From contig NZ_JACHIV010000001.1 of the NCBI RefSeq assembly GCF_014203325.1, positions 6,201,501-6,265,500 of the forward strand: a DNA stretch of 64,000 bases. The letters are read 5' to 3'. Shown here piece after piece: positions 1-64,000 of the stretch (position 1 is the stretch's first letter; each line of letters begins with the position of its first letter). The notes beneath the pieces were generated by a model. It was not told where the DNA came from, searched no databases, and saw only the letters and a list, made by a program, of their open reading frames with translations. The stretch is from Saccharopolyspora gloriosae. GTDB lineage: Bacteria > Actinomycetota > Actinomycetes > Mycobacteriales > Pseudonocardiaceae. Position numbers and translations under genes: made by a program.

Positions 1-1392
1 TACCGCCGCGGCAAGGCCGCGCCGCTGAAGGCCAACGTCGACGAGGCCGTGCAGCACACCCCGAGCGTCGAGCACGTGCTCGTGGTCAAGCGCACCGCCA
101 CCGACGTGCAGTGGAACGAGCGGGACAAGTGGTGGCACGACGTCGTCGAGCCGCAGTCCGACCAGCACACCCCGGAGGTGTTCGACTCCGAGCACCCGCT
201 GTTCATCCTCTACACCTCCGGCACCACCGGGAGCCCGAAGGGCATCCTGCACACCTCCGGCGGCTACCTCACCCAGGCCGCCTACACGCACCGCAACGTC
301 TTCGACCTGAAGCCGGAGTCGGACGTGTACTGGTGCACCGCCGACATCGGCTGGGTCACCGGGCACACCTACATCGTGTACGGGCCGCTGGCCAACGGGT
401 CGTCGCAGGTCATCTACGAGGGAACGCCGAACAGCCCGCACGAGGGCAGGCACTGGGAGATCGTGCAGAAGTACGGCGTGACGCTGTACTACACGGCGCC
501 GACGACGATCCGCACGTTCATGAAGTGGGGCGCGGAGATCCCGGCGAAGTACGACCTGTCCTCGCTGCGCGTGCTCGGCTCCGTCGGCGAACCGATCAAC
601 CCCGAGGCCTGGATCTGGTACCGGGACAACATCGGCGGCGGCAAGGCCCCGATCGTGGACACCTGGTGGCAGACCGAGACCGGGGCGATCATGATCTCGC
701 CGCTGCCCGGCGTCACCGCGACCAAGCCCGGTTCGGCGCAGGTCGCGCTGCCGGGCATCTCCGCGAAGGTCGTCGACGAGACCGGTGAGGACGTCGGCCC
801 CGGCGGGGGCGGACTGCTGGTCCTGGACAAGCCGTGGCCGGCGATGCTGCGCGGCATCTGGGGCGACGATCAGCGCTTCAAGGACACCTACTGGTCGAAG
901 TTCGCCGACCTCGGGTACTACTTCGCCGGTGACGGCGCGAAGTACGACGAGGACGGCGACGTGTGGCTGCTGGGCCGGGTGGACGACGTCATGAACGTCT
1001 CCGGGCACCGCATCTCCACCACCGAGGTCGAATCGGCGCTGGTGTCGCACCCGACGGTCGCGGAGGCCGCGGTCGTCGGCGCGAGCGACCCGACCACCGG
1101 GCAGGGCATCGTCGCGTTCGTGATCCTGCGCGGCAACGCCGCCGACGGCTCGGGCGGGGAGGCGGCGCTGAAGGCGCTGCGCGACCACGTGTCGCACGAG
1201 ATCGGCCCGATCGCGAAGCCGCGGCAGATCATGGTCGTGCAGGAGCTGCCGAAGACGCGCTCCGGCAAGATCATGCGCAGGCTGCTGCGGGACGTCGCGG
1301 AGAACCGCGAGGTCGGCGACGTCTCGACGCTGGCGGACTCCTCGGTCATGGACCTCATCTCGAAGGGCCTGAACAAGTCCTCCGACGAGTGA
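1..1392 (+). CDS. acs: Acetyl-coenzyme A synthetase, 5' end outside window
   Basis: Activates acetate to acetyl-CoA through acetyl-adenylate, in the cytosol. The frame is open from base 1, so the N-terminus (about 200 residues compared with full-length Acs) lies upstream of the window. Visible family motifs are the AMP-binding loop YTSGTTGSPKG (bases 211-243), the WWQTETG motif (664-684), and the C-terminal PKTRSGK motif (1249-1269), whose lysine is the catalytic and acetylation-regulated residue in Acs enzymes. It is followed by a strong hairpin terminator, then nhaA. The position matches Rv3667 at the start of the conserved block. The family call is secure; only the start is missing. Confidence 0.96.
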   Translation, partial: YRRGKAAPLKANVDEAVQHTPSVEHVLVVKRTATDVQWNERDKWWHDVVEPQSDQHTPEVFDSEHPLFILYTSGTTGSPKGILHTSGGYLTQAAYTHRNVFDLKPESDVYWCTADIGWVTGHTYIVYGPLANGSSQVIYEGTPNSPHEGRHWEIVQKYGVTLYYTAPTTIRTFMKWGAEIPAKYDLSSLRVLGSVGEPINPEAWIWYRDNIGGGKAPIVDTWWQTETGAIMISPLPGVTATKPGSAQVALPGISAKVVDETGEDVGPGGGGLLVLDKPWPAMLRGIWGDDQRFKDTYWSKFADLGYYFAGDGAKYDEDGDVWLLGRVDDVMNVSGHRISTTEVESALVSHPTVAEAAVVGASDPTTGQGIVAFVILRGNAADGSGGEAALKALRDHVSHEIGPIAKPRQIMVVQELPKTRSGKIMRRLLRDVAENREVGDVSTLADSSVMDLISKGLNKSSDE

Positions 1393-1406
1393 CATCGCAC
1401 CGCGCT

Positions 1407-1444
1407 GAGAAGGCCCGGTCTCCTGCGCGGGACCGGGCCTTCTC
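1407..1444 (+). terminator. Hairpin terminator after acs
   Basis: A perfect 14-bp stem (1407-1420 with 1431-1444) and 10-nt loop begin 14 bases after the acs stop. There is no long T-run, which is common for high-GC actinomycete terminators. Confidence 0.75.
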
Positions 1445-1587
1445 GCGCGCGTCGCCGCCTCCCCGTGAAGCATCGAGATGTTCGACACGGCGGTGGGCCG
1501 CGCCGTGGCTGTTAGGGTCGCTCGCAGGGTGTGCCGGGAAGTCTGGTCGGCGAGGCGTCAACGTGCTCGCGACCGGAAGGCTTACCG

Positions 1588-2805
1588 ATGACCGAACCCG
1601 AATCCGAATCCGCCCCCGACGGCGCGCGCTCCAAGGTCTTCGACTTCGCCGAGTACCTGCGCACCGAAACCGTCGGCGGCATGGTCCTGCTGGTCGCGAC
1701 GGCCCTCGCGCTGATCGCGGCGAACTCCCCGGTCAGCGGCCTCTACGAAGGCGTGCGGGACTTCTCCGTCGGACCGCACGCGCTGCACCTCGACCTCACC
1801 GTCGGCGAATGGGTCAAGGACGGGCTGCTGGCGATCTTCTTCTTCGTCGCCGGGCTGGAGCTCAAGCGGGAACTCGTCGTCGGGGAACTCGCCGACCGCA
1901 AGACCGCGACGCTGCCCGTGCTGGCCGCGTTCGGCGGCATGGTCGTGCCCGCCGCGATGGCCTTCGCCATCGGGTACGGCGCCCCGGGCGCCGGCCAGGC
2001 GTGGGCGATCCCGGTGGCGACCGACATCGCGTTCGCGCTGGGCGTGCTGTCGCTGACCGGATCGGGGATGCCGACCGCGGCACGGGTGTTCCTGCTCAGC
2101 CTCGCCGTCGTCGACGACCTCGGCGCCATCATCGTCATCGCCGTGCTGTTCACCGACGGGCTGAGCGTGCTCGCGCTGCTCGCGGCGGTCGTGCTCTGCG
2201 CCGCCTACTGGTTCGCGCAGCGCAAGCGGATCACCACCCCGTACCTCTACCTGCCGCTGGCGCTGGCCACCTGGGTCGCGGTGCACAGCAGCGGCATCCA
2301 CGCCACCATCGCCGGGGTCGCGCTCGGGCTGCTGACCAGGGTGCGGACCGATCCGGACGAGACCGCCTCGCCGTCGATGCGGCTCGAACACCGGCTGCAG
2401 CCCTGGTCGGCCGGGCTGATCGTGCCGGTGTTCGCGTTCTTCGCCGCCGGGGTGCCGGTGAACGGCGAAGCGCTCGGCGCGCTGTTCCACGACCGCATCC
2501 CGATCGCCGTGATGGCCGGGTTGTTCTTCGGCAAGTTCCTCGGCATCTTCGGCACCTCCTACCTGGCGGTGAAGCTCGGGCTCGGTTCGCGGCCCGCCGG
2601 AGTCACCTGGCGGGACCTGTCGGCGCTGGCGATGCTCGGCGGCGTCGGCTTCACCGTGAGCCTGCTCATCGCCGAGCTGTCACTGGCCGGGGACGCGGCC
2701 GAGCGGGCCAAGACGGCGGTGCTCATCGCCTCCGCGCTCGCCTCGCTCGTCGCCTCCGCGATGCTGCTGCGGCGCGGTCGGCGGGCCGCCCGTGAGCGGA
2801 ACTGA
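1588..2805 (+). CDS. nhaA: Na+/H+ antiporter NhaA
   Basis: Membrane antiporter exchanging cytoplasmic Na+ for external H+, for pH and sodium homeostasis. The protein has 405 residues with about 12 hydrophobic segments. Hallmarks are FFFVAGLELKREL near the N-terminus, ATDIAFALGVLSL, and the ion-binding VVDDLGAI, whose paired aspartates correspond to the essential pair in Escherichia coli NhaA. I chose the ATG at 1588 because GGAAGG lies 7 bases upstream; an open frame extends back to 1531 but lacks a ribosome site. It is followed after 72 bp by the holin-like gene on the same strand. The family is certain; ion preference is inferred from it. Confidence 0.96.
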   Translation: MTEPESESAPDGARSKVFDFAEYLRTETVGGMVLLVATALALIAANSPVSGLYEGVRDFSVGPHALHLDLTVGEWVKDGLLAIFFFVAGLELKRELVVGELADRKTATLPVLAAFGGMVVPAAMAFAIGYGAPGAGQAWAIPVATDIAFALGVLSLTGSGMPTAARVFLLSLAVVDDLGAIIVIAVLFTDGLSVLALLAAVVLCAAYWFAQRKRITTPYLYLPLALATWVAVHSSGIHATIAGVALGLLTRVRTDPDETASPSMRLEHRLQPWSAGLIVPVFAFFAAGVPVNGEALGALFHDRIPIAVMAGLFFGKFLGIFGTSYLAVKLGLGSRPAGVTWRDLSALAMLGGVGFTVSLLIAELSLAGDAAERAKTAVLIASALASLVASAMLLRRGRRAARERN

Positions 2806-2877
2806 GCGGTCTCGGAGATCACTCACCGATAACACCCGAGGAGTCTCACTCGGTCACCGTTCGGGGGGCGTGGCACG

Positions 2878-3390
2878 ATGGCGGGCGTGAACAGCGCCCA
2901 GAAGAACCAGCAAGGCAGCAGCGACGGCGCAGCCTGGTCGGCCGTCACGTCCCTCCCGCTGTCCGAAGAGGGCACTGGCGCGGGCAGCGAGCAGTCGATC
3001 GGCGCCCTCGTGCGCGACGCGACCGCGCACCTGTCGACGCTGGTCCGCGCGGAGATCGAACTGGCGAAGGCCGAAGTCACCGGTGAGGTCAAGAAGGGCG
3101 TCAAAGGCAGCGTCTTCTTCGTCCTCGCGCTGGCCGTGCTCGGCTTCAGCATGTTCTTCCTCTTCTTCACGCTCGCCGAAGGCCTCAACGCGCTCGGCAT
3201 CTGGCGCTGGGCCTCCTTCGGGATCGTGTTCCTGCTGATGCTGCTCGTGGCCGGTCTGTTCGGACTGCTCGGCTACCTGCGAGTGCGCAAGATCCGAGCG
3301 CCGAAGCGCACCATCGCGACGCTCAAGGACACCAAGCAGCTCACCAAGCGCCGCGGGCAGGACTCGGCCCACGAGGCCATCACGAGCTAG
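2878..3390 (+). CDS. Holin-3_6-like (DUF1469) membrane protein
   Basis: A 170-residue protein with a polar N-terminus, an amphipathic stretch around residues 45-75 (VRDATAHLSTLVRAEIELAK) and two transmembrane helices at about 80-102 and 108-135. This is the actinobacterial family labelled phage holin 3_6. It is a chromosomal envelope protein of unknown role, not evidence of a prophage. It occupies the position of Rv3669, between acs/nhaA and marP. A G-rich ribosome site precedes ATG 2878; GTG 2887 is an alternative start. Confidence 0.85.
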   Translation: MAGVNSAQKNQQGSSDGAAWSAVTSLPLSEEGTGAGSEQSIGALVRDATAHLSTLVRAEIELAKAEVTGEVKKGVKGSVFFVLALAVLGFSMFFLFFTLAEGLNALGIWRWASFGIVFLLMLLVAGLFGLLGYLRVRKIRAPKRTIATLKDTKQLTKRRGQDSAHEAITS

Positions 3391-3434
3391 CGCGAACCGG
3401 GACGTCCCGCGCGGACGTCGAAGGGATCGACGCC

Positions 3435-3474
3435 AAGGCCAGGTGCACCCGGTGCGAACCGGGTCCCTGGCCTT
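3435..3474. terminator. Two-tier hairpin between convergent genes
   Basis: Outer stem 3435-3443/3466-3474 (9 bp) encloses inner stem 3447-3453/3458-3464 (7 bp). It lies between the 3' ends of the holin-like gene and marP, so it could serve both strands. Confidence 0.7.
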
Positions 3475-3511
3475 TCACGCGTCCGCGGCGCGGAGTTCCG
3501 CGGCGAACGCC

Positions 3512-4696
3512 TCAGCCGGTGCACTCGCCGGTGGGGACCGGCGTCGTCAGCGACGAGGCCTCCGCGACCTCGTCGGACACCTCGTCCGCGGTCAGCGCGA
3601 AACCCGTCTCCGGGTCGTCCACGGCGGCGCCGAACACGACGCCCACCACATCGCCCTCCGGGTCGATCAGCGGACCGCCCGAGTTCCCGCTCTGCACCTT
3701 GCCGCGCACCGTGTAGACGTCCCGCACCACGGTGTTCGCGTCGTAGATGTCCGGGCCGCGCAGGTTGATGCGCTGGCGCAACCGGCCCGCGGACGCCGTG
3801 TACGGGCCGTCCAGCGGGTAGCCAAGCGCGATCACGCTGGCGCCGGGCGGCACCTCCGCCCGGTCCAGCGGCATCGCGTCCGCGTCCAGGTCCGGTACCG
3901 CCAGCACCGCCAGGTCGGTCGCCGGATCGAACATCACCACGTCCGCGGAGAACTCACCGCGGCCCACCTCGATCGCCACCCGATCCGTGCCGGCCACCAC
4001 GTGGGCGTTCGTCATCACCCGGTTCGGGGCCACGACGAAGCCGGTGCCCTCCAGCGCCCGCGCGCACGAGGCCGCGCGGCCCCGCACCTTCACCACGCTC
4101 GTCTGGGCGTTGCGCACCACGTCACTGGCGGCCAGCGCCTGGTCCGGCGGGTCGATCGCGGCCACCGGAGTCTTCGAGAACGGCTCCAGCGCGTCCGGGA
4201 ACCCGCTCACGCCGAGCATCCGGCGCAGGTCGTCCGGCAACGACTTCACCGCCGGGGGCATGACCGAGTCCACCTGGCTGAGCACCTGCGACCGGGTGAT
4301 CGCCGACGCCAGTCCCGGCATCGCCGTGGCCGAGGTGAACGGCAGCGCCACCAGCCAGGCGACCACGAACACGGCCACGCACTGCAGCACCGCACCCAGC
4401 ACGTTGTCCACGCCGGTCAACTTCGGCGAGGTGATCCGGTCCCGCAGCTCCCGGCCCGCCCACATGCCGAAGGTCTCGCCGAACGCCACCAGCAGCACGA
4501 CGATGCCCACGCCGAAACCGATCCGGGCCGGTTGGCTGTCCAAGCGCTCCAGCAGCAGCGGCGCCACCCGCAGCCCCACGATCGCGCCGACGAACACCCC
4601 GAGGAACGAGAACAACGCGGTGACCAGGCCGTTGCGCGCACCGGACACGGCGGCCAGCAGCGCCAGCGCCACCACCAGCAGATCGACCCAGTTCAC
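3512..4696 (-). CDS. marP: Membrane-anchored periplasmic serine protease MarP
   Basis: An N-terminal CvpA-like domain with four hydrophobic segments (residues 1-120) is followed by a chymotrypsin-fold protease domain. The catalytic triad is readable as His232 (MTNAHVV), Asp261 (ATDLAVL) and Ser339 (SGNSGGPL), with the same spacing as M. tuberculosis MarP. Cys211 and Cys392 match the cysteines that form its activity-tuning disulfide. In mycobacteria MarP maintains cytoplasmic pH in acid by processing a peptidoglycan hydrolase, so it acts outside the membrane. It is the last gene of the minus-strand run nth-tlpA-NUDIX-marP, 56 bp after the NUDIX stop. Confidence 0.95.
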   Translation of the reverse strand: MNWVDLLVVALALLAAVSGARNGLVTALFSFLGVFVGAIVGLRVAPLLLERLDSQPARIGFGVGIVVLLVAFGETFGMWAGRELRDRITSPKLTGVDNVLGAVLQCVAVFVVAWLVALPFTSATAMPGLASAITRSQVLSQVDSVMPPAVKSLPDDLRRMLGVSGFPDALEPFSKTPVAAIDPPDQALAASDVVRNAQTSVVKVRGRAASCARALEGTGFVVAPNRVMTNAHVVAGTDRVAIEVGRGEFSADVVMFDPATDLAVLAVPDLDADAMPLDRAEVPPGASVIALGYPLDGPYTASAGRLRQRINLRGPDIYDANTVVRDVYTVRGKVQSGNSGGPLIDPEGDVVGVVFGAAVDDPETGFALTADEVSDEVAEASSLTTPVPTGECTG

Positions 4697-4752
4697 CGAA
4701 CACCCTTCCTCCGCGTCCCGCCCCCTACCGGCACGACCCGATCAGCTCACCA

Positions 4753-5448
4753 TCACCGGTCGAAGCCGACGTCGGCAGCCTCCTCCGCGGCCCGCCACGC
4801 CTCGTCCAACTCCAGCATCTCGGCACCCTCCCAGCTCTCGGACCAGCCCCCGAGGTCGAGCACGCCGGACAGCAACGCGCCGGTGAACCCCCAGACCAGC
4901 ATCCCCGGCACGAGGAAGGCGGGCCCCCGCCGCCCGTCCCGCAGCCCCACCAGGACCCGGTTCGCCGGATCCGCGAGCCACGACAGCGGCACCCGCGCCA
5001 CCGCTCGAGTCTCCCCGAGGTCGACCGGGGCCACCGGAGACGGTTCCCGCCAATGCGCGAGCACCGGTGTCACCCGGAAACCGCTGTGCGGAACGTGCAG
5101 CTCCGGCAGCGTCGCCAGCGGCCGGATGCCCTCGGGCAGCACGCCGACCTCTTCCTGCGCCTCGCGCAGGGCCGCGTCGACCGGGCCCGCGTCGGTGTCG
5201 TCGATCGAACCGCCCGGGAAGGCGACCTGGCCGGGGTGCGAGCTGAGCCCGTCCGCGCGGCGCAGCAGCAGCACGTCCGGGCCGTCCGCGTGCTCGCCGA
5301 ACAGGATCAGGACCGCCGCCGGGCGGGCGCTGCGCGGCGGCCGGAGCCGCGGCCAGCCGAAGTGCCCCTGGTCGATGTCGACGCTGCGCCGGACCAGCGG
5401 GCGCAGCCACTCCGGCGCGTCCGCTCCGTCGACCACGCGGTCCGTCAC
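4753..5448 (-). CDS. NUDIX hydrolase, CoA pyrophosphatase type
   Basis: A 231-residue protein. The segment SSHPGQVAFPGG just before the NUDIX box is the signature of the CoA-diphosphatase subgroup (UPF0035/NudL type), which cleaves CoA to phosphopantetheine and 3',5'-ADP. The NUDIX box follows at about residues 80-103, with ALREAQEEVGV providing the metal-binding glutamates. The GTG start overlaps the stop of the TlpA-like gene by 4 bp (GTGA), indicating translational coupling. Ortholog position: Rv3672c. The substrate is inferred from the subgroup motif. Confidence 0.88.
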   Translation of the reverse strand: MTDRVVDGADAPEWLRPLVRRSVDIDQGHFGWPRLRPPRSARPAAVLILFGEHADGPDVLLLRRADGLSSHPGQVAFPGGSIDDTDAGPVDAALREAQEEVGVLPEGIRPLATLPELHVPHSGFRVTPVLAHWREPSPVAPVDLGETRAVARVPLSWLADPANRVLVGLRDGRRGPAFLVPGMLVWGFTGALLSGVLDLGGWSESWEGAEMLELDEAWRAAEEAADVGFDR

Positions 5449-6098
5449 GACCGGCCTCCCAAGGTGCGGCGGACGGCGGCGTCCACCGCGTCCGCGGACT
5501 CGAACACCTCCGGCGGATCGATCCGCCGGACCTCACCGCCCGCGGTGATCACGAAGCTCGCGGGCAGCACGTTCGGCACCCGCAGCGCCGACCGCACCGA
5601 CCCGTCCGCGTCGTGCACGGCGGGGAACCGCGCACCGAGGTCGCGCAGCAGCTCCAGGCCGCCCGCCTCGTCGCTCTGCACCTGCACGCCCAGCACCGGG
5701 ATCGAGCCGGGGCGTTCGGCGTAGGACTGCAGCGCGGGCAGCTCGGTGCGGCACGGGCCGCACCAGGTCGCCCACACGTTGACCAGCGCGGGCCGTCCCG
5801 CTAGGGCGGCGCCGACGTCCACCGGGCGGCCGTCGGCGAGGCAGGTGCCGGTCGTCCCGGCCAGCTCCGCGGGACCGCCGGGCCGCGGCGGCGGGCAGGG
5901 TTCGAGCCCGGCGCGCAGCGCCGGATCGACCGGCGGCGCCGCGCGCTGCTCCGACCCCGGCGGGCTCCCGGCCTGCCCGCCGCCGTCGCCGGACCCGCCC
6001 GGCCACAGGGCGACCACGGCCAGGCCCGCCAGCACCAGCACGACGACCGTCCACTGGATCTCGCGGCGGAACTCGCGCAGACCCCGCCACCGGCTCAC
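5445..6098 (-). CDS. TlpA-like membrane-anchored thioredoxin
   Basis: A 217-residue protein with one N-terminal transmembrane helix (about 16-32), a Pro/Gly-rich linker and a thioredoxin fold carrying the redox motif WCGPC (Cys113, Cys116). It probably reduces or isomerises disulfides on the outer face of the membrane. GTG 6098 overlaps the nth stop by 4 bp and its own stop overlaps the next start by 4 bp, so nth, this gene and the NUDIX gene are tightly coupled. The equivalent gene in M. tuberculosis is Rv3673c. Being next to marP, whose activity depends on a disulfide, makes a functional link plausible but unproven. Confidence 0.9.
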
Positions 6099-7087
6099 GC
6101 GTCCGGCTCCTTCGCCGCGGCCTGCTCGACGGTCTTCTCGTCCAGCTCGTCGGCGACCCCGGCCAGCTCCAGCAGCCGCGGCGCCTCCGGGCCGCGGACC
6201 AGCTTCGCCGCGGCCTGCGGCTCCTCGGGGCCCGCGCCGAACGCCGGGCAGTCCTTCGCCAGCAGGCACGCGCCGCACGCCGGCTTGCGCGCGTGGCACA
6301 CGCGGCGCCCGTGGAAGATCACGTAGTGCGAGAGCATCGTCCACTCCTTGCGGGGGATCAGCTCGCCGATCGCGTGCTCGACCTTGACCGGGTCCTCCTC
6401 CGCCGTCCAGCCCCAGCGGCGCACCAACCGGCCGAAGTGCGTGTCGACCGTGATGCCGGGGACGTCGAAGGCGTTGCCGAGGATCACGTTGGCGGTCTTG
6501 CGGCCGATGCCCGGCAGCTTCACCAGGTCCGCCAGTCGCGGCGGCACCTGCCCGTCGTGCTTTTCCACGAGCGCGGCGCCCAAGCCCATCAGGGAGTTCG
6601 CCTTGTTCCGGTAGAAGCCGGTGGAGCGGATCAGCTCCTCCAGCTCGGTCCGGTCGGCGCCCGCGTAGTCGGCGGCCTCCGGGTAGCGCGCGAACAGGGC
6701 GGGGGTGACCTGGTTGACCCGCTTGTCCGTGCACTGCGCGGACAGGATGGTGGCCACGGCCAGTTGCAGCGGGTCACCGAAGTCGAGCTCGCAGTGCGCG
6801 TCCGGATAGGCTTCGGCGAGGGTGCGGACCATGCGCCGCGCCCGCCGGACGAGCCCGGTGCGCGTCTGCTCGCGGGACGTGGCGCGACGGGCCGCGGGCT
6901 TCGCCCGAGCGGGTGCAGCGGAGCGCCCCTGCGCCTCCCCGCCGGTCGTCTTCGCTGGTCGCGAACGCGAAGAGCCAGCGGAACCCGTCTCGGCGGCGGC
7001 GGATCGGGTGGGCGCCGACCGGCCCGCCGAGGGCTGATGTGAGGATGATCGACCAGGCTGAGAACTGTCGTGGGCTGGCTCCGGCAC
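6095..7087 (-). CDS. nth: Endonuclease III (DNA glycosylase/AP lyase)
   Basis: Excises oxidised pyrimidines and cleaves at the abasic site. The helix-hairpin-helix is [17 protein letters not shown], with the catalytic lysine followed by [11 protein letters not shown] carrying the catalytic aspartate. The C-terminal 4Fe-4S ligands have the classic C-x6-C-x2-C-x5-C spacing ([17 protein letters not shown]). The conserved core starts about 75 residues after the start given here, and the extra N-terminus is Ser/Ala/Arg-rich. The start is uncertain: GTG 7087 is chosen, TTG 7141 is possible, and an internal start would give the usual length of about 245 residues. Confidence 0.93.
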
Positions 7088-7192
7088 TCCACCAGAGTAC
7101 GGACCACGGCGACACCCGAACCCGACCCCATCGACGGGCAACCCACCCCCGGTTGCGTCCGTCTCGAAGGCATGAGCGAGGATTCAAGCATC

Positions 7193-7447
7193 ATGACTGC
7201 CTGGTTCGTTATCGTCGTTCCGCTAGTGATCATGTTCTTCACGCTCTTCATGGAGCGCGTGGAGGCACGCCTGCGGCACGTCGCGGTGCAAGAGAACGAG
7301 GTTGAAGAGCTGCTGGAGAACGCCCGGCCGGACGAGGTCCGGGCGCTGTTCCGGCAGGGAATTGGACGTGCGCTGGAGCTGTTCCAGCTACGCAGGGTGG
7401 GACGCGCCGGCAAGCTGCGAACTCGCCGTTCCCGCGACCAGTCTTAA
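7193..7447 (+). CDS. Small single-helix membrane protein (Rv3675-like position)
   Basis: An 84-residue protein with one N-terminal hydrophobic helix (AWFVIVVPLVIMFFTLFM) and a charged cytoplasmic tail ending in an Arg-rich stretch. ATG 7193 is preceded by GAGGA 10 bases upstream; ATG 7172 in the same frame has a ribosome site that is too close. The gene lies between nth (divergent) and crp, where M. tuberculosis carries the membrane protein Rv3675. Function unknown. Confidence 0.75.
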   Translation: MTAWFVIVVPLVIMFFTLFMERVEARLRHVAVQENEVEELLENARPDEVRALFRQGIGRALELFQLRRVGRAGKLRTRRSRDQS

Positions 7448-7540
7448 ACTCAACTGGTAGTGATCGGCGGCACAGTCCGGCGCCCGTGCACGCGGGTGCC
7501 GCTTCGAACGAGCCGCCGCGTCTCAACATGGAGGGACGAG

Positions 7541-8215
7541 GTGGACGAGACTCTTTCCCGCGCCGGAATCTTCCAGGGCGTGGAACCGGCCGCAGCGGAG
7601 GCGCTGACCCAATCGCTGGAACCGTCCGAGTTCCCGCGTGGACACGTGATCTTCGCCGAGGGCGAGCCGGGCGACCGGCTATACATCATCCAGAACGGCA
7701 AGGTCAAGCTCGGGCGCAAGTCCCCGGACGGCCGCGAGAACCTGCTGGCGATCATGGGGCCGTCGGACATGTTCGGCGAGCTGTCCATCTTCGACCCGGG
7801 CCCGCGCACGTCGACGGCCACCACGGTGACCGAGGTGCGCGCGCTGACCATGGACCGCAGCGCGCTGCGGCAGTGGATCGGCACCCGCCCGGAGATCGCC
7901 GAGCAGCTGCTGCGGGTCGTCGCGCGCAGGCTGCGCCGGACCAACGGCATGCTCGCCGACCTGATCTTCACCGACGTTCCCGGTCGCGTCGCCAAGGCGC
8001 TGCTGCAGCTCGCGCAGCGCTTCGGCAGCCAGGAAGCGGGCTTGCTGCGGGTCACCCACGACCTCACGCAGGAAGAGATCGCGCAGTACGTCGGCGCCTC
8101 GCGGGAGACCGTGAACAAGGCGCTGGCCGACTTCGCGCACCGCGGCTGGCTGCGGCTGGAAGGCAAGAGCGTGCTGATCCTCGATCCCGAGCGGTTGGCC
8201 CGCCGCGCACGCTGA
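7541..8215 (+). CDS. crp: cAMP receptor protein family global regulator
   Basis: A 224-residue protein, the same length as M. tuberculosis CRP (Rv3676). The N-terminal cyclic-nucleotide fold contains [16 protein letters not shown] (residues 78-93), whose Glu and Arg contact the cAMP ribose and phosphate. The C-terminal winged helix contains [20 protein letters not shown] (176-195) as recognition region. GTG 7541 is set by GGAGGG 5 bases upstream; the frame stays open further upstream, but that part is not conserved. Expected to bind palindromes of the TGTGA-N6-TCACA type and to control carbon and redox genes. Confidence 0.94.
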
Positions 8216-8655
8216 GCCGCCGCACGGCTCGCGCGTCGGCCGGTCACCGACCGGTTCGCCGTAACGCGCGTCGCCTGATGGGTTCGCCTGAGTTCGAACC
8301 CCTCAGTCGGCGCGCGTTTTCGCGTGTCCACGTCCGGTTTCCCACAGGAGGCCCTCCACGGCCGCCACGCACGCGTGGGCGGCCCGTAAGCCCGCTCCCG
8401 CCGCGCGGGCCGCGCAGCGGGCGGCTCAGCGCCCCACGTCCCCTCCGAGCCCGCCGCGGAGGCGGTGCGTCGAGCCGCGGATGCAAGCGACCGGCGTCGG
8501 ACACGCCGAGTGACCACTCATGTAGGGGACGTTGTACCCGGTTTCCGCGGTGCGGCCCGGGGGCACACTGGTGTCACGAGGAACGACGGCGATCGGGAAT
8601 AAATTCACCGGGCTCGTGCAACCCGACCTGAGATCGCAACGTCTTACCTAGAGAA
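8216..8655. other. Gene-free stretch downstream of crp
   Basis: About 440 bases with no convincing coding frame on either strand, only GC-driven open frames without ribosome sites. The segment 8570-8650 is locally less GC-rich and might contain a promoter or small RNA, but no element is certain. Confidence 0.4.
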
Positions 8656-8723
8656 GGACTCGAAGTCCAGCGGCCTCGCTCCCCTGGCGGGAGCCTCCCC
8701 AGCGGGGAGGGCGGCGAAGCCGC
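8656..8723. repeat. Array of four small hairpins
   Basis: Consecutive stem-loops: GGACT-cga-AGTCC (8656-8668), GCTCCC/GGGAGC (8678-8683/8689-8694), CCTCCCC-agc-GGGGAGG (8694-8710) and GCGGC-gaa-GCCGC (8711-8723). The last resembles the accessory hairpin of the dispersed palindromic repeats in this window. May be part of a structured RNA. Confidence 0.55.
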
Positions 8724-8812
8724 ACAACAGCACAGACCACCTCCGGTACCGGGTTCGGGGCCGACGATCGGAGGTCAGGAAAGCGTGGTTGGTCGGGGGA
8801 CGGGCCGCGCAA

Positions 8813-8861
8813 GCGAAAGGACTGGAGCGTCGCGTCGGGGGCGACGCCCCAGTCCTTTCGC
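8813..8861. terminator. Strong terminator-like hairpin upstream of MFS gene
   Basis: A perfect 13-bp stem (8813-8825/8849-8861) containing a second 6-bp stem (8828-8833/8841-8846). It is 600 bases after crp, so it may end an unrecognised small transcript rather than crp itself. Confidence 0.6.
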
Positions 8862-8959
8862 ATGTCGGCAGCCCTCCTGATCGCACGCGCGGTCGTGGCG
8901 ACGGAGAACACCATCAATCGACTTGGTACTCGCGTCCCACCACCCGGATACTGGTACGC

Positions 8960-10189
8960 GTGTCCCATTCGATCACGCTGGCCGACTACCGAGCTGCGCT
9001 GCGCACACCAGGAGCCACCGCTCCCGTCCTGACCTCCCTGCTGGGGCGGCTGCCGATCGCCATGATCGGCCTGGCCTTGATGCTCTACGTGCAGAAGGAG
9101 ACGGGGAGCTTCGCCATCGCCGGGCTCGTCTCGGCCGGTGAGCTGGTCGGCGTCGCGTGCGGCTCGGTCGTGCAGAGCCGGGTGATCGACCGGATCGGGC
9201 CGAGCCGCCCGATGCTGGTGATGTCCGCGGCGCTCGCGCTGCTCACCACCGCCGAGATCGCCGCCATCGAGGCGGGCGCGCCGGTCGCGGTGCTGACGGT
9301 GCTCGGGTTCGCCCTGGGCCTCAGCCAGCCGACGGTCGCGCCGGCTTCCCGCGCGTTGTGGTCGCAGCTCCTGCCCGCCGGAGCCGCCCGGGACGCCGCC
9401 TACTCGTACGAGGCGATCAGCATGGAGGTGTTCTTCATCCTCGGCCCCGGCCTGGCCGGGCTGCTGGTCGCGCTGCCGTGGCCCGGGACCGGTGTCGTCG
9501 CGGGTTCCGCCTGCATGATCATCGGCAGCCTCGGCTTCGCGGCGACGCCCGCGGCCCGCGGGCTCCGCCCGCAGCGCACCGGCCCGCGCGGCGGGATGCT
9601 CGGCGCGTTCCGCGCGCCCGGGATGCGGACGGTGGCGCTGGCCGCGCTCGGCTTCGGCGTCCTCATCGGCTTCGTCGAGGTCGGCGTGCCCGCCTCCGCG
9701 GTGCAGGCCGGGGCGCCGAACGCGGGCGGCCTGCTGCTGAGCGCGCTGTCGGTGACGTCGGTGGTGTTCGGCGTGCTGTACGGGATGCGGCCCTGGCCGC
9801 GGCCGATGCACCTGCGGTTGCCCGCGCTGCTGCTGGGCTTCGCCGGGCTCGTCGCGCTGCTGGCCGTGCCGGGGTCGCTGTGGGGGCTGTGCCTGGCGCT
9901 GCTGCTGGCCGGGTGCCTGATCACGCCGCAGTCGACGGCGCACTCGGTCGCGCTGGACCTGGCCGCGCCCGCGGGCACGGAGACGGAGGCGTTCGGCTGG
10001 GTGGTGACGGCGGTGACGCTGGGCTCGGCGGTCGGCCAGTCCGTCAGCGGCAGGCTCGTCGAGACGTCCGGACCTCCGACCGCGTTCCTCGTCGCCGGCC
10101 TGGTCGGCGCCCTGCTCGCAGGCGGCCTGTGGCTGCGGCGCGGCACGCTGCTACCCACCCGCGAACCCGCGCTGGCCACCACCTCTTGA
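8960..10189 (+). CDS. Major facilitator superfamily transporter
   Basis: A 409-residue protein with about 12 hydrophobic segments, including the typical loop after helix 2 (QSRVIDRIGPSRPM). Drug- or metabolite-efflux type by general appearance; the substrate is unknown. GTG 8960 begins the conserved part; the ribosome site is weak. It sits between crp and the metallo-beta-lactamase gene, where M. tuberculosis has nothing, so it is an insertion in the syntenic block. A palindromic repeat follows its 3' end. Confidence 0.85.
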   Translation: MSHSITLADYRAALRTPGATAPVLTSLLGRLPIAMIGLALMLYVQKETGSFAIAGLVSAGELVGVACGSVVQSRVIDRIGPSRPMLVMSAALALLTTAEIAAIEAGAPVAVLTVLGFALGLSQPTVAPASRALWSQLLPAGAARDAAYSYEAISMEVFFILGPGLAGLLVALPWPGTGVVAGSACMIIGSLGFAATPAARGLRPQRTGPRGGMLGAFRAPGMRTVALAALGFGVLIGFVEVGVPASAVQAGAPNAGGLLLSALSVTSVVFGVLYGMRPWPRPMHLRLPALLLGFAGLVALLAVPGSLWGLCLALLLAGCLITPQSTAHSVALDLAAPAGTETEAFGWVVTAVTLGSAVGQSVSGRLVETSGPPTAFLVAGLVGALLAGGLWLRRGTLLPTREPALATTS

Positions 10190-10267
10190 GACGGGCGCAG
10201 GCGGTCAGGGGCGGCCTTTGACCTTGCCTTTCCAGGTTTTCCAGGTGAGGGATGTCGTTCGTCGTTG

Positions 10268-10421
10268 TCCTGTCAGCGGCGTAGCCGCTGAGCGGCGACC
10301 ACGCACGCAACCGGACCACCGGCGGGTTCTCAGTGGTTTCCCCGCGAGGACGGCTTTCTTCCTCGTGGCGGAGCCACTTGGAAAAAAGATCCCGCAGCGA
10401 GGAAACCGCTGAGGTTCCGCC
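10268..10421 (+). repeat. Dispersed convergent-gap palindrome, copy A
   Basis: Accessory hairpin 10274-10290 (CAGCGGC-gta-GCCGCTG) followed by a long nested palindrome with outer arms 10329-10345 and 10397-10413, inner arms CTTTCTTCC/GGAAAAAAG and the apical stem GTGGC-gga-GCCAC. The outer arms pair over 17 positions with two non-Watson-Crick pairs. It lies between the 3' ends of the MFS and metallo-beta-lactamase genes, in the same orientation as copies D and E. Confidence 0.85.
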
Positions 10422-10463
10422 AAGCGACCCACTGCTCAAGCCATGACCACCCGCCAGGTCACT

Positions 10464-11252
10464 TCAGCGTTCGTCGAGTTCCTTGAGGTAGGTGAGTTGG
10501 GCTTCGACGCTCCACTCCGCCGCGGTCCACACCGAGGGGTCCACGTCGGCGTAGACGATCTCCACGACCTCGCGGGCCGTGACGCGCGGGCCGTTGTTCC
10601 GCACCACCTCGCGGATCTGGCCGAGCCGCTGCTCCCGGTGCGCCAGGTAGCCGGTCGCCGCCGCCGCGACGTCCGGCAGCTCCGGGCCGTGGCCGGGCAG
10701 CGCCGCAACGCCCGCGGGCAACGCCGCCAAGGCGCGCAGCGTCGCCAGGTACGACCCCAGGTGCCCGTCCGGGTGGGCGACGACCGTGGTGCCCCGGCCC
10801 AGGATGCTGTCGCCGGTGAACACCACCGACGCGCCCTCGTGCTCGGCGCGGAAGCAGACCGAGTCCCTGGTGTGGCCGGGAGCGGCGAGCACTTCGAGCG
10901 GCACTCCCGCCGCGTCGACGACCTCGCCGTCGGTGAGCGGTTCCGCCCCGGCGCACAGCTGCGGGTCCAGCGCCCGCACGGGGGCTCCGGTGCGGGCCGC
11001 CAGCTCCGCCGCGCCCTCCGAGTGGTCGAAGTGGTGGTGGCTGAGCAGGATCAGCGACACCGGGCCGTGCTCGACGATCCGCTCCAGGTGCGCACCGTCG
11101 TCGGGCCCGGGGTCGAGCACGGCGCGCTCGTCGCCCGCGCCGATCAGCCAGGTGTTGGTGCCGTCCAAGGTCATCGGGCCCGGATTGGCGGCCAGCAGCA
11201 CCGAGGCGAACGGCGTCACCGGCCGCAGCTCGCCGTAAGCGGGGTGGGTCAC
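10464..11252 (-). CDS. Metallo-beta-lactamase fold hydrolase
   Basis: A 262-residue protein of the glyoxalase-II/MBLAC2-like branch. The zinc motif HxHxDH is SHHHFDH (His72, His74, Asp76, His77), with a further histidine in AAPGHTRDS and the TGDSILGRG aspartate. A C-terminal winged-helix-like region follows. GTG 11252 is 5 bases after the upstream NUDIX stop, and its ribosome site GAGGAG overlaps that stop, so the two genes are coupled. The homologue is Rv3677c. Possible thioester or nucleic-acid hydrolase; substrate not determined. Confidence 0.88.
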   Translation of the reverse strand: MTHPAYGELRPVTPFASVLLAANPGPMTLDGTNTWLIGAGDERAVLDPGPDDGAHLERIVEHGPVSLILLSHHHFDHSEGAAELAARTGAPVRALDPQLCAGAEPLTDGEVVDAAGVPLEVLAAPGHTRDSVCFRAEHEGASVVFTGDSILGRGTTVVAHPDGHLGSYLATLRALAALPAGVAALPGHGPELPDVAAAATGYLAHREQRLGQIREVVRNNGPRVTAREVVEIVYADVDPSVWTAAEWSVEAQLTYLKELDER

Positions 11253-11257
11253 GGGTC

Positions 11258-12097
11258 TCACTCCTCGTCCGGGTCGGCGCGGTATCCGGGGTCGCCCGGC
11301 AGCACGACGCGCCACGCGCCGTCGCGGTGCACCAGTTGCGGCAGCACCTTGCCCAGCGGGCGCTCCAGTTCCAGCGCGGCGTCGACGCTGCCGCAGGCGC
11401 CGACCTCCGACAAGGTCACCCACGTCGGCGGCAGCAGGCCGCAGCGCCGCTGCCGCCAGTCCTCCAGCGCGTCCTCGGGAGTGCGCCAGTACGCGTCCAC
11501 GGCCTCCGTGGTGACGGCGTCGGCGCGCTGCCCGGCGGGCATCGCCGCCAGGAAGAACCGGGTGTCGTACCGGCGCGGTTCGGCTTCCGGGGTCACCCAG
11601 TTCGACCAGGGCCGCAGCAGGTCGGCGCGCAGCACCAGGCCCGCGTCGGCGAGGAACCCGGCCAGCGACAGCTCCTTGGAGACCAGCCTCGGCCGCGCGC
11701 CCGCGTACGGGCAGGTGTCGGCGACGACGGACCCGGCGTCGGGCCCGGCCAGCAGGACGCCCGATTCCTCGAACGTTTCGCGGACCGCGGCGCACACCAG
11801 GGCGCGGGCGGTCGCCTCGGAGCATTCGAAGCGCCGCGCCCACCACTGCGGCGGCGGGCCGCTCCAGGCCACCGACGCGTCCGCGTCGCGGGGGTCCACG
11901 CCACCGCCGGGGAAGACCGTCATGCCACCGGCGAACGGCATGTTCTCGACCCGGCGTTGCAGGAACACCTCGGGCCGGTGCTCGCCGTCGCGCAGCAGCA
12001 CGACCGTCGCGGCGTCCTTCGGGGTCGCCGGGCGCTCGGGCCGTTCGGGAGGGACGAACCCGTCGGGCAGCGTGAGGTCCTCCGGCAGTCGCACCAT
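11258..12097 (-). CDS. NUDIX hydrolase with long insert in the NUDIX box
   Basis: A 279-residue protein. The glycine part of the NUDIX box (VFPGGGVDPRDAD) and the glutamate part (AAVRETFEESGVLLAG) are separated by about 30 extra residues, as in the NUDT19-like branch that acts on CoA derivatives. ATG 12097 is chosen because AAGGTG precedes it at good spacing; GTG 12106 is an alternative. It lies 5 bases upstream of the metallo-beta-lactamase gene and is probably cotranscribed with it. The substrate is inferred only from similarity of architecture. Confidence 0.85.
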   Translation of the reverse strand: MVRLPEDLTLPDGFVPPERPERPATPKDAATVVLLRDGEHRPEVFLQRRVENMPFAGGMTVFPGGGVDPRDADASVAWSGPPPQWWARRFECSEATARALVCAAVRETFEESGVLLAGPDAGSVVADTCPYAGARPRLVSKELSLAGFLADAGLVLRADLLRPWSNWVTPEAEPRRYDTRFFLAAMPAGQRADAVTTEAVDAYWRTPEDALEDWRQRRCGLLPPTWVTLSEVGACGSVDAALELERPLGKVLPQLVHRDGAWRVVLPGDPGYRADPDEE

Positions 12098-12246
12098 GCC
12101 GGTCACCTTAAACCGAAGAACATTCGCGAACACCCCTGTGATCAAGATCAACAAATGGGGTGGAGCCGCACCGTTTCCCCTGTCACCCGCCCACATCCCG
12201 GCCCCCACGGTCTGCGCGATGATCGGGACACGGGGACGATGACCGA

Positions 12247-13137
12247 ATGAGCGAAGCACTGCGGGTCGGGATCGTCGGAGCGGGGCCGTGGGCGAGGCGC
12301 GTCCACGCACCCGGCTTGCACGCGCACCCCGGGATGCGGCTGGCCGCCGTGTGGTCGCGGCGCCCCGACTCCGCGAAATCGCTCGCGTACCAGTACGACG
12401 CGGACGTGGCCGACGACTACGACTCGCTGCTGTCCGCCGTGGACGCCGTCGCGTTCGCCGTGCCACCGGCGGTGCAGGGCGAGCTGGCGGTCCGAGCGGC
12501 CCGCGAAGGCAAACACCTGGTCCTGGAGAAACCGCTGGCCGGCGACGTGCCCGCCGCGGAGGCCGTGGCCACCGCGGTGCGCCAGAGCGGTGTGGCGGCC
12601 CTGCTGATGCTGACCCGCCGGTTCGCGCCCGAAGTCCGGGACTGGCTCACCGGCCTGGGACACCTCGGCGGCTGGACCGGCGGCACCGCGCAGTGGCTCG
12701 CGGGCGGACTGCTCGCCGGGGACTACGCGGCGACGCCGTGGCGGCAGGAACGCACCGGGGCGCTGCTGGACGCGGGCCCGCACGCGCTGGACCTGCTCGA
12801 CGCCGCGCTGGGCCGGATCAACCGAGTGCACCACGCGCGGCGGGACAAGTCGGACACCTGGCAGATGGCCTTCGAGCACGCCAGCGGCGCCAGCAGCACG
12901 CTCACCTTGTCGCTGCGCGTACCGGTGCAACCGGCGCTGATCGAGTTCACGCTGTACGGCACGAACGGGAAGTCGCAGCTCACCGGCAGGCGCACCGCCG
13001 CGCACGAGTGCTACGCGCAGCTGCTCGACGAATTCCTCGCGATGATCCGCTCCGGCCGCACCGCCCACCCCTGCGACATCCGGCGCGGCCTGCACCTGCA
13101 ACGAGTCCTCGACGGCGTCCAACGAGCCGCCAACTGA
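12247..13137 (+). CDS. Gfo/Idh/MocA family oxidoreductase
   Basis: A 296-residue NAD(P)-dependent dehydrogenase. An N-terminal Rossmann motif VGIVGAGPWARR (about residues 7-18) and the family's EKPLAGD motif carry the catalytic-site lysine and proline. The C-terminal alpha/beta domain includes GALLDAGPHALDLLDAALG. Family members act on sugars, inositols or bile pigments, and no substrate can be assigned. ATG 12247 has a G-rich ribosome site 9 bases upstream. Divergent from the NUDIX gene, with palindrome copy B at its 3' side. Confidence 0.88.
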   Translation: MSEALRVGIVGAGPWARRVHAPGLHAHPGMRLAAVWSRRPDSAKSLAYQYDADVADDYDSLLSAVDAVAFAVPPAVQGELAVRAAREGKHLVLEKPLAGDVPAAEAVATAVRQSGVAALLMLTRRFAPEVRDWLTGLGHLGGWTGGTAQWLAGGLLAGDYAATPWRQERTGALLDAGPHALDLLDAALGRINRVHHARRDKSDTWQMAFEHASGASSTLTLSLRVPVQPALIEFTLYGTNGKSQLTGRRTAAHECYAQLLDEFLAMIRSGRTAHPCDIRRGLHLQRVLDGVQRAAN

Positions 13138-13162
13138 CGTCCCCGGCCTGTTTCAGCGGTCG

Positions 13163-13318
13163 GGTAGCGGAACCTCAGCGTTCTTCTCGCTGCGGGATCA
13201 ATTTTTCGAGCGGCTCCGCCACACGCAAAATTGCTGTCCTCGCGAGAAGAACGCTGAGAACCCGCGGGTGGTCACCTTGCTCTGGTGGTCGCTGCTCAGC
13301 GGCTTCGCCGCTGACAAG
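13163..13318 (-). repeat. Dispersed convergent-gap palindrome, copy B
   Basis: Inverted relative to copy A. Outer arms 13174-13190 and 13242-13258 form a perfect 17-bp stem. The inner arms are CAATTTTT/AAAATTG instead of the CTTTTTCCC type, so both sides have changed together. Accessory hairpin 13297-13313 (CAGCGGC-ttc-GCCGCTG). Lies between the convergent oxidoreductase gene and the Pro-rich protein gene. Confidence 0.88.
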
Positions 13319-13334
13319 CCACCGCTGATCAAGA

Positions 13335-14660
13335 TCACCTGGGTTTGCCGTCTATCGGGGGGAAGCCGCCGGTGGCGGAGCCGCCGGGCATGGTCGTGTT
13401 CCACGCGTCCTGGCCCTGGGCCTGCGCGCCGCCCGCGCCGTTGGCCACCGGCTGCGCCTGCTGCTCGCCCGAGCCGCCGCGGTCCTGTTCCCGCTGCGCC
13501 AACTCCTCGTGCAGCTTGCGCAGCAGGTTGCGCTCCCGGTCGGTGAGCTTCGCGTCGACCGCGGCGGGGACGCGGGTGTTCTTCCCGCCGCCCTGCTGCT
13601 GCGCCTGCTCCCCGGACTTCGCCTGCTCGGCGTCCGGCGCCTGCAGGTCCTCCGGGTTCACCGGGCGTTGCCGCAGCGTCGGCTCGGCGCCCTTCTCGGG
13701 CGCTTCGGCGACCGCGGTCTCCCGCACCGGCTCCGGGCGGAGCTGCTCGGGCGCCGGTTCCGGACGGGGCGCGGGGCGGGCGGGCTCGGGACGAGCCTTG
13801 GCCTCGCGATGCTCGGGGCGGTGCTCGGCCCGAGGCGGTTCCGGACGAACCGGCTCGGGGCGAACGCGTTCCGGGCGTGCCGAGTCGAGGGAGACGCTGT
13901 CAGGAACCGGGGCCTCGACGCGTCTTCCCGGCCCCGCGGCTGGCTCACTCGGAACGTCGCCGCCTCCGGGCTTGCTCCCCGCGGTGGCCCGCGGTGCCCG
14001 CGCGTGGTTCGAGGAACCGTTCGGGATCGCCACCTGCGCGACCAGGTCCAAGTGCACCCGGCGCGCGGTGGCCAGCGCATTGCGGTGGTACGGCGGCAGG
14101 TCCATCCCGCTGCTGAACACGTCCACCGAGCAGCCCACGCCGGCGCGCCGCAGCGCCTCCAGCAGCTGGTACCCGGCGGCGGTGACCGAACCGTCGGCGC
14201 CGACCTCGGCCAGCAGCACCCGACGCGGCACGGCGCCGTAGGTCACGCCCGCCGGAGTCGTCCGCCAGGTGCACCACAGCGCCCGCACCCCGTGCAGGCG
14301 TCCCGCGATCGGCGCGATCGCGTCCACCAGCTCGTGATCCGACCGGTCCGCCTCGTGGTTCTCGCTGAACCGGTGCCCTTCGTCCTGCACCGTCTCCACG
14401 ACGTGCAACCGGTCGGCGGGCGAGTGCGGCGAACCGGATTCGTCCAGCGCCCGGCGCAGGTGGTACTGCTCCGTCGAGGTCACCGGGATGCGGCCTGCCA
14501 GCAGGCAGCCGATCAGGAACTCGGCGGCCGAGTCGAGCTGACCGATGCCGAGCATCTCGCGAACCGAATTGACGGCGTCGTCGTCCACCCGGCCGGTCAG
14601 GGCCAGCAGGAGGTTGTGCAGGCGTTCCACCGGCCCCGCACCCTCAGCGACGTCCACCAC
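13335..14660 (-). CDS. Conserved protein of unknown function with Pro/Arg-rich C-terminus
   Basis: A 441-residue protein. Residues 1-215 form a globular domain (helical start VERLHNLLLALTGRV, later PPYHRNALATARRVH). Residues 216-330 are low complexity with repeated RPEP units, and the C-terminus has a charged helix (KLTDRERNLLRKLHEELAQR) before a Gly/Ala/Gln tail. The globular domain is visibly paralogous to the upstream gene product at 14696-15304. GTG 14660 has GGAGG 7 bases upstream and follows that gene by 35 bases, so they form an operon. No enzymatic motif seen. Confidence 0.75.
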   Translation of the reverse strand: MVDVAEGAGPVERLHNLLLALTGRVDDDAVNSVREMLGIGQLDSAAEFLIGCLLAGRIPVTSTEQYHLRRALDESGSPHSPADRLHVVETVQDEGHRFSENHEADRSDHELVDAIAPIAGRLHGVRALWCTWRTTPAGVTYGAVPRRVLLAEVGADGSVTAAGYQLLEALRRAGVGCSVDVFSSGMDLPPYHRNALATARRVHLDLVAQVAIPNGSSNHARAPRATAGSKPGGGDVPSEPAAGPGRRVEAPVPDSVSLDSARPERVRPEPVRPEPPRAEHRPEHREAKARPEPARPAPRPEPAPEQLRPEPVRETAVAEAPEKGAEPTLRQRPVNPEDLQAPDAEQAKSGEQAQQQGGGKNTRVPAAVDAKLTDRERNLLRKLHEELAQREQDRGGSGEQQAQPVANGAGGAQAQGQDAWNTTMPGGSATGGFPPIDGKPR

Positions 14661-14695
14661 GAATGCCTCCTTCTAGGATGCCTGCACCGGCACCG

Positions 14696-15304
14696 TCAGC
14701 CACGATGTCCCACGAGTTCGTCGGCGCCCAAGCACACCAGCGCCGACTCGGCGAGCGCGGCGCGGTGGTAGGCGGTCGGTTCCACCTCGGGTGGCAGCAC
14801 CTCGACGCACGGCTCGGTGTCCCCGAGCGCGCGCAGGATGCGTTGCAGTTCGCTGGTGAGCTCCACGGGGTCCGCGGAGCCCGTCACCAGGATGATCCGC
14901 TTGGGCCGCGTCCCCGGCAGGTGGCGCCAGGAACTGCGGGTCTCGCGCACGCCCTGCCTGCCGCGCAGCGTCGCTCCGAGCACCAGCACCGCGGGGTCGC
15001 CCTTGTCGTCCACGTGGGACTCCGCGCGGAAGGTGTACCGGTCCGGGTCCGCGCCCGGCAGCACCGCGTGCACCACGGACGGGTCGGCTCCCAGCGGCAG
15101 CAGCGCCTCGGCGAGCCTGCGGTGGTCCGCGTCGGACAGCGCGACGCGTTCTCGCACCAGCGTCGCGGGCAGCGAGCGCGCGAGCACATCGGCGGCGCCA
15201 CCCGCCAGCCAGTCCCGATAGCGCCAGAGATGCCGATCCGGCAGCCGCCCGGCAAGTCGAAGCAGCAACTCGTGGCACAAGAGGTCCGTTTCGCGTACCG
15301 CCAC
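14696..15304 (-). CDS. Conserved protein of unknown function, paralogue of the next gene
   Basis: A 202-residue protein. It aligns with the N-terminal domain of the downstream protein: CHELLLRLAGRL vs LHNLLLALTGRV, then a stretch ending in an [AS]-rich helix before RVALSDADHRRL vs RIPVTSTEQYHL, and TAYHRAALAESALV vs PPYHRNALATARRV. The central region RPKRIILVTGSADPVELTSE suggests a Rossmann-like strand. GTG 15304 is preceded by GGGAGGGG. First gene of a two-gene minus-strand operon; function unknown. Confidence 0.75.
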   Translation of the reverse strand: MAVRETDLLCHELLLRLAGRLPDRHLWRYRDWLAGGAADVLARSLPATLVRERVALSDADHRRLAEALLPLGADPSVVHAVLPGADPDRYTFRAESHVDDKGDPAVLVLGATLRGRQGVRETRSSWRHLPGTRPKRIILVTGSADPVELTSELQRILRALGDTEPCVEVLPPEVEPTAYHRAALAESALVCLGADELVGHRG

Positions 15305-15437
15305 GTCGCCCCCTCCCAGCTTCGTTCGCTCGTCACCCGGTGCGAGCGACACTCGCACCCCTCACGCCGCGAGCACTCGATCAGGGCAGACCCTCTCTCG
15401 CCGCGTAGCGGATGAGCAAGCCCGACCGATCACTCGC

Positions 15438-15451
15438 CGGTATTGATACCG
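15438..15451. promoter_or_regulatory. 14-bp palindrome in the gap upstream of 15304
   Basis: CGGTAT-tg-ATACCG lies about 130 bases upstream of the GTG at 15304, in a 300-base gene-free stretch. It could be an operator for the two-gene operon. No other element is clear between 15305 and 15605, apart from a 7-bp hairpin at 15567-15584. Confidence 0.35.
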
Positions 15452-15605
15452 CCGTTCGGGTGACCCGCGTGTGATCACTCGAAGTAGCGGCGCCCGAAGC
15501 GTACTGGTTGGTAGAGCGCTCCCGGGGCGTACCTGGCAAGAAACTCGGGCAACCCCCAGTCGAGATCCGGACCAATCGGTCCGGGCGGCCGGCGCCGGAA
15601 CGGGA

Positions 15606-15637
15606 AAGGGCCGCGGTGCCAACGCACCGCGGCCCTT
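15606..15637 (-). terminator. Terminator of the ridA unit
   Basis: A perfect 13-bp stem (15606-15618/15625-15637) with 6-nt loop, 78 bases past the ridA stop on the minus strand. Confidence 0.75.
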
Positions 15638-15714
15638 CGTCCCGCGTCGAGAGTCCGTTGTGGACCGTCGACCGACGAGCGTCCGCGAACCGGAATCCGT
15701 TCGCAGACGATCGA

Positions 15715-16173
15715 TCACGCGACCTCGACGATCATCTCCACCTCGACCGGCGCACCGACGGGCAGCTCGGCGACGCCGACGGCGGACCGGGCGTGGATGC
15801 CCGCGTCGCCGAAGATCTCCCCGAGCACCTCCGACGCACCGTTGATCACACCGGGCTGCCCCGTGAAGCCCTCCGCGGAGGACACGAAGCCGACGACCTT
15901 CACGATCCGCACGATCGCGTCCAGCCCGACCAGCGCATCCACCGCCGCGAGCGCGTTGAGCGCGCACGTGCGGGCGTGCTCCTTCGCCTCGTCCGCGTCG
16001 ACCTCCGCGCCGACCTTGCCCGTCGCGGCGAGCTCGCCGCCGACGAACGGGAGCTGACCGGAGGTGAACACCTGCGATCCGCTGCGCACCGCGGGCACGT
16101 ACGCCGCGACCGGCGTCGCGACCTCCGGCAGCTCGATGCCCAGTTCGGCCAGCCGCTGCTTCCAGGCGCCCAC
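15715..16173 (-). CDS. ridA: RidA family (YjgF/UK114) deaminase-like protein
   Basis: A 152-residue protein of the trimeric RidA fold, in which archetypal members hydrolyse reactive enamine/imine intermediates. Readable family regions are QVFTSGQLPFVGGEL, ALNALAAVDA and VGVAELPVGAPVEVEMIVEVA. The canonical C-terminal active-site arginine (R-x-x-V) is not evident, so this may belong to a divergent subgroup (YjgH/Rv3678c type). GTG start, 2 bases after the DUF4177 stop, so the pair is cotranscribed. Same arrangement as Rv3678c with its small upstream partner. Confidence 0.85.
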   Translation of the reverse strand: MGAWKQRLAELGIELPEVATPVAAYVPAVRSGSQVFTSGQLPFVGGELAATGKVGAEVDADEAKEHARTCALNALAAVDALVGLDAIVRIVKVVGFVSSAEGFTGQPGVINGASEVLGEIFGDAGIHARSAVGVAELPVGAPVEVEMIVEVA

Positions 16174-16175
16174 GG

Positions 16176-16334
16176 TCAGGACTCCTTCGAGCGCTTCAGG
16201 TAAGCGACGTGCTGCTCACCGGTCGGCCCCGGCAGGACGGAGACGAGCTCCCACCCGTCCTCACCCCACTGGTCCAGGATCTGCTTGGTCGCGTGGGTCA
16301 ACAGCGGCACGGTCGCGTACTCCCATTTGGTCAT
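16176..16334 (-). CDS. DUF4177 small protein
   Basis: A 52-residue protein read directly from the sequence. It starts MTKWEYATVPLL and contains DQWGEDGWELVSVLPG, the WEL(V/I)-type core of DUF4177, and ends in KRSKES. It sits 2 bases upstream of ridA and corresponds to the small gene Rv3678A. Function unknown; its invariant pairing with ridA suggests they act together. Confidence 0.85.
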   Translation of the reverse strand: MTKWEYATVPLLTHATKQILDQWGEDGWELVSVLPGPTGEQHVAYLKRSKES

Positions 16335-16497
16335 GCCCGCCAGCGTAGAGACGCCTCGCCAACGACGCGCCGCTGGCCCGCACCGCCGCGCTCCCCGCTC
16401 GGGGACGCCCGCCCCACTCCCGAGCGCGACCGAAATGCGACCGAGGATTCACACGTTCGCGCCTCGTGGATCGCCGGATCGGGCTAGCTTCCGTCCC

Positions 16498-16749
16498 ATG
16501 GAGACCTGGCGAATCGTGGCGATCGCGCTGACGCTCGTCATCGGCACCCTGCTGATCATGGACTCGGTCGGCAAGATCCGCGGTGAGCGGGCGCGGCGCC
16601 GCACCCGGCGCCTGCGCACCGGCGTCCGCGGCGTGGTGCTGCTGGCCGCGAGCACGGCCCTGGTCGCCACCGTGCTCCCGGCGACCGCGGTGTGGGCGCT
16701 GCTCGTGGGCACCGCGCTGATCATGTCGGTCCGCTTCGTCATCGACTGA
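16498..16749 (+). CDS. Small two-helix membrane protein
   Basis: An 83-residue protein with hydrophobic segments at about 5-22 and 45-75, separated by an Arg-rich loop (GERARRRTRRLRTGVRG) that should face the cytoplasm. ATG 16498 lies at the end of a short leader without a clear ribosome site. Divergent from the DUF4177-ridA unit. No recognised family. Confidence 0.6.
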   Translation: METWRIVAIALTLVIGTLLIMDSVGKIRGERARRRTRRLRTGVRGVVLLAASTALVATVLPATAVWALLVGTALIMSVRFVID

Positions 16750-16989
16750 CCCGCGCCGGGACGACCGCGCCGCGACGGCGTCATGATCGCCCGCGCCGTT
16801 CGTCCCCCTCATGGAACGCCCGCGGTGAGCCGTCGGCGTGCGCGCAGGACTACTCAGACCGGAGCCCGCCGGACCGTCCCGCGTCTGAGCACTGCGCATC
16901 CGCGGCTGCGTAGAAATGCCGAGGCGCGACGAGGAGATGGCTGCTACGTGCGGGAGACAGCACCCCGGAACCCCGCCTACGCTGATCGT

Positions 16990-17991
16990 GTGACCGGATG
17001 GAACGCCGAACTCGACGACGCTCGGCTGCACATCGTCAGCGGCAAGGGCGGCACCGGCAAGACCACGGTCGCCGCGGCGCTGGCGCTGGCGCTGGCGACC
17101 GGAGGCCGGCGAGTGCTGCTGGTCGAGGTCGAAGGCCGCCAGGGCATCGCGCAGCTTTTCGACACCGCACCGCTGCCGTACTCCGAGGAGACGATCGCCG
17201 CGGCGCCCGGCGGAGGTGAGCTGCGGGCACTGGCCATCGACGCGGAACCGGCGCTGCTGGAGTACCTGTCGATGTTCTACAACCTCGGCTTCGCCGGCCG
17301 AACGCTCAAGCGGATGGGCGCGATCGAGTTCGCCACCACCCTGGCCCCCGGCCTCCGGGACGTGCTGTTCACCGGCAAGGTCAAGGAGTGCGTGGGGCGC
17401 ACCGACGAGCACGGCCGCCACGTCTACGACGCGGTCGTGCTGGACGCGCCGCCGACCGGGCGGGTCGTGAAGTTCCTCGACGTCACCCGCGCCATGGCCG
17501 ACCTGGCGAAGGTCGGTCCGATCCACGGGCAGAGCGAGGGCGTGGTGCGGCTGCTGCACTCCGCGGAGACCGTGGTGCACCTCGTGTCGCTGCTCGAAGA
17601 CCTGCCGGTCCGGGAGACCTTGGAGGCCGTCGCCGAGCTCGACGCCGCCGATCTGCGGCCCGGCGCGGTGCTGCTCAACCGCGTGCGCCCCGGCCACCTG
17701 CCCGCCCGCTCGGTGGCGGCGGCAGCGGCGGGCCGGGTCGACGCGGACCGGTTGCGCTCCGGCTTGGAGGCGGCGGGCGTGCAGGTCGACGACGACCTGC
17801 TGGCCGGGCTCACCGACGAGACCGTGGAGCACGCGGTGCGCGCCCAGGCCGAGCGGGAGGCCGAGCAGCGGCTCGCCGCCACCGATCTGCCGAACGTGGC
17901 GCTGCCCGATCTGACCGCCGGGATCGACGTGGCCGAGCTCTACGAGCTGGCCGAGATCCTCACCGAACACGGCGTCGGGAGACCACGATGA
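16990..17991 (+). CDS. Get3/ArsA-like ATPase, first subunit (Rv3679/BagA-like)
   Basis: A 333-residue SIMIBI-class ATPase. It has a deviant Walker A KGGTGKT with signature lysine (about residues 18-24) and a switch region [15 protein letters not shown]. In mycobacteria the neighbouring pair forms a heteromeric Get3-like complex (BagA/BagB). Arsenite transport is unlikely, since no ArsB or metal-binding cysteine cluster is present. GTG 16990 gives the family length. The stop overlaps the next start by 4 bp (ATGA), implying stoichiometric synthesis. Confidence 0.88.
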
Positions 17992-19118
17992 CCGCCCCCG
18001 CCGCGCTCGACGTCGACGCGCTGCTCGACGACCCGGAGAACCGGATCGTGGTGTGCTGCGGATCCGGCGGCGTCGGCAAGACCACCACGGCCGCCGCGCT
18101 CTCGGTGCGCGCCGCCGAACGCGGCCGCAAGACCGTCGTGCTCACCATCGACCCGGCTCGTCGGCTCGCGCAGGCGCTCGGCATGCGGGAGCTCGACAAC
18201 CAGCCGCGCCAGGTGGTCCTCGACGACTTCGAGCCCACCGGTGATCTGAACGCGATGATGCTGGACATGCGGCGCACCTTCGACGACATGGTGCTCGCGC
18301 ACGCCGGGCGGGAGCGGGCCCGGCAGATCCTGGAGAACCCCTTCTACCAGACAATTTCCACGTCGTTCTCCGGCACGCAGGAGTACATGGCGATGGAGAA
18401 GCTGGGCCAGCTCGCGGCTTCCGGCGAGTGGGACCTGATCATCGTGGACACTCCGCCGAGCCGATCCGCGCTGGACTTCCTGGACGCGCCGCAACGGCTG
18501 TCCACGGTGCTCGACGGCCGGTTGATCAAACTGCTGTCCTCCCCCGCCAAGGCGGGCGGCAAGGGGCTCCGCAAGATCGTCGGTGCCGGGTTCGGGATGT
18601 TCTCCAAGGCCGTGTCCACCGTCATCGGCGGCCAGCTGCTGTCCGACGCCTCGGCCTTCGTGCAGGCCTTCGATTCGACGTTCGGCGGGTTCCGGGAACG
18701 CGCCGACCACACCTACCGGCTGCTGCGCTCCCCCGGCACGTCGTTCGTCGTGATCGCAGCGCCGGAGCCGGACGCGTTGCGGGAGGCCTCGTTCTTCGTG
18801 GAACGGCTCACCGCGGAGGGCATGCCGCTGGCCGGCCTGGTCGCGAACCGGACGCATCCGGTGTTCGCCGAGCTGACCGGCAGCAGGGCGCTGTCGGCCG
18901 CCGAAGAGCTGGATTCCGCCGGGAACTCGCCGCTGGCGGCGGCCGTGCTGCGGGTGCACGCGGACCGCGTCGCGGTCGCCGACCGGGAACGCCGGATGCT
19001 CGCCCGGTTCACCCGCGCGCACCCGGAGGTGTCGTGGGTGGGCGTGCCCGCGCTTCCCGCAGATGTGCATGATCTCGACGGCTTGCGAGAGATCGGCCGC
19101 CGACTCGCAGTGGAATAA
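17988..19118 (+). CDS. Get3/ArsA-like ATPase, second subunit (Rv3680/BagB-like)
   Basis: A 376-residue partner of the preceding ATPase. Its P-loop reads [11 protein letters not shown], so the signature lysine at the start of a KGGVGKT motif is replaced by serine, while [15 protein letters not shown] supplies the switch. A helical insertion with Gly/Lys-rich segment ([19 protein letters not shown]) could bind a hydrophobic client or membrane. Start fixed by the ATGA overlap. The unequal P-loops suggest a heterodimer with non-equivalent ATP sites. Confidence 0.88.
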
Positions 19119-19203
19119 TCCAAAAATTCTACCCAGCAGGAATCCGCAGCTCGGTGATCACAATCCACCGAAATCCGGTCCGCTGAACGAGTGAACCGGG
19201 ATT

Positions 19204-19233
19204 CCGGGCGGCTCGAAGAATCGAGCCGCCCGG
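19204..19233. terminator. Bidirectional hairpin between bagB-like gene and whiB4
   Basis: A perfect 13-bp stem (19204-19216/19221-19233) with a 4-nt loop between two convergent 3' ends. Confidence 0.72.
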
Positions 19234-19254
19234 CCCGTGCTCACGACGGGCGAA

Positions 19255-19554
19255 TCAGCCCACCTGGTACTCGTCGATGTCCGCGTAGTCGTCTCGCGCG
19301 GCTTCCAGAAGCTCACGCCAGTTGCGGACTTCCGGCCGTCGGCGCAACAACGCGCGCCGCTCCCGCTCGGTCATTCCACCCCAGACACCGAACTCGATCT
19401 TGTTGTCGAGCGCCTCTCCGAGGCACTCCGTCCGCACCGGGCAGCCGAAGCAGATCATTCGCGCTTTGCGCTGCTCAGCTCCCCTGACGAACAACTGGTC
19501 CGGATTTTCATCCCGGCATGCTGCCTGAACACGCCAGTCCCCCTGCTCGAACAT
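19255..19554 (-). CDS. whiB4: WhiB-family Fe-S redox regulator, WhiB4-like
   Basis: A 99-residue protein with four cysteines in WhiB arrangement: AACRDENPDQLF, then CFGCPVRTEC (C-x2-C-x5-C), followed by the turn GVWGGMTERERR and a basic C-terminus for DNA or sigma-factor contact. It binds a 4Fe-4S cluster that senses O2 or NO. ATG 19554 is set by a GGGAG site; a longer frame upstream is not conserved. Position between the Get3-like pair and ponA2 equals Rv3681c (whiB4), which controls redox balance in mycobacteria. Confidence 0.93.
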   Translation of the reverse strand: MFEQGDWRVQAACRDENPDQLFVRGAEQRKARMICFGCPVRTECLGEALDNKIEFGVWGGMTERERRALLRRRPEVRNWRELLEAARDDYADIDEYQVG

Positions 19555-19764
19555 AAGGCTCCCCCAGCTCCTCACTGGATCGTCGGCGACCGAATTTCGT
19601 CCGGAGCCCCCCGGCACCGGATGCTGCGACGCATGTCGCGCCGCAACGATGCTGTCGCTGGACGTGGACGAACTTTAGAGCCCCCCGGTTCCATAACCAA
19701 CCAAGGGTTGTCGCTCCGTTATCTTTGACCCTCATCACATCGGGCGGAACCCACCAAAGACGGC

Positions 19765-22227
19765 GTGTTGATGTCGGTAAAACCACTTAGTCTTGCCGTC
19801 GTGCGTGTCCGGGACAGCTTGCTGAAGCTCTTCGGCCTGTGTGTGCTCGCAGGAGTTCTCGTCGCCGGGATGCTCTTCCCGGCCGCGGGAGCCCTAGGGG
19901 TGGTGTCCAACCGCGCTGGTGACGCGGTGAACAACATCTCCTCCGAGCTGATGACGCAGGACCCGCCCCTCGTGACCACGGTCACCGACCGGGCGGGTGT
20001 GCCGATCGCCTACCTATTCGATCAGAACCGGACGCCCGCGGCGCCGGATCAGATCTCCGACTCGATGAAGGCCGCGATCATCGCGATCGAGGATCGGCGG
20101 TTCTTCGACCACGAAGGCGTCGACTGGGCGGGCACCGTGCGCGCCGCGATCACCAACCAGATGTCCGGTGAGATCGCGCAGGGCGGCTCGACGCTCACCC
20201 AGCAGTACGTGAAGAACTACCAGGTGCACGTGGTCGCCGCCGACGACCCGATCAAGCAGGCCAAGGCCGTCGAGCAGACCCCGGCGCGCAAGCTGCGGGA
20301 GATCCGCATCGCGCTGCAGCTGGAGAAGCGGCTCGGCAAGGAGGAGATCCTCGCCCGCTACCTGAACGTGGTGCCGTTCGGGAACCAGACCTACGGCGTC
20401 GCCGCCGCGTCCCGGGCCTACTTCAACACCACCCCGGACAAGCTCGACGTCCCGCAGTCCGCGCTGCTGGCAGGCATCGTCAACAGCCCCAGCGCCCTCA
20501 ACCCGGAGACGAACCCGCAGGAAGCGACCCTGCGGCGCAACATCGTCATCGACACGATGCAGGCGCAGCACCGGATCGACCAGCGCACCGCGGACGCCGC
20601 CCGCGCCGCTCCGCTCGGCATCGTCTCGCCGGTCAACGCGCTGCCGAACAACTGCGTCGGAGCCGGCCCCGCCGACGGCTTCTTCTGCAAGTACGTCATC
20701 GACTACCTGCAGAACGCCGGGTTCGCCGAGCAGGAACTGCGCACCGGCGGCTACACGATCCGCACCACGCTGGACCAGAAGGCGACGAACGCGGCGAAGG
20801 CCGCCGCCGAGAAGCACGTGCCCAAGGACACCAAGGGCATCGCGAACGTGATGGCGGTCGTCGAACCCGGCAAGGACAAGCACGAGGTGCGCGCACTGGT
20901 GGCCAACCGCGACTTCGGCAACGACGCCGAACGCGGCCAGACCTCGTACGCGCTGCCCAGCGGCGTGGCGAAGTTCGGTGCCGGATCCGTGTTCAAGGTG
21001 TTCACGGCGGCCGCCGCCTTGGAGAAGGGGATGGGGATCAAGAACACCATCCAGGCTCCGGGCAACTACACCTCGACCGTGTACCGCAACGGTTCCGCCC
21101 CCTACACCGTCGGCAACGCCGAAGGCGTCAACCCCGGCCCGCGGACCTTGCAGAAGGCCCTCGCCACCTCGCCGAACACCGCGTTCGTCGCGCTGGAGGA
21201 ACGGGTCGGCCTGGATCAGACCGTCGACATGGCGACCCGGCTGGGCATGCGGCAAACGCTGCTGCACTCGAACTTCAGCGGTGATCCGATGGCGCCGAAC
21301 GGGGCGAACGGGCCGGCGATGGGCGACGTCGTCAAGGAGAAGAAGATCGGGGCGTTCACGCTCGGCTTCGGGCCGACCAGCCCGCTGGAGCTGGCGAACG
21401 TCTCCGCGACCCTGATGAGCGGCGGCACCTGGTGCCCGCCGACGCCGGTCGACCAGATCGTCGACCGCAACGGGAACCCGATCTCGATCACCGAGGACCC
21501 CTGCGAGCAGGCCGTCGACGAAGGCCTCGCGAACGCGATGGCGGTCGGCATGAGCCAGGACGACCAAGCGGGCGGTACCGCCTACGGCGCCGCGAACAAC
21601 GCGGGCTGGACCCGGCCGATGGCGGGCAAGACGGGAACCACCGAAGCCCACCAGTCCGCCGGGTTCATCGGTGCCACCCCGCAGTTCGCCGGTTCGGTGC
21701 TGACGTTCTCCGACGGGAACAACCCGCAGGGCATCTGCGACAGCACGCCACCGGCGCTGTGCGGTGCCAACGGCGGCAACATCTACGGCGGCAAGGTGCC
21801 CGCGCGCACCTGGTTCGACGCGATGAAACCGATCCACGAAGGGTTGCCCACGGCCCCGCTGCCGGAGGTCACCGACCGGTACGAGAACGGCGGCGACGAG
21901 TTCCAGGTGCCCAACGTCGTCGGCATCAGCGCCGATCGGGCCAAGCGCGCGCTGGAGAAGGCCGGGTACAAGGTCGAGCAGCGGTCGGTCAACAGCGAAC
22001 GCCGGAAGGGCTCGGTGACCAGCCAGACCCCGCGCGGTTTCGCCCTGCCCGGCGAGACGGTGACGCTGTCGGTCAGCACCGGCTACGTCCCGCCGCCGTC
22101 GCCCGCTCCGAAGCCACCGCCGCCCCCGCAGCAGCCGCCCCCGCCGGGCGAGCCGGGACGGCCGCCGGGCGAGCAGCAGCCGGATCCGCCGTTCATCCCG
22201 ATCCCGCCGGGCATCTTCCCGCCGTGA
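19765..22227 (+). CDS. ponA2: Bifunctional class A penicillin-binding protein, PonA2-like
   Basis: Polymerises and cross-links peptidoglycan. One N-terminal transmembrane helix (about 20-42), then a GT51 transglycosylase with the catalytic glutamate in AIEDRRFFDHEG (Glu109) and QGGSTLTQQYVKN. The transpeptidase motifs are SVFK (Ser408, Lys411), SPN (469-471) and KTG (622-624). A PASTA domain spans about 713-773, followed by a Pro-rich tail. The length (820) matches Rv3682, which is needed for acid tolerance. GTG 19765 is used; ATG 19771 two codons later is equally possible. Confidence 0.94.
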   Translation: MLMSVKPLSLAVVRVRDSLLKLFGLCVLAGVLVAGMLFPAAGALGVVSNRAGDAVNNISSELMTQDPPLVTTVTDRAGVPIAYLFDQNRTPAAPDQISDSMKAAIIAIEDRRFFDHEGVDWAGTVRAAITNQMSGEIAQGGSTLTQQYVKNYQVHVVAADDPIKQAKAVEQTPARKLREIRIALQLEKRLGKEEILARYLNVVPFGNQTYGVAAASRAYFNTTPDKLDVPQSALLAGIVNSPSALNPETNPQEATLRRNIVIDTMQAQHRIDQRTADAARAAPLGIVSPVNALPNNCVGAGPADGFFCKYVIDYLQNAGFAEQELRTGGYTIRTTLDQKATNAAKAAAEKHVPKDTKGIANVMAVVEPGKDKHEVRALVANRDFGNDAERGQTSYALPSGVAKFGAGSVFKVFTAAAALEKGMGIKNTIQAPGNYTSTVYRNGSAPYTVGNAEGVNPGPRTLQKALATSPNTAFVALEERVGLDQTVDMATRLGMRQTLLHSNFSGDPMAPNGANGPAMGDVVKEKKIGAFTLGFGPTSPLELANVSATLMSGGTWCPPTPVDQIVDRNGNPISITEDPCEQAVDEGLANAMAVGMSQDDQAGGTAYGAANNAGWTRPMAGKTGTTEAHQSAGFIGATPQFAGSVLTFSDGNNPQGICDSTPPALCGANGGNIYGGKVPARTWFDAMKPIHEGLPTAPLPEVTDRYENGGDEFQVPNVVGISADRAKRALEKAGYKVEQRSVNSERRKGSVTSQTPRGFALPGETVTLSVSTGYVPPPSPAPKPPPPPQQPPPPGEPGRPPGEQQPDPPFIPIPPGIFPP

Positions 22228-22250
22228 CCCGCTGCCTACACTCGGCGGTT

Positions 22251-23033
22251 GTGACGGACACGCAGGTGAGCACGCGGCGCGTGCGCTCCCGGTACCGGTT
22301 GCTCCGGGTCTCCGAGGTCGAGCGGGTCACCCCGCGGATGGTGCGGGTGGTGCTCGGCGGGGAAGAGCTCGCCGACTTCGACAGCACGGGCAGCGATCAG
22401 CGGATCAAGCTGTGCCTGCCGCGGCCCGGCCAGCCGACCCCGCTGGGCCGCGACCGGGCGGAGGTGTTCGCGCTGCCGCGCGAGCAGCAGCCGAAGCAGC
22501 GCACCTACACGGTCCGCTGGTTCGACGCGGCGCGGCGGCGGCTCGCGATCGACCTGGTGGTGCACGACCACGACGGCCCCGGCTCCACCTGGGCGAGCAC
22601 CGTCCGGCCCGGTGATCAGATCGTGGCGGTCGGGCCGAGCCCGTCGTACCAGGCGGATCCGGCGGCGGACCGGCTCGTGCTCGCCGGGGACGAGACGGCG
22701 CTGCCCGCGATGCTGGCGATGGTCGCCGAACTGGACGAACGCGCTCGGGTGCAGGTGTTCGCCGAGATCGCCGACGAGGCGGAGCGCCAAGAGGTCCGCA
22801 CCCGGGCGGACGTGACGTGGACCTGGCTGCACCGGGACGGCGTTCCCGCGGGGCGCAGCACGGTGCTGGCCGACGCCGTGCGGGCCGCCGACCTCGGCCC
22901 GCGGCCGGACGTGTGGGTGGGCGCGGAAGCCGAGGCGGTGCACCACATCCGCGAGCACTGCCAGCGGGAGCTCGGGCTGGACCGCCGCCGGGTGTACGCG
23001 CTGGCGTACTGGCGCCGCGCCGACCCGGCCTGA
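22251..23033 (+). CDS. Siderophore-interacting protein family FAD ferric reductase
   Basis: A 260-residue protein with an N-terminal FAD-binding barrel (RMVRVVLGGEEL, then QRTYTVRWFD as the R-x-Y-[TS] FAD motif) and a C-terminal NAD(P)H-binding SIP domain (DRLVLAGDETALPAM, PDVWVGAEAEAVHHIREH). It probably releases iron from ferric siderophores in the cytosol. It starts 24 bases after ponA2, so it may be read from the same transcript. No siderophore biosynthesis genes are nearby, and M. tuberculosis lacks it at this position. Confidence 0.9.
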   Translation: MTDTQVSTRRVRSRYRLLRVSEVERVTPRMVRVVLGGEELADFDSTGSDQRIKLCLPRPGQPTPLGRDRAEVFALPREQQPKQRTYTVRWFDAARRRLAIDLVVHDHDGPGSTWASTVRPGDQIVAVGPSPSYQADPAADRLVLAGDETALPAMLAMVAELDERARVQVFAEIADEAERQEVRTRADVTWTWLHRDGVPAGRSTVLADAVRAADLGPRPDVWVGAEAEAVHHIREHCQRELGLDRRRVYALAYWRRADPA

Positions 23034-23161
23034 TCGGGCGGCGGGCTCGTCGCGGAGGGCTCGCGGGACCCGATCCCCGAGCGCGAGGGCGGCCCGCGCG
23101 CTCGCCCGGCGGGCCCCATCCCGAGCGTCGTCGGCCCACCACCGGCCGTAGGCTGGAAGGC

Positions 23162-24124
23162 GTGAACAAGCTGGGTCGGATCATGCTCGCCGGCGGCGCC
23201 GTGGGTGCCGCGACCTTCGGTTACGCCGCAGGTGTGGAACGAAGGCACTGGACGCTACGACGCGCCACCGTCCCGGTGCTCGCCGAAGGTGCTCCCGAGC
23301 TGCGCGTCCTGCACATCTCCGACCTGCACATGATGCCGAACCAGCGGTCCAAGCAGCGCTGGGTCGCCGCGCTGGCCGAGCTGGACCCCGACCTGGTGGT
23401 CAACACCGGGGACAACCTCGCCCACCCGCAGGCCGTTCCCGCCGCGCTGCGCGCGATGGGCTCGCTGCTGGACCGTCCCGGCGTGTTCGTGTTCGGCAGC
23501 AACGACTACTACGGCCCGAAGCCGAAGAACCCCGCGCGCTACCTGCTGCCGTCGGCGAAGACGAAGCGGATCCACGGTGATCCGCTGCCGTGGCGGGACC
23601 TGCGGGCGGCGATGACCGAGCGCGGCTGGGTGGACGTGACGCACCGCTGGCACGACATCGAGATCTCCGGCATCCGGATCCACATCGCCGGCCTGGACGA
23701 TCCGCACCTGAAGCGGGACAAGTACTCGAAGATCGCGGGCACGCCCCCGCAGGAGTCGCAGCTGAGCCTGGGCCTGACCCACTCGCCGGAGCCGCGGGTG
23801 CTCGACGCGTTCGCCGACGACGCCTACGACCTGGTGCTCGCCGGGCACACCCACGGCGGCCAGCTGCGGGTGCCGGGCTACGGGCCGATCGTGACGAACT
23901 GCGAGCTGGACCGGGCGCGGGCGCGCGGCGCGTCGACGTGGGGCGACCGGATGCACCTGCACGTCTCGGCGGGCCTCGGCACCTCCCCGTACGCGCCGGT
24001 GCGCTTCGCCTGCCCGCCGGAGGCGACGCTGTTGACGCTGGTCCCGCGTTCGAAGGGCGGCTCGCTGAAGTCCACCGGCCTGTTCGGCAACCCCCCTTCC
24101 GGGGCACGCGCGAACATCCGCTAG
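23162..24124 (+). CDS. Calcineurin-like metallophosphoesterase (Rv3683-like)
   Basis: A 320-residue protein with an N-terminal signal-anchor-like segment (MLAGGAVGAATFGYAAG). The metal-binding motifs are complete: DLH (ISDLHMMP), GDN (NTGDNLAH), GSND and GHTHGGQ. Related enzymes cut UDP-diacylglucosamine, cyclic nucleotides or phosphodiesters; the substrate here is unknown. Follows ponA2 and the SIP gene, precedes tRNA-Pro, as in mycobacteria. Confidence 0.9.
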   Translation: MNKLGRIMLAGGAVGAATFGYAAGVERRHWTLRRATVPVLAEGAPELRVLHISDLHMMPNQRSKQRWVAALAELDPDLVVNTGDNLAHPQAVPAALRAMGSLLDRPGVFVFGSNDYYGPKPKNPARYLLPSAKTKRIHGDPLPWRDLRAAMTERGWVDVTHRWHDIEISGIRIHIAGLDDPHLKRDKYSKIAGTPPQESQLSLGLTHSPEPRVLDAFADDAYDLVLAGHTHGGQLRVPGYGPIVTNCELDRARARGASTWGDRMHLHVSAGLGTSPYAPVRFACPPEATLLTLVPRSKGGSLKSTGLFGNPPSGARANIR

Positions 24125-24173
24125 ACTTCCCTTCAGCGGCGGACAAGTACCCGAGAAGTTCCCGCTGAGTGAT

Positions 24174-24247
24174 CGGGGTGTGGCGCAGCTTGGGAGCGCG
24201 CTTCGTTCGGGTCGAAGAGGTCGTGGGTTCAAATCCCGCCACCCCGA
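24174..24247 (+). tRNA. tRNA-Pro, anticodon CGG
   Basis: A 74-base cloverleaf: 7-bp acceptor CGGGGTG/CACCCCG, D-stem GCGC/GCGC, anticodon stem CTTCG/CGAAG with loop TTCGGGT (anticodon CGG, reading CCG), T-arm GTGGG-TTCAAAT-CCCGC, discriminator A, no encoded CCA. No integrase or duplicated 3' end was seen nearby. Confidence 0.96.
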
Positions 24248-24252
24248 CAGGT

Positions 24253-24300
24253 AAAGGGCCTGGTCAGGACTCCAGCAGGAGTTCCGGCCAGGCCCTTTTT
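24253..24300 (+). terminator. Intrinsic terminator of tRNA-Pro
   Basis: An 11-bp stem (24253-24263/24288-24298) with a secondary GGACTCC/GGAGTTCC stem inside, ending in a T-run. Confidence 0.85.
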
Positions 24301-24364
24301 CGTGTTCGGACCGCCTCTCGGGAGACCCCCGGGAGACGAATCGTCTCCCGTGCTCCCGGTGGCT

Positions 24365-25948
24365 TCAGGGGACCGGGTCGAAGGGGGCTCGGTCCGGCTG
24401 GCAGATCGTGCCCTCGGCGGGCAGCGCGCCGTCGGCGAAGTAGGCGTTCAACGCCCCGTCGATGCAGGCGCTCTCCCCGCGGGCGCCGTGCCCGAACGAG
24501 TCGAGCGTGAGCAGCCGGGCGTCGGAGAGCAGCTCGGACACCTTCTGCGCGTCGTCGTACGGCGTGGCCGGATCACCCTGCCGGTTGCCGATGACCAGCA
24601 CCGGCCCGGCCGTCTCCCGATCCCACGGACCCGTGTAGCGGTCCGGGTCGGGTCCGCCGGGCCACTGCGCGCAGGCCAGCGACATGTACGTCCAGAACCG
24701 GCCGAAACCGCGGCCGACCTCGTCGGCACGTCGCGCGTAGTCGGACCACACCCGCGGGTCGTGGGGGTTGCTGCTGTCGTTGCACATCACGCCGAGCATC
24801 TGCTCCTCCCCCGCTGCGCCCCCTCGCGGAGCGGAAGGAACCGGCACGACCGGTGCTCGCTCGGCGGTGGCGCCGGGCAGGGAGAGTTCGTGCAACTGCT
24901 GCAGGAATTGCGCGAGCATCGTCGACACCGAGGCGCTGTTGAGTCCGCGCCATGTTCTGATCACGGCCGTCTGATAAGTGATCTCCCTCGAGGTCCCGTC
25001 GGGCTGGGGGAGCGTGACGGGCTGGATCAGCAGCCGGTCCAGCAGCGCGTCGTACTTGCCGAGCAGATCGGCACCCGGCTCCCGGAAAGCGCAGCGCTCA
25101 TCTGCCGCGCACGCGTCGAGGAACGTGCGCAGCGCCCGCTGGGCCCCGCCGTAGGCGCCCATCCGGAAGCTGAACGGTTCGGCCGCCGCCTCCGGCCGGT
25201 ATCCGGTGGTCCATTCGATCGGGTCGGCCACGGCGTCGATCGCCACCGATCCGACCCGCTCCGGGAACAGGTTCGCGTACACCGTGCCGAGGTGGCTTCC
25301 GTAGGAGATGCCGTAGTAGTCGAGCCGGTCCTCCCCCACCGCCGCGCGCAGCAGGTCGAGATCACGAGCCACGTTGGCCGTCGAAACGTGGTTCAGCAGC
25401 GGCCCCGCGTTCCGGGCGCACTGCTCGACTCCGCGCGCGGTGTCCTCGACCACGGCCCGTTCCTGTTCCGGGGTCACGGGAAAGGTGTCCATCGCTTGGA
25501 AGCCGTCGCCGGGCTCGGTGAAGCAGCTCAACCCGGCGCTCTCCCCGACGCCGCGCGGGTCGAAGCCGACGATGTCGAACCGCTGGTGCAGGTCAGGAGT
25601 CAGTTCCGGCGCGAACCTGCCGCTGCCTCCGGGGCCGCCGGGGTTGTAGAAGATCGTGCCGAGCTTGTGCTCCTGATCCACCGCGGGCAACCTGCCCACG
25701 GCAAGCCGAACCCGCTCCCCCGCCGGGTCCTGATAGGACAACGGCACCTCGGCCGTGGCGCATTCGTAGCCGGGCGCGAGCTCGCACGGTGCCCAATCCA
25801 GCGCCGGGACGGCCGCCCCGTTGGTGCGCAGCGGAGCAGGTGCCGCCCCCGCGTCGGACGGTCCCGCGAACGCGGCCGGGGTGAGCGAGCCCGCGACGAG
25901 CGTGGCGACGAGCACCGCCGTCCCGCGCGCTGAGTGCCGCTGCTGCAT
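24365..25948 (-). CDS. Secreted alpha/beta hydrolase, tripeptidyl-aminopeptidase (TAP) type
   Basis: A 527-residue protein with a Sec signal peptide (cleavage probably after AFA, residue 28). Oxyanion region NPGGPGGSG (102-110), nucleophile elbow GISYGS (Ser215), and a C-terminal TAP-like domain with the aspartate in GDPATPY and the histidine in SFGHGA. Streptomyces relatives release tripeptides or hydrolyse peptide esters outside the cell. ATG 25948 is preceded by GAGAGGGA at 7-base spacing. Divergent from the S9 peptidase gene. Confidence 0.9.
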   Translation of the reverse strand: MQQRHSARGTAVLVATLVAGSLTPAAFAGPSDAGAAPAPLRTNGAAVPALDWAPCELAPGYECATAEVPLSYQDPAGERVRLAVGRLPAVDQEHKLGTIFYNPGGPGGSGRFAPELTPDLHQRFDIVGFDPRGVGESAGLSCFTEPGDGFQAMDTFPVTPEQERAVVEDTARGVEQCARNAGPLLNHVSTANVARDLDLLRAAVGEDRLDYYGISYGSHLGTVYANLFPERVGSVAIDAVADPIEWTTGYRPEAAAEPFSFRMGAYGGAQRALRTFLDACAADERCAFREPGADLLGKYDALLDRLLIQPVTLPQPDGTSREITYQTAVIRTWRGLNSASVSTMLAQFLQQLHELSLPGATAERAPVVPVPSAPRGGAAGEEQMLGVMCNDSSNPHDPRVWSDYARRADEVGRGFGRFWTYMSLACAQWPGGPDPDRYTGPWDRETAGPVLVIGNRQGDPATPYDDAQKVSELLSDARLLTLDSFGHGARGESACIDGALNAYFADGALPAEGTICQPDRAPFDPVP

Positions 25949-26147
25949 GTGTTGTTCCCTCTCGGTCGAGATGCATGCGGAAGTCGATCGAAGGGAACGT
26001 TCGCAGCCGACGAGCAGCGCGCACCTCATCCGGCGGGCCGTCCGGGGTCGGCCGATCGGCCGGAACGCCCGACGGAACGCGGAACGCGATCTCGGCCGGG
26101 AGCGCCGGGGCGGCGCGGCGTCGGTGGGATCGGGCAGGATCGGCGGG

Positions 26148-27989
26148 GTGAGCACCTACCCAGACGCGAAGATTCCGGAAGAGCTGTTCGACGACGCCGA
26201 GCGGGAGGCTCGGTGGCGGGCGCGGTTCAGCGCGCCGCGGGTGTCGCTGCCGGACTGGGCGCGGGACGCGCCGGGGCGCAACCTGTACGTCTCCAACTCC
26301 AGCGGCACCTGGGAGTTGTACGCGTGGGACCGGGATTCCGGGGAGCACCGCCAGGTCACCGACCGTCCGAACGGGACGTTCCACGGCACGCTCTCCGCCG
26401 ACGGCACGCGCGTGTGGTGGTTCGACGACACCGACGGCGACGAGTTCGGGTCGTGGGTGAGCGAGGACTTCGCCGCCACCGGCGGGAAGGCCGAGGCCGC
26501 GCTGCCCGGGGTGCACGCCGGCTACCCGGCGGGCCTGGAGCTGGGGCCGACGGTCACCGGGGTCGGCATGTCCACCGACGACGGCGTCACGGTGTGGGTG
26601 GCGCGCTCGGGCGGTGCGCCGGAGGTCGTCTACGAGCACGAGCAGGACGGCGGGCTGTCCTCGCTGTCCTGGGACGAGAGCCTGCTGGTGCTCTCGCACT
26701 CCGAGCACGGCGACAGCAGGCACCCGGCGCTGCGGGTGCTGCGGGTGGACGGCGCGGAGACCGTCGCGGACAAGTGGGACGGGCCGGGCCTGGGCCTGGA
26801 CGCGCTGGACTTCGCGCCGGTCGCGGGAGATCCGCGGCTGCTGGTGCTGCACGAGCGCCACGGCCGCGAGGAGCTGCTGATCTGGGACGTGCTGGCCGAC
26901 ACCGAGCGGGAGATCGACCTGGGGCTGCCCGGCGAGGTCTCCGCGGACTGGTACCCGGACGGCACCGCGCTGCTGATCGCGCACACCCACCACGCGCGCA
27001 CCACGATGCACCGCTACGACCTGGAGGCGGGCGAGCTGACCGAGCTGTCCACCCCGGCCGGGACGGTCGGCAACGCGTCGGTGCGCCCGGACCGCTCGGT
27101 GGAGTACTCGTGGTCGTCGGCGGCCACGCCGTCGCTGGTGCGGACGTTGAGCGCGGACGGTGCCGACGAGGTGCTGCTGACTCCTCCCGGTGAGCGCCCA
27201 CCGGGGTCGCAGCCGGTGACCGACGTGTTCGTACCGGTGCCCTACGGCCCGAACGACGCGGTGCACGCGCTGGTCTCCCGCCCGGCCGACGCCGACGGGC
27301 CGGTGCCGACGGTGTTCAACCTGCACGGCGGCCCGCACGCGGCGGACGAGGACCGGTTCTCGGCGTACCGGGCCGCGTGGCTGGACGCGGGCTTCGCCGT
27401 CGTCGAGATCAACTACCGGGGTTCGACGGGCTACGGCTCGGCGTGGCGGGACGCGATCGAGGGCAGGCCGGGCCTGACCGAGCTCGCCGACGTCGCCCAC
27501 GTGCACGACTGGGCGGTCCGCGAAGGGCTCACGACGCCCGCGTTGAGCGTGGTCGCCGGGGCTTCGTGGGGCGGCTACCTGACGTTGCTGGCGCTGGGCA
27601 CGCAGCCGGAGCGCTGGGCGGGCGGCGTCGCCGGGGTGCCGGTGGCGGACTACGTGTCGGCCTACGCCGACGAGATGGAGCCGCTGCGCGCCTACGACCG
27701 CGCGTTGTTCGGCGGTTCGCCGGAGGAGATCCCGGCGGTGTACTCGGAGTGCTCGCCGCTGACCTACGTGGACGAGGTGCGCGCTCCGGTGCTGGTGCTG
27801 GCCGGGGACAACGATCCGCGGTGCCCGATCCAGCAGATCTTGAACTACCTGGACCGGCTCGTCGAGCGCGAGGTGCCGTTCGAGTTCTACCGCTACGACG
27901 CGGGCCACGGCTCGCTGGTGGTGGCGGAGACCTTGCGGCAGGTCGCGGCGGAGATCCACTTCGCGCGTCGCGCCGTCGGCCTCGGCTGA
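26148..27989 (+). CDS. S9 family prolyl-oligopeptidase-like serine peptidase
   Basis: A 613-residue cytosolic peptidase. An N-terminal beta-propeller (about 1-370) with repeated strand patterns gates a C-terminal hydrolase domain. HGGPHA forms the oxyanion region, and the triad is Ser473 (GASWGGYL), Asp556 (GDNDPRCP) and His587 (DAGHGS). Likely cleaves short peptides or acyl-peptides; exact specificity is unclear. GTG 26148 begins the conserved part. Faces the secreted TAP-type peptidase gene across a 200-base divergent gap. Confidence 0.9.
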   Translation: MSTYPDAKIPEELFDDAEREARWRARFSAPRVSLPDWARDAPGRNLYVSNSSGTWELYAWDRDSGEHRQVTDRPNGTFHGTLSADGTRVWWFDDTDGDEFGSWVSEDFAATGGKAEAALPGVHAGYPAGLELGPTVTGVGMSTDDGVTVWVARSGGAPEVVYEHEQDGGLSSLSWDESLLVLSHSEHGDSRHPALRVLRVDGAETVADKWDGPGLGLDALDFAPVAGDPRLLVLHERHGREELLIWDVLADTEREIDLGLPGEVSADWYPDGTALLIAHTHHARTTMHRYDLEAGELTELSTPAGTVGNASVRPDRSVEYSWSSAATPSLVRTLSADGADEVLLTPPGERPPGSQPVTDVFVPVPYGPNDAVHALVSRPADADGPVPTVFNLHGGPHAADEDRFSAYRAAWLDAGFAVVEINYRGSTGYGSAWRDAIEGRPGLTELADVAHVHDWAVREGLTTPALSVVAGASWGGYLTLLALGTQPERWAGGVAGVPVADYVSAYADEMEPLRAYDRALFGGSPEEIPAVYSECSPLTYVDEVRAPVLVLAGDNDPRCPIQQILNYLDRLVEREVPFEFYRYDAGHGSLVVAETLRQVAAEIHFARRAVGLG

Positions 27990-27997
27990 GGTGTCGC

Positions 27998-28034
27998 CCG
28001 GCCCGCCCTCCGCTCTCAGCGGTTGGCGGGCCGG
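27998..28034. terminator. Hairpin between S9 peptidase and DUF1059 genes
   Basis: A 10-bp GC stem (27998-28007/28025-28034) between convergent 3' ends. Confidence 0.6.
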
Positions 28035-28061
28035 TGGTCCTCGCCGTGGAGACCGCGCGGC

Positions 28062-28256
28062 TCAGTCGGCGAGCGCCTCCTCCGGTTCGAGGAACTCGCG
28101 CAGGTCGGCGCGCAGCTGCGGGGTGTCCTCGTGGCCGTGCACCGCGACCGCGTGCGCGACGGCGGCCTGCACCACCTCGTCCTCCTCCCCGCTGATGGTG
28201 AGCGTGCAGCCCACCTCGCTCGGGTACTTCCGGCAGTCCGCCACTTTCCTGGTCAT
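28062..28256 (-). CDS. DUF1059 small protein
   Basis: A 64-residue protein. RKVADCRKYPSEVGCTLTISG at the N-terminus and a C-terminal helix rich in Ala/His (VVQAAVAHAVAVHGHED) match DUF1059, a family of small soluble proteins with conserved cysteines and histidines and unknown role. ATG 28256 has a GAGGAG site. Lies 70 bases downstream of the ABC exporter on the same strand, probably in the same unit as the proline-rich peptide gene. Confidence 0.85.
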   Translation of the reverse strand: MTRKVADCRKYPSEVGCTLTISGEEDEVVQAAVAHAVAVHGHEDTPQLRADLREFLEPEEALAD

Positions 28257-28326
28257 GACCGACTCCTCTCCGAGAGCGCTGCGCCCGACCGTGGCCCCGC
28301 CGGATGTTCGGGGGAAGAGGACTTGG

Positions 28327-30171
28327 TCACGGCCGTCCACGCGCGTGCAGCGGATCGGTGAGCCCGGCCGGCCAGGGCCGGCGCAACCGCACCGTCGGCG
28401 CGTCGTCCGGCACCGGAGCGGACAGGTCGCCGCTGAGCACGCGGCCCGCCGGGACGTCGTGCCGGACCGGCCAGGCCGCCACGGCGTCGAGCCGCGACGT
28501 CGGCTCGCCCCCGAGCACCACGACCCGATCCGCGAGTTCGGCCAGCTCCGGATCATGGCTGATCAGGATGGTCGTGCGGGTGCGGGCCAGCGCGCGCAGC
28601 GGGGCGACGACCTTGCTCTTCGACGCCGCGTCCAGCCCGTTGGTCGGCTCGTCGAGCACCAGCACCGGGGTGCGGCGCAGCACCGCGCGGGCGATCGCGA
28701 TGCGGCGGCGCTGGCCACCGGACAGCAGCGCGCCCCGCTCGCCGAGCATCGTGTCGTAGCCCTCGGGAAGCGCGCGGACGAACTCGTCGGCGTCGGCTTC
28801 CCGCGCGGCGGCGACGACCTCGGCGCGGGTGGCCTCCGGCCGCGCGAACGCGATGTTGTCCGCCACCGTCGCGTGCAGCACGTCCGCTTCCTGCGGCACC
28901 AGGCCGATCTGGTCGCGCACCGCGTGCAGCGGCAGCCGGGTGAGGTCCACGCCGTCGAGCAGCACGCGCCCGGCCTCCGGGTCGTAGAACCGCAGCAGCA
29001 ACCGCGCCAGCGTCGACTTCCCCGCCCCGCTCGGCCCGGTGATCAGCACGAACTCGCCCGGCCGGACTTGCAGCCGGAAGTCCCGCAGCGCGGGTTCGGT
29101 CGCCTGCGGATAGCGGAACGCGACCCGGTCGAACTCGACGGCGCGTCCGGACCGGCTCGGCGGCAGCCCGGCGGTGCCGATCGGCGCGTCGGCCACCGCG
29201 GGCCGGGCGTCGAGCAGTTCGATCAACCGCTCCGATCCGGCGCGGGCGGCGGTGACGGCCATCGTGATGCGGCCCAGGTCCTGCAGCGGCGGGTACAGGT
29301 AGCCGATGTAGGCGGCGAAGGCCATCAGGCCGCCGAGGGTGATGCGCTCGGCGGAGATCTCCCAGACCCCGACGCCGATGACCAGCAGGATGCACACCGT
29401 CTCGACCATCGTCACCAACGGCGGGTACAGCGCGGACAGCCGCGCCTCGGCCAGCTTCGCGCGGAACCAACGCGTCGAGGCGGCGCGCAGCTTCGCGTCC
29501 TGGTTGTGCTGCTGGTTGCCGGCCTGCACCAGCTCGACGTGCGAGAGCCCTTCCGCCACGACGGTGGCGATCTCGCCGTTGCCGGCGCGCTCCTCGCGGG
29601 ACGCGGTGCGCATCCCGGCGGAGAAGCTGCGGGCCACCAGCCAGAAAGCGGGGGCGAGCGCGAAGGACAGCAGCGCCAGGTCCCAGCGCAGGTACAGGGC
29701 GGCTCCGGCGTAGAGCACGACGCTGAACAACGCGGTTCCCGTCTCCACCATTCCGGAGGCGACGAGCCTTTCCACCGCTTCCACATCACCCGACAACCGG
29801 GCCACCAGATCACCCGTTCTCCGGCGCGCGAAGAAATCGGGCGACAATCGTTGGACGTGCGCGAAAACGTGCGCTCGCAAGCGCACCAGGAATCGTTCGG
29901 CGGCGCGCGTGGCGAGATAAGTCCCGCCGAAGGAGGACGCCGCGCCGAACGCCGCGATGCCCAACCAGGACAGGCCCGGCGTCCAGAACGCGTCGAGGCT
30001 GCCCGCGGCCAGCGCCTCGTCGGTGATCAGCATGAACATCCAGATCGCCGCGGTGTCGGCCAGCGCGGCCAGCACCAGCAGCGCCGCCGCCACCAGCAGC
30101 CCACCGCGTTCCGCCCGCAAGAACGGGCGGAACCGGGCGAACACCTCGCGCAGTCCCGGCGCAGCGGTCAT
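28327..30171 (-). CDS. ABC exporter (fused membrane and ATPase domains)
   Basis: A 614-residue half-transporter of the MsbA/MDR type. Six transmembrane helices lie in residues 1-310. The ATPase domain has Walker A GPSGAGKST, Q-loop LVPQE, signature LSGGQRRR, Walker B VLVLDEPT and the H-loop SHD. It lacks a C39 peptidase domain. It carries a GAGGAGGT ribosome site and begins 68 bases after a 28-codon proline-rich peptide gene, with a hairpin between them. This suggests the peptide is either its cargo or its regulatory leader. The cargo is otherwise unknown. Confidence 0.92.
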   Translation of the reverse strand: MTAAPGLREVFARFRPFLRAERGGLLVAAALLVLAALADTAAIWMFMLITDEALAAGSLDAFWTPGLSWLGIAAFGAASSFGGTYLATRAAERFLVRLRAHVFAHVQRLSPDFFARRRTGDLVARLSGDVEAVERLVASGMVETGTALFSVVLYAGAALYLRWDLALLSFALAPAFWLVARSFSAGMRTASREERAGNGEIATVVAEGLSHVELVQAGNQQHNQDAKLRAASTRWFRAKLAEARLSALYPPLVTMVETVCILLVIGVGVWEISAERITLGGLMAFAAYIGYLYPPLQDLGRITMAVTAARAGSERLIELLDARPAVADAPIGTAGLPPSRSGRAVEFDRVAFRYPQATEPALRDFRLQVRPGEFVLITGPSGAGKSTLARLLLRFYDPEAGRVLLDGVDLTRLPLHAVRDQIGLVPQEADVLHATVADNIAFARPEATRAEVVAAAREADADEFVRALPEGYDTMLGERGALLSGGQRRRIAIARAVLRRTPVLVLDEPTNGLDAASKSKVVAPLRALARTRTTILISHDPELAELADRVVVLGGEPTSRLDAVAAWPVRHDVPAGRVLSGDLSAPVPDDAPTVRLRRPWPAGLTDPLHARGRP

Positions 30172-30198
30172 CGTTCACCTCCTCGGAGTCCCAGGAGG

Positions 30199-30225
30199 GC
30201 CGGCGGCGATGCGGACGCCGCCGGC
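30199..30225 (-). promoter_or_regulatory. Hairpin between peptide gene and ABC exporter
   Basis: A 9-bp stem GCCGGCGGC/GCCGCCGGC (30199-30207/30217-30225) in the 68-base gap. Placed as an attenuator or mRNA stabiliser would be, which could make the peptide more abundant than the transporter. Confidence 0.55.
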
Positions 30226-30239
30226 CGCTCCGGAACCGG

Positions 30240-30326
30240 TCACTTCCGCGGCGGCTCGCCCGGAGCGGGGCGGTGCGGACGCGGGAAGTGCGGGCGCTTA
30301 CCGGGAACGGGAATGGGGAAACCCAT
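30240..30326 (-). CDS. 28-residue cationic proline-rich peptide
   Basis: Read directly: ATG 30326 to TGA 30240, with AGGAGG 8 bases upstream. The product begins MGFPIPVPGKRP and continues with alternating FPRPHRPAP-type units to PPRK; 10 of 28 residues are proline and 8 are Lys, Arg or His. It has no cysteine, signal peptide or recognisable RiPP leader. The Pro-Arg-Pro-His pattern resembles insect proline-rich antimicrobial peptides by composition only. Alternatives are a ribosome-stalling leader controlling the ABC exporter (runs of X-Pro and Pro-Pro slow ribosomes) or a signalling peptide. The coding call rests on the ribosome site and context. Confidence 0.6.
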   Translation of the reverse strand: MGFPIPVPGKRPHFPRPHRPAPGEPPRK

Positions 30327-30539
30327 CGTGCGACCTCCTGGTCGTGATTTATTCTCTTTCGCCGGTTCCGTTCGGATCCGACGAGAACGAACCTACCGAC
30401 GCCATTCCGCCGAATTCGACGCGAAAGCACTGCCAATCGACTGGGAACCGGCTGGACGAAAACCCGACGCCCGGTCGGAATTCGAATTCACAGCGCATTC
30501 CCACCCGGCGCCGAGCCAGCTCCCAGGCGGCGCCGGTAG

Positions 30540-30556
30540 CGACGTGTGCCACGTCG
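30540..30556. promoter_or_regulatory. Palindrome upstream of Old Yellow Enzyme gene
   Basis: CGACGTG-tgc-CACGTCG, perfect 7-bp arms, 58 bases upstream of the ATG. Candidate operator for a MarR/TetR/HxlR-type repressor. Confidence 0.45.
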
Positions 30557-30581
30557 CACGCCGAGTGACGCACAACGCGGA

Positions 30582-30615
30582 ATACCTGCGCGTGCAAGTG
30601 TGTCGGTACAGGTAT
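30582..30615. promoter_or_regulatory. Inverted repeat spanning the start of the Old Yellow Enzyme gene
   Basis: ATACCTG (30582-30588) and CAGGTAT (30609-30615) are perfect inverted arms 20 bases apart. The right arm overlaps the start codon and takes the place of a ribosome site. Confidence 0.4.
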
Positions 30616-31678
30616 GAGCCATCTCTTCGACCCGCTGAAGCTGGGCGACACCGCGATCCGCAACCGCGTCTGGGTCTCCCCCATGTGCACGTACTCCGCC
30701 GTGGACGGCCTGCCGAGCGACTGGCACCTCGTGCACCTCGGCCAGTTCGCCCTCGGCGGCGCCGGGCTGGTCATGGCCGAAGCGACCGCCGTCGCACCGG
30801 AAGGCCGCATCAGCGCGGGCGACGCGGGCCTGTGGAACGACGAGCAGGCCACCGCCTGGCGCCGGGTCACCGACTTCCTGCGCGAGCACGGCGCCACCCC
30901 CGCCGTGCAGCTGGCGCACGCGGGCCGCAAAGCGTCGACCACCGCGCCCTGGGAAGGGGGCGCGACGCTGCCCGAGTCCGACGGCGGCTGGCGGACCGTG
31001 AGCTCCACCTCGAACGCGTTCGGCGAACTCGCCGCCCCGCGCGCGCTCACCGAGGACGAGGTCGCCGCGCTGCCGCAGCAGTTCGCCGACGCCGCGCGCC
31101 GCGCCGACGAAGCAGGCTTCGAGGTCATCGAGCTGCACTTCGCGCACGGCTACCTGGCGCACCAGTTCTACTCACCGCTGATCAACGATCGGACGGACCG
31201 CTACGGCGGCGACTTCGACGCCCGCACCCGAATCCTGCTGGAGATCGTCGACGCGGTGCGCGCCGTGTGGCCGGAAGGCCGCCCGCTGCTGGCCCGGCTG
31301 TCCGCGACGGACTGGGTCGAAGGCGGCTGGACCGGGGACGACTCGGTGCGGCTGAGCCGGTCGCTGGCGCGGCACGGCGTGGACCTGATCGACGCGTCCA
31401 CCGGCGGTGCCGTCCCGGACGCGCAGATCCCGGTGAGCTCCGGCTACCAGACCCGATTCGCCCGGCAGATCAAGATCGAGGCCGAGGTGCCGACCGGCGC
31501 CGTCGGCCTGATCACCTCGCCGGAGCAGGCCGAGGAGGTCGTGACCTCGGGTTCGGCGGACGCGGTGCTGCTGGCCCGCGAACTGCTGCGCGACCCCCAC
31601 TGGCCGCTGCACGCCGCGGACCGCCTGCGCTCGGCGAACCTCTGGCCCAAGCAGTACGAACGCGCTCGGCGGGGGTGA
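30614..31678 (+). CDS. NADH:flavin oxidoreductase, YqjM-type Old Yellow Enzyme
   Basis: A 354-residue FMN-dependent ene-reductase with a TIM barrel. Features of the thermophilic-like YqjM class: Cys25 in SPMCTYS tunes the flavin, HAGRK contacts FMN, and the His pair in ELHFAHGYL (His175, His178) binds the substrate carbonyl. It probably detoxifies electrophilic alpha,beta-unsaturated carbonyls with NADPH. ATG 30614 has only a weak ribosome site and sits inside an inverted repeat. Divergent from the peptide/ABC unit. Confidence 0.92.
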   Translation: MSHLFDPLKLGDTAIRNRVWVSPMCTYSAVDGLPSDWHLVHLGQFALGGAGLVMAEATAVAPEGRISAGDAGLWNDEQATAWRRVTDFLREHGATPAVQLAHAGRKASTTAPWEGGATLPESDGGWRTVSSTSNAFGELAAPRALTEDEVAALPQQFADAARRADEAGFEVIELHFAHGYLAHQFYSPLINDRTDRYGGDFDARTRILLEIVDAVRAVWPEGRPLLARLSATDWVEGGWTGDDSVRLSRSLARHGVDLIDASTGGAVPDAQIPVSSGYQTRFARQIKIEAEVPTGAVGLITSPEQAEEVVTSGSADAVLLARELLRDPHWPLHAADRLRSANLWPKQYERARRG

Positions 31679-31711
31679 GGGGGTGAGGGGGTCGTTCTGC
31701 TTTGGTGTCCG

Positions 31712-31823
31712 GGTAGCGGAACCTCAGCTTCCTTCTCGCTGCGGGATCTTTTTCCCAAGTGGCTCCGCCACGAGGGAAAAAGCTGTCCTCGCGAGAAGGA
31801 AGCTGAGAACCCGCCGGTGAGCG
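31712..31823 (-). repeat. Dispersed convergent-gap palindrome, copy C (truncated)
   Basis: Outer arms 31723-31739 and 31791-31807 form a perfect 17-bp stem, with inner arms CTTTTTCCC/GGGAAAAAG and the apical GTGGC/GCCAC stem. Same orientation as copy B. The accessory CAGCGGC hairpin is missing; instead an unrelated run of small hairpins follows (31841-31919). Lies between the convergent Old Yellow Enzyme and dps genes. Confidence 0.85.
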
Positions 31824-31840
31824 GCTTTTCGACGTGGGCT

Positions 31841-31919
31841 ATTCGCTGCGCGAATACAGGCACGGCCTTCGGCCGCAAGGCAGACTTCGCTTCGCTCGTC
31901 CACTGCACGGCTTCGCCGT
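31841..31919. repeat. Cluster of short hairpins with TTC/TGC loops
   Basis: ATTCGC-tgc-GCGAAT (31841-31855), CGGCC-ttc-GGCCG (31863-31875) and ACGGC-ttc-GCCGT (31907-31919) occur in under 80 bases between palindrome copy C and the dps terminator. No coding frame. Confidence 0.5.
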
Positions 31920-31943
31920 TGGGGGCTTCTCCTGCACATGAGG

Positions 31944-31983
31944 ACGGCCGGGGGTTCGCTCGTGGGAGCGGACGCCCGGCCGT
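31944..31983 (-). terminator. Terminator of dps
   Basis: A 9-bp stem ACGGCCGGG/CCCGGCCGT (31944-31952/31975-31983) just beyond the dps stop on the minus strand. Confidence 0.6.
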
Positions 31984-31996
31984 TCTTCGGGTCCGG

Positions 31997-32485
31997 TCAG
32001 GACTCCGTCAGCTGGGCCTGCCACATCCAGTGGGACTTCTCCAGCTCCTGGGCGATGCTGATCAGCAGGTCCTGCGAGACCAGGTCCGTCTTGTCCGTTT
32101 CGTCGATCCGGGCGCGGAGGCGGCCGATGAGCGTTCCCAGCGCCTCCACGATGGCGGCCACGATCTCGCGGTCGGTGTGCCAGCCCTGTTCGAGAGTCGG
32201 CAGCCCGGAGTTCTTCGACACCGTCGACGCCCGGCCATCGGCCGAGACGCCCAGCGCTGCGGCGCGCTCCGCCACGTCGTCGGCGAAGCCGCGAGCGGCC
32301 GTGACCAGCTCGTCGAGCTGCAAGTGCACGTCGCGGAAGAACCGGCCCACCACGTTCCAGTGCGCCTGCTTCGCCACCAGGTGCAGATCGATCAGGTCGA
32401 CCAAGGTGCCCTGCAGCGCCTTGCCGGTGATGTCCTTGTCGGAGTCGTTGAGCGGGCTGGTGATCGGAGATTGGGACGCGGTCAT
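31997..32485 (-). CDS. dps: Dps-family ferritin-like DNA-protection protein
   Basis: A 162-residue four-helix protein forming a dodecamer that oxidises and stores iron and protects DNA from peroxide. The ferroxidase ligands at the subunit interface are in KQAHWNVVGRFFRDVHLQLDEL (His, Asp, Glu), with a conserved C-terminal SHWMWQAQL tryptophan region. ATG 32485 has a perfect GAGGAGGT site. Next upstream on the strand is the FMN reductase gene, consistent with a redox-stress grouping. Confidence 0.93.
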   Translation of the reverse strand: MTASQSPITSPLNDSDKDITGKALQGTLVDLIDLHLVAKQAHWNVVGRFFRDVHLQLDELVTAARGFADDVAERAAALGVSADGRASTVSKNSGLPTLEQGWHTDREIVAAIVEALGTLIGRLRARIDETDKTDLVSQDLLISIAQELEKSHWMWQAQLTES

Positions 32486-32582
32486 CACGTACCTCCTCGT
32501 ACCGGGTGCGCAGTCGGTTCGGGTTCCACCTGGTGGGTACCCGGCGCGCCGCGGATCAATCACCGCCCGGCGAAAGCGCAGG

Positions 32583-33140
32583 TCAGCCGCGGTGCTCGGC
32601 GAACTCCACGAGCTGAGTGCCGATCATGCGCAGCGTCCCGGCGAGCTTCGGGTCCGAGCACTCCCCGTCCGGCCCGAACCGGACCTCGCTGGAGTTCACC
32701 GCCGCGCCCAGCGGCGTCGGCCACCCGCGCAGCGAGTGCACCACCGAGCGCAACGCCTGCAAGGTCGTCACCGAGGCCTGCCAGCCGTACGCCGCGCCCA
32801 CGCAGCCGACGGCACGGCCGTCGAAGTACGGCCGCTCGTCGTCGCGCAGGTCCTCGACGTAGTCGACGGCGTTCTTCATCAACCCGGAGATGGTGCCGTG
32901 GTAGCCCGGCGAGGACAGCACCACGCCGTCGGCGGTGCGCAGCGCGGCCACGAGTTCCTTCGCCGCGTCGGTCCGTTCGGCGACGTGCGGGTCGTAGAAC
33001 GGCAGGACCAGGTTCTCGCCACCGATGGCCCGCACCGTCGCGCCCGCTTCGCGCGCCCCGTCGAGGACGGCGTGCATGGCGCGCTCGGACTGCGAGTCCG
33101 GGCGCACCGAACCGCCGATTCCCACCACGGTCACGGTCAT
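32583..33140 (-). CDS. NADPH-dependent FMN reductase family protein
   Basis: A 185-residue flavodoxin-like protein. GGSVRPDSQSE is the FMN phosphate loop and SSPGYHGTISGLMKNAVD is the family's flavin-contact signature. Reduces free FMN, quinones or azo compounds. A GGAAGG site lies 8 bases before ATG 33140. About 100 bases upstream of dps on the same strand, so cotranscription is possible but not required. Confidence 0.9.
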   Translation of the reverse strand: MTVTVVGIGGSVRPDSQSERAMHAVLDGAREAGATVRAIGGENLVLPFYDPHVAERTDAAKELVAALRTADGVVLSSPGYHGTISGLMKNAVDYVEDLRDDERPYFDGRAVGCVGAAYGWQASVTTLQALRSVVHSLRGWPTPLGAAVNSSEVRFGPDGECSDPKLAGTLRMIGTQLVEFAEHRG

Positions 33141-33300
33141 CGTTCGATCCTTCCATCAGACGGCGCCCGATCCCACCCGGACGTTGATCACGCTACGACC
33201 TCCAGTCAGCTCCAAGTCAAAGGTTCGAGCAGGTGTCCCGGGCCACAACTACTTGCTAGTAGCCTCACCGGCACGGTCCGTTCCCGGGAGGTCTTCACCC

Positions 33301-34386
33301 ATGTCGAAAGTCGTCGAACTGATCCCGCCGAAGCTGCGTCCCCGCGTTCTCGGCGCCGGGCTGCACGCGGCGTTCGCGCTGCCCCGCCCGCTGCGCCGGT
33401 TGATCGCGGGCGCCCCGCTGCGGCTCGACGGCCAGGAGCTCTCCCTCGACGCCCAGCTGCTGCTCGCGATGCAGAAGCTCACCGGCAGCACCCGGCTCTC
33501 CGCCGACACCCCCGAGCTGGCCCGCGAGCAGATGACCCAGTCCAGCGGCATCGTCAACCGCGCCCCGCTGACCGGCGTCGCCGTCGGCGAACGCAGCATC
33601 CCCACGCCGAACGGGGAGCTCGCGGCCCGGTTGTACCGGCCGCAGGAACTGACCGAGCACAGCCCGCTGCTGGTGTTCTTCCACGGCGGCGGCTGGGTCA
33701 TCGGCGACCTCGACAGCCACGACGACCTGTGCCGGTACTTCGCCAAGACCGCCGGGGTGCGGGTGCTGTCGGTGGACTACCGGCTGGCCCCGGAAGCGCG
33801 CTTCCCCGCCGCGTTCGACGACGCGCTGGCCGCGTTCCGCTACGCCGTGGACAAGGCGGGCGAACTGGGCACCCGGCCGGACCTGATCGCCGTCGGCGGC
33901 GACAGCGCGGGCGGCAACCTCGCCGCAGCCGTCTCGTACCACACCACGCGGCAGGCGGAGCGCGCTCCGGCGTTCCAGCTGCTGATGTACCCGGCGGTGG
34001 ACGCGTCGGTGCGGCGCCGCTCGCGGGAGCTGTTCGGCGACGGGCTGCTGCTGACCGACGGCGACATGACCTGGTTCCTCGACCAGTACACGGGGCCCGC
34101 CCTCGACCGCACGGACCTGCGGCTGTCGGTGCTGCTGGCCGAGGACCTCAGCGGCCTGCCGCCGGCGCACGTGGTGACCGTGGGGTTCGACCCGCTGCGC
34201 GACGAAGGCGAGGAGTACGCGCGGCGGCTCGCGGAAGCCGGTGTGCCGGTGGTGGCCCGCCGCTTCGACGACCTGATCCACGGCTTCGGCAACCTCCGCC
34301 AAGCAGGCACCCGCTTCAACGAAGCCCTCAGCGAAATCGCCGGAACACTACGAGCAGGCCTCTCCCTCAACACCCCCACCAAGTAA
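33301..34386 (+). CDS. Alpha/beta hydrolase, hormone-sensitive lipase (HSL) type esterase
   Basis: A 361-residue esterase. HGGGW (128-132) forms the oxyanion hole, with nucleophile Ser202 in GDSAGG, Asp297 in GFDPLRDEG and His327 in LIHGFG: a complete HSL-family triad. The N-terminal 90 residues (LPRPLRRLIAGAP) form a cap typical of mycobacterial Lip proteins. GGGAGG is 9 bases before ATG 33301. Acts on short- to medium-chain esters by family; substrate unknown. Palindrome copy D follows. Confidence 0.9.
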   Translation: MSKVVELIPPKLRPRVLGAGLHAAFALPRPLRRLIAGAPLRLDGQELSLDAQLLLAMQKLTGSTRLSADTPELAREQMTQSSGIVNRAPLTGVAVGERSIPTPNGELAARLYRPQELTEHSPLLVFFHGGGWVIGDLDSHDDLCRYFAKTAGVRVLSVDYRLAPEARFPAAFDDALAAFRYAVDKAGELGTRPDLIAVGGDSAGGNLAAAVSYHTTRQAERAPAFQLLMYPAVDASVRRRSRELFGDGLLLTDGDMTWFLDQYTGPALDRTDLRLSVLLAEDLSGLPPAHVVTVGFDPLRDEGEEYARRLAEAGVPVVARRFDDLIHGFGNLRQAGTRFNEALSEIAGTLRAGLSLNTPTK

Positions 34387-34404
34387 CCGGCGGAGCGCTC
34401 ACCG

Positions 34405-34558
34405 TCTTATCAGCGGCGAAGCCGCTGAGCGGCGACCCAGCACGCAGCCGGACCACCCGCGGGTTCTCAGTCGTCTTCTCGCGAGGACAGCTTTTTCCCT
34501 CGTGGCGGAGCCACTAGGGAAAAAGATCCCGCAGCGAGAAGACGACTGAGGTTCCGCC
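34405..34558 (+). repeat. Dispersed convergent-gap palindrome, copy D
   Basis: Accessory hairpin 34411-34427 (CAGCGGC-gaa-GCCGCTG), then outer arms 34466-34482/34534-34550 (perfect 17 bp), inner CTTTTTCCC/GGGAAAAAG and apical GTGGC/GCCAC. From the outer arm inward it is identical to copy E. Located between the convergent lipase and iniR-like genes. Confidence 0.9.
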
Positions 34559-34593
34559 ACCCGCCCCACCACGCAGGCCGAGGGGAAATCTCC

Positions 34594-37089
34594 TCAGGAA
34601 TCCAGCATGGTGCGTAGGCGGGTTAGCAGGTCTTCCCGGGAGGTGGCTCCGAGCCGCTGCTTGATCCGGCCGATGTGGTGCTCGACCGTCTTGGCCGAGA
34701 TGAACAGCCGCTTGCCCACCTGCTTGTAGGTGAGGCCGGACAGGACCAGTTCGGCCACCTCCCGTTCGCGTTCGCTGAGGAGGTTCTGCTCGCCCTGCTC
34801 GCCGACCGACCTCGGCCGGGCGGGTTTGCCCTGCAGGGAGCGGGCGCATTCGAGCAGCGCCAGCATCGTCGGGCGGTCGGCGGTGCGCAGCGCGGCCTGG
34901 CCCGCGAGCCGGGCTCCGTCCCAGGTGAGCCCGGCCGCGTGCAGTCCGCGCGCGGCCTGCTCGGCCTGGTCCCGGTCGACCTCGCCGGCGAGCACGCCCA
35001 GCCAGGTCTTCGCGGCGGCGGCCATCGCGGCCGACATCGGGTTGTGCGCGGCCATCGCTTCCAGCGCCGCCACGTGCGTGCGGGCGCTGTCGGCGTCCTC
35101 GCTCACGACCGCGGCCTGCAGGCACTTCCACCGCAGCAGGCCCGACCACAGCGGCGGGTCGCCGAGCTCGCCGAGCAGGGCGAACGCGGCGCGCAGGTGC
35201 GGTTCGACCCAGTCCTGGTCGTGCAGCCGCGCGCAGGACACGGCGAGTTCGCCGAGCGCGAGCAGCCCGAACAGGTCCGCCGGGTGTTCGGCGATGGCCT
35301 GGCGGGCCCGGCCGCGCACCGCGTTCAGCGCGGTCGTGTCGTTGTCGCGGTTGGCGATCCCGGCTTCGATCGCGGTGGCCAGCAGCCGGTCCCGCGCCTG
35401 CAGCGAATCCGGCGAGCACACCGCGGCGTCCAGCGCGGTGCGGGCCGCGGGGGTGTCCCCGCGGGCCAGCGGGATCCACGCCGCGAGCAACCGGTGGCGC
35501 ACCGCCAGCATCGGTCCGCCGCTGCCCGCTTCGATGGCACGCCCCACCACGGAGGACGCGACGTCGAGCTCACCGCAGTGCAGCGCCGCCAACGTCGCGA
35601 TGGCCGCGGGCGTGTCCGGGACGAGGGTGGCGCCCCCGACCGGTTCGGCCAGCGACGCGGAGCGGGTCAGCTGGGACAGCGCGGTCACGGCGCTGCCGGT
35701 GATCGATTCCCGGAGCCCGTCGACGAGCTGGTCGGTCGAGCCGGACAGCGAGGTGGGCGGCCCGGGGTCGGTGACGGAGCCCAGCAGCCCTTCCGCTTCG
35801 GCCAGCCGTCCCGTGCCGATCAGCGACACGGCGGCGTAGGCGCGGTCGCCGGGCCAGCGCAGGTGCTCCGCCGACCAGCGGCACAGCTGCGCGGAGCGGG
35901 CCGGCAGCCCGCGGTGCGCGAGCACGCTCGCCGCGACCTGCACGCCCAGCGCCCGGTCCGGCACCGATTCGTCCACGATCACCGCGTCGGCCAGCCGCAG
36001 CGCCTCGTCGAAGTTCCCGGCGATCGCGGCGGCCCTGGCGCGGCGAGCGGCCAGCCGCGCGGGCGGGGTGCCCGCGGAGACGGCGGCGTCGAAGAACCGC
36101 GAGGCGAGTTCCGGCGCCTGCTCGGCCGCTTCCACCCCGGCCTGCTCGAACGCCTCGGCCAGCGCGTCGTCGGCGGTGGCGGCCGTTTCGGATTCCAGGA
36201 AGGGGCGCAGCAGCCCCAGCACCGGACGTCCCCGGTCGAGCTGCACGCGCACCAGCTTGCGCACGATCCGCAACCGCTGGTCGACGGGGGTGAGCAGCTG
36301 CACGGCCTTGCGGACCAGCGGCAGCAGCTCGTCGGAGCCGTCGGTCAGCCCGCTCGCCCGGATCGCCGACAGCGCGGGCACGACCGCGGCCGGGTCGAGT
36401 TCGAGCAGCCAGGCCAGCACGTCGGGGTGCGCGGCGGCGCCGACGGCGATCGCGGCGGCGCACGCGCGGCCTTCCGCCCCGAGGCCGTCGATCTCCTGCT
36501 GGACCTGCTCGACGACGCGCGACGGCACGCCGCGCCGGGTGAGGTCGTGCGGCGAGAGGTCGGCGAGCACGCCCTCCACGAGGCGCGGCACGCCGCCGGT
36601 CTGCGCCAGCAGCCAGTCCAGCCATTCGGCGGGCGGTTCGGAGCCGAGACCGCGTTCGACGCGGGCGGCGAGGTCGTCCCGGGCGTACCCGGTCAGCACG
36701 ACGGGCGGCGCGGTCCGGCCCAGGGCGTGCACGAGCTCGCTGAGCTCCGCGCCGCGCGGCCACGGCCGGTAGGCGACGATCAGCCGGGCCCGCGGGTGCC
36801 GTGTCAGTTCCCGCACGGCGCGCAGCGCGGAGTCGTCGAGCCGGTGCGCGTCGTCGACGATCACGGCGGTGGTCTCCGGGTCGACTCCGGCGGCGCTCGC
36901 CGAGACCGGTACTCCGGCGGCCCGGTAGGCGGCGGCGAGCTCGTCGAGCAGGGTGGTCTTGCCGCAACCGCCCGCCGCCTGCACGCCGACCTGCACCGGC
37001 GCGGCGGGGGCTTCCGCGATCGACTCCCACAGCCGCACGGCGCGCAGGCCGGTGACCAGGTCTGGGACGGTCGCTGTCGGGTGGTTCAC
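34594..37089 (-). CDS. iniR: Large LuxR-family ATPase regulator, IniR-like
   Basis: An 831-residue STAND/LAL-type regulator. N-terminal P-loop ATPase (AAGGCGKTT, residues 38-46; Walker B AVIVDDAHRL), a long alpha-helical repeat region, and a C-terminal LuxR helix-turn-helix (LLSEREREVAEL ... LTYKQVGKRLFISAKTVEHH). Rv0339c (IniR), which activates iniBAC in mycobacteria, has the same architecture and nearly the same length. GTG 37089 has GAGGA 5 bases upstream; GTG 37122 is possible. It probably senses envelope stress and activates the divergent iniB-like promoter. Confidence 0.85.
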   Translation of the reverse strand: MNHPTATVPDLVTGLRAVRLWESIAEAPAAPVQVGVQAAGGCGKTTLLDELAAAYRAAGVPVSASAAGVDPETTAVIVDDAHRLDDSALRAVRELTRHPRARLIVAYRPWPRGAELSELVHALGRTAPPVVLTGYARDDLAARVERGLGSEPPAEWLDWLLAQTGGVPRLVEGVLADLSPHDLTRRGVPSRVVEQVQQEIDGLGAEGRACAAAIAVGAAAHPDVLAWLLELDPAAVVPALSAIRASGLTDGSDELLPLVRKAVQLLTPVDQRLRIVRKLVRVQLDRGRPVLGLLRPFLESETAATADDALAEAFEQAGVEAAEQAPELASRFFDAAVSAGTPPARLAARRARAAAIAGNFDEALRLADAVIVDESVPDRALGVQVAASVLAHRGLPARSAQLCRWSAEHLRWPGDRAYAAVSLIGTGRLAEAEGLLGSVTDPGPPTSLSGSTDQLVDGLRESITGSAVTALSQLTRSASLAEPVGGATLVPDTPAAIATLAALHCGELDVASSVVGRAIEAGSGGPMLAVRHRLLAAWIPLARGDTPAARTALDAAVCSPDSLQARDRLLATAIEAGIANRDNDTTALNAVRGRARQAIAEHPADLFGLLALGELAVSCARLHDQDWVEPHLRAAFALLGELGDPPLWSGLLRWKCLQAAVVSEDADSARTHVAALEAMAAHNPMSAAMAAAAKTWLGVLAGEVDRDQAEQAARGLHAAGLTWDGARLAGQAALRTADRPTMLALLECARSLQGKPARPRSVGEQGEQNLLSEREREVAELVLSGLTYKQVGKRLFISAKTVEHHIGRIKQRLGATSREDLLTRLRTMLDS

Positions 37090-37170
37090 AGGAATCCTCG
37101 GTTCACGGAGACCTCGTTTCACGGGTCACTCGGCAGGGGCACTCGGAGAGACGGGCGCGGGTGGTGCGGC

Positions 37171-38550
37171 TCAGCGCTGCTGGCTGGTGATCGGGCTGGC
37201 CGGTTGGGTGCCGCCCACGCCTTGCACGAGGGTCAGCACCAGGCCACCGATGATCAGCAGCGCCGCGGCGCTCAGCTTGAGGATCTTGAACAGTCGTTGC
37301 CGGTCTTCGTCCGGCGGTTCCAGGTACATCGGTTCGACCTGCACGGGCGGCCGGACGGGGGCTTCGCGCTCCGGTTCGCCGTCGATGACGTCCAGGCCGC
37401 CGGAGCCCGGACCTTCGACGCGCATCAGCACGCTCGTCTCCGCGACCGACGCGGCCTGGTCGCTCACCGAGGACAGCACTCCGACGGCCGAGACCGCCGC
37501 GCCGCGGGCCGCGACGAGCTCCGGCGCGGCGTCGACCTGCGGGGTCCGTTCGAGCCGCTCGGCGACGAGCTGCTTGGCCATCGGGGTCCGCATCGTGCCG
37601 CCCGCGAGCACCAGCGCCGAGAGGTCCTCCGGGCTCACCGCCGCGGACTGCACGGCTTGCAGCAGCAGCTCCGGAACGCGTTCCAGGTGCGGGCGGGCCA
37701 GCTGTTCGTAGCGGGAGCGGGAGATCGCGAAGTCGGTGCGCAGGTTCGGCAGGTCCACGCGGACGGTCGTTCCCGGGTGGTGGGACAGAGCTTCCTTGGC
37801 CCGGACGCAGTCGGCGCGCAGCCCGGCGAGCGCGGCGCGGTGCTCGGGATCGGCCGGATCCATCGCGTCGAGCTGGGAGCCGAGTTCGGCCCGCAGGTGG
37901 GCGAAGACCTCGTCGTCGAGGTCCTGCCCGCTCGGGTGCCCGGAGTCCAACGAGGACCCGAGCACGTCGAAGCCGGGAGCGCGGCGGCGCAGCACCGTCG
38001 CGTCGAAGCCGGTGCCGCCCACGTTGGCGACCGCGACCGCGTCCTGCTCGGCGACCTGCTGCTTGCTCGCGTAGTCGAGCGCCACGGCCAGCGGTTCGGG
38101 CACCAGCGTGAGGTCGCGCAGGCCGAGACCCGCGAGCGCTTGGCGCACCAGGTGGCTGCGGAACGGTCCCCACGCCGCGCTGTGCGCGACGGTGATGTGC
38201 TCGGCCGGGTGGCCGAGCTGCTGGGCGACGTTGTCGGCGACCCACTCGACCACGGCCGCTACCAGTGCTTGCGCGGTGACGAACTCGCTGCCGACCAGCA
38301 GGGGGGCGTCGTCGCCGACCTGGCGGGTGAATCCGCGGACGACCCACTCGTGGTGGGTCAGTTCCTGCCTGCTCGCCGGTTCCCCGGCGACGAAGGAGCC
38401 GTCCTGGACTCGGCACAGCACCGTCGGAACGGTGTGCCCGGTGGAGCTCAGCGGCAGCGGGGTGGCCGCACCCCACCTGCCGCCTTGGCGCCGCGCGATG
38501 GCGGCGGAGGTGGCCGTGGCCCCGACATGGATCCCCAGGACGTAAGGCAT
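37171..38550 (-). CDS. Hsp70-like protein with C-terminal membrane anchor
   Basis: A 459-residue protein. Its N-terminal actin/Hsp70-type ATPase has MPYVLGIHVGATATSAAIA as phosphate-1 region, NVGGTGFDATVL as phosphate-2 and LVLAGGTMRTPM as the adenosine motif. It lacks the Hsp70 substrate-binding domain. Instead a linker leads to one transmembrane helix near the C-terminus (LKLSAAALLIIGGLVLTLVQ), so the ATPase faces the cytoplasm. Transcribed toward iniR with an 81-base gap and divergent from the iniB-like gene. Likely part of the same envelope-stress system; mechanism unknown. Confidence 0.85.
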   Translation of the reverse strand: MPYVLGIHVGATATSAAIARRQGGRWGAATPLPLSSTGHTVPTVLCRVQDGSFVAGEPASRQELTHHEWVVRGFTRQVGDDAPLLVGSEFVTAQALVAAVVEWVADNVAQQLGHPAEHITVAHSAAWGPFRSHLVRQALAGLGLRDLTLVPEPLAVALDYASKQQVAEQDAVAVANVGGTGFDATVLRRRAPGFDVLGSSLDSGHPSGQDLDDEVFAHLRAELGSQLDAMDPADPEHRAALAGLRADCVRAKEALSHHPGTTVRVDLPNLRTDFAISRSRYEQLARPHLERVPELLLQAVQSAAVSPEDLSALVLAGGTMRTPMAKQLVAERLERTPQVDAAPELVAARGAAVSAVGVLSSVSDQAASVAETSVLMRVEGPGSGGLDVIDGEPEREAPVRPPVQVEPMYLEPPDEDRQRLFKILKLSAAALLIIGGLVLTLVQGVGGTQPASPITSQQR

Positions 38551-38706
38551 GCAACCCCTTCCCGTGATCACCTTCCGGGTCATCGGACGGTACTCGGGCC
38601 GCACGGCCGGGGAAGTCCGGTCACGGGGTCGAGCCGACCGCCCGATGACACTCAGGGCGGTGACAACTTAGCGCGTGTCCGATCACAAAGCGCTGACGGA
38701 TCCCCC

Positions 38707-38744
38707 CATGCGTCCCCTAACCGAGCCATGGGCGCATCCCCTAA
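38707..38744 (+). promoter_or_regulatory. Direct repeat in the iniB-like promoter
   Basis: Two copies of a CATG...GCG...TCCCCTAA motif (38707-38720 and 38727-38744, TCCCCTAA blocks 24 bp apart) lie in the divergent gap. The second runs into a plausible -10 region (TAATAGTGT). Spacing near two helical turns suggests an activator site, perhaps for the IniR-like protein. The rest of the 334-base gap (38551-38884) shows no other clear element besides a short upstream ORF. Confidence 0.45.
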
Positions 38745-38775
38745 TAGTGTTCGCACTCACTAGGAGTCGTACCCG

Positions 38776-38868
38776 ATGGCCGCGAGCACAGCCCGCAGTA
38801 GCGTGCTCGCTGGGAGTGAGGGATCGGGCACGACCTTCACTCGGTCACACGTAACCGAGTTCCGCTGA
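38776..38868 (+). CDS. Short upstream ORF before the iniB-like gene
   Basis: 30 codons, ATG 38776 to TGA 38868, with AGGAG 9 bases upstream. The product is Ser/Thr/Gly-rich and ends SHVTEFR. Its stop lies 3 bases before the AGGAG of the next gene, an arrangement suited to translational coupling. No similarity recognised; it may be a leader peptide or chance. Confidence 0.35.
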   Translation: MAASTARSSVLAGSEGSGTTFTRSHVTEFR

Positions 38869-38884
38869 GTCAGGAGAAAGCGTC

Positions 38885-40048
38885 ATGATCCACTCTCAGC
38901 CGGATGATGCCCCGGATCGTGCCGAGACCCCCACTTCCACCCCGGGGGCGCAGGACGCGCCCAGCCAGCCGGACGGCCCGACGCTGTACGAGTTCCTGAC
39001 GCGGCTCGTCACCAGCCCGGACGCACAGGCGGCCTTCGACGCTGATCCGCGCGCCACGCTGGATCACGCCGGACTCGGGGACATGAGCGCGACGGACGTG
39101 CTGCAAGCATCGTCGCTGGTGCTCGACTACGCGCCGGTCGAGATCGCGGATGAATACGGCCGCTCGCTCCAGAGCAGCGTCGAGAAGTTCGCCGCGAGCA
39201 CCCAGCATGTCGCGATCAACGAATTGCATCCCGCACAGCCACACGAGCAAGAGATGGAACTGAGCATGCTGCCTCCGCACAACACCCCGGCCCCCTCCCC
39301 CGAAGCTCCCGCCGGTGACACCAACATCGACATCGAGCAGAACGACTCGCACAACCTGATCAGCGTGCACGACGTGCTCAGCGGCAACGACGTCGCCAAC
39401 GGCGTCGGCAACGTCGTGGGTGACACCACCTCCGACGCCACCAACACGGTCGACAACACCGTCAACACCGTTGGCGACGTGACCGGCGACGTGACCGGCA
39501 CCGTGGGCGACGTGACCGGCACGGTCGGCGACGTCACGGGCGCCGTGGGCGACGTGACCGGTGCCGTGGGCGACGTGACCGGCGTTGCCGGTGACCTGAC
39601 CGGCGCTCTGCCCGCCGGTGCCCCCGCCGGGATCGAGGGTGGCGCCCTGTCCGGCGTCGCCGGTGGCGCGCTGGACACCGTGGGCGACGTGGCCGGCGGC
39701 GTGCCGGTCGCCGGTGACATCGCGGGCCCGGCCGTCGACACCGTCGGTGGCGTGGCCGGTGGCGCCGTGGGCACCGTCGAGGGCGTCGCCGGTGGAGCCG
39801 TCGACACCGTCGGTGGCGTGGCCGGTGGCGTCGTGGGCGGCCCGGTCGCCGACGTGACCTCCGCGCTGCCCGCGCCGGCCGACCTCCCGGTCGTCGGTGA
39901 CGTGGCCGAGCAGCTGCCGGTCGACGACGTGGTCTCCCACCTGCCGGCCCCGAGCGACCTGCCGGTCGTCGGCGACATCGCCGGCCCGGCCGTCGAGGAC
40001 GTCGCGGGTGCGGCCACCTCGGCGCTGCCGCTGGACGGCCTGCTCTGA
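38885..40048 (+). CDS. iniB: IniB-like repeat protein
   Basis: A 387-residue protein. Residues 32-115 form an IniB-type N-terminal domain (LYEFLTRLVTSPDAQAAFDADP), followed by a low-complexity Gly/Val/Asp/Thr region: heptads GDVTG[TA]V at about 197-238, period-11 units (VGGVAGG) at 287-317, and two copies of a LPAP.DLPVVGD block near 328 and 353. No signal peptide or transmembrane helix is evident. In M. tuberculosis IniB is a glycine-rich protein induced by cell-wall inhibitors. AGGAG lies 8 bases before ATG 38885. Followed by a strong terminator rather than running directly into iniA. Confidence 0.75.
   Translation: MIHSQPDDAPDRAETPTSTPGAQDAPSQPDGPTLYEFLTRLVTSPDAQAAFDADPRATLDHAGLGDMSATDVLQASSLVLDYAPVEIADEYGRSLQSSVEKFAASTQHVAINELHPAQPHEQEMELSMLPPHNTPAPSPEAPAGDTNIDIEQNDSHNLISVHDVLSGNDVANGVGNVVGDTTSDATNTVDNTVNTVGDVTGDVTGTVGDVTGTVGDVTGAVGDVTGAVGDVTGVAGDLTGALPAGAPAGIEGGALSGVAGGALDTVGDVAGGVPVAGDIAGPAVDTVGGVAGGAVGTVEGVAGGAVDTVGGVAGGVVGGPVADVTSALPAPADLPVVGDVAEQLPVDDVVSHLPAPSDLPVVGDIAGPAVEDVAGAATSALPLDGLL
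39473..39598 (+). repeat. In-frame 21-bp tandem repeats within the iniB-like gene
   Basis: Five to six near-identical 21-bp units encode GDVTG[TA]V heptads. Third-position differences between units show that the peptide pattern is conserved more than the DNA. Confidence 0.8.
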
Positions 40049-40084
40049 TTCCAGGCCCCCGGGCTTGATCAAAGCGAATTGACC

Positions 40085-40125
40085 CGAAAGCCGGGTTCGC
40101 ACTCCTCGTGCGAACCCGGCTTTCG
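40085..40125 (+). terminator. Strong terminator between iniB-like and iniA-like genes
   Basis: A perfect 18-bp stem (40085-40102/40108-40125) with 5-nt loop, 37 bases after the iniB-like stop. Confidence 0.85.
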
Positions 40126-40203
40126 CGTTACCACACCACAGTCCTGACACAAGTCACCCGCTCGGGTTTCTCTTCTGCCACTGAACGGTCCACAATCGCT
40201 CCT

Positions 40204-42015
40204 GTGATCGAGACGGCGATGGTGGAACTGATCGATCGCGCGACTGCCGAATGCGCCGAGCAGCAGCGCCCCGACCTGCACAACCGACTACGGCAGATCC
40301 GCACGCGCGTCCTGGACCCAGCCCAGCTCGTACTGGTCGTGGGAGAACCGAAGCAGGGCAAGAGCGAACTGATCAACGCGTTGGTCAACGCCGCCGTGTG
40401 CGACTCCGGCGAAGACGCCACCACGCTCGTGCCCACTCTGGTGCGCCATTCCGAGCACCCCACCGCCCAGGTGATCGAGCAGGAACCGACGAGCGGGCAC
40501 GCCACCCTCGACCGGTTCCCGGTGCCCGTGGAGCAGGTGCGGGAACGCATCGACCAGGCCATCAGCAGCGGCAGGCCGGTCAGCCGCGGCGAAGTCGGCA
40601 TTCCGCGCGCCGTGCTCAAGGACGGCCTGGTGCTGATGGACACGCCGGGCGTCGGCGCCACGTCCGCCACGCTCACCGCCCGCACGCTCGGCGTCGTCGC
40701 CGAAGCCGACGCGCTGCTGATCGTCTCCGACGCGACCCAGGAACTCACGCACAACGAGCTGAGCTTCCTGAAGAAGGTCACCAAGCTGTGCCCGAACGTG
40801 GCCGTCGTACAACCCAAAACAGACATAACGCCGCATTGGCGAAAAGTGGTGGAAGTCAATCAACGCCACCTCGCGGGCGCGGGCATCAACACCAAGATCT
40901 TTCCGGTGTCTTCCACGATTCGGATGCAGGCGATGCACGCGAAAGACGCCACGCTCAACACCGAATCCGGATTTCCGCAGCTGGTCGAATACCTGCGCGG
41001 CGAAGCACTCGGGCAGCACGATCAACTCACCCGGCGGCTCGTGGCGCAGAACGTCGCCGACGCGGTCGACGAGCTCAGCGAAACGTTGAAAGCGGAACTC
41101 ACCGGACAAAGTCCGCGAACCGCCGCGGAAACGCTGATCGAACTGGAAACCGCCCAACGCCGCTCCGAAGATCTGCGGCGGGTCACCGGGCGCTGGCAGA
41201 AGACGCTCAGCGACGGCGTCGGCGAAATGTTCGCCGACATCGAGTTCGACTTCCGGGAACGCAGCTGGGCCATCACCGGCCAGATCGCCGAGACGCTCGA
41301 AGAAGCCGACCCGGTGGTCGTGTGGGACGACTTCGTGGAGTGGCTCGACAACGCGCTCATGACCGCCATCGAGGAGAACTTCGCCTGGCTCGAAGGACGC
41401 CGCGAGCAGCTGCGCGACCGGGTCACCGACGAATTCCTGCGCGAGCACCCCAGCATGCGCCCGCAGATCGAGCAGGTGTCCATCCCGGACCCGTTCGACC
41501 AGGTCACGCCGTTGAAGAAACCCAGCAACGGCACCTACAAGCAGCTCGACCAGGTGCTCACCGGGCTGCGCGGCTCCTACGGCGGCGTGCTCATGTTCGG
41601 CCTGATCACCAGCATGGCCGGGTTGCCGCTGATGAACGTCGTGTCCATCTCCGCGGGCCTGCTGCTGGGCAGCCGCAGTCTCAACGAGGAGAAGGACGCC
41701 CGGCTGCGCCGCCGCCAGGCCGAGGCCAAGACGACCGCGCAGCGCTACGTGGAGCACGTCGTGTTCCACGTGAACAAGGAGGCCAAGGACGCCATCCGGG
41801 CCACGCACCGCGCGCTGCACCAGCACTTCACCCAGCTCACCGAGGAAGCGCAGTTGGAGATCAGCAAGGACATCCAGAACATCAAGCGCGTCGCCGAGCG
41901 CAGCGCCGTCGACCGCGAGGACCGGGCCCGCGAGATCCGCCGGAAGCTGGAAGAGCTGGCGCTGCTGCGCAGGCGCGCCGGGATGCTGACCGCGAACCGC
42001 ATCACCGCGGCATGA
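40204..42015 (+). CDS. iniA: Dynamin-like GTPase, IniA-like
   Basis: A 603-residue bacterial dynamin-like protein. G1 loop GEPKQGKS (48-55), G3 DTPGVG (Asp146), G4-like QPKTDI, then a helical stalk and a hydrophobic paddle with membrane-inserting helices (GGVLMFGLITSMAGLPLMNV, residues 460-490). Mycobacterial IniA is a GTPase that remodels or fissions membranes under drug stress. GTG 40204 is chosen; CACAAT 7 bases upstream could be a -10 box of a leaderless message, and ATG 40219 is an alternative. Overlaps iniC by 4 bp. Confidence 0.88.
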   Translation: MIETAMVELIDRATAECAEQQRPDLHNRLRQIRTRVLDPAQLVLVVGEPKQGKSELINALVNAAVCDSGEDATTLVPTLVRHSEHPTAQVIEQEPTSGHATLDRFPVPVEQVRERIDQAISSGRPVSRGEVGIPRAVLKDGLVLMDTPGVGATSATLTARTLGVVAEADALLIVSDATQELTHNELSFLKKVTKLCPNVAVVQPKTDITPHWRKVVEVNQRHLAGAGINTKIFPVSSTIRMQAMHAKDATLNTESGFPQLVEYLRGEALGQHDQLTRRLVAQNVADAVDELSETLKAELTGQSPRTAAETLIELETAQRRSEDLRRVTGRWQKTLSDGVGEMFADIEFDFRERSWAITGQIAETLEEADPVVVWDDFVEWLDNALMTAIEENFAWLEGRREQLRDRVTDEFLREHPSMRPQIEQVSIPDPFDQVTPLKKPSNGTYKQLDQVLTGLRGSYGGVLMFGLITSMAGLPLMNVVSISAGLLLGSRSLNEEKDARLRRRQAEAKTTAQRYVEHVVFHVNKEAKDAIRATHRALHQHFTQLTEEAQLEISKDIQNIKRVAERSAVDREDRAREIRRKLEELALLRRRAGMLTANRITAA

Positions 42016-43490
42016 GCAGGCCGGACACCCCCCAGGACGGCCTGCTGGAGCGGTCCCGCGCGCTGCTGATCCGCACGATGACGTTCTACCGGGACGACCC
42101 GCGCACCTCGGCCTGGCTGCGCGGGCGGCTGGAACGGCTCGAGCAGCCGCTGCGCATCGCGGTCAGCGGGCGGGTGAAGTCCGGGAAGTCGACGCTGATC
42201 AACGCGTTGGTGGGCCAGCACCTCGCGCCGACCGACGCCGAGGAGAGCACCCAGGTCAACACGTTCTACCAGTACGGGCCGGAACCCCGGATCACCGTGC
42301 ACACCCCGCACGGGGCGGTGCAGAACGTGCCGGTGACGACGCTGGACCCGAGCACGATCCGCGACCTGCAGCGCTGGCGCCCGGACGAGGTGTCGCGACT
42401 GGTGATCGAGGCCCCCGCGCCGGGCCTGCAGGCCATCACGCTGCTGGAGACGCCCGGGGTGTCGTCCTCGGCGATGCAGGACACGGGCCGCTCGGCGCTC
42501 GCGCAGATCCTGTCCGAGGCGGACGCGCTACTCTACCTCACGCGCTACCCGCAGCAGACCGACGTGCAGTTCCTGCAGTCGGTGCACGAGTTGCAGCTCG
42601 CGCGGCGCGCGCCGATCAACACGATCATCACGTTCTCCCGCGCCGACGAGATGGGCAACGGCGGCAGCGGCGCAGTGGCGGCGGCAGAGCGGATCGCGCT
42701 GCGGTTCCGCGACGAGCCTGCGGTGCGGTCGTTCACGCAGTACGCGATCCCGGTGATCGGGCTGCTGGGGCAGGCCGCGGCCACGTTCACCGAGGCGGAC
42801 CTCGCCGCGCTGGTGGCGTTGCGGCAGTTGCCGGAGAAGGCGTTGGAGACGCTGCTGCTGTCCTCCGACCGGTTCTCGAACAACCCCACGCCGGAATCGG
42901 TGCCGCCGAGCGTGCGCCAGGACCTGATGAACCGCTTCGGGCGGTTCGGCCTGGCCCAGGCGTTCACCGCGCTCGGCGAGGGCATCACGGACCACAAGCG
43001 GCTGAGCGCGACGCTGCTGGAGGCGAGCAGGCTCAACGACCTGCAGGAAGCGGTGCACCAGCAGTTCATCGAACGCCAGGACGCGCTGCGGGCGCGGTCG
43101 GTGCTGCTGGCGGTGGACATGGTGCTGCGGGCGAACCCGCGGCCCGGCGTGCAGCAGCTGCGCGGGGAGTTCGAGCGGCTGCTGTCGAACGCGCCGGAGT
43201 GGGAGGAGATGCGGCTGCTGTCGGCGTTGCAGTCCGGTCAGCTGAGCTTCCCGCGACCGCTGCAGAACGACGCGCGGCGACTGCTGGGGTCGCACGGCCC
43301 GGGCGCGGCGGCCCGGCTCGGCCAGGAACCGGACACCCTGGAGTCGATCTTGGCGGACGAGGCGGGCGCGGCGCTCGCGCGGTGGCGCGACCAGGCGGTG
43401 AACCCGCTGCACGACCGAGCCCACCGCGACGCGGTCCGCGTCGTGCTGCGCAGCTGCGAACGGCTGATCGCGTCCCGAGTCCAGCCCTGA
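42012..43490 (+). CDS. iniC: Dynamin-like GTPase, IniC-like
   Basis: A 492-residue partner GTPase. G1 loop SGRVKSGKST (52-61); the G3 motif reads LETPGVS, with glutamate in place of the usual aspartate; the G4-like region is TFSRADE. No strongly hydrophobic paddle, so it is probably peripheral and acts with IniA. The start is fixed by an ATGA overlap with iniA. Its 3' end runs into sequence resembling the edge of the palindromic repeats (TGAGAACCCGCC at the stop), with copy E 50 bases later. Confidence 0.87.
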   Translation: MSRPDTPQDGLLERSRALLIRTMTFYRDDPRTSAWLRGRLERLEQPLRIAVSGRVKSGKSTLINALVGQHLAPTDAEESTQVNTFYQYGPEPRITVHTPHGAVQNVPVTTLDPSTIRDLQRWRPDEVSRLVIEAPAPGLQAITLLETPGVSSSAMQDTGRSALAQILSEADALLYLTRYPQQTDVQFLQSVHELQLARRAPINTIITFSRADEMGNGGSGAVAAAERIALRFRDEPAVRSFTQYAIPVIGLLGQAAATFTEADLAALVALRQLPEKALETLLLSSDRFSNNPTPESVPPSVRQDLMNRFGRFGLAQAFTALGEGITDHKRLSATLLEASRLNDLQEAVHQQFIERQDALRARSVLLAVDMVLRANPRPGVQQLRGEFERLLSNAPEWEEMRLLSALQSGQLSFPRPLQNDARRLLGSHGPGAAARLGQEPDTLESILADEAGAALARWRDQAVNPLHDRAHRDAVRVVLRSCERLIASRVQP

Positions 43491-43540
43491 GAACCCGCCC
43501 GTGAGCTTGCCGCGCCAAGCAAGCGACATCACCGACCATC

Positions 43541-43695
43541 GTCCTGTCAGCGGCGAAGCCGCTGAGCAGTGACCAGCAAAGCAACCGGCACCGCCGCGGG
43601 TTCTCAGTCGTCTTCTCGCGAGGACAGCTTTTTCCCTCGTGGCGGAGCCACTAGGGAAAAAGATCCCGCAGCGAGAAGACGACTGAGGTTCCGCC
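43541..43695 (+). repeat. Dispersed convergent-gap palindrome, copy E
   Basis: Accessory hairpin 43548-43564, outer arms 43603-43619/43671-43687 (perfect 17 bp), same inner and apical stems as copy D. The 85 bases from arm to arm are identical to copy D. Located between the convergent iniC-like and fur genes. Confidence 0.9.
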
Positions 43696-43741
43696 ACCCG
43701 CCCCCTGCTCAGGCCAAGATCAAAGACAGCCCTGGGCCCTC

Positions 43742-43779
43742 GGATCCAGGTCCGGACTCGCCGGTCCGGACCTGGATCC
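43742..43779 (-). terminator. Terminator of fur
   Basis: A perfect 16-bp stem (43742-43757/43764-43779), 6-nt loop, 18 bases past the fur stop on the minus strand. Confidence 0.8.
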
Positions 43780-43797
43780 TTGTGGTGGGAGCCGCAG

Positions 43798-44334
43798 TCA
43801 GCGGCCAGGGGCGCGACCGGATCGGGCGCCCCGGTTCGGGTCGGCGAGCTGGTCGCCGGTCGGTCGTGCGGCGGAACGGCAGTCCGGGCACACGCCCCAG
43901 TACACGACCTCGGCCTCGTCCACCGCGTACCCGGCGGAGTCGGACGGGGTCAGGCAGGGCGCGGCGCCGTGCACGCAGTCGACGTCCTCGGTCCGGCCGC
44001 AGCGGCGGCAGACCAGGTGGTGGTGGTTGTCGGCGGTCCTGGCCTCGAACCTGGCCGGGTGACCGGCGGGTTCGATCCTCCGCAGCAGTCCGGCCGCGGT
44101 GCACGCGCGCAGCACGTCGTAGACGGCCTGCGTGGAGACCCCGCCGAGCTCGGGTCGCACCGCGCTCACGGCTTGGTCCGCGGTCGAGTGCGGGTGCCCC
44201 GCCAGCCAGCGCAGCACCGCGACGCGGGGCTTGGTGACCCGCAGCCCGGCGTCGCGCAACCGGCTGCGGAGGGCGACCGCGTGGCCGTCCGCAGCGTCGG
44301 TGTGCCCGGTACCGGGATCGCTGTGCTGGTTCAT
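43798..44334 (-). CDS. Fur-family metalloregulator
   Basis: A 178-residue protein. N-terminal winged helix (LRDAGLRVTKPRVAVLRWL), with metal sites in the dimerisation domain: HHHLVCRRCG (Cys109, Cys112) and GVCPDC (Cys149, Cys152), plus Cys120 and Cys127. The pairs of CxxC cysteines imply a structural zinc. Could be FurA-like (iron/peroxide) or a related sensor; no katG is adjacent, so the effector is not assigned. ATG 44334. The C-terminal 25 residues are Arg/Gly-rich and probably disordered. Confidence 0.88.
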   Translation of the reverse strand: MNQHSDPGTGHTDAADGHAVALRSRLRDAGLRVTKPRVAVLRWLAGHPHSTADQAVSAVRPELGGVSTQAVYDVLRACTAAGLLRRIEPAGHPARFEARTADNHHHLVCRRCGRTEDVDCVHGAAPCLTPSDSAGYAVDEAEVVYWGVCPDCRSAARPTGDQLADPNRGARSGRAPGR

Positions 44335-44417
44335 CGCACCAGCAGTATGCCACGAACAAACTGGAACCAGTCAAAACAATGCCGGTCCGGTGTCGATCCG
44401 CGGCCGAACGCGGGTGG

Positions 44418-45896
44418 TCAGAGCTCCAGGGTGCGCAGCGTCCGGTGCAGCTGGTCGACCAGCGGGCGGCGGCGGGCGAGCAGCTCCGCCGCGTCGGCGT
44501 CCGGGGCGACGACGCGTTCGGGCCGCACCAGCTCGGACGCGGATTCCAAGGAGTCGAGTTCGCCGAGCGCCCGCCAACCCAGCAGCACCGCACCGAGCCC
44601 GGACCCGCCGCTGCTCTCGGCGAGTTCCAGCTCCATGCCCAGCGCCGCGGAGATCGCGGCGGCCCACACCTCGCTGCGGAACCCCCCTCCGGTCGCCCGC
44701 ACGGCGCGCACGTGCGCGCCCGCGTCGTGCACGGCCTCCTTGACCAGCGCCAGCTGCTGCGCCACGCCCTCGACGACCGCGCGGGTCATCTCGGCCCGCC
44801 CGTGCGACCTGCGCAGCCCCACGAACGCCCCGGTCAGACCCGGCTCCCACCAGGGCGCCCGCTCCCCCAGCAGGTACGGCAGGGCGAGCAGCCCTTCGGC
44901 GCCCGGTTCGACGGCCAGCGCCTCGTCGAGCAGGTCGGCGACGTCGACGCCGAACGTGTCGGCCGCCCACTGCCCCACCACGGCACCGTTGCTCACCGCG
45001 CCGCCGATCACCCAGAGCCCGTCGGCGAGGGCGTAGCTGAAGGTGCGGCACGCGTCGTCGACACCGGGCCGTTCCCGCACCACCCGCAGCGCCCCGCTGG
45101 TCCCGAGCGACAGCGCGGCCACCCCCGGACTGGTGGCACCGACCCCGAGGTTCGCCAGCGGCCCGTCGCCGCCGCCGAGCACCACCGGCAGCCCCTCGGG
45201 CAGTCCGGTGGCCGCGGCCATCCGAGCCGTCAGCGGCAGCGACTCGGTCGGCGCCTTGATCTCGGGCAGCTGCTCGGCGCGGACTCCCGCCACCGCCAGC
45301 GCCGGCTCGTGCCAGTCCAGCGAGTGCATGTCCTGCAGCCCGCTGCCGGAAGCCAGCGAGTAGTCGGTCACGAACTCGTCGACGAACGCCCCGAACACGA
45401 AGTCCTTCAGCGCGCCCCAGCGCTCGACCCCGGCGGTGAGGTCGGTGCGCTGCCCGGTCAGCCAAGCGAGCTTCACCATCACCGACTGGGTGTGCACCGG
45501 CGTGCCGGTGGCCCGGTGCAGCTCGGCGGCGGCCCCGGACTCGTCGGCGCGCAGCCGCTTCGCGACCTCGGCGGCGCGGGTGTCGGCCCAGTTGAACGCC
45601 GGCGTCACCGGTTCCCCGGCCGAGTCCAGACCCACCAGGGTGTGCATCGCGGTGCTGAACGAGAGCGCCCGCACCTCGTGCCCCTGCTCGCGAGCCCAGG
45701 TCACGCATTCGGTGAGCGCCTCGATCGCCGCGTCCCGCACCTGCCGCGGGTCCTGCGTCGCCTCGCCCGTCTCGTCGGTCCGCAACGGGTAGCCGCGCTC
45801 GGTCTGGTGCAGCACCTCGGCGTCGCGGGTGGCGGCGACGACCTTCGTCGCCGTGGTGCCGAGATCAATGCCGAGAACGACCGGTGCGGAGCTCAT
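44418..45896 (-). CDS. FGGY-family sugar kinase, probably gluconokinase
   Basis: A 492-residue kinase. LGIDLGTTATKVV is the phosphate-1 motif. SFSTAMHTLVGLD, FNWADTRA and SGSGLQDMHSLDWHEPAL resemble the FGGY gluconate kinase (GntK) branch more than xylulokinase or glycerol kinase. GGGFRSEVWAAAISAALG is the C-terminal FGGY signature region. It phosphorylates an open-chain sugar acid or polyol with ATP. ATG 45896. No transporter or dehydrogenase neighbour helps fix the substrate, so gluconate is an inference. Confidence 0.85.
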   Translation of the reverse strand: MSSAPVVLGIDLGTTATKVVAATRDAEVLHQTERGYPLRTDETGEATQDPRQVRDAAIEALTECVTWAREQGHEVRALSFSTAMHTLVGLDSAGEPVTPAFNWADTRAAEVAKRLRADESGAAAELHRATGTPVHTQSVMVKLAWLTGQRTDLTAGVERWGALKDFVFGAFVDEFVTDYSLASGSGLQDMHSLDWHEPALAVAGVRAEQLPEIKAPTESLPLTARMAAATGLPEGLPVVLGGGDGPLANLGVGATSPGVAALSLGTSGALRVVRERPGVDDACRTFSYALADGLWVIGGAVSNGAVVGQWAADTFGVDVADLLDEALAVEPGAEGLLALPYLLGERAPWWEPGLTGAFVGLRRSHGRAEMTRAVVEGVAQQLALVKEAVHDAGAHVRAVRATGGGFRSEVWAAAISAALGMELELAESSGGSGLGAVLLGWRALGELDSLESASELVRPERVVAPDADAAELLARRRPLVDQLHRTLRTLEL

Positions 45897-45946
45897 GACC
45901 CCAACCTAACCGGGCCGGTCCCGAAAACCGGAAACCCGGTTCCAGG

Positions 45947-46513
45947 TCATGGCGGACGTCCGGACGAGGCCCAAAGCAAGCCGGCCAAGTCGAAGTCGAA
46001 CGCATCACGCCACACCATGCGAACGCCGCCCACCTCCGGGGTGGTCCCCCAGTGATGAACCAGAACCGGTGACGATCGGAAATCGAAGCCCCCGAGATCG
46101 ATCGTCGAGTAGCACGGGATCTCCGCAGCGGCGTACTCGGCGCGCTTCGTCACAAGATCCCGGTCGCGGGAGCCCGGTTCGACGATTTCGACCAGACCAA
46201 GCACGTCGGCGGCGGTCAGGTAATCGATGTTCACATCGATCAGCTCGGCGGTGGTGATCACGACGTCGGGCAGGCGCACCGTCGGCGGATCGGCCGCGGA
46301 GGTGATCAGCGGAGGTCGGTAGACGACCTCCAGCGCATCCGGAATCCGGGCCGACAGCTCGCGGCACACCTTGATGACCGCGCGCTGGTGCAGTGGACGA
46401 GACCTCAGCGGGACCGCATGCCCGTGTTGGATCTCGAAGCGGAATTCGCTCTCCGGCAAGGCGAGCCGGTGGGCGAAGGTGGGCACGTATTCGCTATGCG
46501 TCGTGTTGGTCAT
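45947..46513 (-). CDS. Uma2-family (DUF820) restriction-endonuclease-like protein
   Basis: A 188-residue protein with the PD-(D/E)xK-like core of Uma2 proteins: VRLPDVVITTAEL, then LGLVEIVEPGSRDRDLVTKR, and AAAEIPCYSTIDL. Uma2 proteins are abundant in actinomycetes and cyanobacteria and of uncertain role (possibly transposition-derived nucleases). ATG 46513 begins the conserved part. No neighbouring methylase or partner. Confidence 0.8.
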   Translation of the reverse strand: MTNTTHSEYVPTFAHRLALPESEFRFEIQHGHAVPLRSRPLHQRAVIKVCRELSARIPDALEVVYRPPLITSAADPPTVRLPDVVITTAELIDVNIDYLTAADVLGLVEIVEPGSRDRDLVTKRAEYAAAEIPCYSTIDLGGFDFRSSPVLVHHWGTTPEVGGVRMVWRDAFDFDLAGLLWASSGRPP

Positions 46514-46616
46514 GCCTGATACATCGCCACCAGACGAACAGAACTTCAGACCGGCAGAAGATGAACACACGTTCGAGCGAACTGGCGTTCGACACTGAAT
46601 CCGCCAGGCAAAAGAA

Positions 46617-46650
46617 GGGCGCCTTCCTCCCGGCCAGGAGGAAGGCGCCC
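46617..46650 (-). terminator. Intrinsic terminator of the lysC-asd operon
   Basis: A perfect 14-bp stem (46617-46630/46637-46650) followed on the minus strand by a T-rich stretch (TTCTTTTGCC). Confidence 0.85.
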
Positions 46651-46668
46651 GTCAGCGAGGTCGCGAGG

Positions 46669-47721
46669 TCACTTCACCAGCGTCTCGGCGATCTCGTAGG
46701 TGTTCAGCGCCGCACCCTTGCGCAGGTTGTCCCCGCACACGAAGAAGTCCAGCGTGTTCGTGAAGTCCAGCGCCTGGCGCACCCGCCCGACGTAGGTCGG
46801 GTCGGCACCGACGACGGCCGCCGGCGTGGGGAACTCCAGCTTGTCCGGGTCGTCCTGCAGGACGATCGAGGACTGCGCCTCGAACACCCGGTGCGCCTCG
46901 GCCACGCTCACCTCGCGCTCGAAGACCGCGTGCACGGCCAGCGAGTGCGTGGTCACCACGGGAACCCGCACGCAGGTCGCGGAGACCTTCAGCTCCGGGA
47001 TGCCCAGGATCTTGCGGGACTCGTTGCGGACCTTCAGCTCCTCCGAGGTCCACCCGTCGTCCTTGCGCGAACCGGCCCACGGCACCACGTTCAGCGCCAG
47101 CGGCGCCTTGAACGGCGTCTCCTCCGGCAACCCGGCGGCGGCCAGCGCCTCGGCGACGTCGCCGCCGCGCGCGCCGACCTGCTTGCCCGCCAGCGCCTCG
47201 ATCTCCGCGTGGAGCCGGTCGATGCCTTCCTGACCGGCGCCGGAAGCGGCCTGGTAGGAGGACACGACGAGCTCCTTGAGCCCGAACTCGCGGTGCAGCG
47301 CACCCAGCGAGGCCATCATGGACAGCGTCGTGCAGTTCGGGTTCGCGATGATGCCGCGCGGCCGCTCGTGCACCTTCTCCGGGTTGACCTCCGGCACCAC
47401 CAGCGGCACCTCGGGGTCCATCCGGAACGCGCCCGAGTTGTCCACGGCGATCGCGCCGCGCTCGACGGCGATCGGCGCCCACTCCGCGGAGATCTCGTCC
47501 GGCACGTCGAACAGCACGATGTCCACGCCGTCGAACGCCTCCGGGGCGAGCTCGACGACGGTGCTCTCCTGCCCGCGCACGGTGATCTTCTTGCCCGCCG
47601 AGCGCGCGGAGGCGATCAGCCGGATCTCGCCCCACGGCACGGAGTCGCGGTTGTTGATGATGTCGATCATCACGGTGCCGACGGCGCCGGTGGCGCCGAC
47701 GATCGCAACGGTGGGAGCCAT
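46669..47721 (-). CDS. asd: Aspartate-semialdehyde dehydrogenase
   Basis: Converts aspartyl phosphate to aspartate semialdehyde with NADPH, for lysine, diaminopimelate, threonine and methionine synthesis. A 350-residue protein. NADP loop [11 protein letters not shown] at the N-terminus, active-site cysteine in [18 protein letters not shown] after it, and the catalytic histidine in RVPVVTTHS. Its ATG shares one base with the lysC stop (TGATG), so lysC and asd are translationally coupled, as is usual in actinobacteria. Confidence 0.97.
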
Positions 47722-48239
47722 CAGCGACCACTCCCCGCGTACACGACCGCCTCTTCGTCGCCACCGAGCTCGAAGGCGCCGTGCAGCGCGCGCACCGCGT
47801 CCTCCAGCTGGGTGTCCCGGATCAGCACCGAGATGCGGATCTCCGAGGTGTTGATGATCTCGATGTTCACGCCCGCGTTGGACAGCGCCTCGCAGAACGT
47901 CGCCGTCACCCCGGGGTGCGAGCGCATCCCCGCGCCGACCAGCGACACCTTGCCCACGTGGTCGTCGTAGACGACCTCTTCGAAGCCGACCTCGGACTTG
48001 ATCTTCTCCAGCTCGGCGACCGCCTCGGCGCCGTTGTCGCGCGAGACCGTGAACGTGATGTCGGTGCGCCCGGAGCTGCTGCCCGAGACGTTCTGCAACA
48101 CCATGTCGATGTCGACCTCGGCGTCGGCGACCACGCGGAAGATCTTCCCCGCGACGCCTCGGTTGTCCGGCACACCGCGCACGGTGACCTTGGCCTCCGA
48201 CCGGTCGTGCGCGACGCCGGTGATCATCGCCTGTTCCAC
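47721..48239 (-). CDS. lysC: Aspartokinase beta subunit from internal start
   Basis: GTG 48239 in the lysC frame is preceded by GGAGG (48248-48252) with an 8-base spacer. The product (172 residues, starting with [17 protein letters not shown]) contains only the two ACT domains. It matches in length and start point the regulatory beta chain of the C. glutamicum alpha2-beta2 enzyme (VEEAVLTGVATDKSEAK-type start). Confidence 0.75.
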
Positions 48240-48986
48240 GGAAAGGTCCTCCACTGAGCCGGAAATGAGCGTTCCGGGCTTGGGTGAGTACGACGAGCGG
48301 ACGTGCAGGGTGACGCCGTAGCGGCGGGCGTACTCGACCGCGCGCAGGTGCAGCACCTTCGCGCCGGTCGCGGCCAGCTCCAGCATCTCCTCGTAGGTGA
48401 CGTGCTCCAGATGCTTCGCGTCCGGCACGATCCGCGGGTCGGCGGTGTAGACACCGTCGACGTCGGTGTAGATCTCGCACACGTCGGCGTTCATGGCGGC
48501 AGCGACGGCGACCGCCGTCGTGTCCGACCCGCCGCGGCCGAGCGTGGTGATGTCCTTGGTGTCCTGCGCGACGCCTTGGAAACCGGCGACGAGCACCACC
48601 TGCCCCTCGGCGAGCGCTTCCTGTACTCGACCTGGGGTGACGTCGATGATCCGCGCGTTCTGGTGCGCCGAAGTGGTGATCACCCCGGCCTGCGAACCGG
48701 AGAACGAGCGGGCCTGCTCGCCGAGCGCCTCCACGGCCATCGCGACGAGCGCGTTCGAGATCCGTTCCCCCGCGGTGAGCAGCATGTCCAGCTCACGCTC
48801 CGGCGGGGCCGGGTTGACCCGCTGGGCCAGGTCGAGCATCTCGTCGGTGGTGTCACCCATCGCCGAGCACACGACGACCACGTCATTGCCCGCTTTGCGG
48901 GTCTCCACGATGCGTTCGGCGACCTTTTTGATCCGGTCGGCACTTTCCAGCGAGGAACCGCCGTACTTCTGGACGACGAGCGCCAC
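47721..48986 (-). CDS. lysC: Aspartokinase, alpha subunit (full length)
   Basis: Phosphorylates aspartate, the first step toward lysine, threonine and methionine. A 421-residue protein. Kinase domain with [41 protein letters not shown] and [15 protein letters not shown]; two C-terminal ACT domains (about 265-421) bind lysine/threonine for feedback. GTG 48986 with a GAGG site about 10 bases upstream. An internal start at 48239 should produce the separate beta subunit, as in Corynebacterium glutamicum. Confidence 0.97.
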
Positions 48987-49293
48987 GTGAAACTAACCTC
49001 CTCGCGCCGTTCCTCGGGTATGGGTGCCCGGAGGAAGCGGTCGTCCCGGGTGCGGGGGTTGTCCCACACTGACGCCGGTGGACGAAGAGCACCAGCGCGG
49101 TCACACCGAGTCGATCGGCGTGCCGGGGAGCCCCGCGACCAGCGAGAAGCAGCTTCGACCTGGCTGGTCGAGCGGTCCGTGCCTGGTCGCTCCGCTGCTG
49201 CGCCAGCCTACCGAACCGTTACCGCCCAGACCCATAGCCGTGACTGACGACTAACCTGTCAGGCCGGTTTGTCGACAAGGGCGGAGGAGCGGT

Positions 49294-50535
49294 TTGTCCA
49301 CCACTCCGGAGGCCGTCGGGCCGCATCGTTCCCGAGGCGGGAACATGGCCGACGACCAGCAAGAACGTCCCGTCGAACGGTGGTGGGAACGGGCCCGCGA
49401 CGGGGCCGAGGACCTGGGTGCCCGGTGGGCCTTCCTGACACCCGGTGTGGTTTACCTCGCAATCCGCCTGTTCGGGCTGCTGGTGCTCGCCTGGCTGTCC
49501 GCGGCCAACGACGAAGCGCTGTCGGACAACCTCAGCGCGTGGGACGGCGAGTGGTACCTGGAGATCGCTTCGCACGGCTACGGCGGCGTCGCGAACAGCA
49601 TGGTCGACGGGCACGGGAACCGGAATCCGGAGACGCCGCTGGCGTTCTTCCCCGGCTACCCGCTGCTGGTGCAGCTGCTCGACGTGGTGCCGGGGATCAG
49701 CCTGGCCGGGTCCGCGGTCACGGTGAGCCTCATCGCGGGGATCGTCGCCGCCTACGGCCTGTTCCGCATCGGGCGCTCGGTGGGCGGTACCGCGGGCGTG
49801 GGGCTGCTGCTGGTGGTGCTGTTCGCGGCCTCGCCGATGGCGGTGACGCTGTCGATGGCGTACTCGGAGGCGCTGTTCTGCGCGCTGGCCGTGTGGGCGC
49901 TGGTCGGGGTGCTGGAGCGGAACTGGCTGCCCGCCGGGTTGTGCTGCGCGGCTTCCGGCCTGGTGCGGCCGACGGCGACGGCGTTGATCGGCGTGGTGGG
50001 GCTCGCGGCGCTCGTCGCGCTGTACCAGCGCAAGGACGGCTGGTGGCCGCTGCTGGGCGCGGTGCTCGCCCCATCGGGCATGGCGCTGTACCTGGGCTGG
50101 GTGGCGGTGCAGACCGGTTCGCTGGGCGGCTACTTCGCGTTGCAGCAGCGCGGCTGGTCCACGGCGTTCGACGGCGGCGTGGCCACCGGCAAATTCATGA
50201 TCGAGTCGTTGACGCAGTACAAGTCGGTGCTGGAGACGTTCACCGTCTGGATCGTGCTGGCCGCGCTGGTGCTGCTGGTGCTGTGCATCCGCTCCCGGAT
50301 GCCGTGGCCGCTGGTGCTGTTCGCGTTCGCGGTGCTGGCGATGGATCTCGGCTCGGACGGGCTGATGTACTCGAAGGTGCGGCTGATGCTGCCCGCGTTC
50401 CCGCTGCTGATCCCGGTGGCGATCGGGCTGGCGCACCGGCGGGCCACGACGGCGGTGTGCTCGGCGGTGCTGCTGGTGTGCTTCGGCGCCTGGTTCGGGG
50501 CGTATTCGCTGACGGCGTGGGAGTACGCGATCTGA
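49294..50535 (+). CDS. Polytopic mannosyltransferase-like (PIG-V/GT-C type) membrane protein
   Basis: A 413-residue protein with about 10 hydrophobic segments. AWDGEWYLEIASHGY in the first external loop and PLAFFPGYPLLV are the characteristic WD..Y..IA..GY and FFP.YP motifs of PIG-V-like GT-C glycosyltransferases, which use a polyprenyl-phosphate sugar donor at the outer membrane face. TTG 49294 has GGAGGA 5 bases upstream; ATG 49345 is a good alternative. Probably adds mannose to a cell-wall glycan or lipid; acceptor unknown. Divergent from lysC; the 307-base gap between them shows no firm element. Confidence 0.82.
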   Translation: MSTTPEAVGPHRSRGGNMADDQQERPVERWWERARDGAEDLGARWAFLTPGVVYLAIRLFGLLVLAWLSAANDEALSDNLSAWDGEWYLEIASHGYGGVANSMVDGHGNRNPETPLAFFPGYPLLVQLLDVVPGISLAGSAVTVSLIAGIVAAYGLFRIGRSVGGTAGVGLLLVVLFAASPMAVTLSMAYSEALFCALAVWALVGVLERNWLPAGLCCAASGLVRPTATALIGVVGLAALVALYQRKDGWWPLLGAVLAPSGMALYLGWVAVQTGSLGGYFALQQRGWSTAFDGGVATGKFMIESLTQYKSVLETFTVWIVLAALVLLVLCIRSRMPWPLVLFAFAVLAMDLGSDGLMYSKVRLMLPAFPLLIPVAIGLAHRRATTAVCSAVLLVCFGAWFGAYSLTAWEYAI

Positions 50536-50604
50536 GCCGCCGCCGGTGCCGCTCCGCTCGGCGGAGCGGCTGACCCCTGCGAGCCGCGATGGAAGGATCG
50601 AGTC

Positions 50605-51219
50605 GTGACCGAGGATTTCGAGGTACCGGACGGGAAGCGGGCGGAGTCGTCCGTCCCGCTGCATCCGCTGCTGGCGGCCCGCTGGAGCCCGCGGGCGCTG
50701 GATCCGGACGCGGAGCTCGACGACGCGCGGTTCCGGGCGCTGTTCGAGGCGGCGCGCTGGGCGCCGTCCTGGGGCAACACGCAGCCCGCGCGGTACTTGG
50801 CCGGACGCCGTGGCGAGGCGACGTTCGACCGGATCCACGGCACGCTCTCGCGCGGCAACCGGGGCTGGGCGGAGTCGGCGTCGGCGCTGGCGATCGGCGT
50901 GGCCCGGACCCTCGACGACGAGGGCGAACCGCTGCCCTACGGCGAGTACGGCGTGGCGCTGGCGACGCAGAACCTGGTGCTGCAGGCGGTTGCGGAGGGT
51001 TTGGTGGCGCATCAGATGGCCGGTTTCGACCGGGACGCGGTGCGCGCCGAGTTCGACGTCCCGGCGGGCTTCGATCCGGTGGTGGCGATCGCGATCGGCC
51101 TGCCCGGATCGGCCGAGGGGTTGCCGGACCGGTTGCAGGAGAAGGAACGCGCTCCCCGCTCCCGGCGAGCGCTGGCGGAGCTGGTGTTCACCGACCGGTG
51201 GGGCGCTCCGCGCTTCTGA
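50605..51219 (+). CDS. Nitroreductase-family FMN oxidoreductase
   Basis: A 204-residue protein. RWSPRAL and AARWAPSWGNTQPARYL are the N-terminal FMN-binding signature (R-S-x-R and S-x-x-N-x-Q), followed by LATQNLVLQAVAEGL and FDPVVAIAIGLPG. Reduces nitro groups or quinones, or acts as a flavin-dependent dehydrogenase. GTG 50605 with GGAAGGA upstream. The 69-base gap after the mannosyltransferase-like gene allows cotranscription. Confidence 0.88.
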   Translation: MTEDFEVPDGKRAESSVPLHPLLAARWSPRALDPDAELDDARFRALFEAARWAPSWGNTQPARYLAGRRGEATFDRIHGTLSRGNRGWAESASALAIGVARTLDDEGEPLPYGEYGVALATQNLVLQAVAEGLVAHQMAGFDRDAVRAEFDVPAGFDPVVAIAIGLPGSAEGLPDRLQEKERAPRSRRALAELVFTDRWGAPRF

Positions 51220-51348
51220 GGCGACCGGTTGCGCGTGGCCGTTCACCTGACATTTCCCACGGGAATCCGCGAACCCCATCACCCCCGTGACGTGGGAGGA
51301 CGACCCGTCCGGCGGTGTTCATCGACGTTTCGCCAACTGGACGGGGCA

Positions 51349-51378
51349 GTGACGCGCAGTCGATCAATGCGGTATGAA
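51349..51378 (+). promoter_or_regulatory. Putative promoter of the kynureninase-like gene
   Basis: GTGACG (51349-51354) and TATGAA (51373-51378) are 18 bases apart, and the -10 box ends 8 bases before GTG 51387. No ribosome site is present, so a leaderless message starting at or near the GTG is likely. Confidence 0.4.
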
Positions 51379-51386
51379 TCTCACTC

Positions 51387-52529
51387 GTGTGGACGAGCAC
51401 GAGAGTGGCGGCGGAGGCGCTGGACCGCGCCGACGAGCTCGCCACCCTGCGCGCCCGCTACGCGCTGCCCGGCGGGATGATCCGGGTCGACGGCACCAGC
51501 GGCGGCCTGCGCCCGAGGTCGACGTCCGCGCGGCTGCGGGAGTTCGTGGAGCACCGCTGGGACCACACCGGCTGGCCGCAGGTCGACGACGGCCTGCGCA
51601 GGCAGGCGCGGCTGGCCGCGTCCGCCGTGGCGCCGCTGATCGGGGCGCTGCCCGCGGAGGTCGCGGTCGCCGATTCGACCTCGATGAACCTGTTCAACGC
51701 CCTGCGCTCGGCCGCCGCGCTGCGCCCGCAGCGGCGGGTGCTGGCGATCGGGCGGAACTGCTTCGCCGCGGACCACTACCTGGCGCGTTCGGCCGCCGAC
51801 TTCGCGGGCTGCACGCTGCGGATGGTCGACGACGTGGCCGAGCTGCCCGCGCTGCTCGACGAGCAGGTCGCGGTCCTCGCGATGTCGCACGTCGACCCGC
51901 TCTCCGGCGCGGTGCGGGACGCGGCGGCGATCACCGCGGAGGCGCATCGCCACGGCGCGCTGTCGTTGTGGGACCTGAGCCATTCCGCCGGCGCGGTGCG
52001 GGTCGACCTGCGGGCGTGGGAGGCGGACTTCGCCGTCGGCTGCGGCTACCGCTACCTCGGTGGCGGTTCCGGGGCTCCGGGCTATTCGTTCACCTCGCAG
52101 CAGCGGCGGGAGGAGCTCGCGGCGGTGCAGCGGTGCGGCACGTCGTTCCCGGCGATGCCGCCGACGTTCGCGATCTCGGACCTGCGCGCCGGGCTGGCGG
52201 CGCTGGGCGGCGCGACGCCCGCCGCGCTGGCGACGAAGTCGGCGGGACTGGCCACCTACTTCCTGCGCTGCCTGCGGGAACTGCCCGCGGACGTCGCACC
52301 GGTCCCGGTGACGGAGGGCTCCCGCGGCGCCCACGTCTGCGTGACCCACCGCCACGCCCACTACGTGGCCCAGGAACTGCTGTCCCGCGGCGTCATCGTG
52401 GACCTCGCCGAGCCCACCACTATGCGGTTCAGCTTCGCACCGACCTGGCTTCGCTACGTCGACGTGTGGGAGGCCGCCGACCAGTTGCGGGCCGTCCTGC
52501 AGGACCTCGCGGAACGCGTGCGCCCGTGA
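51387..52529 (+). CDS. Kynureninase-like PLP-fold protein lacking the PLP lysine
   Basis: A 380-residue fold-type I protein closest to kynureninase: VADSTSMNLFNAL, LWDLSHSAGAVRVDL with the PLP-pyridine aspartate (Asp196), then GCGYRYLGGGSGAPGYSF and FPAMPPTFAISDLRAGL. The Schiff-base lysine of kynureninases (YKYLNGG) is replaced by Arg222 (codon 52050-52052), so normal PLP catalysis is not expected. It could be a pseudoenzyme, a PLP-independent protein, or wrongly grouped with KynU. No other tryptophan-degradation gene is nearby. GTG 51387 fits a leaderless start; GTG 51405 is possible. Confidence 0.8.
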   Translation: MWTSTRVAAEALDRADELATLRARYALPGGMIRVDGTSGGLRPRSTSARLREFVEHRWDHTGWPQVDDGLRRQARLAASAVAPLIGALPAEVAVADSTSMNLFNALRSAAALRPQRRVLAIGRNCFAADHYLARSAADFAGCTLRMVDDVAELPALLDEQVAVLAMSHVDPLSGAVRDAAAITAEAHRHGALSLWDLSHSAGAVRVDLRAWEADFAVGCGYRYLGGGSGAPGYSFTSQQRREELAAVQRCGTSFPAMPPTFAISDLRAGLAALGGATPAALATKSAGLATYFLRCLRELPADVAPVPVTEGSRGAHVCVTHRHAHYVAQELLSRGVIVDLAEPTTMRFSFAPTWLRYVDVWEAADQLRAVLQDLAERVRP

Positions 52530-52667
52530 GCGCGTTCCGCATCCGGTTCCGGTGGCGCAGCCTCAGCGGACGAGCGGGTCCGAGGGCGCGGGCACGGGTC
52601 TTCGAACTGGCCGCGGTGGACTGCTTCGCGGACCGCCCGCGGGATCGCGCGAGCGCGGAGATCCCGC

Positions 52668-54563
52668 TCAGGACACGACTTCGGTGTAGACGTCGGTGAG
52701 GCGGTTGCGGAGGGTGTGAGCGGGCGCGTCCGGCTGGATGCGCAGCTGGCGGGCGGCGGTGCGCATCGTCGAGACGATGCGCTGGGTGTGCTCCAGCCGC
52801 AGGTCGTCGCCGCCGCGCTCGATCAGCAGCGCGCGTTCGGTCGCGGCGTCCACCAGCCGTTCCAGCACGATGATCGACGGCCACCACACTTCGGCGGCGC
52901 GTCCGACCGAGGCGGGCTCCATCAGCTGCTGCTGCAGCGCGGTCCGCAGGTCCGACAGCTCCCGGTAGGTGCGGCGGCGCAGCGCGGACCGGCCCTGGAC
53001 CCGCCCGGCCATGGACAGCGACACGTACTCGGAGACGGTGTCCACCGCGTCGGCGAGCCTGCCCGCCAGCGCCGGGCTCCGTCCCGGCGGCCACATCAGG
53101 TAGCCGATGACGAGCACCAGCACGCAGCCGAGCAGCGAATCCACCAGGCGCACCCGGGGCAGCTGGTCCACGAACAGGTCGCTCTGGTGCATCTGCAGCA
53201 GCACGATCATCGTGACGACCATGGTGAACAGCCCGTAGTGCCTGCTCAGCGCCTCGGGGACGAACGCGGCGACCAGCACCGTCGCGATCGCGAGCCCCCA
53301 CCCGGACGGCACCGCCAGCATCACGAGTCCGGCGATGAGCACGCCGACCAGCGAGCCGATGCCGCGCAGCACGGTGCGGGCGAACACGGACCCGGAGTTC
53401 GGCTTGAGCACCAGCGCCACGGTCATCGCGATCCAGTACGAGTTCTGGAACTGCAGCGCGATCCCGATGCCTTCGGCGACCGACAGGCACAGCACCATGC
53501 GCAACGTCAGCAGCCACCCGGTGCGGCCGATGCTGATGTTGCTGCGCCACAGCCGCAGGCGCTCCCACGCGCCGAGCCGTTCCCGGTAGTCCGGCAGGTC
53601 TGCGTCCTTGGCGCGGCGCCAGGAGTCGATGAGGTCGGCGAGTCCCTGGTCCAGCGCGTGCACCATGATCGAACCGGAGGCGGCGGGCCGGTAGTGCGGC
53701 ACGGTCGTGCCGTCCCGCACGCAGCGCGCGACGGTGCGCATCGCCTCCAAGGTGGGTTCGGCGGGCCGGATCCGGGCGTGCGCGAGCGCCACCGACGCCT
53801 CCACGACGGGGGTGGCGCGGGTGAGGATCACGTACAGCCGGTCGTGCACCCGGCTGCGGGAGATGGAGGCACCGCCGACGAGGATGTCGTGGGCGTTGTC
53901 GAGCGCCTTCGTGAGGTCCTGCCGAGCGGTGATCGCGGCATCGGTCCCGGCGGCGTCGAACAGCCGCAGCAGCGCCTCGAAGACCCGCGCGACCGCGCCC
54001 CGCGCCGGGGCGGACCGGCGGAACGGCCAGGTCGCGGCGACCATCACCAGCAGCAGGACCTCGCCGGCGACGAACCACGCGATCTGCTCCCCGACGGGGA
54101 TGCCCGCCGTGACGTGCCCGGTGGCCACGACGCAGAACGTGAGCATCTGGGCGCCCGCCGCCGCGCACAGGTCGTTGACGCGGCTGGAGAGCACGGACGG
54201 GATCGCGACCGCGACGACCACCACGGCCGCCCACAGCGCCGTCGGGGCCAGCGCTCCCGCGGCGAACCCGAACCCGCCGCTGAGCACGGTGAGCCCGACG
54301 CGGCGGATCCGGTACCGGTAGGAGCCGGTGAGGTCGGAGAAGCTGGCGCACAGCGCGCCGACGGAGACGAGCACCGCTTCGTCGAGCCGGTCGAACGCGA
54401 TGCCCGCGAGGGTGGGGCCGCCGATGCCGAGGGCGGCGGCCACGATGCGGGTCCAGTCCAGCGGCAGCGGAGCCGGGCGCAGCATCCGGAACAGCCACGC
54501 GGGCAGCAGCGCGTGCGAGTACCTGGTGGGTGCGGCGAGCGTTTCGGTCCGTGTCACGCACAT
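52668..54563 (-). CDS. FUSC-family (YccS/aromatic acid efflux-like) membrane protein
   Basis: A 631-residue protein with two sets of hydrophobic helices (about 40-190 and 360-490), each followed by a helical soluble region. This duplicated arrangement is typical of fusaric-acid resistance-like (FUSC/YccS/AaeB) permeases; the second half contains FQNSYWIAMTVALVLKP, the conserved FUSC core. Probably exports aromatic acids or other lipophilic compounds; substrate unknown. ATG 54563 touches a GAGAGGG site; GTG 54557 has better spacing. The 138-base gap to the kynureninase-like gene shows no strong hairpin. Confidence 0.85.
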   Translation of the reverse strand: MCVTRTETLAAPTRYSHALLPAWLFRMLRPAPLPLDWTRIVAAALGIGGPTLAGIAFDRLDEAVLVSVGALCASFSDLTGSYRYRIRRVGLTVLSGGFGFAAGALAPTALWAAVVVVAVAIPSVLSSRVNDLCAAAGAQMLTFCVVATGHVTAGIPVGEQIAWFVAGEVLLLVMVAATWPFRRSAPARGAVARVFEALLRLFDAAGTDAAITARQDLTKALDNAHDILVGGASISRSRVHDRLYVILTRATPVVEASVALAHARIRPAEPTLEAMRTVARCVRDGTTVPHYRPAASGSIMVHALDQGLADLIDSWRRAKDADLPDYRERLGAWERLRLWRSNISIGRTGWLLTLRMVLCLSVAEGIGIALQFQNSYWIAMTVALVLKPNSGSVFARTVLRGIGSLVGVLIAGLVMLAVPSGWGLAIATVLVAAFVPEALSRHYGLFTMVVTMIVLLQMHQSDLFVDQLPRVRLVDSLLGCVLVLVIGYLMWPPGRSPALAGRLADAVDTVSEYVSLSMAGRVQGRSALRRRTYRELSDLRTALQQQLMEPASVGRAAEVWWPSIIVLERLVDAATERALLIERGGDDLRLEHTQRIVSTMRTAARQLRIQPDAPAHTLRNRLTDVYTEVVS

Positions 54564-54696
54564 CCCTCTCGCTGGTGGGGAATCCGCGCTCCACGCCGAG
54601 CGGCTGAGTGCGTGCATTGTCACGCCACTTCGCCACCGGTGGTTCAGCTCAGTGCAAGCATCACACGTTGCGGTGCATCACATCACCGGGTCGGGG

Positions 54697-55083
54697 TCAG
54701 CCGAAGGCCCTGATGATCCGGACCGCGATGGAGGTGATGATCAACCAGAACACCGCGGCGATGCCGAAGTTCACCAGCACGGCCAGTTGCGGGTTCTCCG
54801 GCGTGAACAGGTTCGAGAACCCGAGCGCGAGCGGCTGGGACCAGTCGGCCACGAAGCGGGTGATCCCGTTGTCCGGATTGGCGCCGCCGACCGTGAGCAC
54901 CACGTGCACGGTGAGCACCAGCGCGGCGAGGGTGCCGATCCAGCGGACCACCGAGGCGAGCACTCCGACGACCTGCGCGCGGGTCTTCGCCCAGTCGTAC
55001 GACTTGCGCAGCCGCCGTCGCCCGCCGCCTGCCCGGTCGCCGTCCTGCTCACCGACGGTCGTTCCACCGACGTTCTCCGACAT
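54697..55083 (-). CDS. Small membrane protein, paralogue of the 55185-55466 gene
   Basis: A 128-residue protein with a charged N-terminus and two transmembrane helices (about 45-67 and 100-122). The C-terminal half (PQLAVLVNFGIAAVFWLIIT) closely parallels that of the neighbouring small gene. ATG 55083. Function unknown. Confidence 0.7.
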   Translation of the reverse strand: MSENVGGTTVGEQDGDRAGGGRRRLRKSYDWAKTRAQVVGVLASVVRWIGTLAALVLTVHVVLTVGGANPDNGITRFVADWSQPLALGFSNLFTPENPQLAVLVNFGIAAVFWLIITSIAVRIIRAFG

Positions 55084-55151
55084 GCCCGGAAGTGTGACAC
55101 GCGACAACCCCCGAGAACTACCGCCGGGTAGCTCCCGTAGCTGGCTCGTGA

Positions 55152-57500
<2,349 letters not shown>

Positions 57501-57528
57501 CCACCGGCTGAACCCCTCCGCGAGGAAG

Positions 57529-57570
57529 AGCCGCGCCCGCACCCGGAAACGGGGTGCGGGCGCGGCTTTT
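57529..57570 (+). terminator. Intrinsic terminator of leuA
   Basis: A perfect 16-bp stem (57529-57544/57552-57567) with 7-nt loop followed by TTTT. Confidence 0.88.
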
Positions 57571-57691
57571 CGAGGTAGATCGCTCCGCTGAGACTGTCCA
57601 GGTATACGACCGGGTCGTACAAGGTCGCGAAGTCGAGCATGGTGAACGCGGTGCCCATCGCGGTGTGGGTAGCCAACGCGGCGATCTTCGG
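57568..57691 (-). pseudogene. Remnant of a DUF5753-type XRE regulator C-terminus
   Basis: About 35 codons on the minus strand read ATHTAMGTAFTMLDF followed by DPVVYLDSLSGAIYLEKP, the conserved end of DUF5753 domains found in actinomycete helix-turn-helix regulators. No helix-turn-helix or upstream domain is present, and the frame runs into the leuA terminator, so it is a fragment. It marks the left side of a small accessory island. Confidence 0.6.
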
Positions 57692-57823
57692 GAGCGGGCC
57701 GGATGCGGACGAAAGCGCTCACCGGCAAGCCGAGCACCGCGGGGGGAAACGAGTTCTGCCTGTGCCGCCCCGCTTGAGAGCCCTTCCGGCCTGCGCGTCC
57801 CGCTCACGGGCCTGGGCGGCGGT

Positions 57824-57880
57824 GGGGTGAACGGATCTCCCCTGCGGTGGCGGAACTTCGAGCGCGACATCCTCGTGTCC
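57824..57880. repeat. 57-bp direct repeat, left copy
   Basis: Matches 58879-58935 at 55 of 57 positions. On the minus strand it encodes the RSKFRHR.GDPFTP tail found in the adjacent VanZ-RDD protein, so it is a duplicated fragment of that gene's 3' end. The two copies bracket the toxin-antitoxin genes. Confidence 0.85.
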
Positions 57881-57911
57881 TCGGTGGCCTGCGCGGCCTT
57901 TCCAGCGGACG

Positions 57912-57933
57912 ACTTTCAAACTAGTTTTAAAGT
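57912..57933. promoter_or_regulatory. 22-bp palindromic operator overlapping the antitoxin promoter
   Basis: ACTTTCAAACT/AGTTTTAAAGT is an 11+11 palindrome with a single mismatch that ends exactly at ATG 57934. TAGTTT inside it is placed as a -10 box for a leaderless message, so binding by the antitoxin would block transcription. Confidence 0.65.
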
Positions 57934-58410
57934 ATGGCTGCCACGGTCGAAACACCATTCTCCGAGCTGATCAACCACCCGAAGGCCACGCTCGCGAAGC
58001 TCGACACCCATCCGGCTCACACGATGCGCCTGCGCCGCCGCGGCGACGAGGACCTGATGTTGACCACAGCCGCCCATGCCGCGCAGGAGACCGAGCTGGT
58101 CTCGGCGACCACGCGCATGTTCGTCGCCATGATGCGGCACGACAAGGCGGCGCTGAGCCTGCTGGTGGACGTCGTTCCCGAAGCCTTCCCCTGGGTGCGC
58201 TTCCTGCCCGCCGAAGACGTCCGAGCCTTTGTCGTGGAGCTGGTGGAAACTCTGCGCGCAGCTGAATCGGTCGACAACCACGCCCCGGTTGTCCAGGTCA
58301 TCACGGAATGGCGGCACACCGCCGAGGTACACGCCGACCCCGAGCTGTTCTCACAGCTGACCAATGATGCCGAAGACCACGGTACGGCGACCATCCCTCC
58401 GGGCGCATGA
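57934..58410 (+). CDS. Phd/YefM-like antitoxin with C-terminal extension
   Basis: A 158-residue protein. The first 50 residues (TPFSELINHPKATLAKLD, then MRLRRRGDEDLMLTTA) resemble the DNA-binding prevent-host-death fold. An acidic helical C-terminal domain (FLPAEDVRAFVVELVETLRA, VVQVITEWRHTAEVHADPEL) is longer than in classical Phd and probably binds and shields the toxin. It begins at a palindromic operator without a ribosome site. The stop overlaps the toxin start by 4 bp. Confidence 0.78.
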   Translation: MAATVETPFSELINHPKATLAKLDTHPAHTMRLRRRGDEDLMLTTAAHAAQETELVSATTRMFVAMMRHDKAALSLLVDVVPEAFPWVRFLPAEDVRAFVVELVETLRAAESVDNHAPVVQVITEWRHTAEVHADPELFSQLTNDAEDHGTATIPPGA

Positions 58411-58763
58411 ACCAGACGAGGCGCAAGCACCGAGTCGCTCCCCCTGCTGGGCCGGACAAGTGGGAGGTCCGTTGCGGAGACAACAAGGCAGGAAAGGGCT
58501 GGGACGAACTGCGCCAGGCCGCGCCGGCCAATACCCGGTGGGCTTGGGAGCAGATGAGCTCTGCTCCCGCGCCGTCGCCGCCGACACCGCGCCACCATCC
58601 CATGAAGGGATCACTGCGAACCGGCACGTTCGAGGGTCGAACGCTGCCGCTGTGGCAGCTCGAGGTCACCGGGGCCGCCCGGGTCTGGTACCTGCTGGAC
58701 GTGGATCGGGCGACCGTGTGGGTCGTCGGTGCGGGCACCGCGCACCCGAAGGCGACCGAGTGA
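58407..58763 (+). CDS. RelE/HigB-like toxin of a type II module
   Basis: A 118-residue protein. The C-terminal half (RTLPLWQLEVTGAARVWYLL followed by TVWVVGAGTAHPKATE) has the beta-strand pattern of RelE/ParE-fold toxins, with an arginine in the central strand and a C-terminal His-Pro-Lys motif. The N-terminal half has a basic helix (NKAGKGWDELRQAAP). Likely an mRNA interferase; the target is not established. ATGA overlap with the antitoxin. The stop is only 3 bases from that of the convergent VanZ-RDD gene. Confidence 0.75.
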   Translation: MNQTRRKHRVAPPAGPDKWEVRCGDNKAGKGWDELRQAAPANTRWAWEQMSSAPAPSPPTPRHHPMKGSLRTGTFEGRTLPLWQLEVTGAARVWYLLDVDRATVWVVGAGTAHPKATE

Positions 58764-58766
58764 TGA

Positions 58767-60008
58767 TCAGGAGTCCGGGCGGCGGTGGGCGCCGACTCCT
58801 CTGGGGTCGACGAGGTCGCGGAGGTCGCGGCCGCCGGGTTCGAAGGTGGGGAGACTGCCGACGAGGATCGTCTCGCCCGGGGTGAACGGATCTCCCTTGC
58901 GGTGGCGGAACTTCGAGCGCGGCATCCTCGTGTCCATGATGGACAGGCCGGTCAGCCAGGCGGAGAGGCCGCGGTGGTTCGCGGTGCACCACACCGCGAT
59001 CGCGGTGCCCGCGATGAAACCGGCCGCCACCCGGTTCAGCTCGCCCGGACCGAGGTCGGCGAAGCCGATCAGCAGCACGTACTGACCGCTGCCGAACAAC
59101 AACCGGATCAGCAGCCGCGCCTTGCCGGGCAGCGCACCGTCGGGCAGCGCCGGTCGCAGCAGCACCGCGCGCTGCCCCAGCGTGCCGCCGCTGCCGATCA
59201 AGGTCGGCACCAGCAGCACCAACGCCCCCGGCAGCCAGGCGTTCAACACGGCCCGCGCGGGCTCCGGCAGCGCCACCGACGGCGACGCCCCGGTGGTCAG
59301 GACCAGCACCGCCACGGCCGCGCCGTGCAGCGCGGCGCCGGTCAGCGTCACCGCCGCCGCATCGCAGGCCATGCCCAGCAAGCGGCGTCCCGGCGTCACC
59401 CGGCGCGGCGTGAGCGGGCGCTCAGGGGGCTTCCCGCCGACCAGTTCCAGCACCGGCGTCAGCAGCAGGCCGAACGCGGCGCCCGCCGTGTTCATCAGCA
59501 GGTCGTCCACGTCGAACAGCCGGTACGCGCACGGGTAGAGGAACCAGACCCCGGTGAGCTGCGTCGACTCGATCAGCAGCGAAGCGCCGAACCCGACCGC
59601 GATCGTCCCGAACCGGCCGAACCGGAACAGGTGCCGCACGAACATGCCCAGCGGCACGAACAGCGCCACGTTCAGCAGCGCCTGCCCCACCATCTGGTCC
59701 CGCACCAGCGCACCCGCACCCCAGCTGGCGGCGCGGACGTCGTCGAGGAAGTGCAGCGGAACCAGTTGCGGCGCGTACTCGTCGGTGGCGCAGAAACCCG
59801 GCGACACCTCGGGAAGCGGCAGCAGGGTGTAGGTCATCAACGCCCAGCAGTGCACGACGAAGCCGAGCACGACCACCAACCTGCCGACGCCGATGTCGCC
59901 GCGCCAGCGGTATTCGCGAGCCACGAACGGGACGAACAGCAGCACCGCCAGCAGGACGCCGAACACGATCGCCGTCACCGCGGGCGTCACCCGGTCGATC
60001 AACTCCAC
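58767..60008 (-). CDS. VanZ-RDD fusion membrane protein
   Basis: A 413-residue protein. The N-terminal VanZ-like domain has about five helices (TPAVTAIVFGVLLAVLLFVP, then NVALFVPLGMFVRHLFRFGR and FDVDDLLMNTAGAAFGLLL). The C-terminal RDD domain begins at PGRRLLGMACDAAAV and ends with a basic tail (RSKFRHRKGDPFTP) and an unrelated hydrophilic end. Function unknown; VanZ relates to glycopeptide tolerance and RDD to ion exchange. The start is uncertain: GTG 60008 sits against GAGGA, TTG 60002 and GTG 59990 are possible. The 3' end overlaps the right copy of the 57-bp repeat. Confidence 0.82.
   Translation of the reverse strand: MELIDRVTPAVTAIVFGVLLAVLLFVPFVAREYRWRGDIGVGRLVVVLGFVVHCWALMTYTLLPLPEVSPGFCATDEYAPQLVPLHFLDDVRAASWGAGALVRDQMVGQALLNVALFVPLGMFVRHLFRFGRFGTIAVGFGASLLIESTQLTGVWFLYPCAYRLFDVDDLLMNTAGAAFGLLLTPVLELVGGKPPERPLTPRRVTPGRRLLGMACDAAAVTLTGAALHGAAVAVLVLTTGASPSVALPEPARAVLNAWLPGALVLLVPTLIGSGGTLGQRAVLLRPALPDGALPGKARLLIRLLFGSGQYVLLIGFADLGPGELNRVAAGFIAGTAIAVWCTANHRGLSAWLTGLSIMDTRMPRSKFRHRKGDPFTPGETILVGSLPTFEPGGRDLRDLVDPRGVGAHRRPDS
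58879..58935. repeat. 57-bp direct repeat, right copy (inside VanZ-RDD gene)
   Basis: Right partner of 57824-57880 (55 of 57 identical). It encodes the conserved basic tail of the VanZ-RDD protein. The sequence between the copies carries the toxin-antitoxin module. Confidence 0.85.
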
Positions 60009-60353
60009 TCCTCGAAAAACTCGGCGCCTGGCGGAGGGCGCTCGCTCGGCCGGGCGCCCGGCATTCTGCGCCGCCCCACCATTTCGCACCGTGCGCCGAG
60101 ATCCCATCCATCCGTGTCGAATGACGCAATCCCGCCGCCGACCGCAGTGCGCGCACACCCGATCACCCTCCGCAGGAATTCACGTCGTCGCTGGCAGGAG
60201 CGTCGGAATTCGCATTTTCGAGCGGGCGCGGGGAGCCGGATCATGCATAGCGCGGCGAGACGCCGAACAGCGCAACATTCGATTCGCGGAATCCGCCTTC
60301 CGGACTACCGGTACCGCCGGGCGGACCGTCCCCACCGGCGCATCCACTCAACT

Positions 60354-60485
60354 AAAGGAGGTAGTCGCGGACGATCATGAAGGGCGAAAATGCCATCGCA
60401 GCAAAAGGTTGCTGTGATCAGACTCACCCCTGGGGATATTCGGGAGAGCGGCCGGTGGGCCTCCGGCCTGTCGGGGCCGGCCGCT
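60354..60485 (+). other. Orphan Shine-Dalgarno and terminator-like hairpin
   Basis: Within the 638-base gap 60009-60646, AAAGGAGG (60354-60361) is followed by ATG 60377 at an unusually long 15-base spacing. That frame (52 codons, starting MKGENAIAAKGCCDQTHPWG) runs through a hairpin AGCGGCCGG/CCGGCCGCT (60447-60455/60477-60485). A short transcript or structured leader is more likely than a standard gene. The remainder of the gap shows no other element. Confidence 0.35.
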
Positions 60486-60646
60486 TTCCCAGCGCGACGC
60501 TCCGGGTCGCCCGCCCGGCCGGTTCGCGAAGTTGATCACGATTGCCACCCGATCGGTCCACGCCACTTGTCGCTTCCCGCCGCGCGCGGTTCAGTCGTCC
60601 TTTGCCGCACTGGCTCCCGGATCAAGCCCGAGGTGGACTGGACGAC

Positions 60647-60862
60647 ATGCTGCCGACCGACGACCACAGCGAAGACCTCCGATGGCGGATTCCCTGCCGT
60701 GACTCGGGGGGCGAGAATCGCACCGTGTCGGTCCTGGTCATGGGCGATCGGGTGGCCGTCGTGCTCCCACCCGGCGACACGCTGATCTTCGACGCGGACG
60801 AGGCGGACGATTTCGCGGCGCTGCTGGACAAGGTGTCGACCTTCACCGAACCGTCCGCCTGA
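60647..60862 (+). CDS. Small conserved-looking protein of unknown function
   Basis: A 71-residue acidic protein. SGGENRTVSVLVMGDRVAVV followed by GDTLIFDADEADDFAALLDK suggests two beta strands and a C-terminal helix. ATG 60647 with a weak GGTGG site. Ends 16 bases before the glycosidase-like gene, so probably cotranscribed with it. No family recognised. Confidence 0.6.
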   Translation: MLPTDDHSEDLRWRIPCRDSGGENRTVSVLVMGDRVAVVLPPGDTLIFDADEADDFAALLDKVSTFTEPSA

Positions 60863-60878
60863 ACCCGCGGGAGCGCTC

Positions 60879-62480
60879 ATGGCCCTGATCGACGCGGACC
60901 TGAGCTTCGACCCCCGCGACCCGTACTTCCCGCTGCCCGGTGAATCCGGCGACGTCCGCTGGGCCGTGCAGATCTTCACCACCGGCAACGGGTACGCCCT
61001 CGACCCCGCGAGCACCCGGTTCCACGACGGGCACCTGCGCTGCGACCGGCTCGCGCTGCTCGGCGGGCAGCGCACCGCCGAAGGCGGTGCCGACATCGAC
61101 GTGCACCGGCGCGGCGACCGCGTCGAGTGGTCCATCGCCGTCCGGCACGCGGAACCGGTGAAAGCGGTGAAGCTGCTGCTCGCCGGGCTCGGCGACCTGC
61201 CGTGGTGGGCGGCGAACACCGGACGCGGGCAGGAGCACGGCGCCGGCGGACGGCGCTTCCAGCTCGACTACCCCGGCCCGGACTGGGCGACGCCCTGGGC
61301 GGCGAGCGGCGAAGTGACGCTGAGCGTGCGCGATCCGCTGGTGCGGCGCCAGATCCTGCACGTGCACCGGCCGGCCTACGCGCCCGGCAGGATCGTCGAG
61401 CTGGTGCACGTGCCCGCCGCCTCCGCGCGAACGCCCCGGTACCAGGTGCCGCCGATCCTGCTGCGCCGCAACGTGTCCGTCCCCGACGACGACCTCGACG
61501 AGCACCTGTCCTTCGTGGAACGCGCGCACCGGCTGCAACCGTGGGAGCGGCGCCGCGACGTGCCGGACTGGCTGCGGGACGTCGCGCTGGTCGTCACGCT
61601 GCACGGCCAGCACTGGACGGGGCACGTGTTCAACACCTTCCCCGCCATGGCCGAGGCGCTGCGCTTCGTCACCGGGCACATCGAGCCGCACCGGGTGCTG
61701 GCGTACCTGCCCGGCTGGGAAGGCCGCTACTACCACGACTACCCGCGCTACCGGCCCGGCGCGGACCTCGGCGGGGAGCGGGGGTTCCACGAGCTCACCG
61801 ACGCCGCCCGCGCGCTCGGGGTGCGGCTGATGCCGATGTTCGGCGGCCACGGGGCCAACGTCGCGCAGTACGCGGATTGGCGGAGCTCGGTGTTCCAGAA
61901 CGACACCGGGCGCTACGTGGAGCTGCTCAACCGGCCCGACTGGGACGGGGACCGCACCGGCGAAGGCGATCAGGTCTTCCTCAACCCCGGCGAGCCGGGA
62001 TTCCGGTCGCACCTGGTCGATTCCGTGTCGGCGATCGTGCGGGAGTTCGGCGTGGACGCGGCGTTCTTCGACACCGTCGGCTACTGGTTCAACGATCCGC
62101 GGTACGAGCTGGTGGACGGCTACCGGCGGCTCGCGGGGGAACTCCGGCGGCGGCACCCGGAGCTGCTGCTGGCGGCGGAGGGCTGGTGGGACGCGTTGTC
62201 AGGCCTCTTCCCGCTGAGCCAGCAGTGGTTCGGCGTGGACCGGGACCTGCGCACGCCGCAGGTGCTGACGCGGTACGCGCGCACCACCGGCCACCTCGCG
62301 GAGGGCACTCCGGGGCCGGGCAGCACCGGGGTGCACGAGAAGGGGTTCGTGCCGCGGCCCGCGGACGTGGCGCGTCCCGGCCACATCCCCGTCGTGAGCA
62401 TCGCCGGGGACACCCTCCCCGACCACGCCCCCGAGGTGGCCGCCATCGCCCGCTGGGCCCGCGAGCACGGCGCACCCTGA
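60879..62480 (+). CDS. Predicted TIM-barrel glycoside hydrolase-like protein
   Basis: A 533-residue cytosolic protein (no signal peptide). Residues 1-190 look like a beta-sandwich. The C-terminal part has barrel strands typical of alpha-galactosidase-like hydrolases: VLAYLPGWEGRYYHDYP, GVRLMPMFGGHGANV, VDAAFFDTVGYWF (candidate catalytic aspartate) and LLLAAEGWWDALSG (candidate glutamate). The exact GH family is not clear to me. GGGAG precedes ATG 60879. Probably acts on an intracellular or imported sugar; the substrate cannot be named. Confidence 0.65.
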   Translation: MALIDADLSFDPRDPYFPLPGESGDVRWAVQIFTTGNGYALDPASTRFHDGHLRCDRLALLGGQRTAEGGADIDVHRRGDRVEWSIAVRHAEPVKAVKLLLAGLGDLPWWAANTGRGQEHGAGGRRFQLDYPGPDWATPWAASGEVTLSVRDPLVRRQILHVHRPAYAPGRIVELVHVPAASARTPRYQVPPILLRRNVSVPDDDLDEHLSFVERAHRLQPWERRRDVPDWLRDVALVVTLHGQHWTGHVFNTFPAMAEALRFVTGHIEPHRVLAYLPGWEGRYYHDYPRYRPGADLGGERGFHELTDAARALGVRLMPMFGGHGANVAQYADWRSSVFQNDTGRYVELLNRPDWDGDRTGEGDQVFLNPGEPGFRSHLVDSVSAIVREFGVDAAFFDTVGYWFNDPRYELVDGYRRLAGELRRRHPELLLAAEGWWDALSGLFPLSQQWFGVDRDLRTPQVLTRYARTTGHLAEGTPGPGSTGVHEKGFVPRPADVARPGHIPVVSIAGDTLPDHAPEVAAIARWAREHGAP

Positions 62481-62506
62481 TCCGCGACCGCGCTCGGGTG
62501 ACCCCG

Positions 62507-62640
62507 CAATTTCGCGAGAAATTGAACACCCCCGCGTGCCGGACCGACCACCAGGCAGAAGATCACCCCAGCTCAGAAGCGAAACCTCGGCTTCGGTGAG
62601 CGGCGGCGCCGCGTTCGGGTGATTCGACTTCTCGCGAAAT
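62507..62640. repeat. Inverted repeat between glycosidase and LysR genes
   Basis: ATTTCGCGAGAA (62509-62520) recurs inverted at 62629-62640 (12 bp, perfect). The left arm lies inside its own hairpin CAATTTC-gcga-GAAATTG (62507-62524). Located in the convergent gap; unrelated in sequence to palindrome copies A-E. Confidence 0.65.
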
Positions 62641-62662
62641 CTCGCGACTCGTCCCCAGCCGT

Positions 62663-63559
62663 TCAGGTGGTGATGGCCGTGGATTCGGCGCGGAGGGCCG
62701 CGAGGACCGCGTGCACGGCGGGACGGCCGGAGCCACCTCGGCGGGTGAGGGCCTCGACGTTGCGACCGGCGCGCACGCCCGCGAGCGGGCGCATCACCAG
62801 GTTCGGGTTCTCCACCAGGTAGCGCGGCAGCAGGGCCACGCCGTGTCCGGCGGCCACCAGCGCCTCGGTGATGCGGAAGTCGTTGACCCGTTGCACCACC
62901 TCCGGCCGCGTCCCGGTGCGCACCGCGAGCGAACGCAGCACGTCGTCCACGGGGAACCCGACGTTGACGCCGATCCACGGCTCCCCCGCCAGTTCCGTGA
63001 GCTCCACCCGCGCGTTCCCGGACAACCGGTGTCCCGGCGGCAGCGCCACGTCCAGCGGTTCGCGGTAGAGCGAAGTGATCTCCGCGCGCCCCGCGTCGAA
63101 CGGCGGCGCGTGATCATCCCGGTGGGTCACGACCACGTCGAAGTCCGCGAGCAGCCCCGGAACCTCGGCCGAGGTCATGTCGACGTCGCGGAACTCCAGG
63201 CGCAGCTGCGGCTCGGCCGCGAGCCGCCGCAGCAGTCCGGGCAGCACCAGCAGCGCGCCGGACGGGAACATCGCCAGCCGCACCGTGCCGCGCGGCGCGG
63301 ACCGGAAGCTGTTGAGCTCCGCGTCCATCCGGTCCATCGCGGCGAGCACCTCGTCGGCCCTGGTCACCAGCGCCCAGCCCGCGTCGGTGAGCCGCAGCCC
63401 CCGCCCGGCGGGTTCGGTCAGCGGCACGCCCGCCTCCGCCTGCAGCGCCCTGATCTGCTGGGAGACGGCGGAGGGCGTGTAGTCCAGCGCCTTCGCGACC
63501 GCGGTCACCGTTCCCCGATCGGCCAGCTCGCGCAGCAACCGCAACCTCCGCACTTCCAT
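62663..63559 (-). CDS. LysR-family transcriptional regulator
   Basis: A 298-residue protein. N-terminal winged helix MEVRRLRLLRELADRGTV with the recognition helix in YTPSAVSQQIRALQAEAG, and a periplasmic-binding-like effector domain (RGTVRLAMFPSGALLVLP onward). Divergent from the EamA transporter gene across 72 bases, which it most likely controls. A CAATATTG palindrome lies in that gap. Effector unknown. Confidence 0.92.
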   Translation of the reverse strand: MEVRRLRLLRELADRGTVTAVAKALDYTPSAVSQQIRALQAEAGVPLTEPAGRGLRLTDAGWALVTRADEVLAAMDRMDAELNSFRSAPRGTVRLAMFPSGALLVLPGLLRRLAAEPQLRLEFRDVDMTSAEVPGLLADFDVVVTHRDDHAPPFDAGRAEITSLYREPLDVALPPGHRLSGNARVELTELAGEPWIGVNVGFPVDDVLRSLAVRTGTRPEVVQRVNDFRITEALVAAGHGVALLPRYLVENPNLVMRPLAGVRAGRNVEALTRRGGSGRPAVHAVLAALRAESTAITT

Positions 63560-63586
63560 GAAGCAAAGCTACATGGATGGTGCAGA

Positions 63587-63594
63587 CAATATTG
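63587..63594. promoter_or_regulatory. Candidate LysR operator core
   Basis: The 8-bp palindrome CAATATTG lies in an A/T-rich patch of the 72-base divergent gap between the LysR and EamA genes, where LysR-type T-N11-A boxes usually sit. Confidence 0.4.
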
Positions 63595-63631
63595 CTTGTC
63601 CTTCACAGAACAGCCGAGCACGCTCGCAAGC

Positions 63632-64000
63632 GTGAACGCCAGAGACCGTCTCCTCGCCGTGTTCGTGGCCGTGCTGTGGGGGATCAACTTCATCGCCATC
63701 GACTTCTCGCTGCGGTGGTTCCCGCCGATGTTCTTCGCCGGGCTGCGCTTCGCGGTGATCGCGGTCCCGACGCTGCTGCTGGTGCCGCGTCCCGACGTGC
63801 GGTGGCGGTGGCTGCTGGGCTACGGGCTCGGCTTCGGCACCTTGCAGTTCGCGTTCCTGTTCCTCGCACTGGAATCGGGGATGCCGACCGGGCTCGCGTC
63901 GCTGGTGCTGCAGGCGTCGGCTCCGTTCACCGTGCTGCTGGGCGGAATCCTGCTGCGGGAGAAGATCCGCGCGACGCAGGCCGTCGGCATCGTCGTGGCG
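63632..64000 (+). CDS. EamA/DMT-family transporter, 3' end outside window
   Basis: The first 123 codons of a drug/metabolite transporter. The N-terminal signature LLAVFVAVLWGINFIAIDFS and successive hydrophobic helices (ALESGMPTGLASLVLQASAP, then FTVLLGGILLREKI) match the first EamA repeat. Exports amino acids or other metabolites by family. GTG 63632. Likely regulated by the divergent LysR protein. Confidence 0.9.
   Translation, partial: MNARDRLLAVFVAVLWGINFIAIDFSLRWFPPMFFAGLRFAVIAVPTLLLVPRPDVRWRWLLGYGLGFGTLQFAFLFLALESGMPTGLASLVLQASAPFTVLLGGILLREKIRATQAVGIVVA

Follow-up and report, generated by a model that had tools for sequence, protein, structure and literature searches.

A mobile nested hairpin at gene 3′ ends in Saccharopolyspora gloriosae and related Pseudonocardiaceae: a possible one-way transcript barrier

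The DNA described here, which we call the window, is a stretch of 64,000 nucleotides from Saccharopolyspora gloriosae (contig NZ_JACHIV010000001.1, positions 6,201,501 to 6,265,500). It holds five copies (A to E) of a nested palindrome, each with a head, a linker, a long nested hairpin, and a tail. An earlier sequence-only reading had reported these copies; their positions are confirmed, the arm coordinates were rechecked, and a pattern scan of a 400-kb stretch containing the window recovers exactly A to E inside it. Copies A, D, and E lie on the forward strand, and B and C on the reverse strand. Our own gene calls divide the window into 12 convergent, 12 divergent, and 31 tandem gaps, in agreement with the 12 convergent gaps counted before, and all five copies sit in convergent gaps. 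The features are as follows.

10268..10462, +, element A (head, linker, long nested hairpin, tail), outer ends approximate; its tail reaches the stop codon of the gene at 10464-11252 (-)
10274..10290, +, head hairpin of A, CAGCGGC-GTA-GCCGCTG
10329..10345, +, left outer arm of A
10397..10413, +, right outer arm of A, whose pairing with the left arm includes one T·G and one C·A
13147..13333, -, element B, boundaries approximate; convergent gap 13138-13334
13174..13190, -, arm of B, right in element orientation
13242..13258, -, partner arm of B, left in element orientation
13297..13313, -, head hairpin of B
31680..31890, -, element C, second head type, ends approximate
31723..31739, -, arm of C
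31791..31807, -, partner arm of C
34398..34401, no strand, CTCA left of D, a possible 4-bp target duplication with 34593-34596
34402..34592, +, element D; the orthologous gap of relative G001 is 16 nt long and lacks it
34451..34457, +, short direct repeat GACCACC flanking the hairpin of D, left copy
34466..34482, +, left outer arm of D, CTCAG-TCGTCTT-CTCGC
34534..34550, +, right outer arm of D, GCGAG-AAGACGA-CTGAG
34593..34596, no strand, CTCA right of D, in the stop codon region (TCA) of the gene at 34594-37089 (-)
43520..43724, +, element E, boundaries approximate; G001 lacks it in the orthologous gap
43603..43619, +, left outer arm of E
43671..43687, +, right outer arm of E
43742-43779, conserved terminator-like hairpin of the host, after E

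Copies A, B, D, and E carry the head hairpin CAGCGGC-n3-GCCGCTG; C lacks it and has a second type of head, in which an array of short hairpins takes its place. The 17-nt outer arms CTCAG-n7-CTCGC were found as described. The variable n7 was said to be matched by its partner arm; the match is perfect in B, C, D, and E (n7 is identical in the last two) and imperfect in A, where n7 has a single T·G and CCCGC/GCGAG a single C·A. The apical repeat of B differs by one base. For the two copies folded as RNA, z-scores are -8.0 (D) and -6.9 (B).

Beyond the window, the core pattern occurs 342 times at ≤3 mismatches in the 6.8-Mb genome and the reversed pattern not once, so the pattern is not a product of chance. 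A 2.0-Mb sample contains 106 copies: 52 convergent, 46 tandem, 5 divergent, 1 within a gene, and 2 at stretch edges. The statement that no element lies outside convergent gaps thus holds for the window and fails for the genome, where 46 of 103 gap-placed copies are tandem; genomes with few copies also speak against a convergent-only rule, with 22 of 27 copies tandem. Nor are copies spread in proportion to intergenic space: the observed 52/46/5 (convergent/tandem/divergent) compares with an expected 15.7/54.5/32.8, and 48 of 310 convergent gaps are occupied vs 45 of 1076 tandem gaps.

The actual placement rule is the gene 3′ end, not convergence. Among 72 copies whose tail faces a gene 3′ end, 59 have the stop codon 10-56 nt beyond the hairpin, and in 47 of the 72 the distance is 33-46 nt; when copies are slid at random within their own gaps, the mean is 21.6 of 71 and the maximum 31. 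In few-copy genomes, the tail-side gene reads toward the element at 26 of 27 loci, which amount to about 19 independent sites because 12 of them form 4 orthologous groups. Among tandem copies of the own genome, 18 of 41 face the upstream gene by the head rather than the tail. These contexts are the calls of our own gene finder. There is no replication-strand bias (right replichore 18 + and 24 -, left replichore 32 and 32). A run of + copies in the genome-wide listing looks like an effect of the listing; the sample there has both strands.

The carriers found by sequence search belong to Pseudonocardiaceae. Outside the family, the pattern is found in 0 of 24 genomes, and an order-wide scan gives 18 positives among 249 genomes, every one in Pseudonocardiaceae. 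In the large searches, model R1 scored the best 14-17 candidates per genome, so that counts are lower bounds and weak carriers may escape. Of the 7 g56 genomes examined, 5 have a copy beside gatB, and the remaining two have the element at other loci.

The elements disperse and turn over. The mobile palindrome proposed by the sequence-only reading is borne out by empty orthologous gaps in relatives: D and E are missing from those of the 95%-identical relative G001 (Saccharopolyspora sp. NFXS83), the G002 gap orthologous to that of A is 37 nt and empty, and against a 90%-identical relative 9 of 21 mapped copies are absent. At the C locus, G001 holds one arm in the same orientation with a different n7, and G002 has an element in the opposite orientation. 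A possible target duplication is clean only at D (CTCA on both sides); other empty sites are not clean. Left ends that are CCTGTCTTTGATC-like and match the right tail occur, by a simple pattern, in 8 of 52 anchored copies, and other copies have none. The tail-side genes of few-copy loci (metK, gatB, recA, murC, benB, a thiolase and similar, and gcvP, assigned from a fragment that scores under the full model's curated cut-off) include no transposases, as judged by profile for ten proteins and by eye for seventeen. The core pattern has no exact match in viral contigs, and copy D has no match in plasmids or phages.

Paired changes support the earlier suggestion of selection on the fold well. In the fold alignment, 97.1% of cells are paired, and both sides have changed in 177 cells vs 53.7 when shuffled; across genera, both sides have changed in 16 of 32 pairs. 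Alignment A3 consists of the 38 rows of A2 minus L044, L062, L066, and L082, which were out of register, shortened, or carried an extra base. Of the 139 own copies, 119 have perfect arms, and an asymmetric internal loop survives in 136 on the left side and in 133 on the right. Short direct repeats flanking the hairpin also change together, with 6.24 of 8 positions identical vs 5.23 shuffled. That the shape is kept while both arms change suggests that the fold itself has a job.

The gatB copy has been compensated in place. In three genomes, each with a single detected copy, the arms pair with 16 Watson-Crick and 1 wobble of 17; swapping arms between these species, which differ by 2-8 positions per arm, lowers this to a mean of 12.0 Watson-Crick and 2.3 wobble. 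The 50-nt head and linker are 86-94% identical (ungapped), and the adjoining outer 60 nt 22-38%. All three assemblies are drafts, with about 10, 20, and 100 contigs, and each may hide a second copy. Gene conversion had been raised as a source of arm complementarity. It is not sufficient alone, because three genomes in which a single copy was detected have retained the pairing at one orthologous locus; if ectopic conversion were the only source of matched arms, these loci would be unexplained. Conversion-like chimeras among own copies are few (for example, CGTTCTT with AAGACAC).

Mispairs indicate which strand folds. In 72 copies from other genomes, T·G/G·T mispairs number 84 and C·A/A·C 17; merged by pair and genus, the counts are 55 and 15, and unpaired control positions trend the opposite way. 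These copies are 72 of 90 rows (the 18 dropped matched weakly, on the reverse strand, or as second hits), and the count excludes two constitutive G·T pairs. In the own genome alone, with four copies carrying at least 3 non-Watson-Crick outer-stem pairs set aside, the excess is weak (16 vs 7, p 0.09). An excess of G·T over A·C on one strand makes the selected fold look single-stranded and places it on the head-to-tail strand. Because the wobble pairs indicate one strand, the symmetric, bidirectional role that had been suggested is not supported.

We favor, tentatively and on sequence comparison, a mobile one-way transcript barrier, closely followed by a hairpin for transposition. With similar reserve, we would class the element as a non-autonomous mobile structured element of Pseudonocardiaceae, with head, long nested hairpin, and tail, and the tail usually against a stop codon. 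RNA polymerase would run through it from head to tail, either by read-through from the convergent gene or antisense from the neighbor's promoter region. The head-to-tail RNA would fold into the nested hairpin and be terminated or cut there; if so, the element would serve as a one-way barrier, barring opposing transcription from the gene whose stop codon adjoins. Copies would be spread by a putative enzyme acting in trans and would persist where the barrier is useful or harmless. The missing replication-strand bias is compatible with a role in RNA. Both neighbors read right to left at 21 of 27 few-copy loci, and head-to-tail RNA there would need an antisense promoter; by eye, no conserved promoter lies upstream of the head of the gatB copy. 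In A to E and further copies, again by eye, the hairpin has no U-run after it on either strand, as an intrinsic terminator would have. The separate conserved terminator-like hairpin retained in some gaps (that of E, and that of the copy at block position 281495) counts against a barrier. Doubtful, in our estimate, is the fuller proposal, in which a mobile structured RNA element of the whole family, inserting at stop codons, was domesticated as a one-way transcript boundary, its strand-specific fold kept by in-place compensation even where one copy is left, and without a REP-type transposase.

The closest known kind is the REPIN, or REP with its RAYT. REPs and REPINs are described as hundreds of extragenic hairpins per genome, mobile and with compensatory arm changes; REPs are described as preferring convergent and unidirectional gaps downstream of genes, and the REPINs of SBW25 as randomly distributed in extragenic space (PMC3116915, PMC3733652, PMC2817692). 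The Saccharopolyspora element is likewise extragenic, repeated, and mobile, and the arms of its hairpin show compensatory changes. Unlike REPINs, it is much longer and nested, has a nearly invariant asymmetric internal loop as well as a head and a tail, sets its tail against stop codons, and is retained as orthologous single copies between species. Y1_Tnp (PF01797) is absent from G000; it occurs in 5 of 13 carriers, the own genome included (G004, G005, G010, G017, and G030), in 6 of 47 non-carriers, and in 8 of 23 further carriers. Its presence does not track the element, and we rejected a RAYT-driven REP. The REP tag GT(A/G)G has a likeness beside the hairpin on the reverse strand, GGGT(A/G)GCGGAACC, as a C/T polymorphism (44 C and 27 T of 71), opposite to the selected-fold strand. 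MITEs, including BOX, RUP, and SPRITE of Streptococcus, are described as short, non-autonomous, and intergenic, with nested insertions and terminator-like structure (PMC10969869). The element shares all these traits and appears to differ in that most copies lack clear terminal inverted repeats and target duplication is inconsistent; among the few families searched, Y1_Tnp and RVT_1, no parent IS was found. Integron attC sites are strand-specific folded hairpins in which structure rather than sequence is kept, a likeness to the present element; by eye, however, its copies show no recognizable AAC/GTT boxes, and they are sited at gene ends on the chromosome. No paper on the element was among the literature matches listed, a coverage beyond which most subscription papers fall.

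Nearly as probable as the barrier is that the fold is single-stranded DNA for a strand-specific recombinase, as in REPINs and attC. The host would then gain nothing, and 3′-end siting would reflect target preference and loss of harmful insertions. Copy number and turnover, the REPIN precedent with compensatory changes (PMC3116915), direct repeats co-changing on either side as expected of two processing sites, the possible 4-bp duplication at D, and an orientation fixed relative to the stop codon all suit this account. It is at odds with the lack of Y1_Tnp in the four genomes with the highest counts (G000, G001, G002, and G003) and in G018, with a gatB copy kept and compensated where mobility should not pay, and with the absent replichore bias. 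We consider improbable a symmetric hairpin acting on both strands between convergent genes, as bidirectional terminator or cruciform supercoil relay: the over-representation in convergent gaps and the very stable hairpin fit, but the wobble asymmetry, the tandem copies, and the asymmetric, nearly invariant internal loop do not.

About as improbable is a trans-acting structured RNA that has multiplied in the genome in the manner of a bacterial SINE. The strand-specific fold, the constitutive G·U pairs, and internal loops that hardly vary would be expected, yet by eye the gatB head lacks a conserved promoter and carriers have no common locus. RVT_1 is not found in the own genome yet is found in 24 of 60 relatives, including G001; its absence likewise led us to reject a retro-element with its own reverse transcriptase. 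At the gathering threshold, Rfam returns one tRNA only in the window, and relaxed searches of four other loci and the gap of E give sub-threshold matches only. Least probable by far is mutation alone. DNA polymerase template switching corrects imperfect palindromes, and by copying one arm from the other it could leave the many perfect arms without selection; it predicts perfect pairs on both strands rather than a one-strand G·T excess, by which it is largely refuted, and it would erase the asymmetric internal loop.

The function of bacterial palindromic repeats is a long-open question, as is whether selection sees DNA or RNA, and on which strand. Here, multi-copy genomes stand beside genomes with a single detected orthologous copy, so that mobility and host function can be separated, and the wobble asymmetry names the strand under selection. 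With 342 copies in a 6.8-Mb genome, an actinomycete family bears a heavy load of structured gene-end elements that have no Rfam model.

The element is mobile, is placed by a rule at gene 3' ends, keeps its fold and carries a strand signature. The five copies described by the sequence-only reading are all present in the window:

Copy A, position 10268, + strand: CAGCGGC head hairpin
Copy B, position 13163, - strand: CAGCGGC head hairpin
Copy C, position 31712, - strand: second head type (31808-31900)
Copy D, position 34405, + strand: CAGCGGC head hairpin
Copy E, position 43541, + strand: CAGCGGC head hairpin

Aligned in one orientation, all five share a linker, a long nested hairpin and a tail; the CAGCGGC hairpin is common to four. 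RNA fold z-scores against shuffled sequences were -8.0 for D and -6.9 for B. The second head type, found in many copies of this genome, is a variable-length array of short hairpins rich in GC, and its linker-adjacent hairpin occurs in variants that differ on both sides (ATTCGC/GCGAAT, ATGTGC/GCACAT, ATGCGC/GCGCAT). Other repeats in the window are imperfect 21-nt tandem repeats (GGCGACGTGACCGGC...) at 39431-39868, within the ORF 38885-40048, and two 86-nt stretches (57824-57909 and 58879-58964), 83% identical and perhaps an old local duplication; the end of the former lies immediately upstream of a gene (57934-58410) that matches DUF6247.

By our codon-usage gene finder the window has 12 convergent, 12 divergent and 31 tandem gaps. 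All five copies occupy convergent ones, as had been claimed, but this restriction does not extend to the genome, which belongs to the genus Saccharopolyspora (family Pseudonocardiaceae). The single contig (6,825,909 bases, window at 6,201,501-6,265,500) contains 342 matches to the right-arm pattern at up to 3 mismatches (159 on +, 183 on -) and none to the reversed control pattern. A 2.0-Mb sample, made up of the 400-kb block around the window and 80 spaced 20-kb stretches, yielded 106 elements, 98 with both halves: 52 convergent, 46 tandem, 5 divergent, 1 within a called gene and 2 at stretch edges. Placement in proportion to intergenic space would give 15.7 convergent, 54.5 tandem and 32.8 divergent, and does not describe these counts. 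In part the all-convergent pattern of the window reflects a real rule; in part it is local luck, because convergent copies are unusually frequent in the block (19, against 5 tandem) but not to that degree in the spaced stretches, where 33 are convergent, 41 tandem and 5 divergent, 1 is in a gene and 2 are at edges.

That rule is the gene 3' end. The tail points toward one in 72 of 95 gap-placed copies with both halves, and in 59 of these 72 the stop codon lies 10-56 nt from the hairpin (33-46 nt in 47); random sliding within the same gaps placed a mean of 21.6 of 71 at that distance, with a maximum of 31 in 1000 trials. Among 15 few-copy genomes, the tail-side gene reads toward the element at 26 of 27 loci, with both neighbours in that direction at 21 and convergent neighbours at 5; since 12 of these loci form four orthologous groups, they represent about 19 independent sites. 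Ten tail-side proteins tested were ordinary: metK, gatB (two of the five gatB loci), recA, murC, gcvP, benB, thiolase, acyl-CoA dehydrogenase-like and P450-like.

Copies D and E are missing from the orthologous gaps of a 95%-identical relative, Saccharopolyspora sp. NFXS83. The assembly of this relative is a draft with a contig broken off within the hairpin of C, and absence from it has to be read with care. For D, the gap in the relative is a clean 16 nt and CTCA flanks the copy on both sides in the window; the insertion ends of E are less clean. A third copy, at block position 232852, is also missing there, and a short remnant of the tail-side arm persists. With a draft contig of this relative terminating within a hairpin copy (start of L189), these elements may break short-read assemblies of Saccharopolyspora. 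Over 400 kb compared with a second, ~90%-identical relative (24 own copies, 22 in the relative), the relative's gap is also occupied for 12 of 21 mappable own copies and empty for 9; conversely, our genome's gap is occupied for 12 of the relative's 19 mapped copies and empty for 7. In 5 of the 12 gaps occupied in both genomes the two elements face opposite ways, which implies either repeated hits on the same gene ends or flipping of the element. In this relative, at the gap orthologous to block position 9880 (~6,069,880), an ORF absent from our genome directly adjoins the element; by eye it resembles an IS481-type transposase.

The n7 arms match perfectly in 119 of 139 non-redundant own copies, with 22 distinct perfect heptamers, whereas partner shuffling gave a mean of 10.4 and a maximum no higher than 20 over 200 trials. 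CTCAG and CTCGC are nearly invariant in these copies, and so is the internal loop, which reads GAGGAC(A/G) on the left in 136 copies and ATCCCGCA on the right in 133. Arm variants are partly linked to head and inner-stem type, so the copies both descend from subfamilies and recombine; a few chimeras carry unpaired arms from two subfamilies. A covariance model found the element in 55 of 200 family genomes (13 of 46 genera), and when 249 genomes of the order were searched, the 18 with a hit all belonged to this family. In 34 copies from our genome and relatives, 97.1% of cells are paired, both sides have changed in 16 of 32 pairs (shuffled mean 12.6; 16 reached in 3 of 500 shuffles) and double-changed cells number 177, compared with 53.7 after shuffling and a maximum of 41 in slid controls; CTCAG and CTCGC also switch jointly between genera. 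The hairpin of some loci (L346, L353, L340, L352, L062) contains a further small element, a module of ~50 nt ending in ATGAGGGGTGGTGGTCGGGCTGGCGGGTGGG or close to it, whose site of nesting, one of two, differs between genera.

Of seven species examined in one genus, g56, five carry the element behind gatB, always in the same position. Three genomes (G122, G095, G142) hold one copy each by covariance model (E 0.01); their gatB copies differ by 2-8 bases per arm, yet each stem has 17 pairs, 16 Watson-Crick and one T·G, and exchanging arms between these species lowers the average to 12.0 pairs plus 2.3 wobbles. The gatB copy of G187 (four copies in the genome) is paired at 17/17, and that of G173 (two copies) more poorly, with 13 pairs, 1 wobble and 3 mismatches. 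Identity is 86-94% over the 50 nt of head and linker and 22-38% over the adjoining 60 nt outside (both ungapped); the left flank aligns poorly. These changes are best read as compensatory evolution in place, because single-copy genomes show no other element to copy from, and arm matching as reflecting selection rather than descent alone.

When a C-G pair is replaced by T-A, the intermediate can be T·G or C·A. Read on the head-to-tail strand and with two constitutive G·T pairs set aside, 72 copies of other genomes have 84 T·G/G·T against 17 C·A/A·C; after merging by pair and genus the counts are 55 and 15 (p 1.7e-6). In our genome alone the excess is suggestive (16 vs 7, p 0.09). Mutation bias as the source runs against the unpaired columns, which lean the opposite way (C-to-T 4.5%, G-to-A 6.9%). 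From the excess, the selected fold appears to be single-stranded and on this strand, the one that serves as template for the gene touched by the tail; what is selected would thus not primarily be a 3' UTR hairpin in the mRNA of that gene.

No Rfam family matched the element at threshold. The nearest kind is the REPIN, described as a mobile hairpin in which compensatory changes are common (PMC3116915), and the element works like one. REPs are reported to prefer gaps that lie downstream of genes, whether convergent or unidirectional (PMC3733652), and RAYT genes to accompany REPs and be flanked by them (PMC2817692). Compared with REPINs, the Pseudonocardiaceae element is longer and nested, has a stop-codon rule and a strand signature, and was negative in the RAYT test.

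In a close rival to a role in RNA, a recombinase would use the element as a hairpin of single-stranded DNA. The hairpin is flanked by short direct repeats, GACCACC or GCACCGC (34451-34457 in D; columns 2-9 and 205-212 of the copy alignment), that are unpaired and change together between genera, with 6.24 of 8 positions identical against 5.23 shuffled, and would fit two processing sites. Against this stand the absence of the Y1_Tnp transposase from the highest-copy genomes counted and the retention of single copies. We judge a role in RNA the likelier: RNA synthesised head-to-tail, as read-through from the convergent neighbour or as antisense, would fold at the element and be stopped or cut before polymerase enters the tail-side gene.
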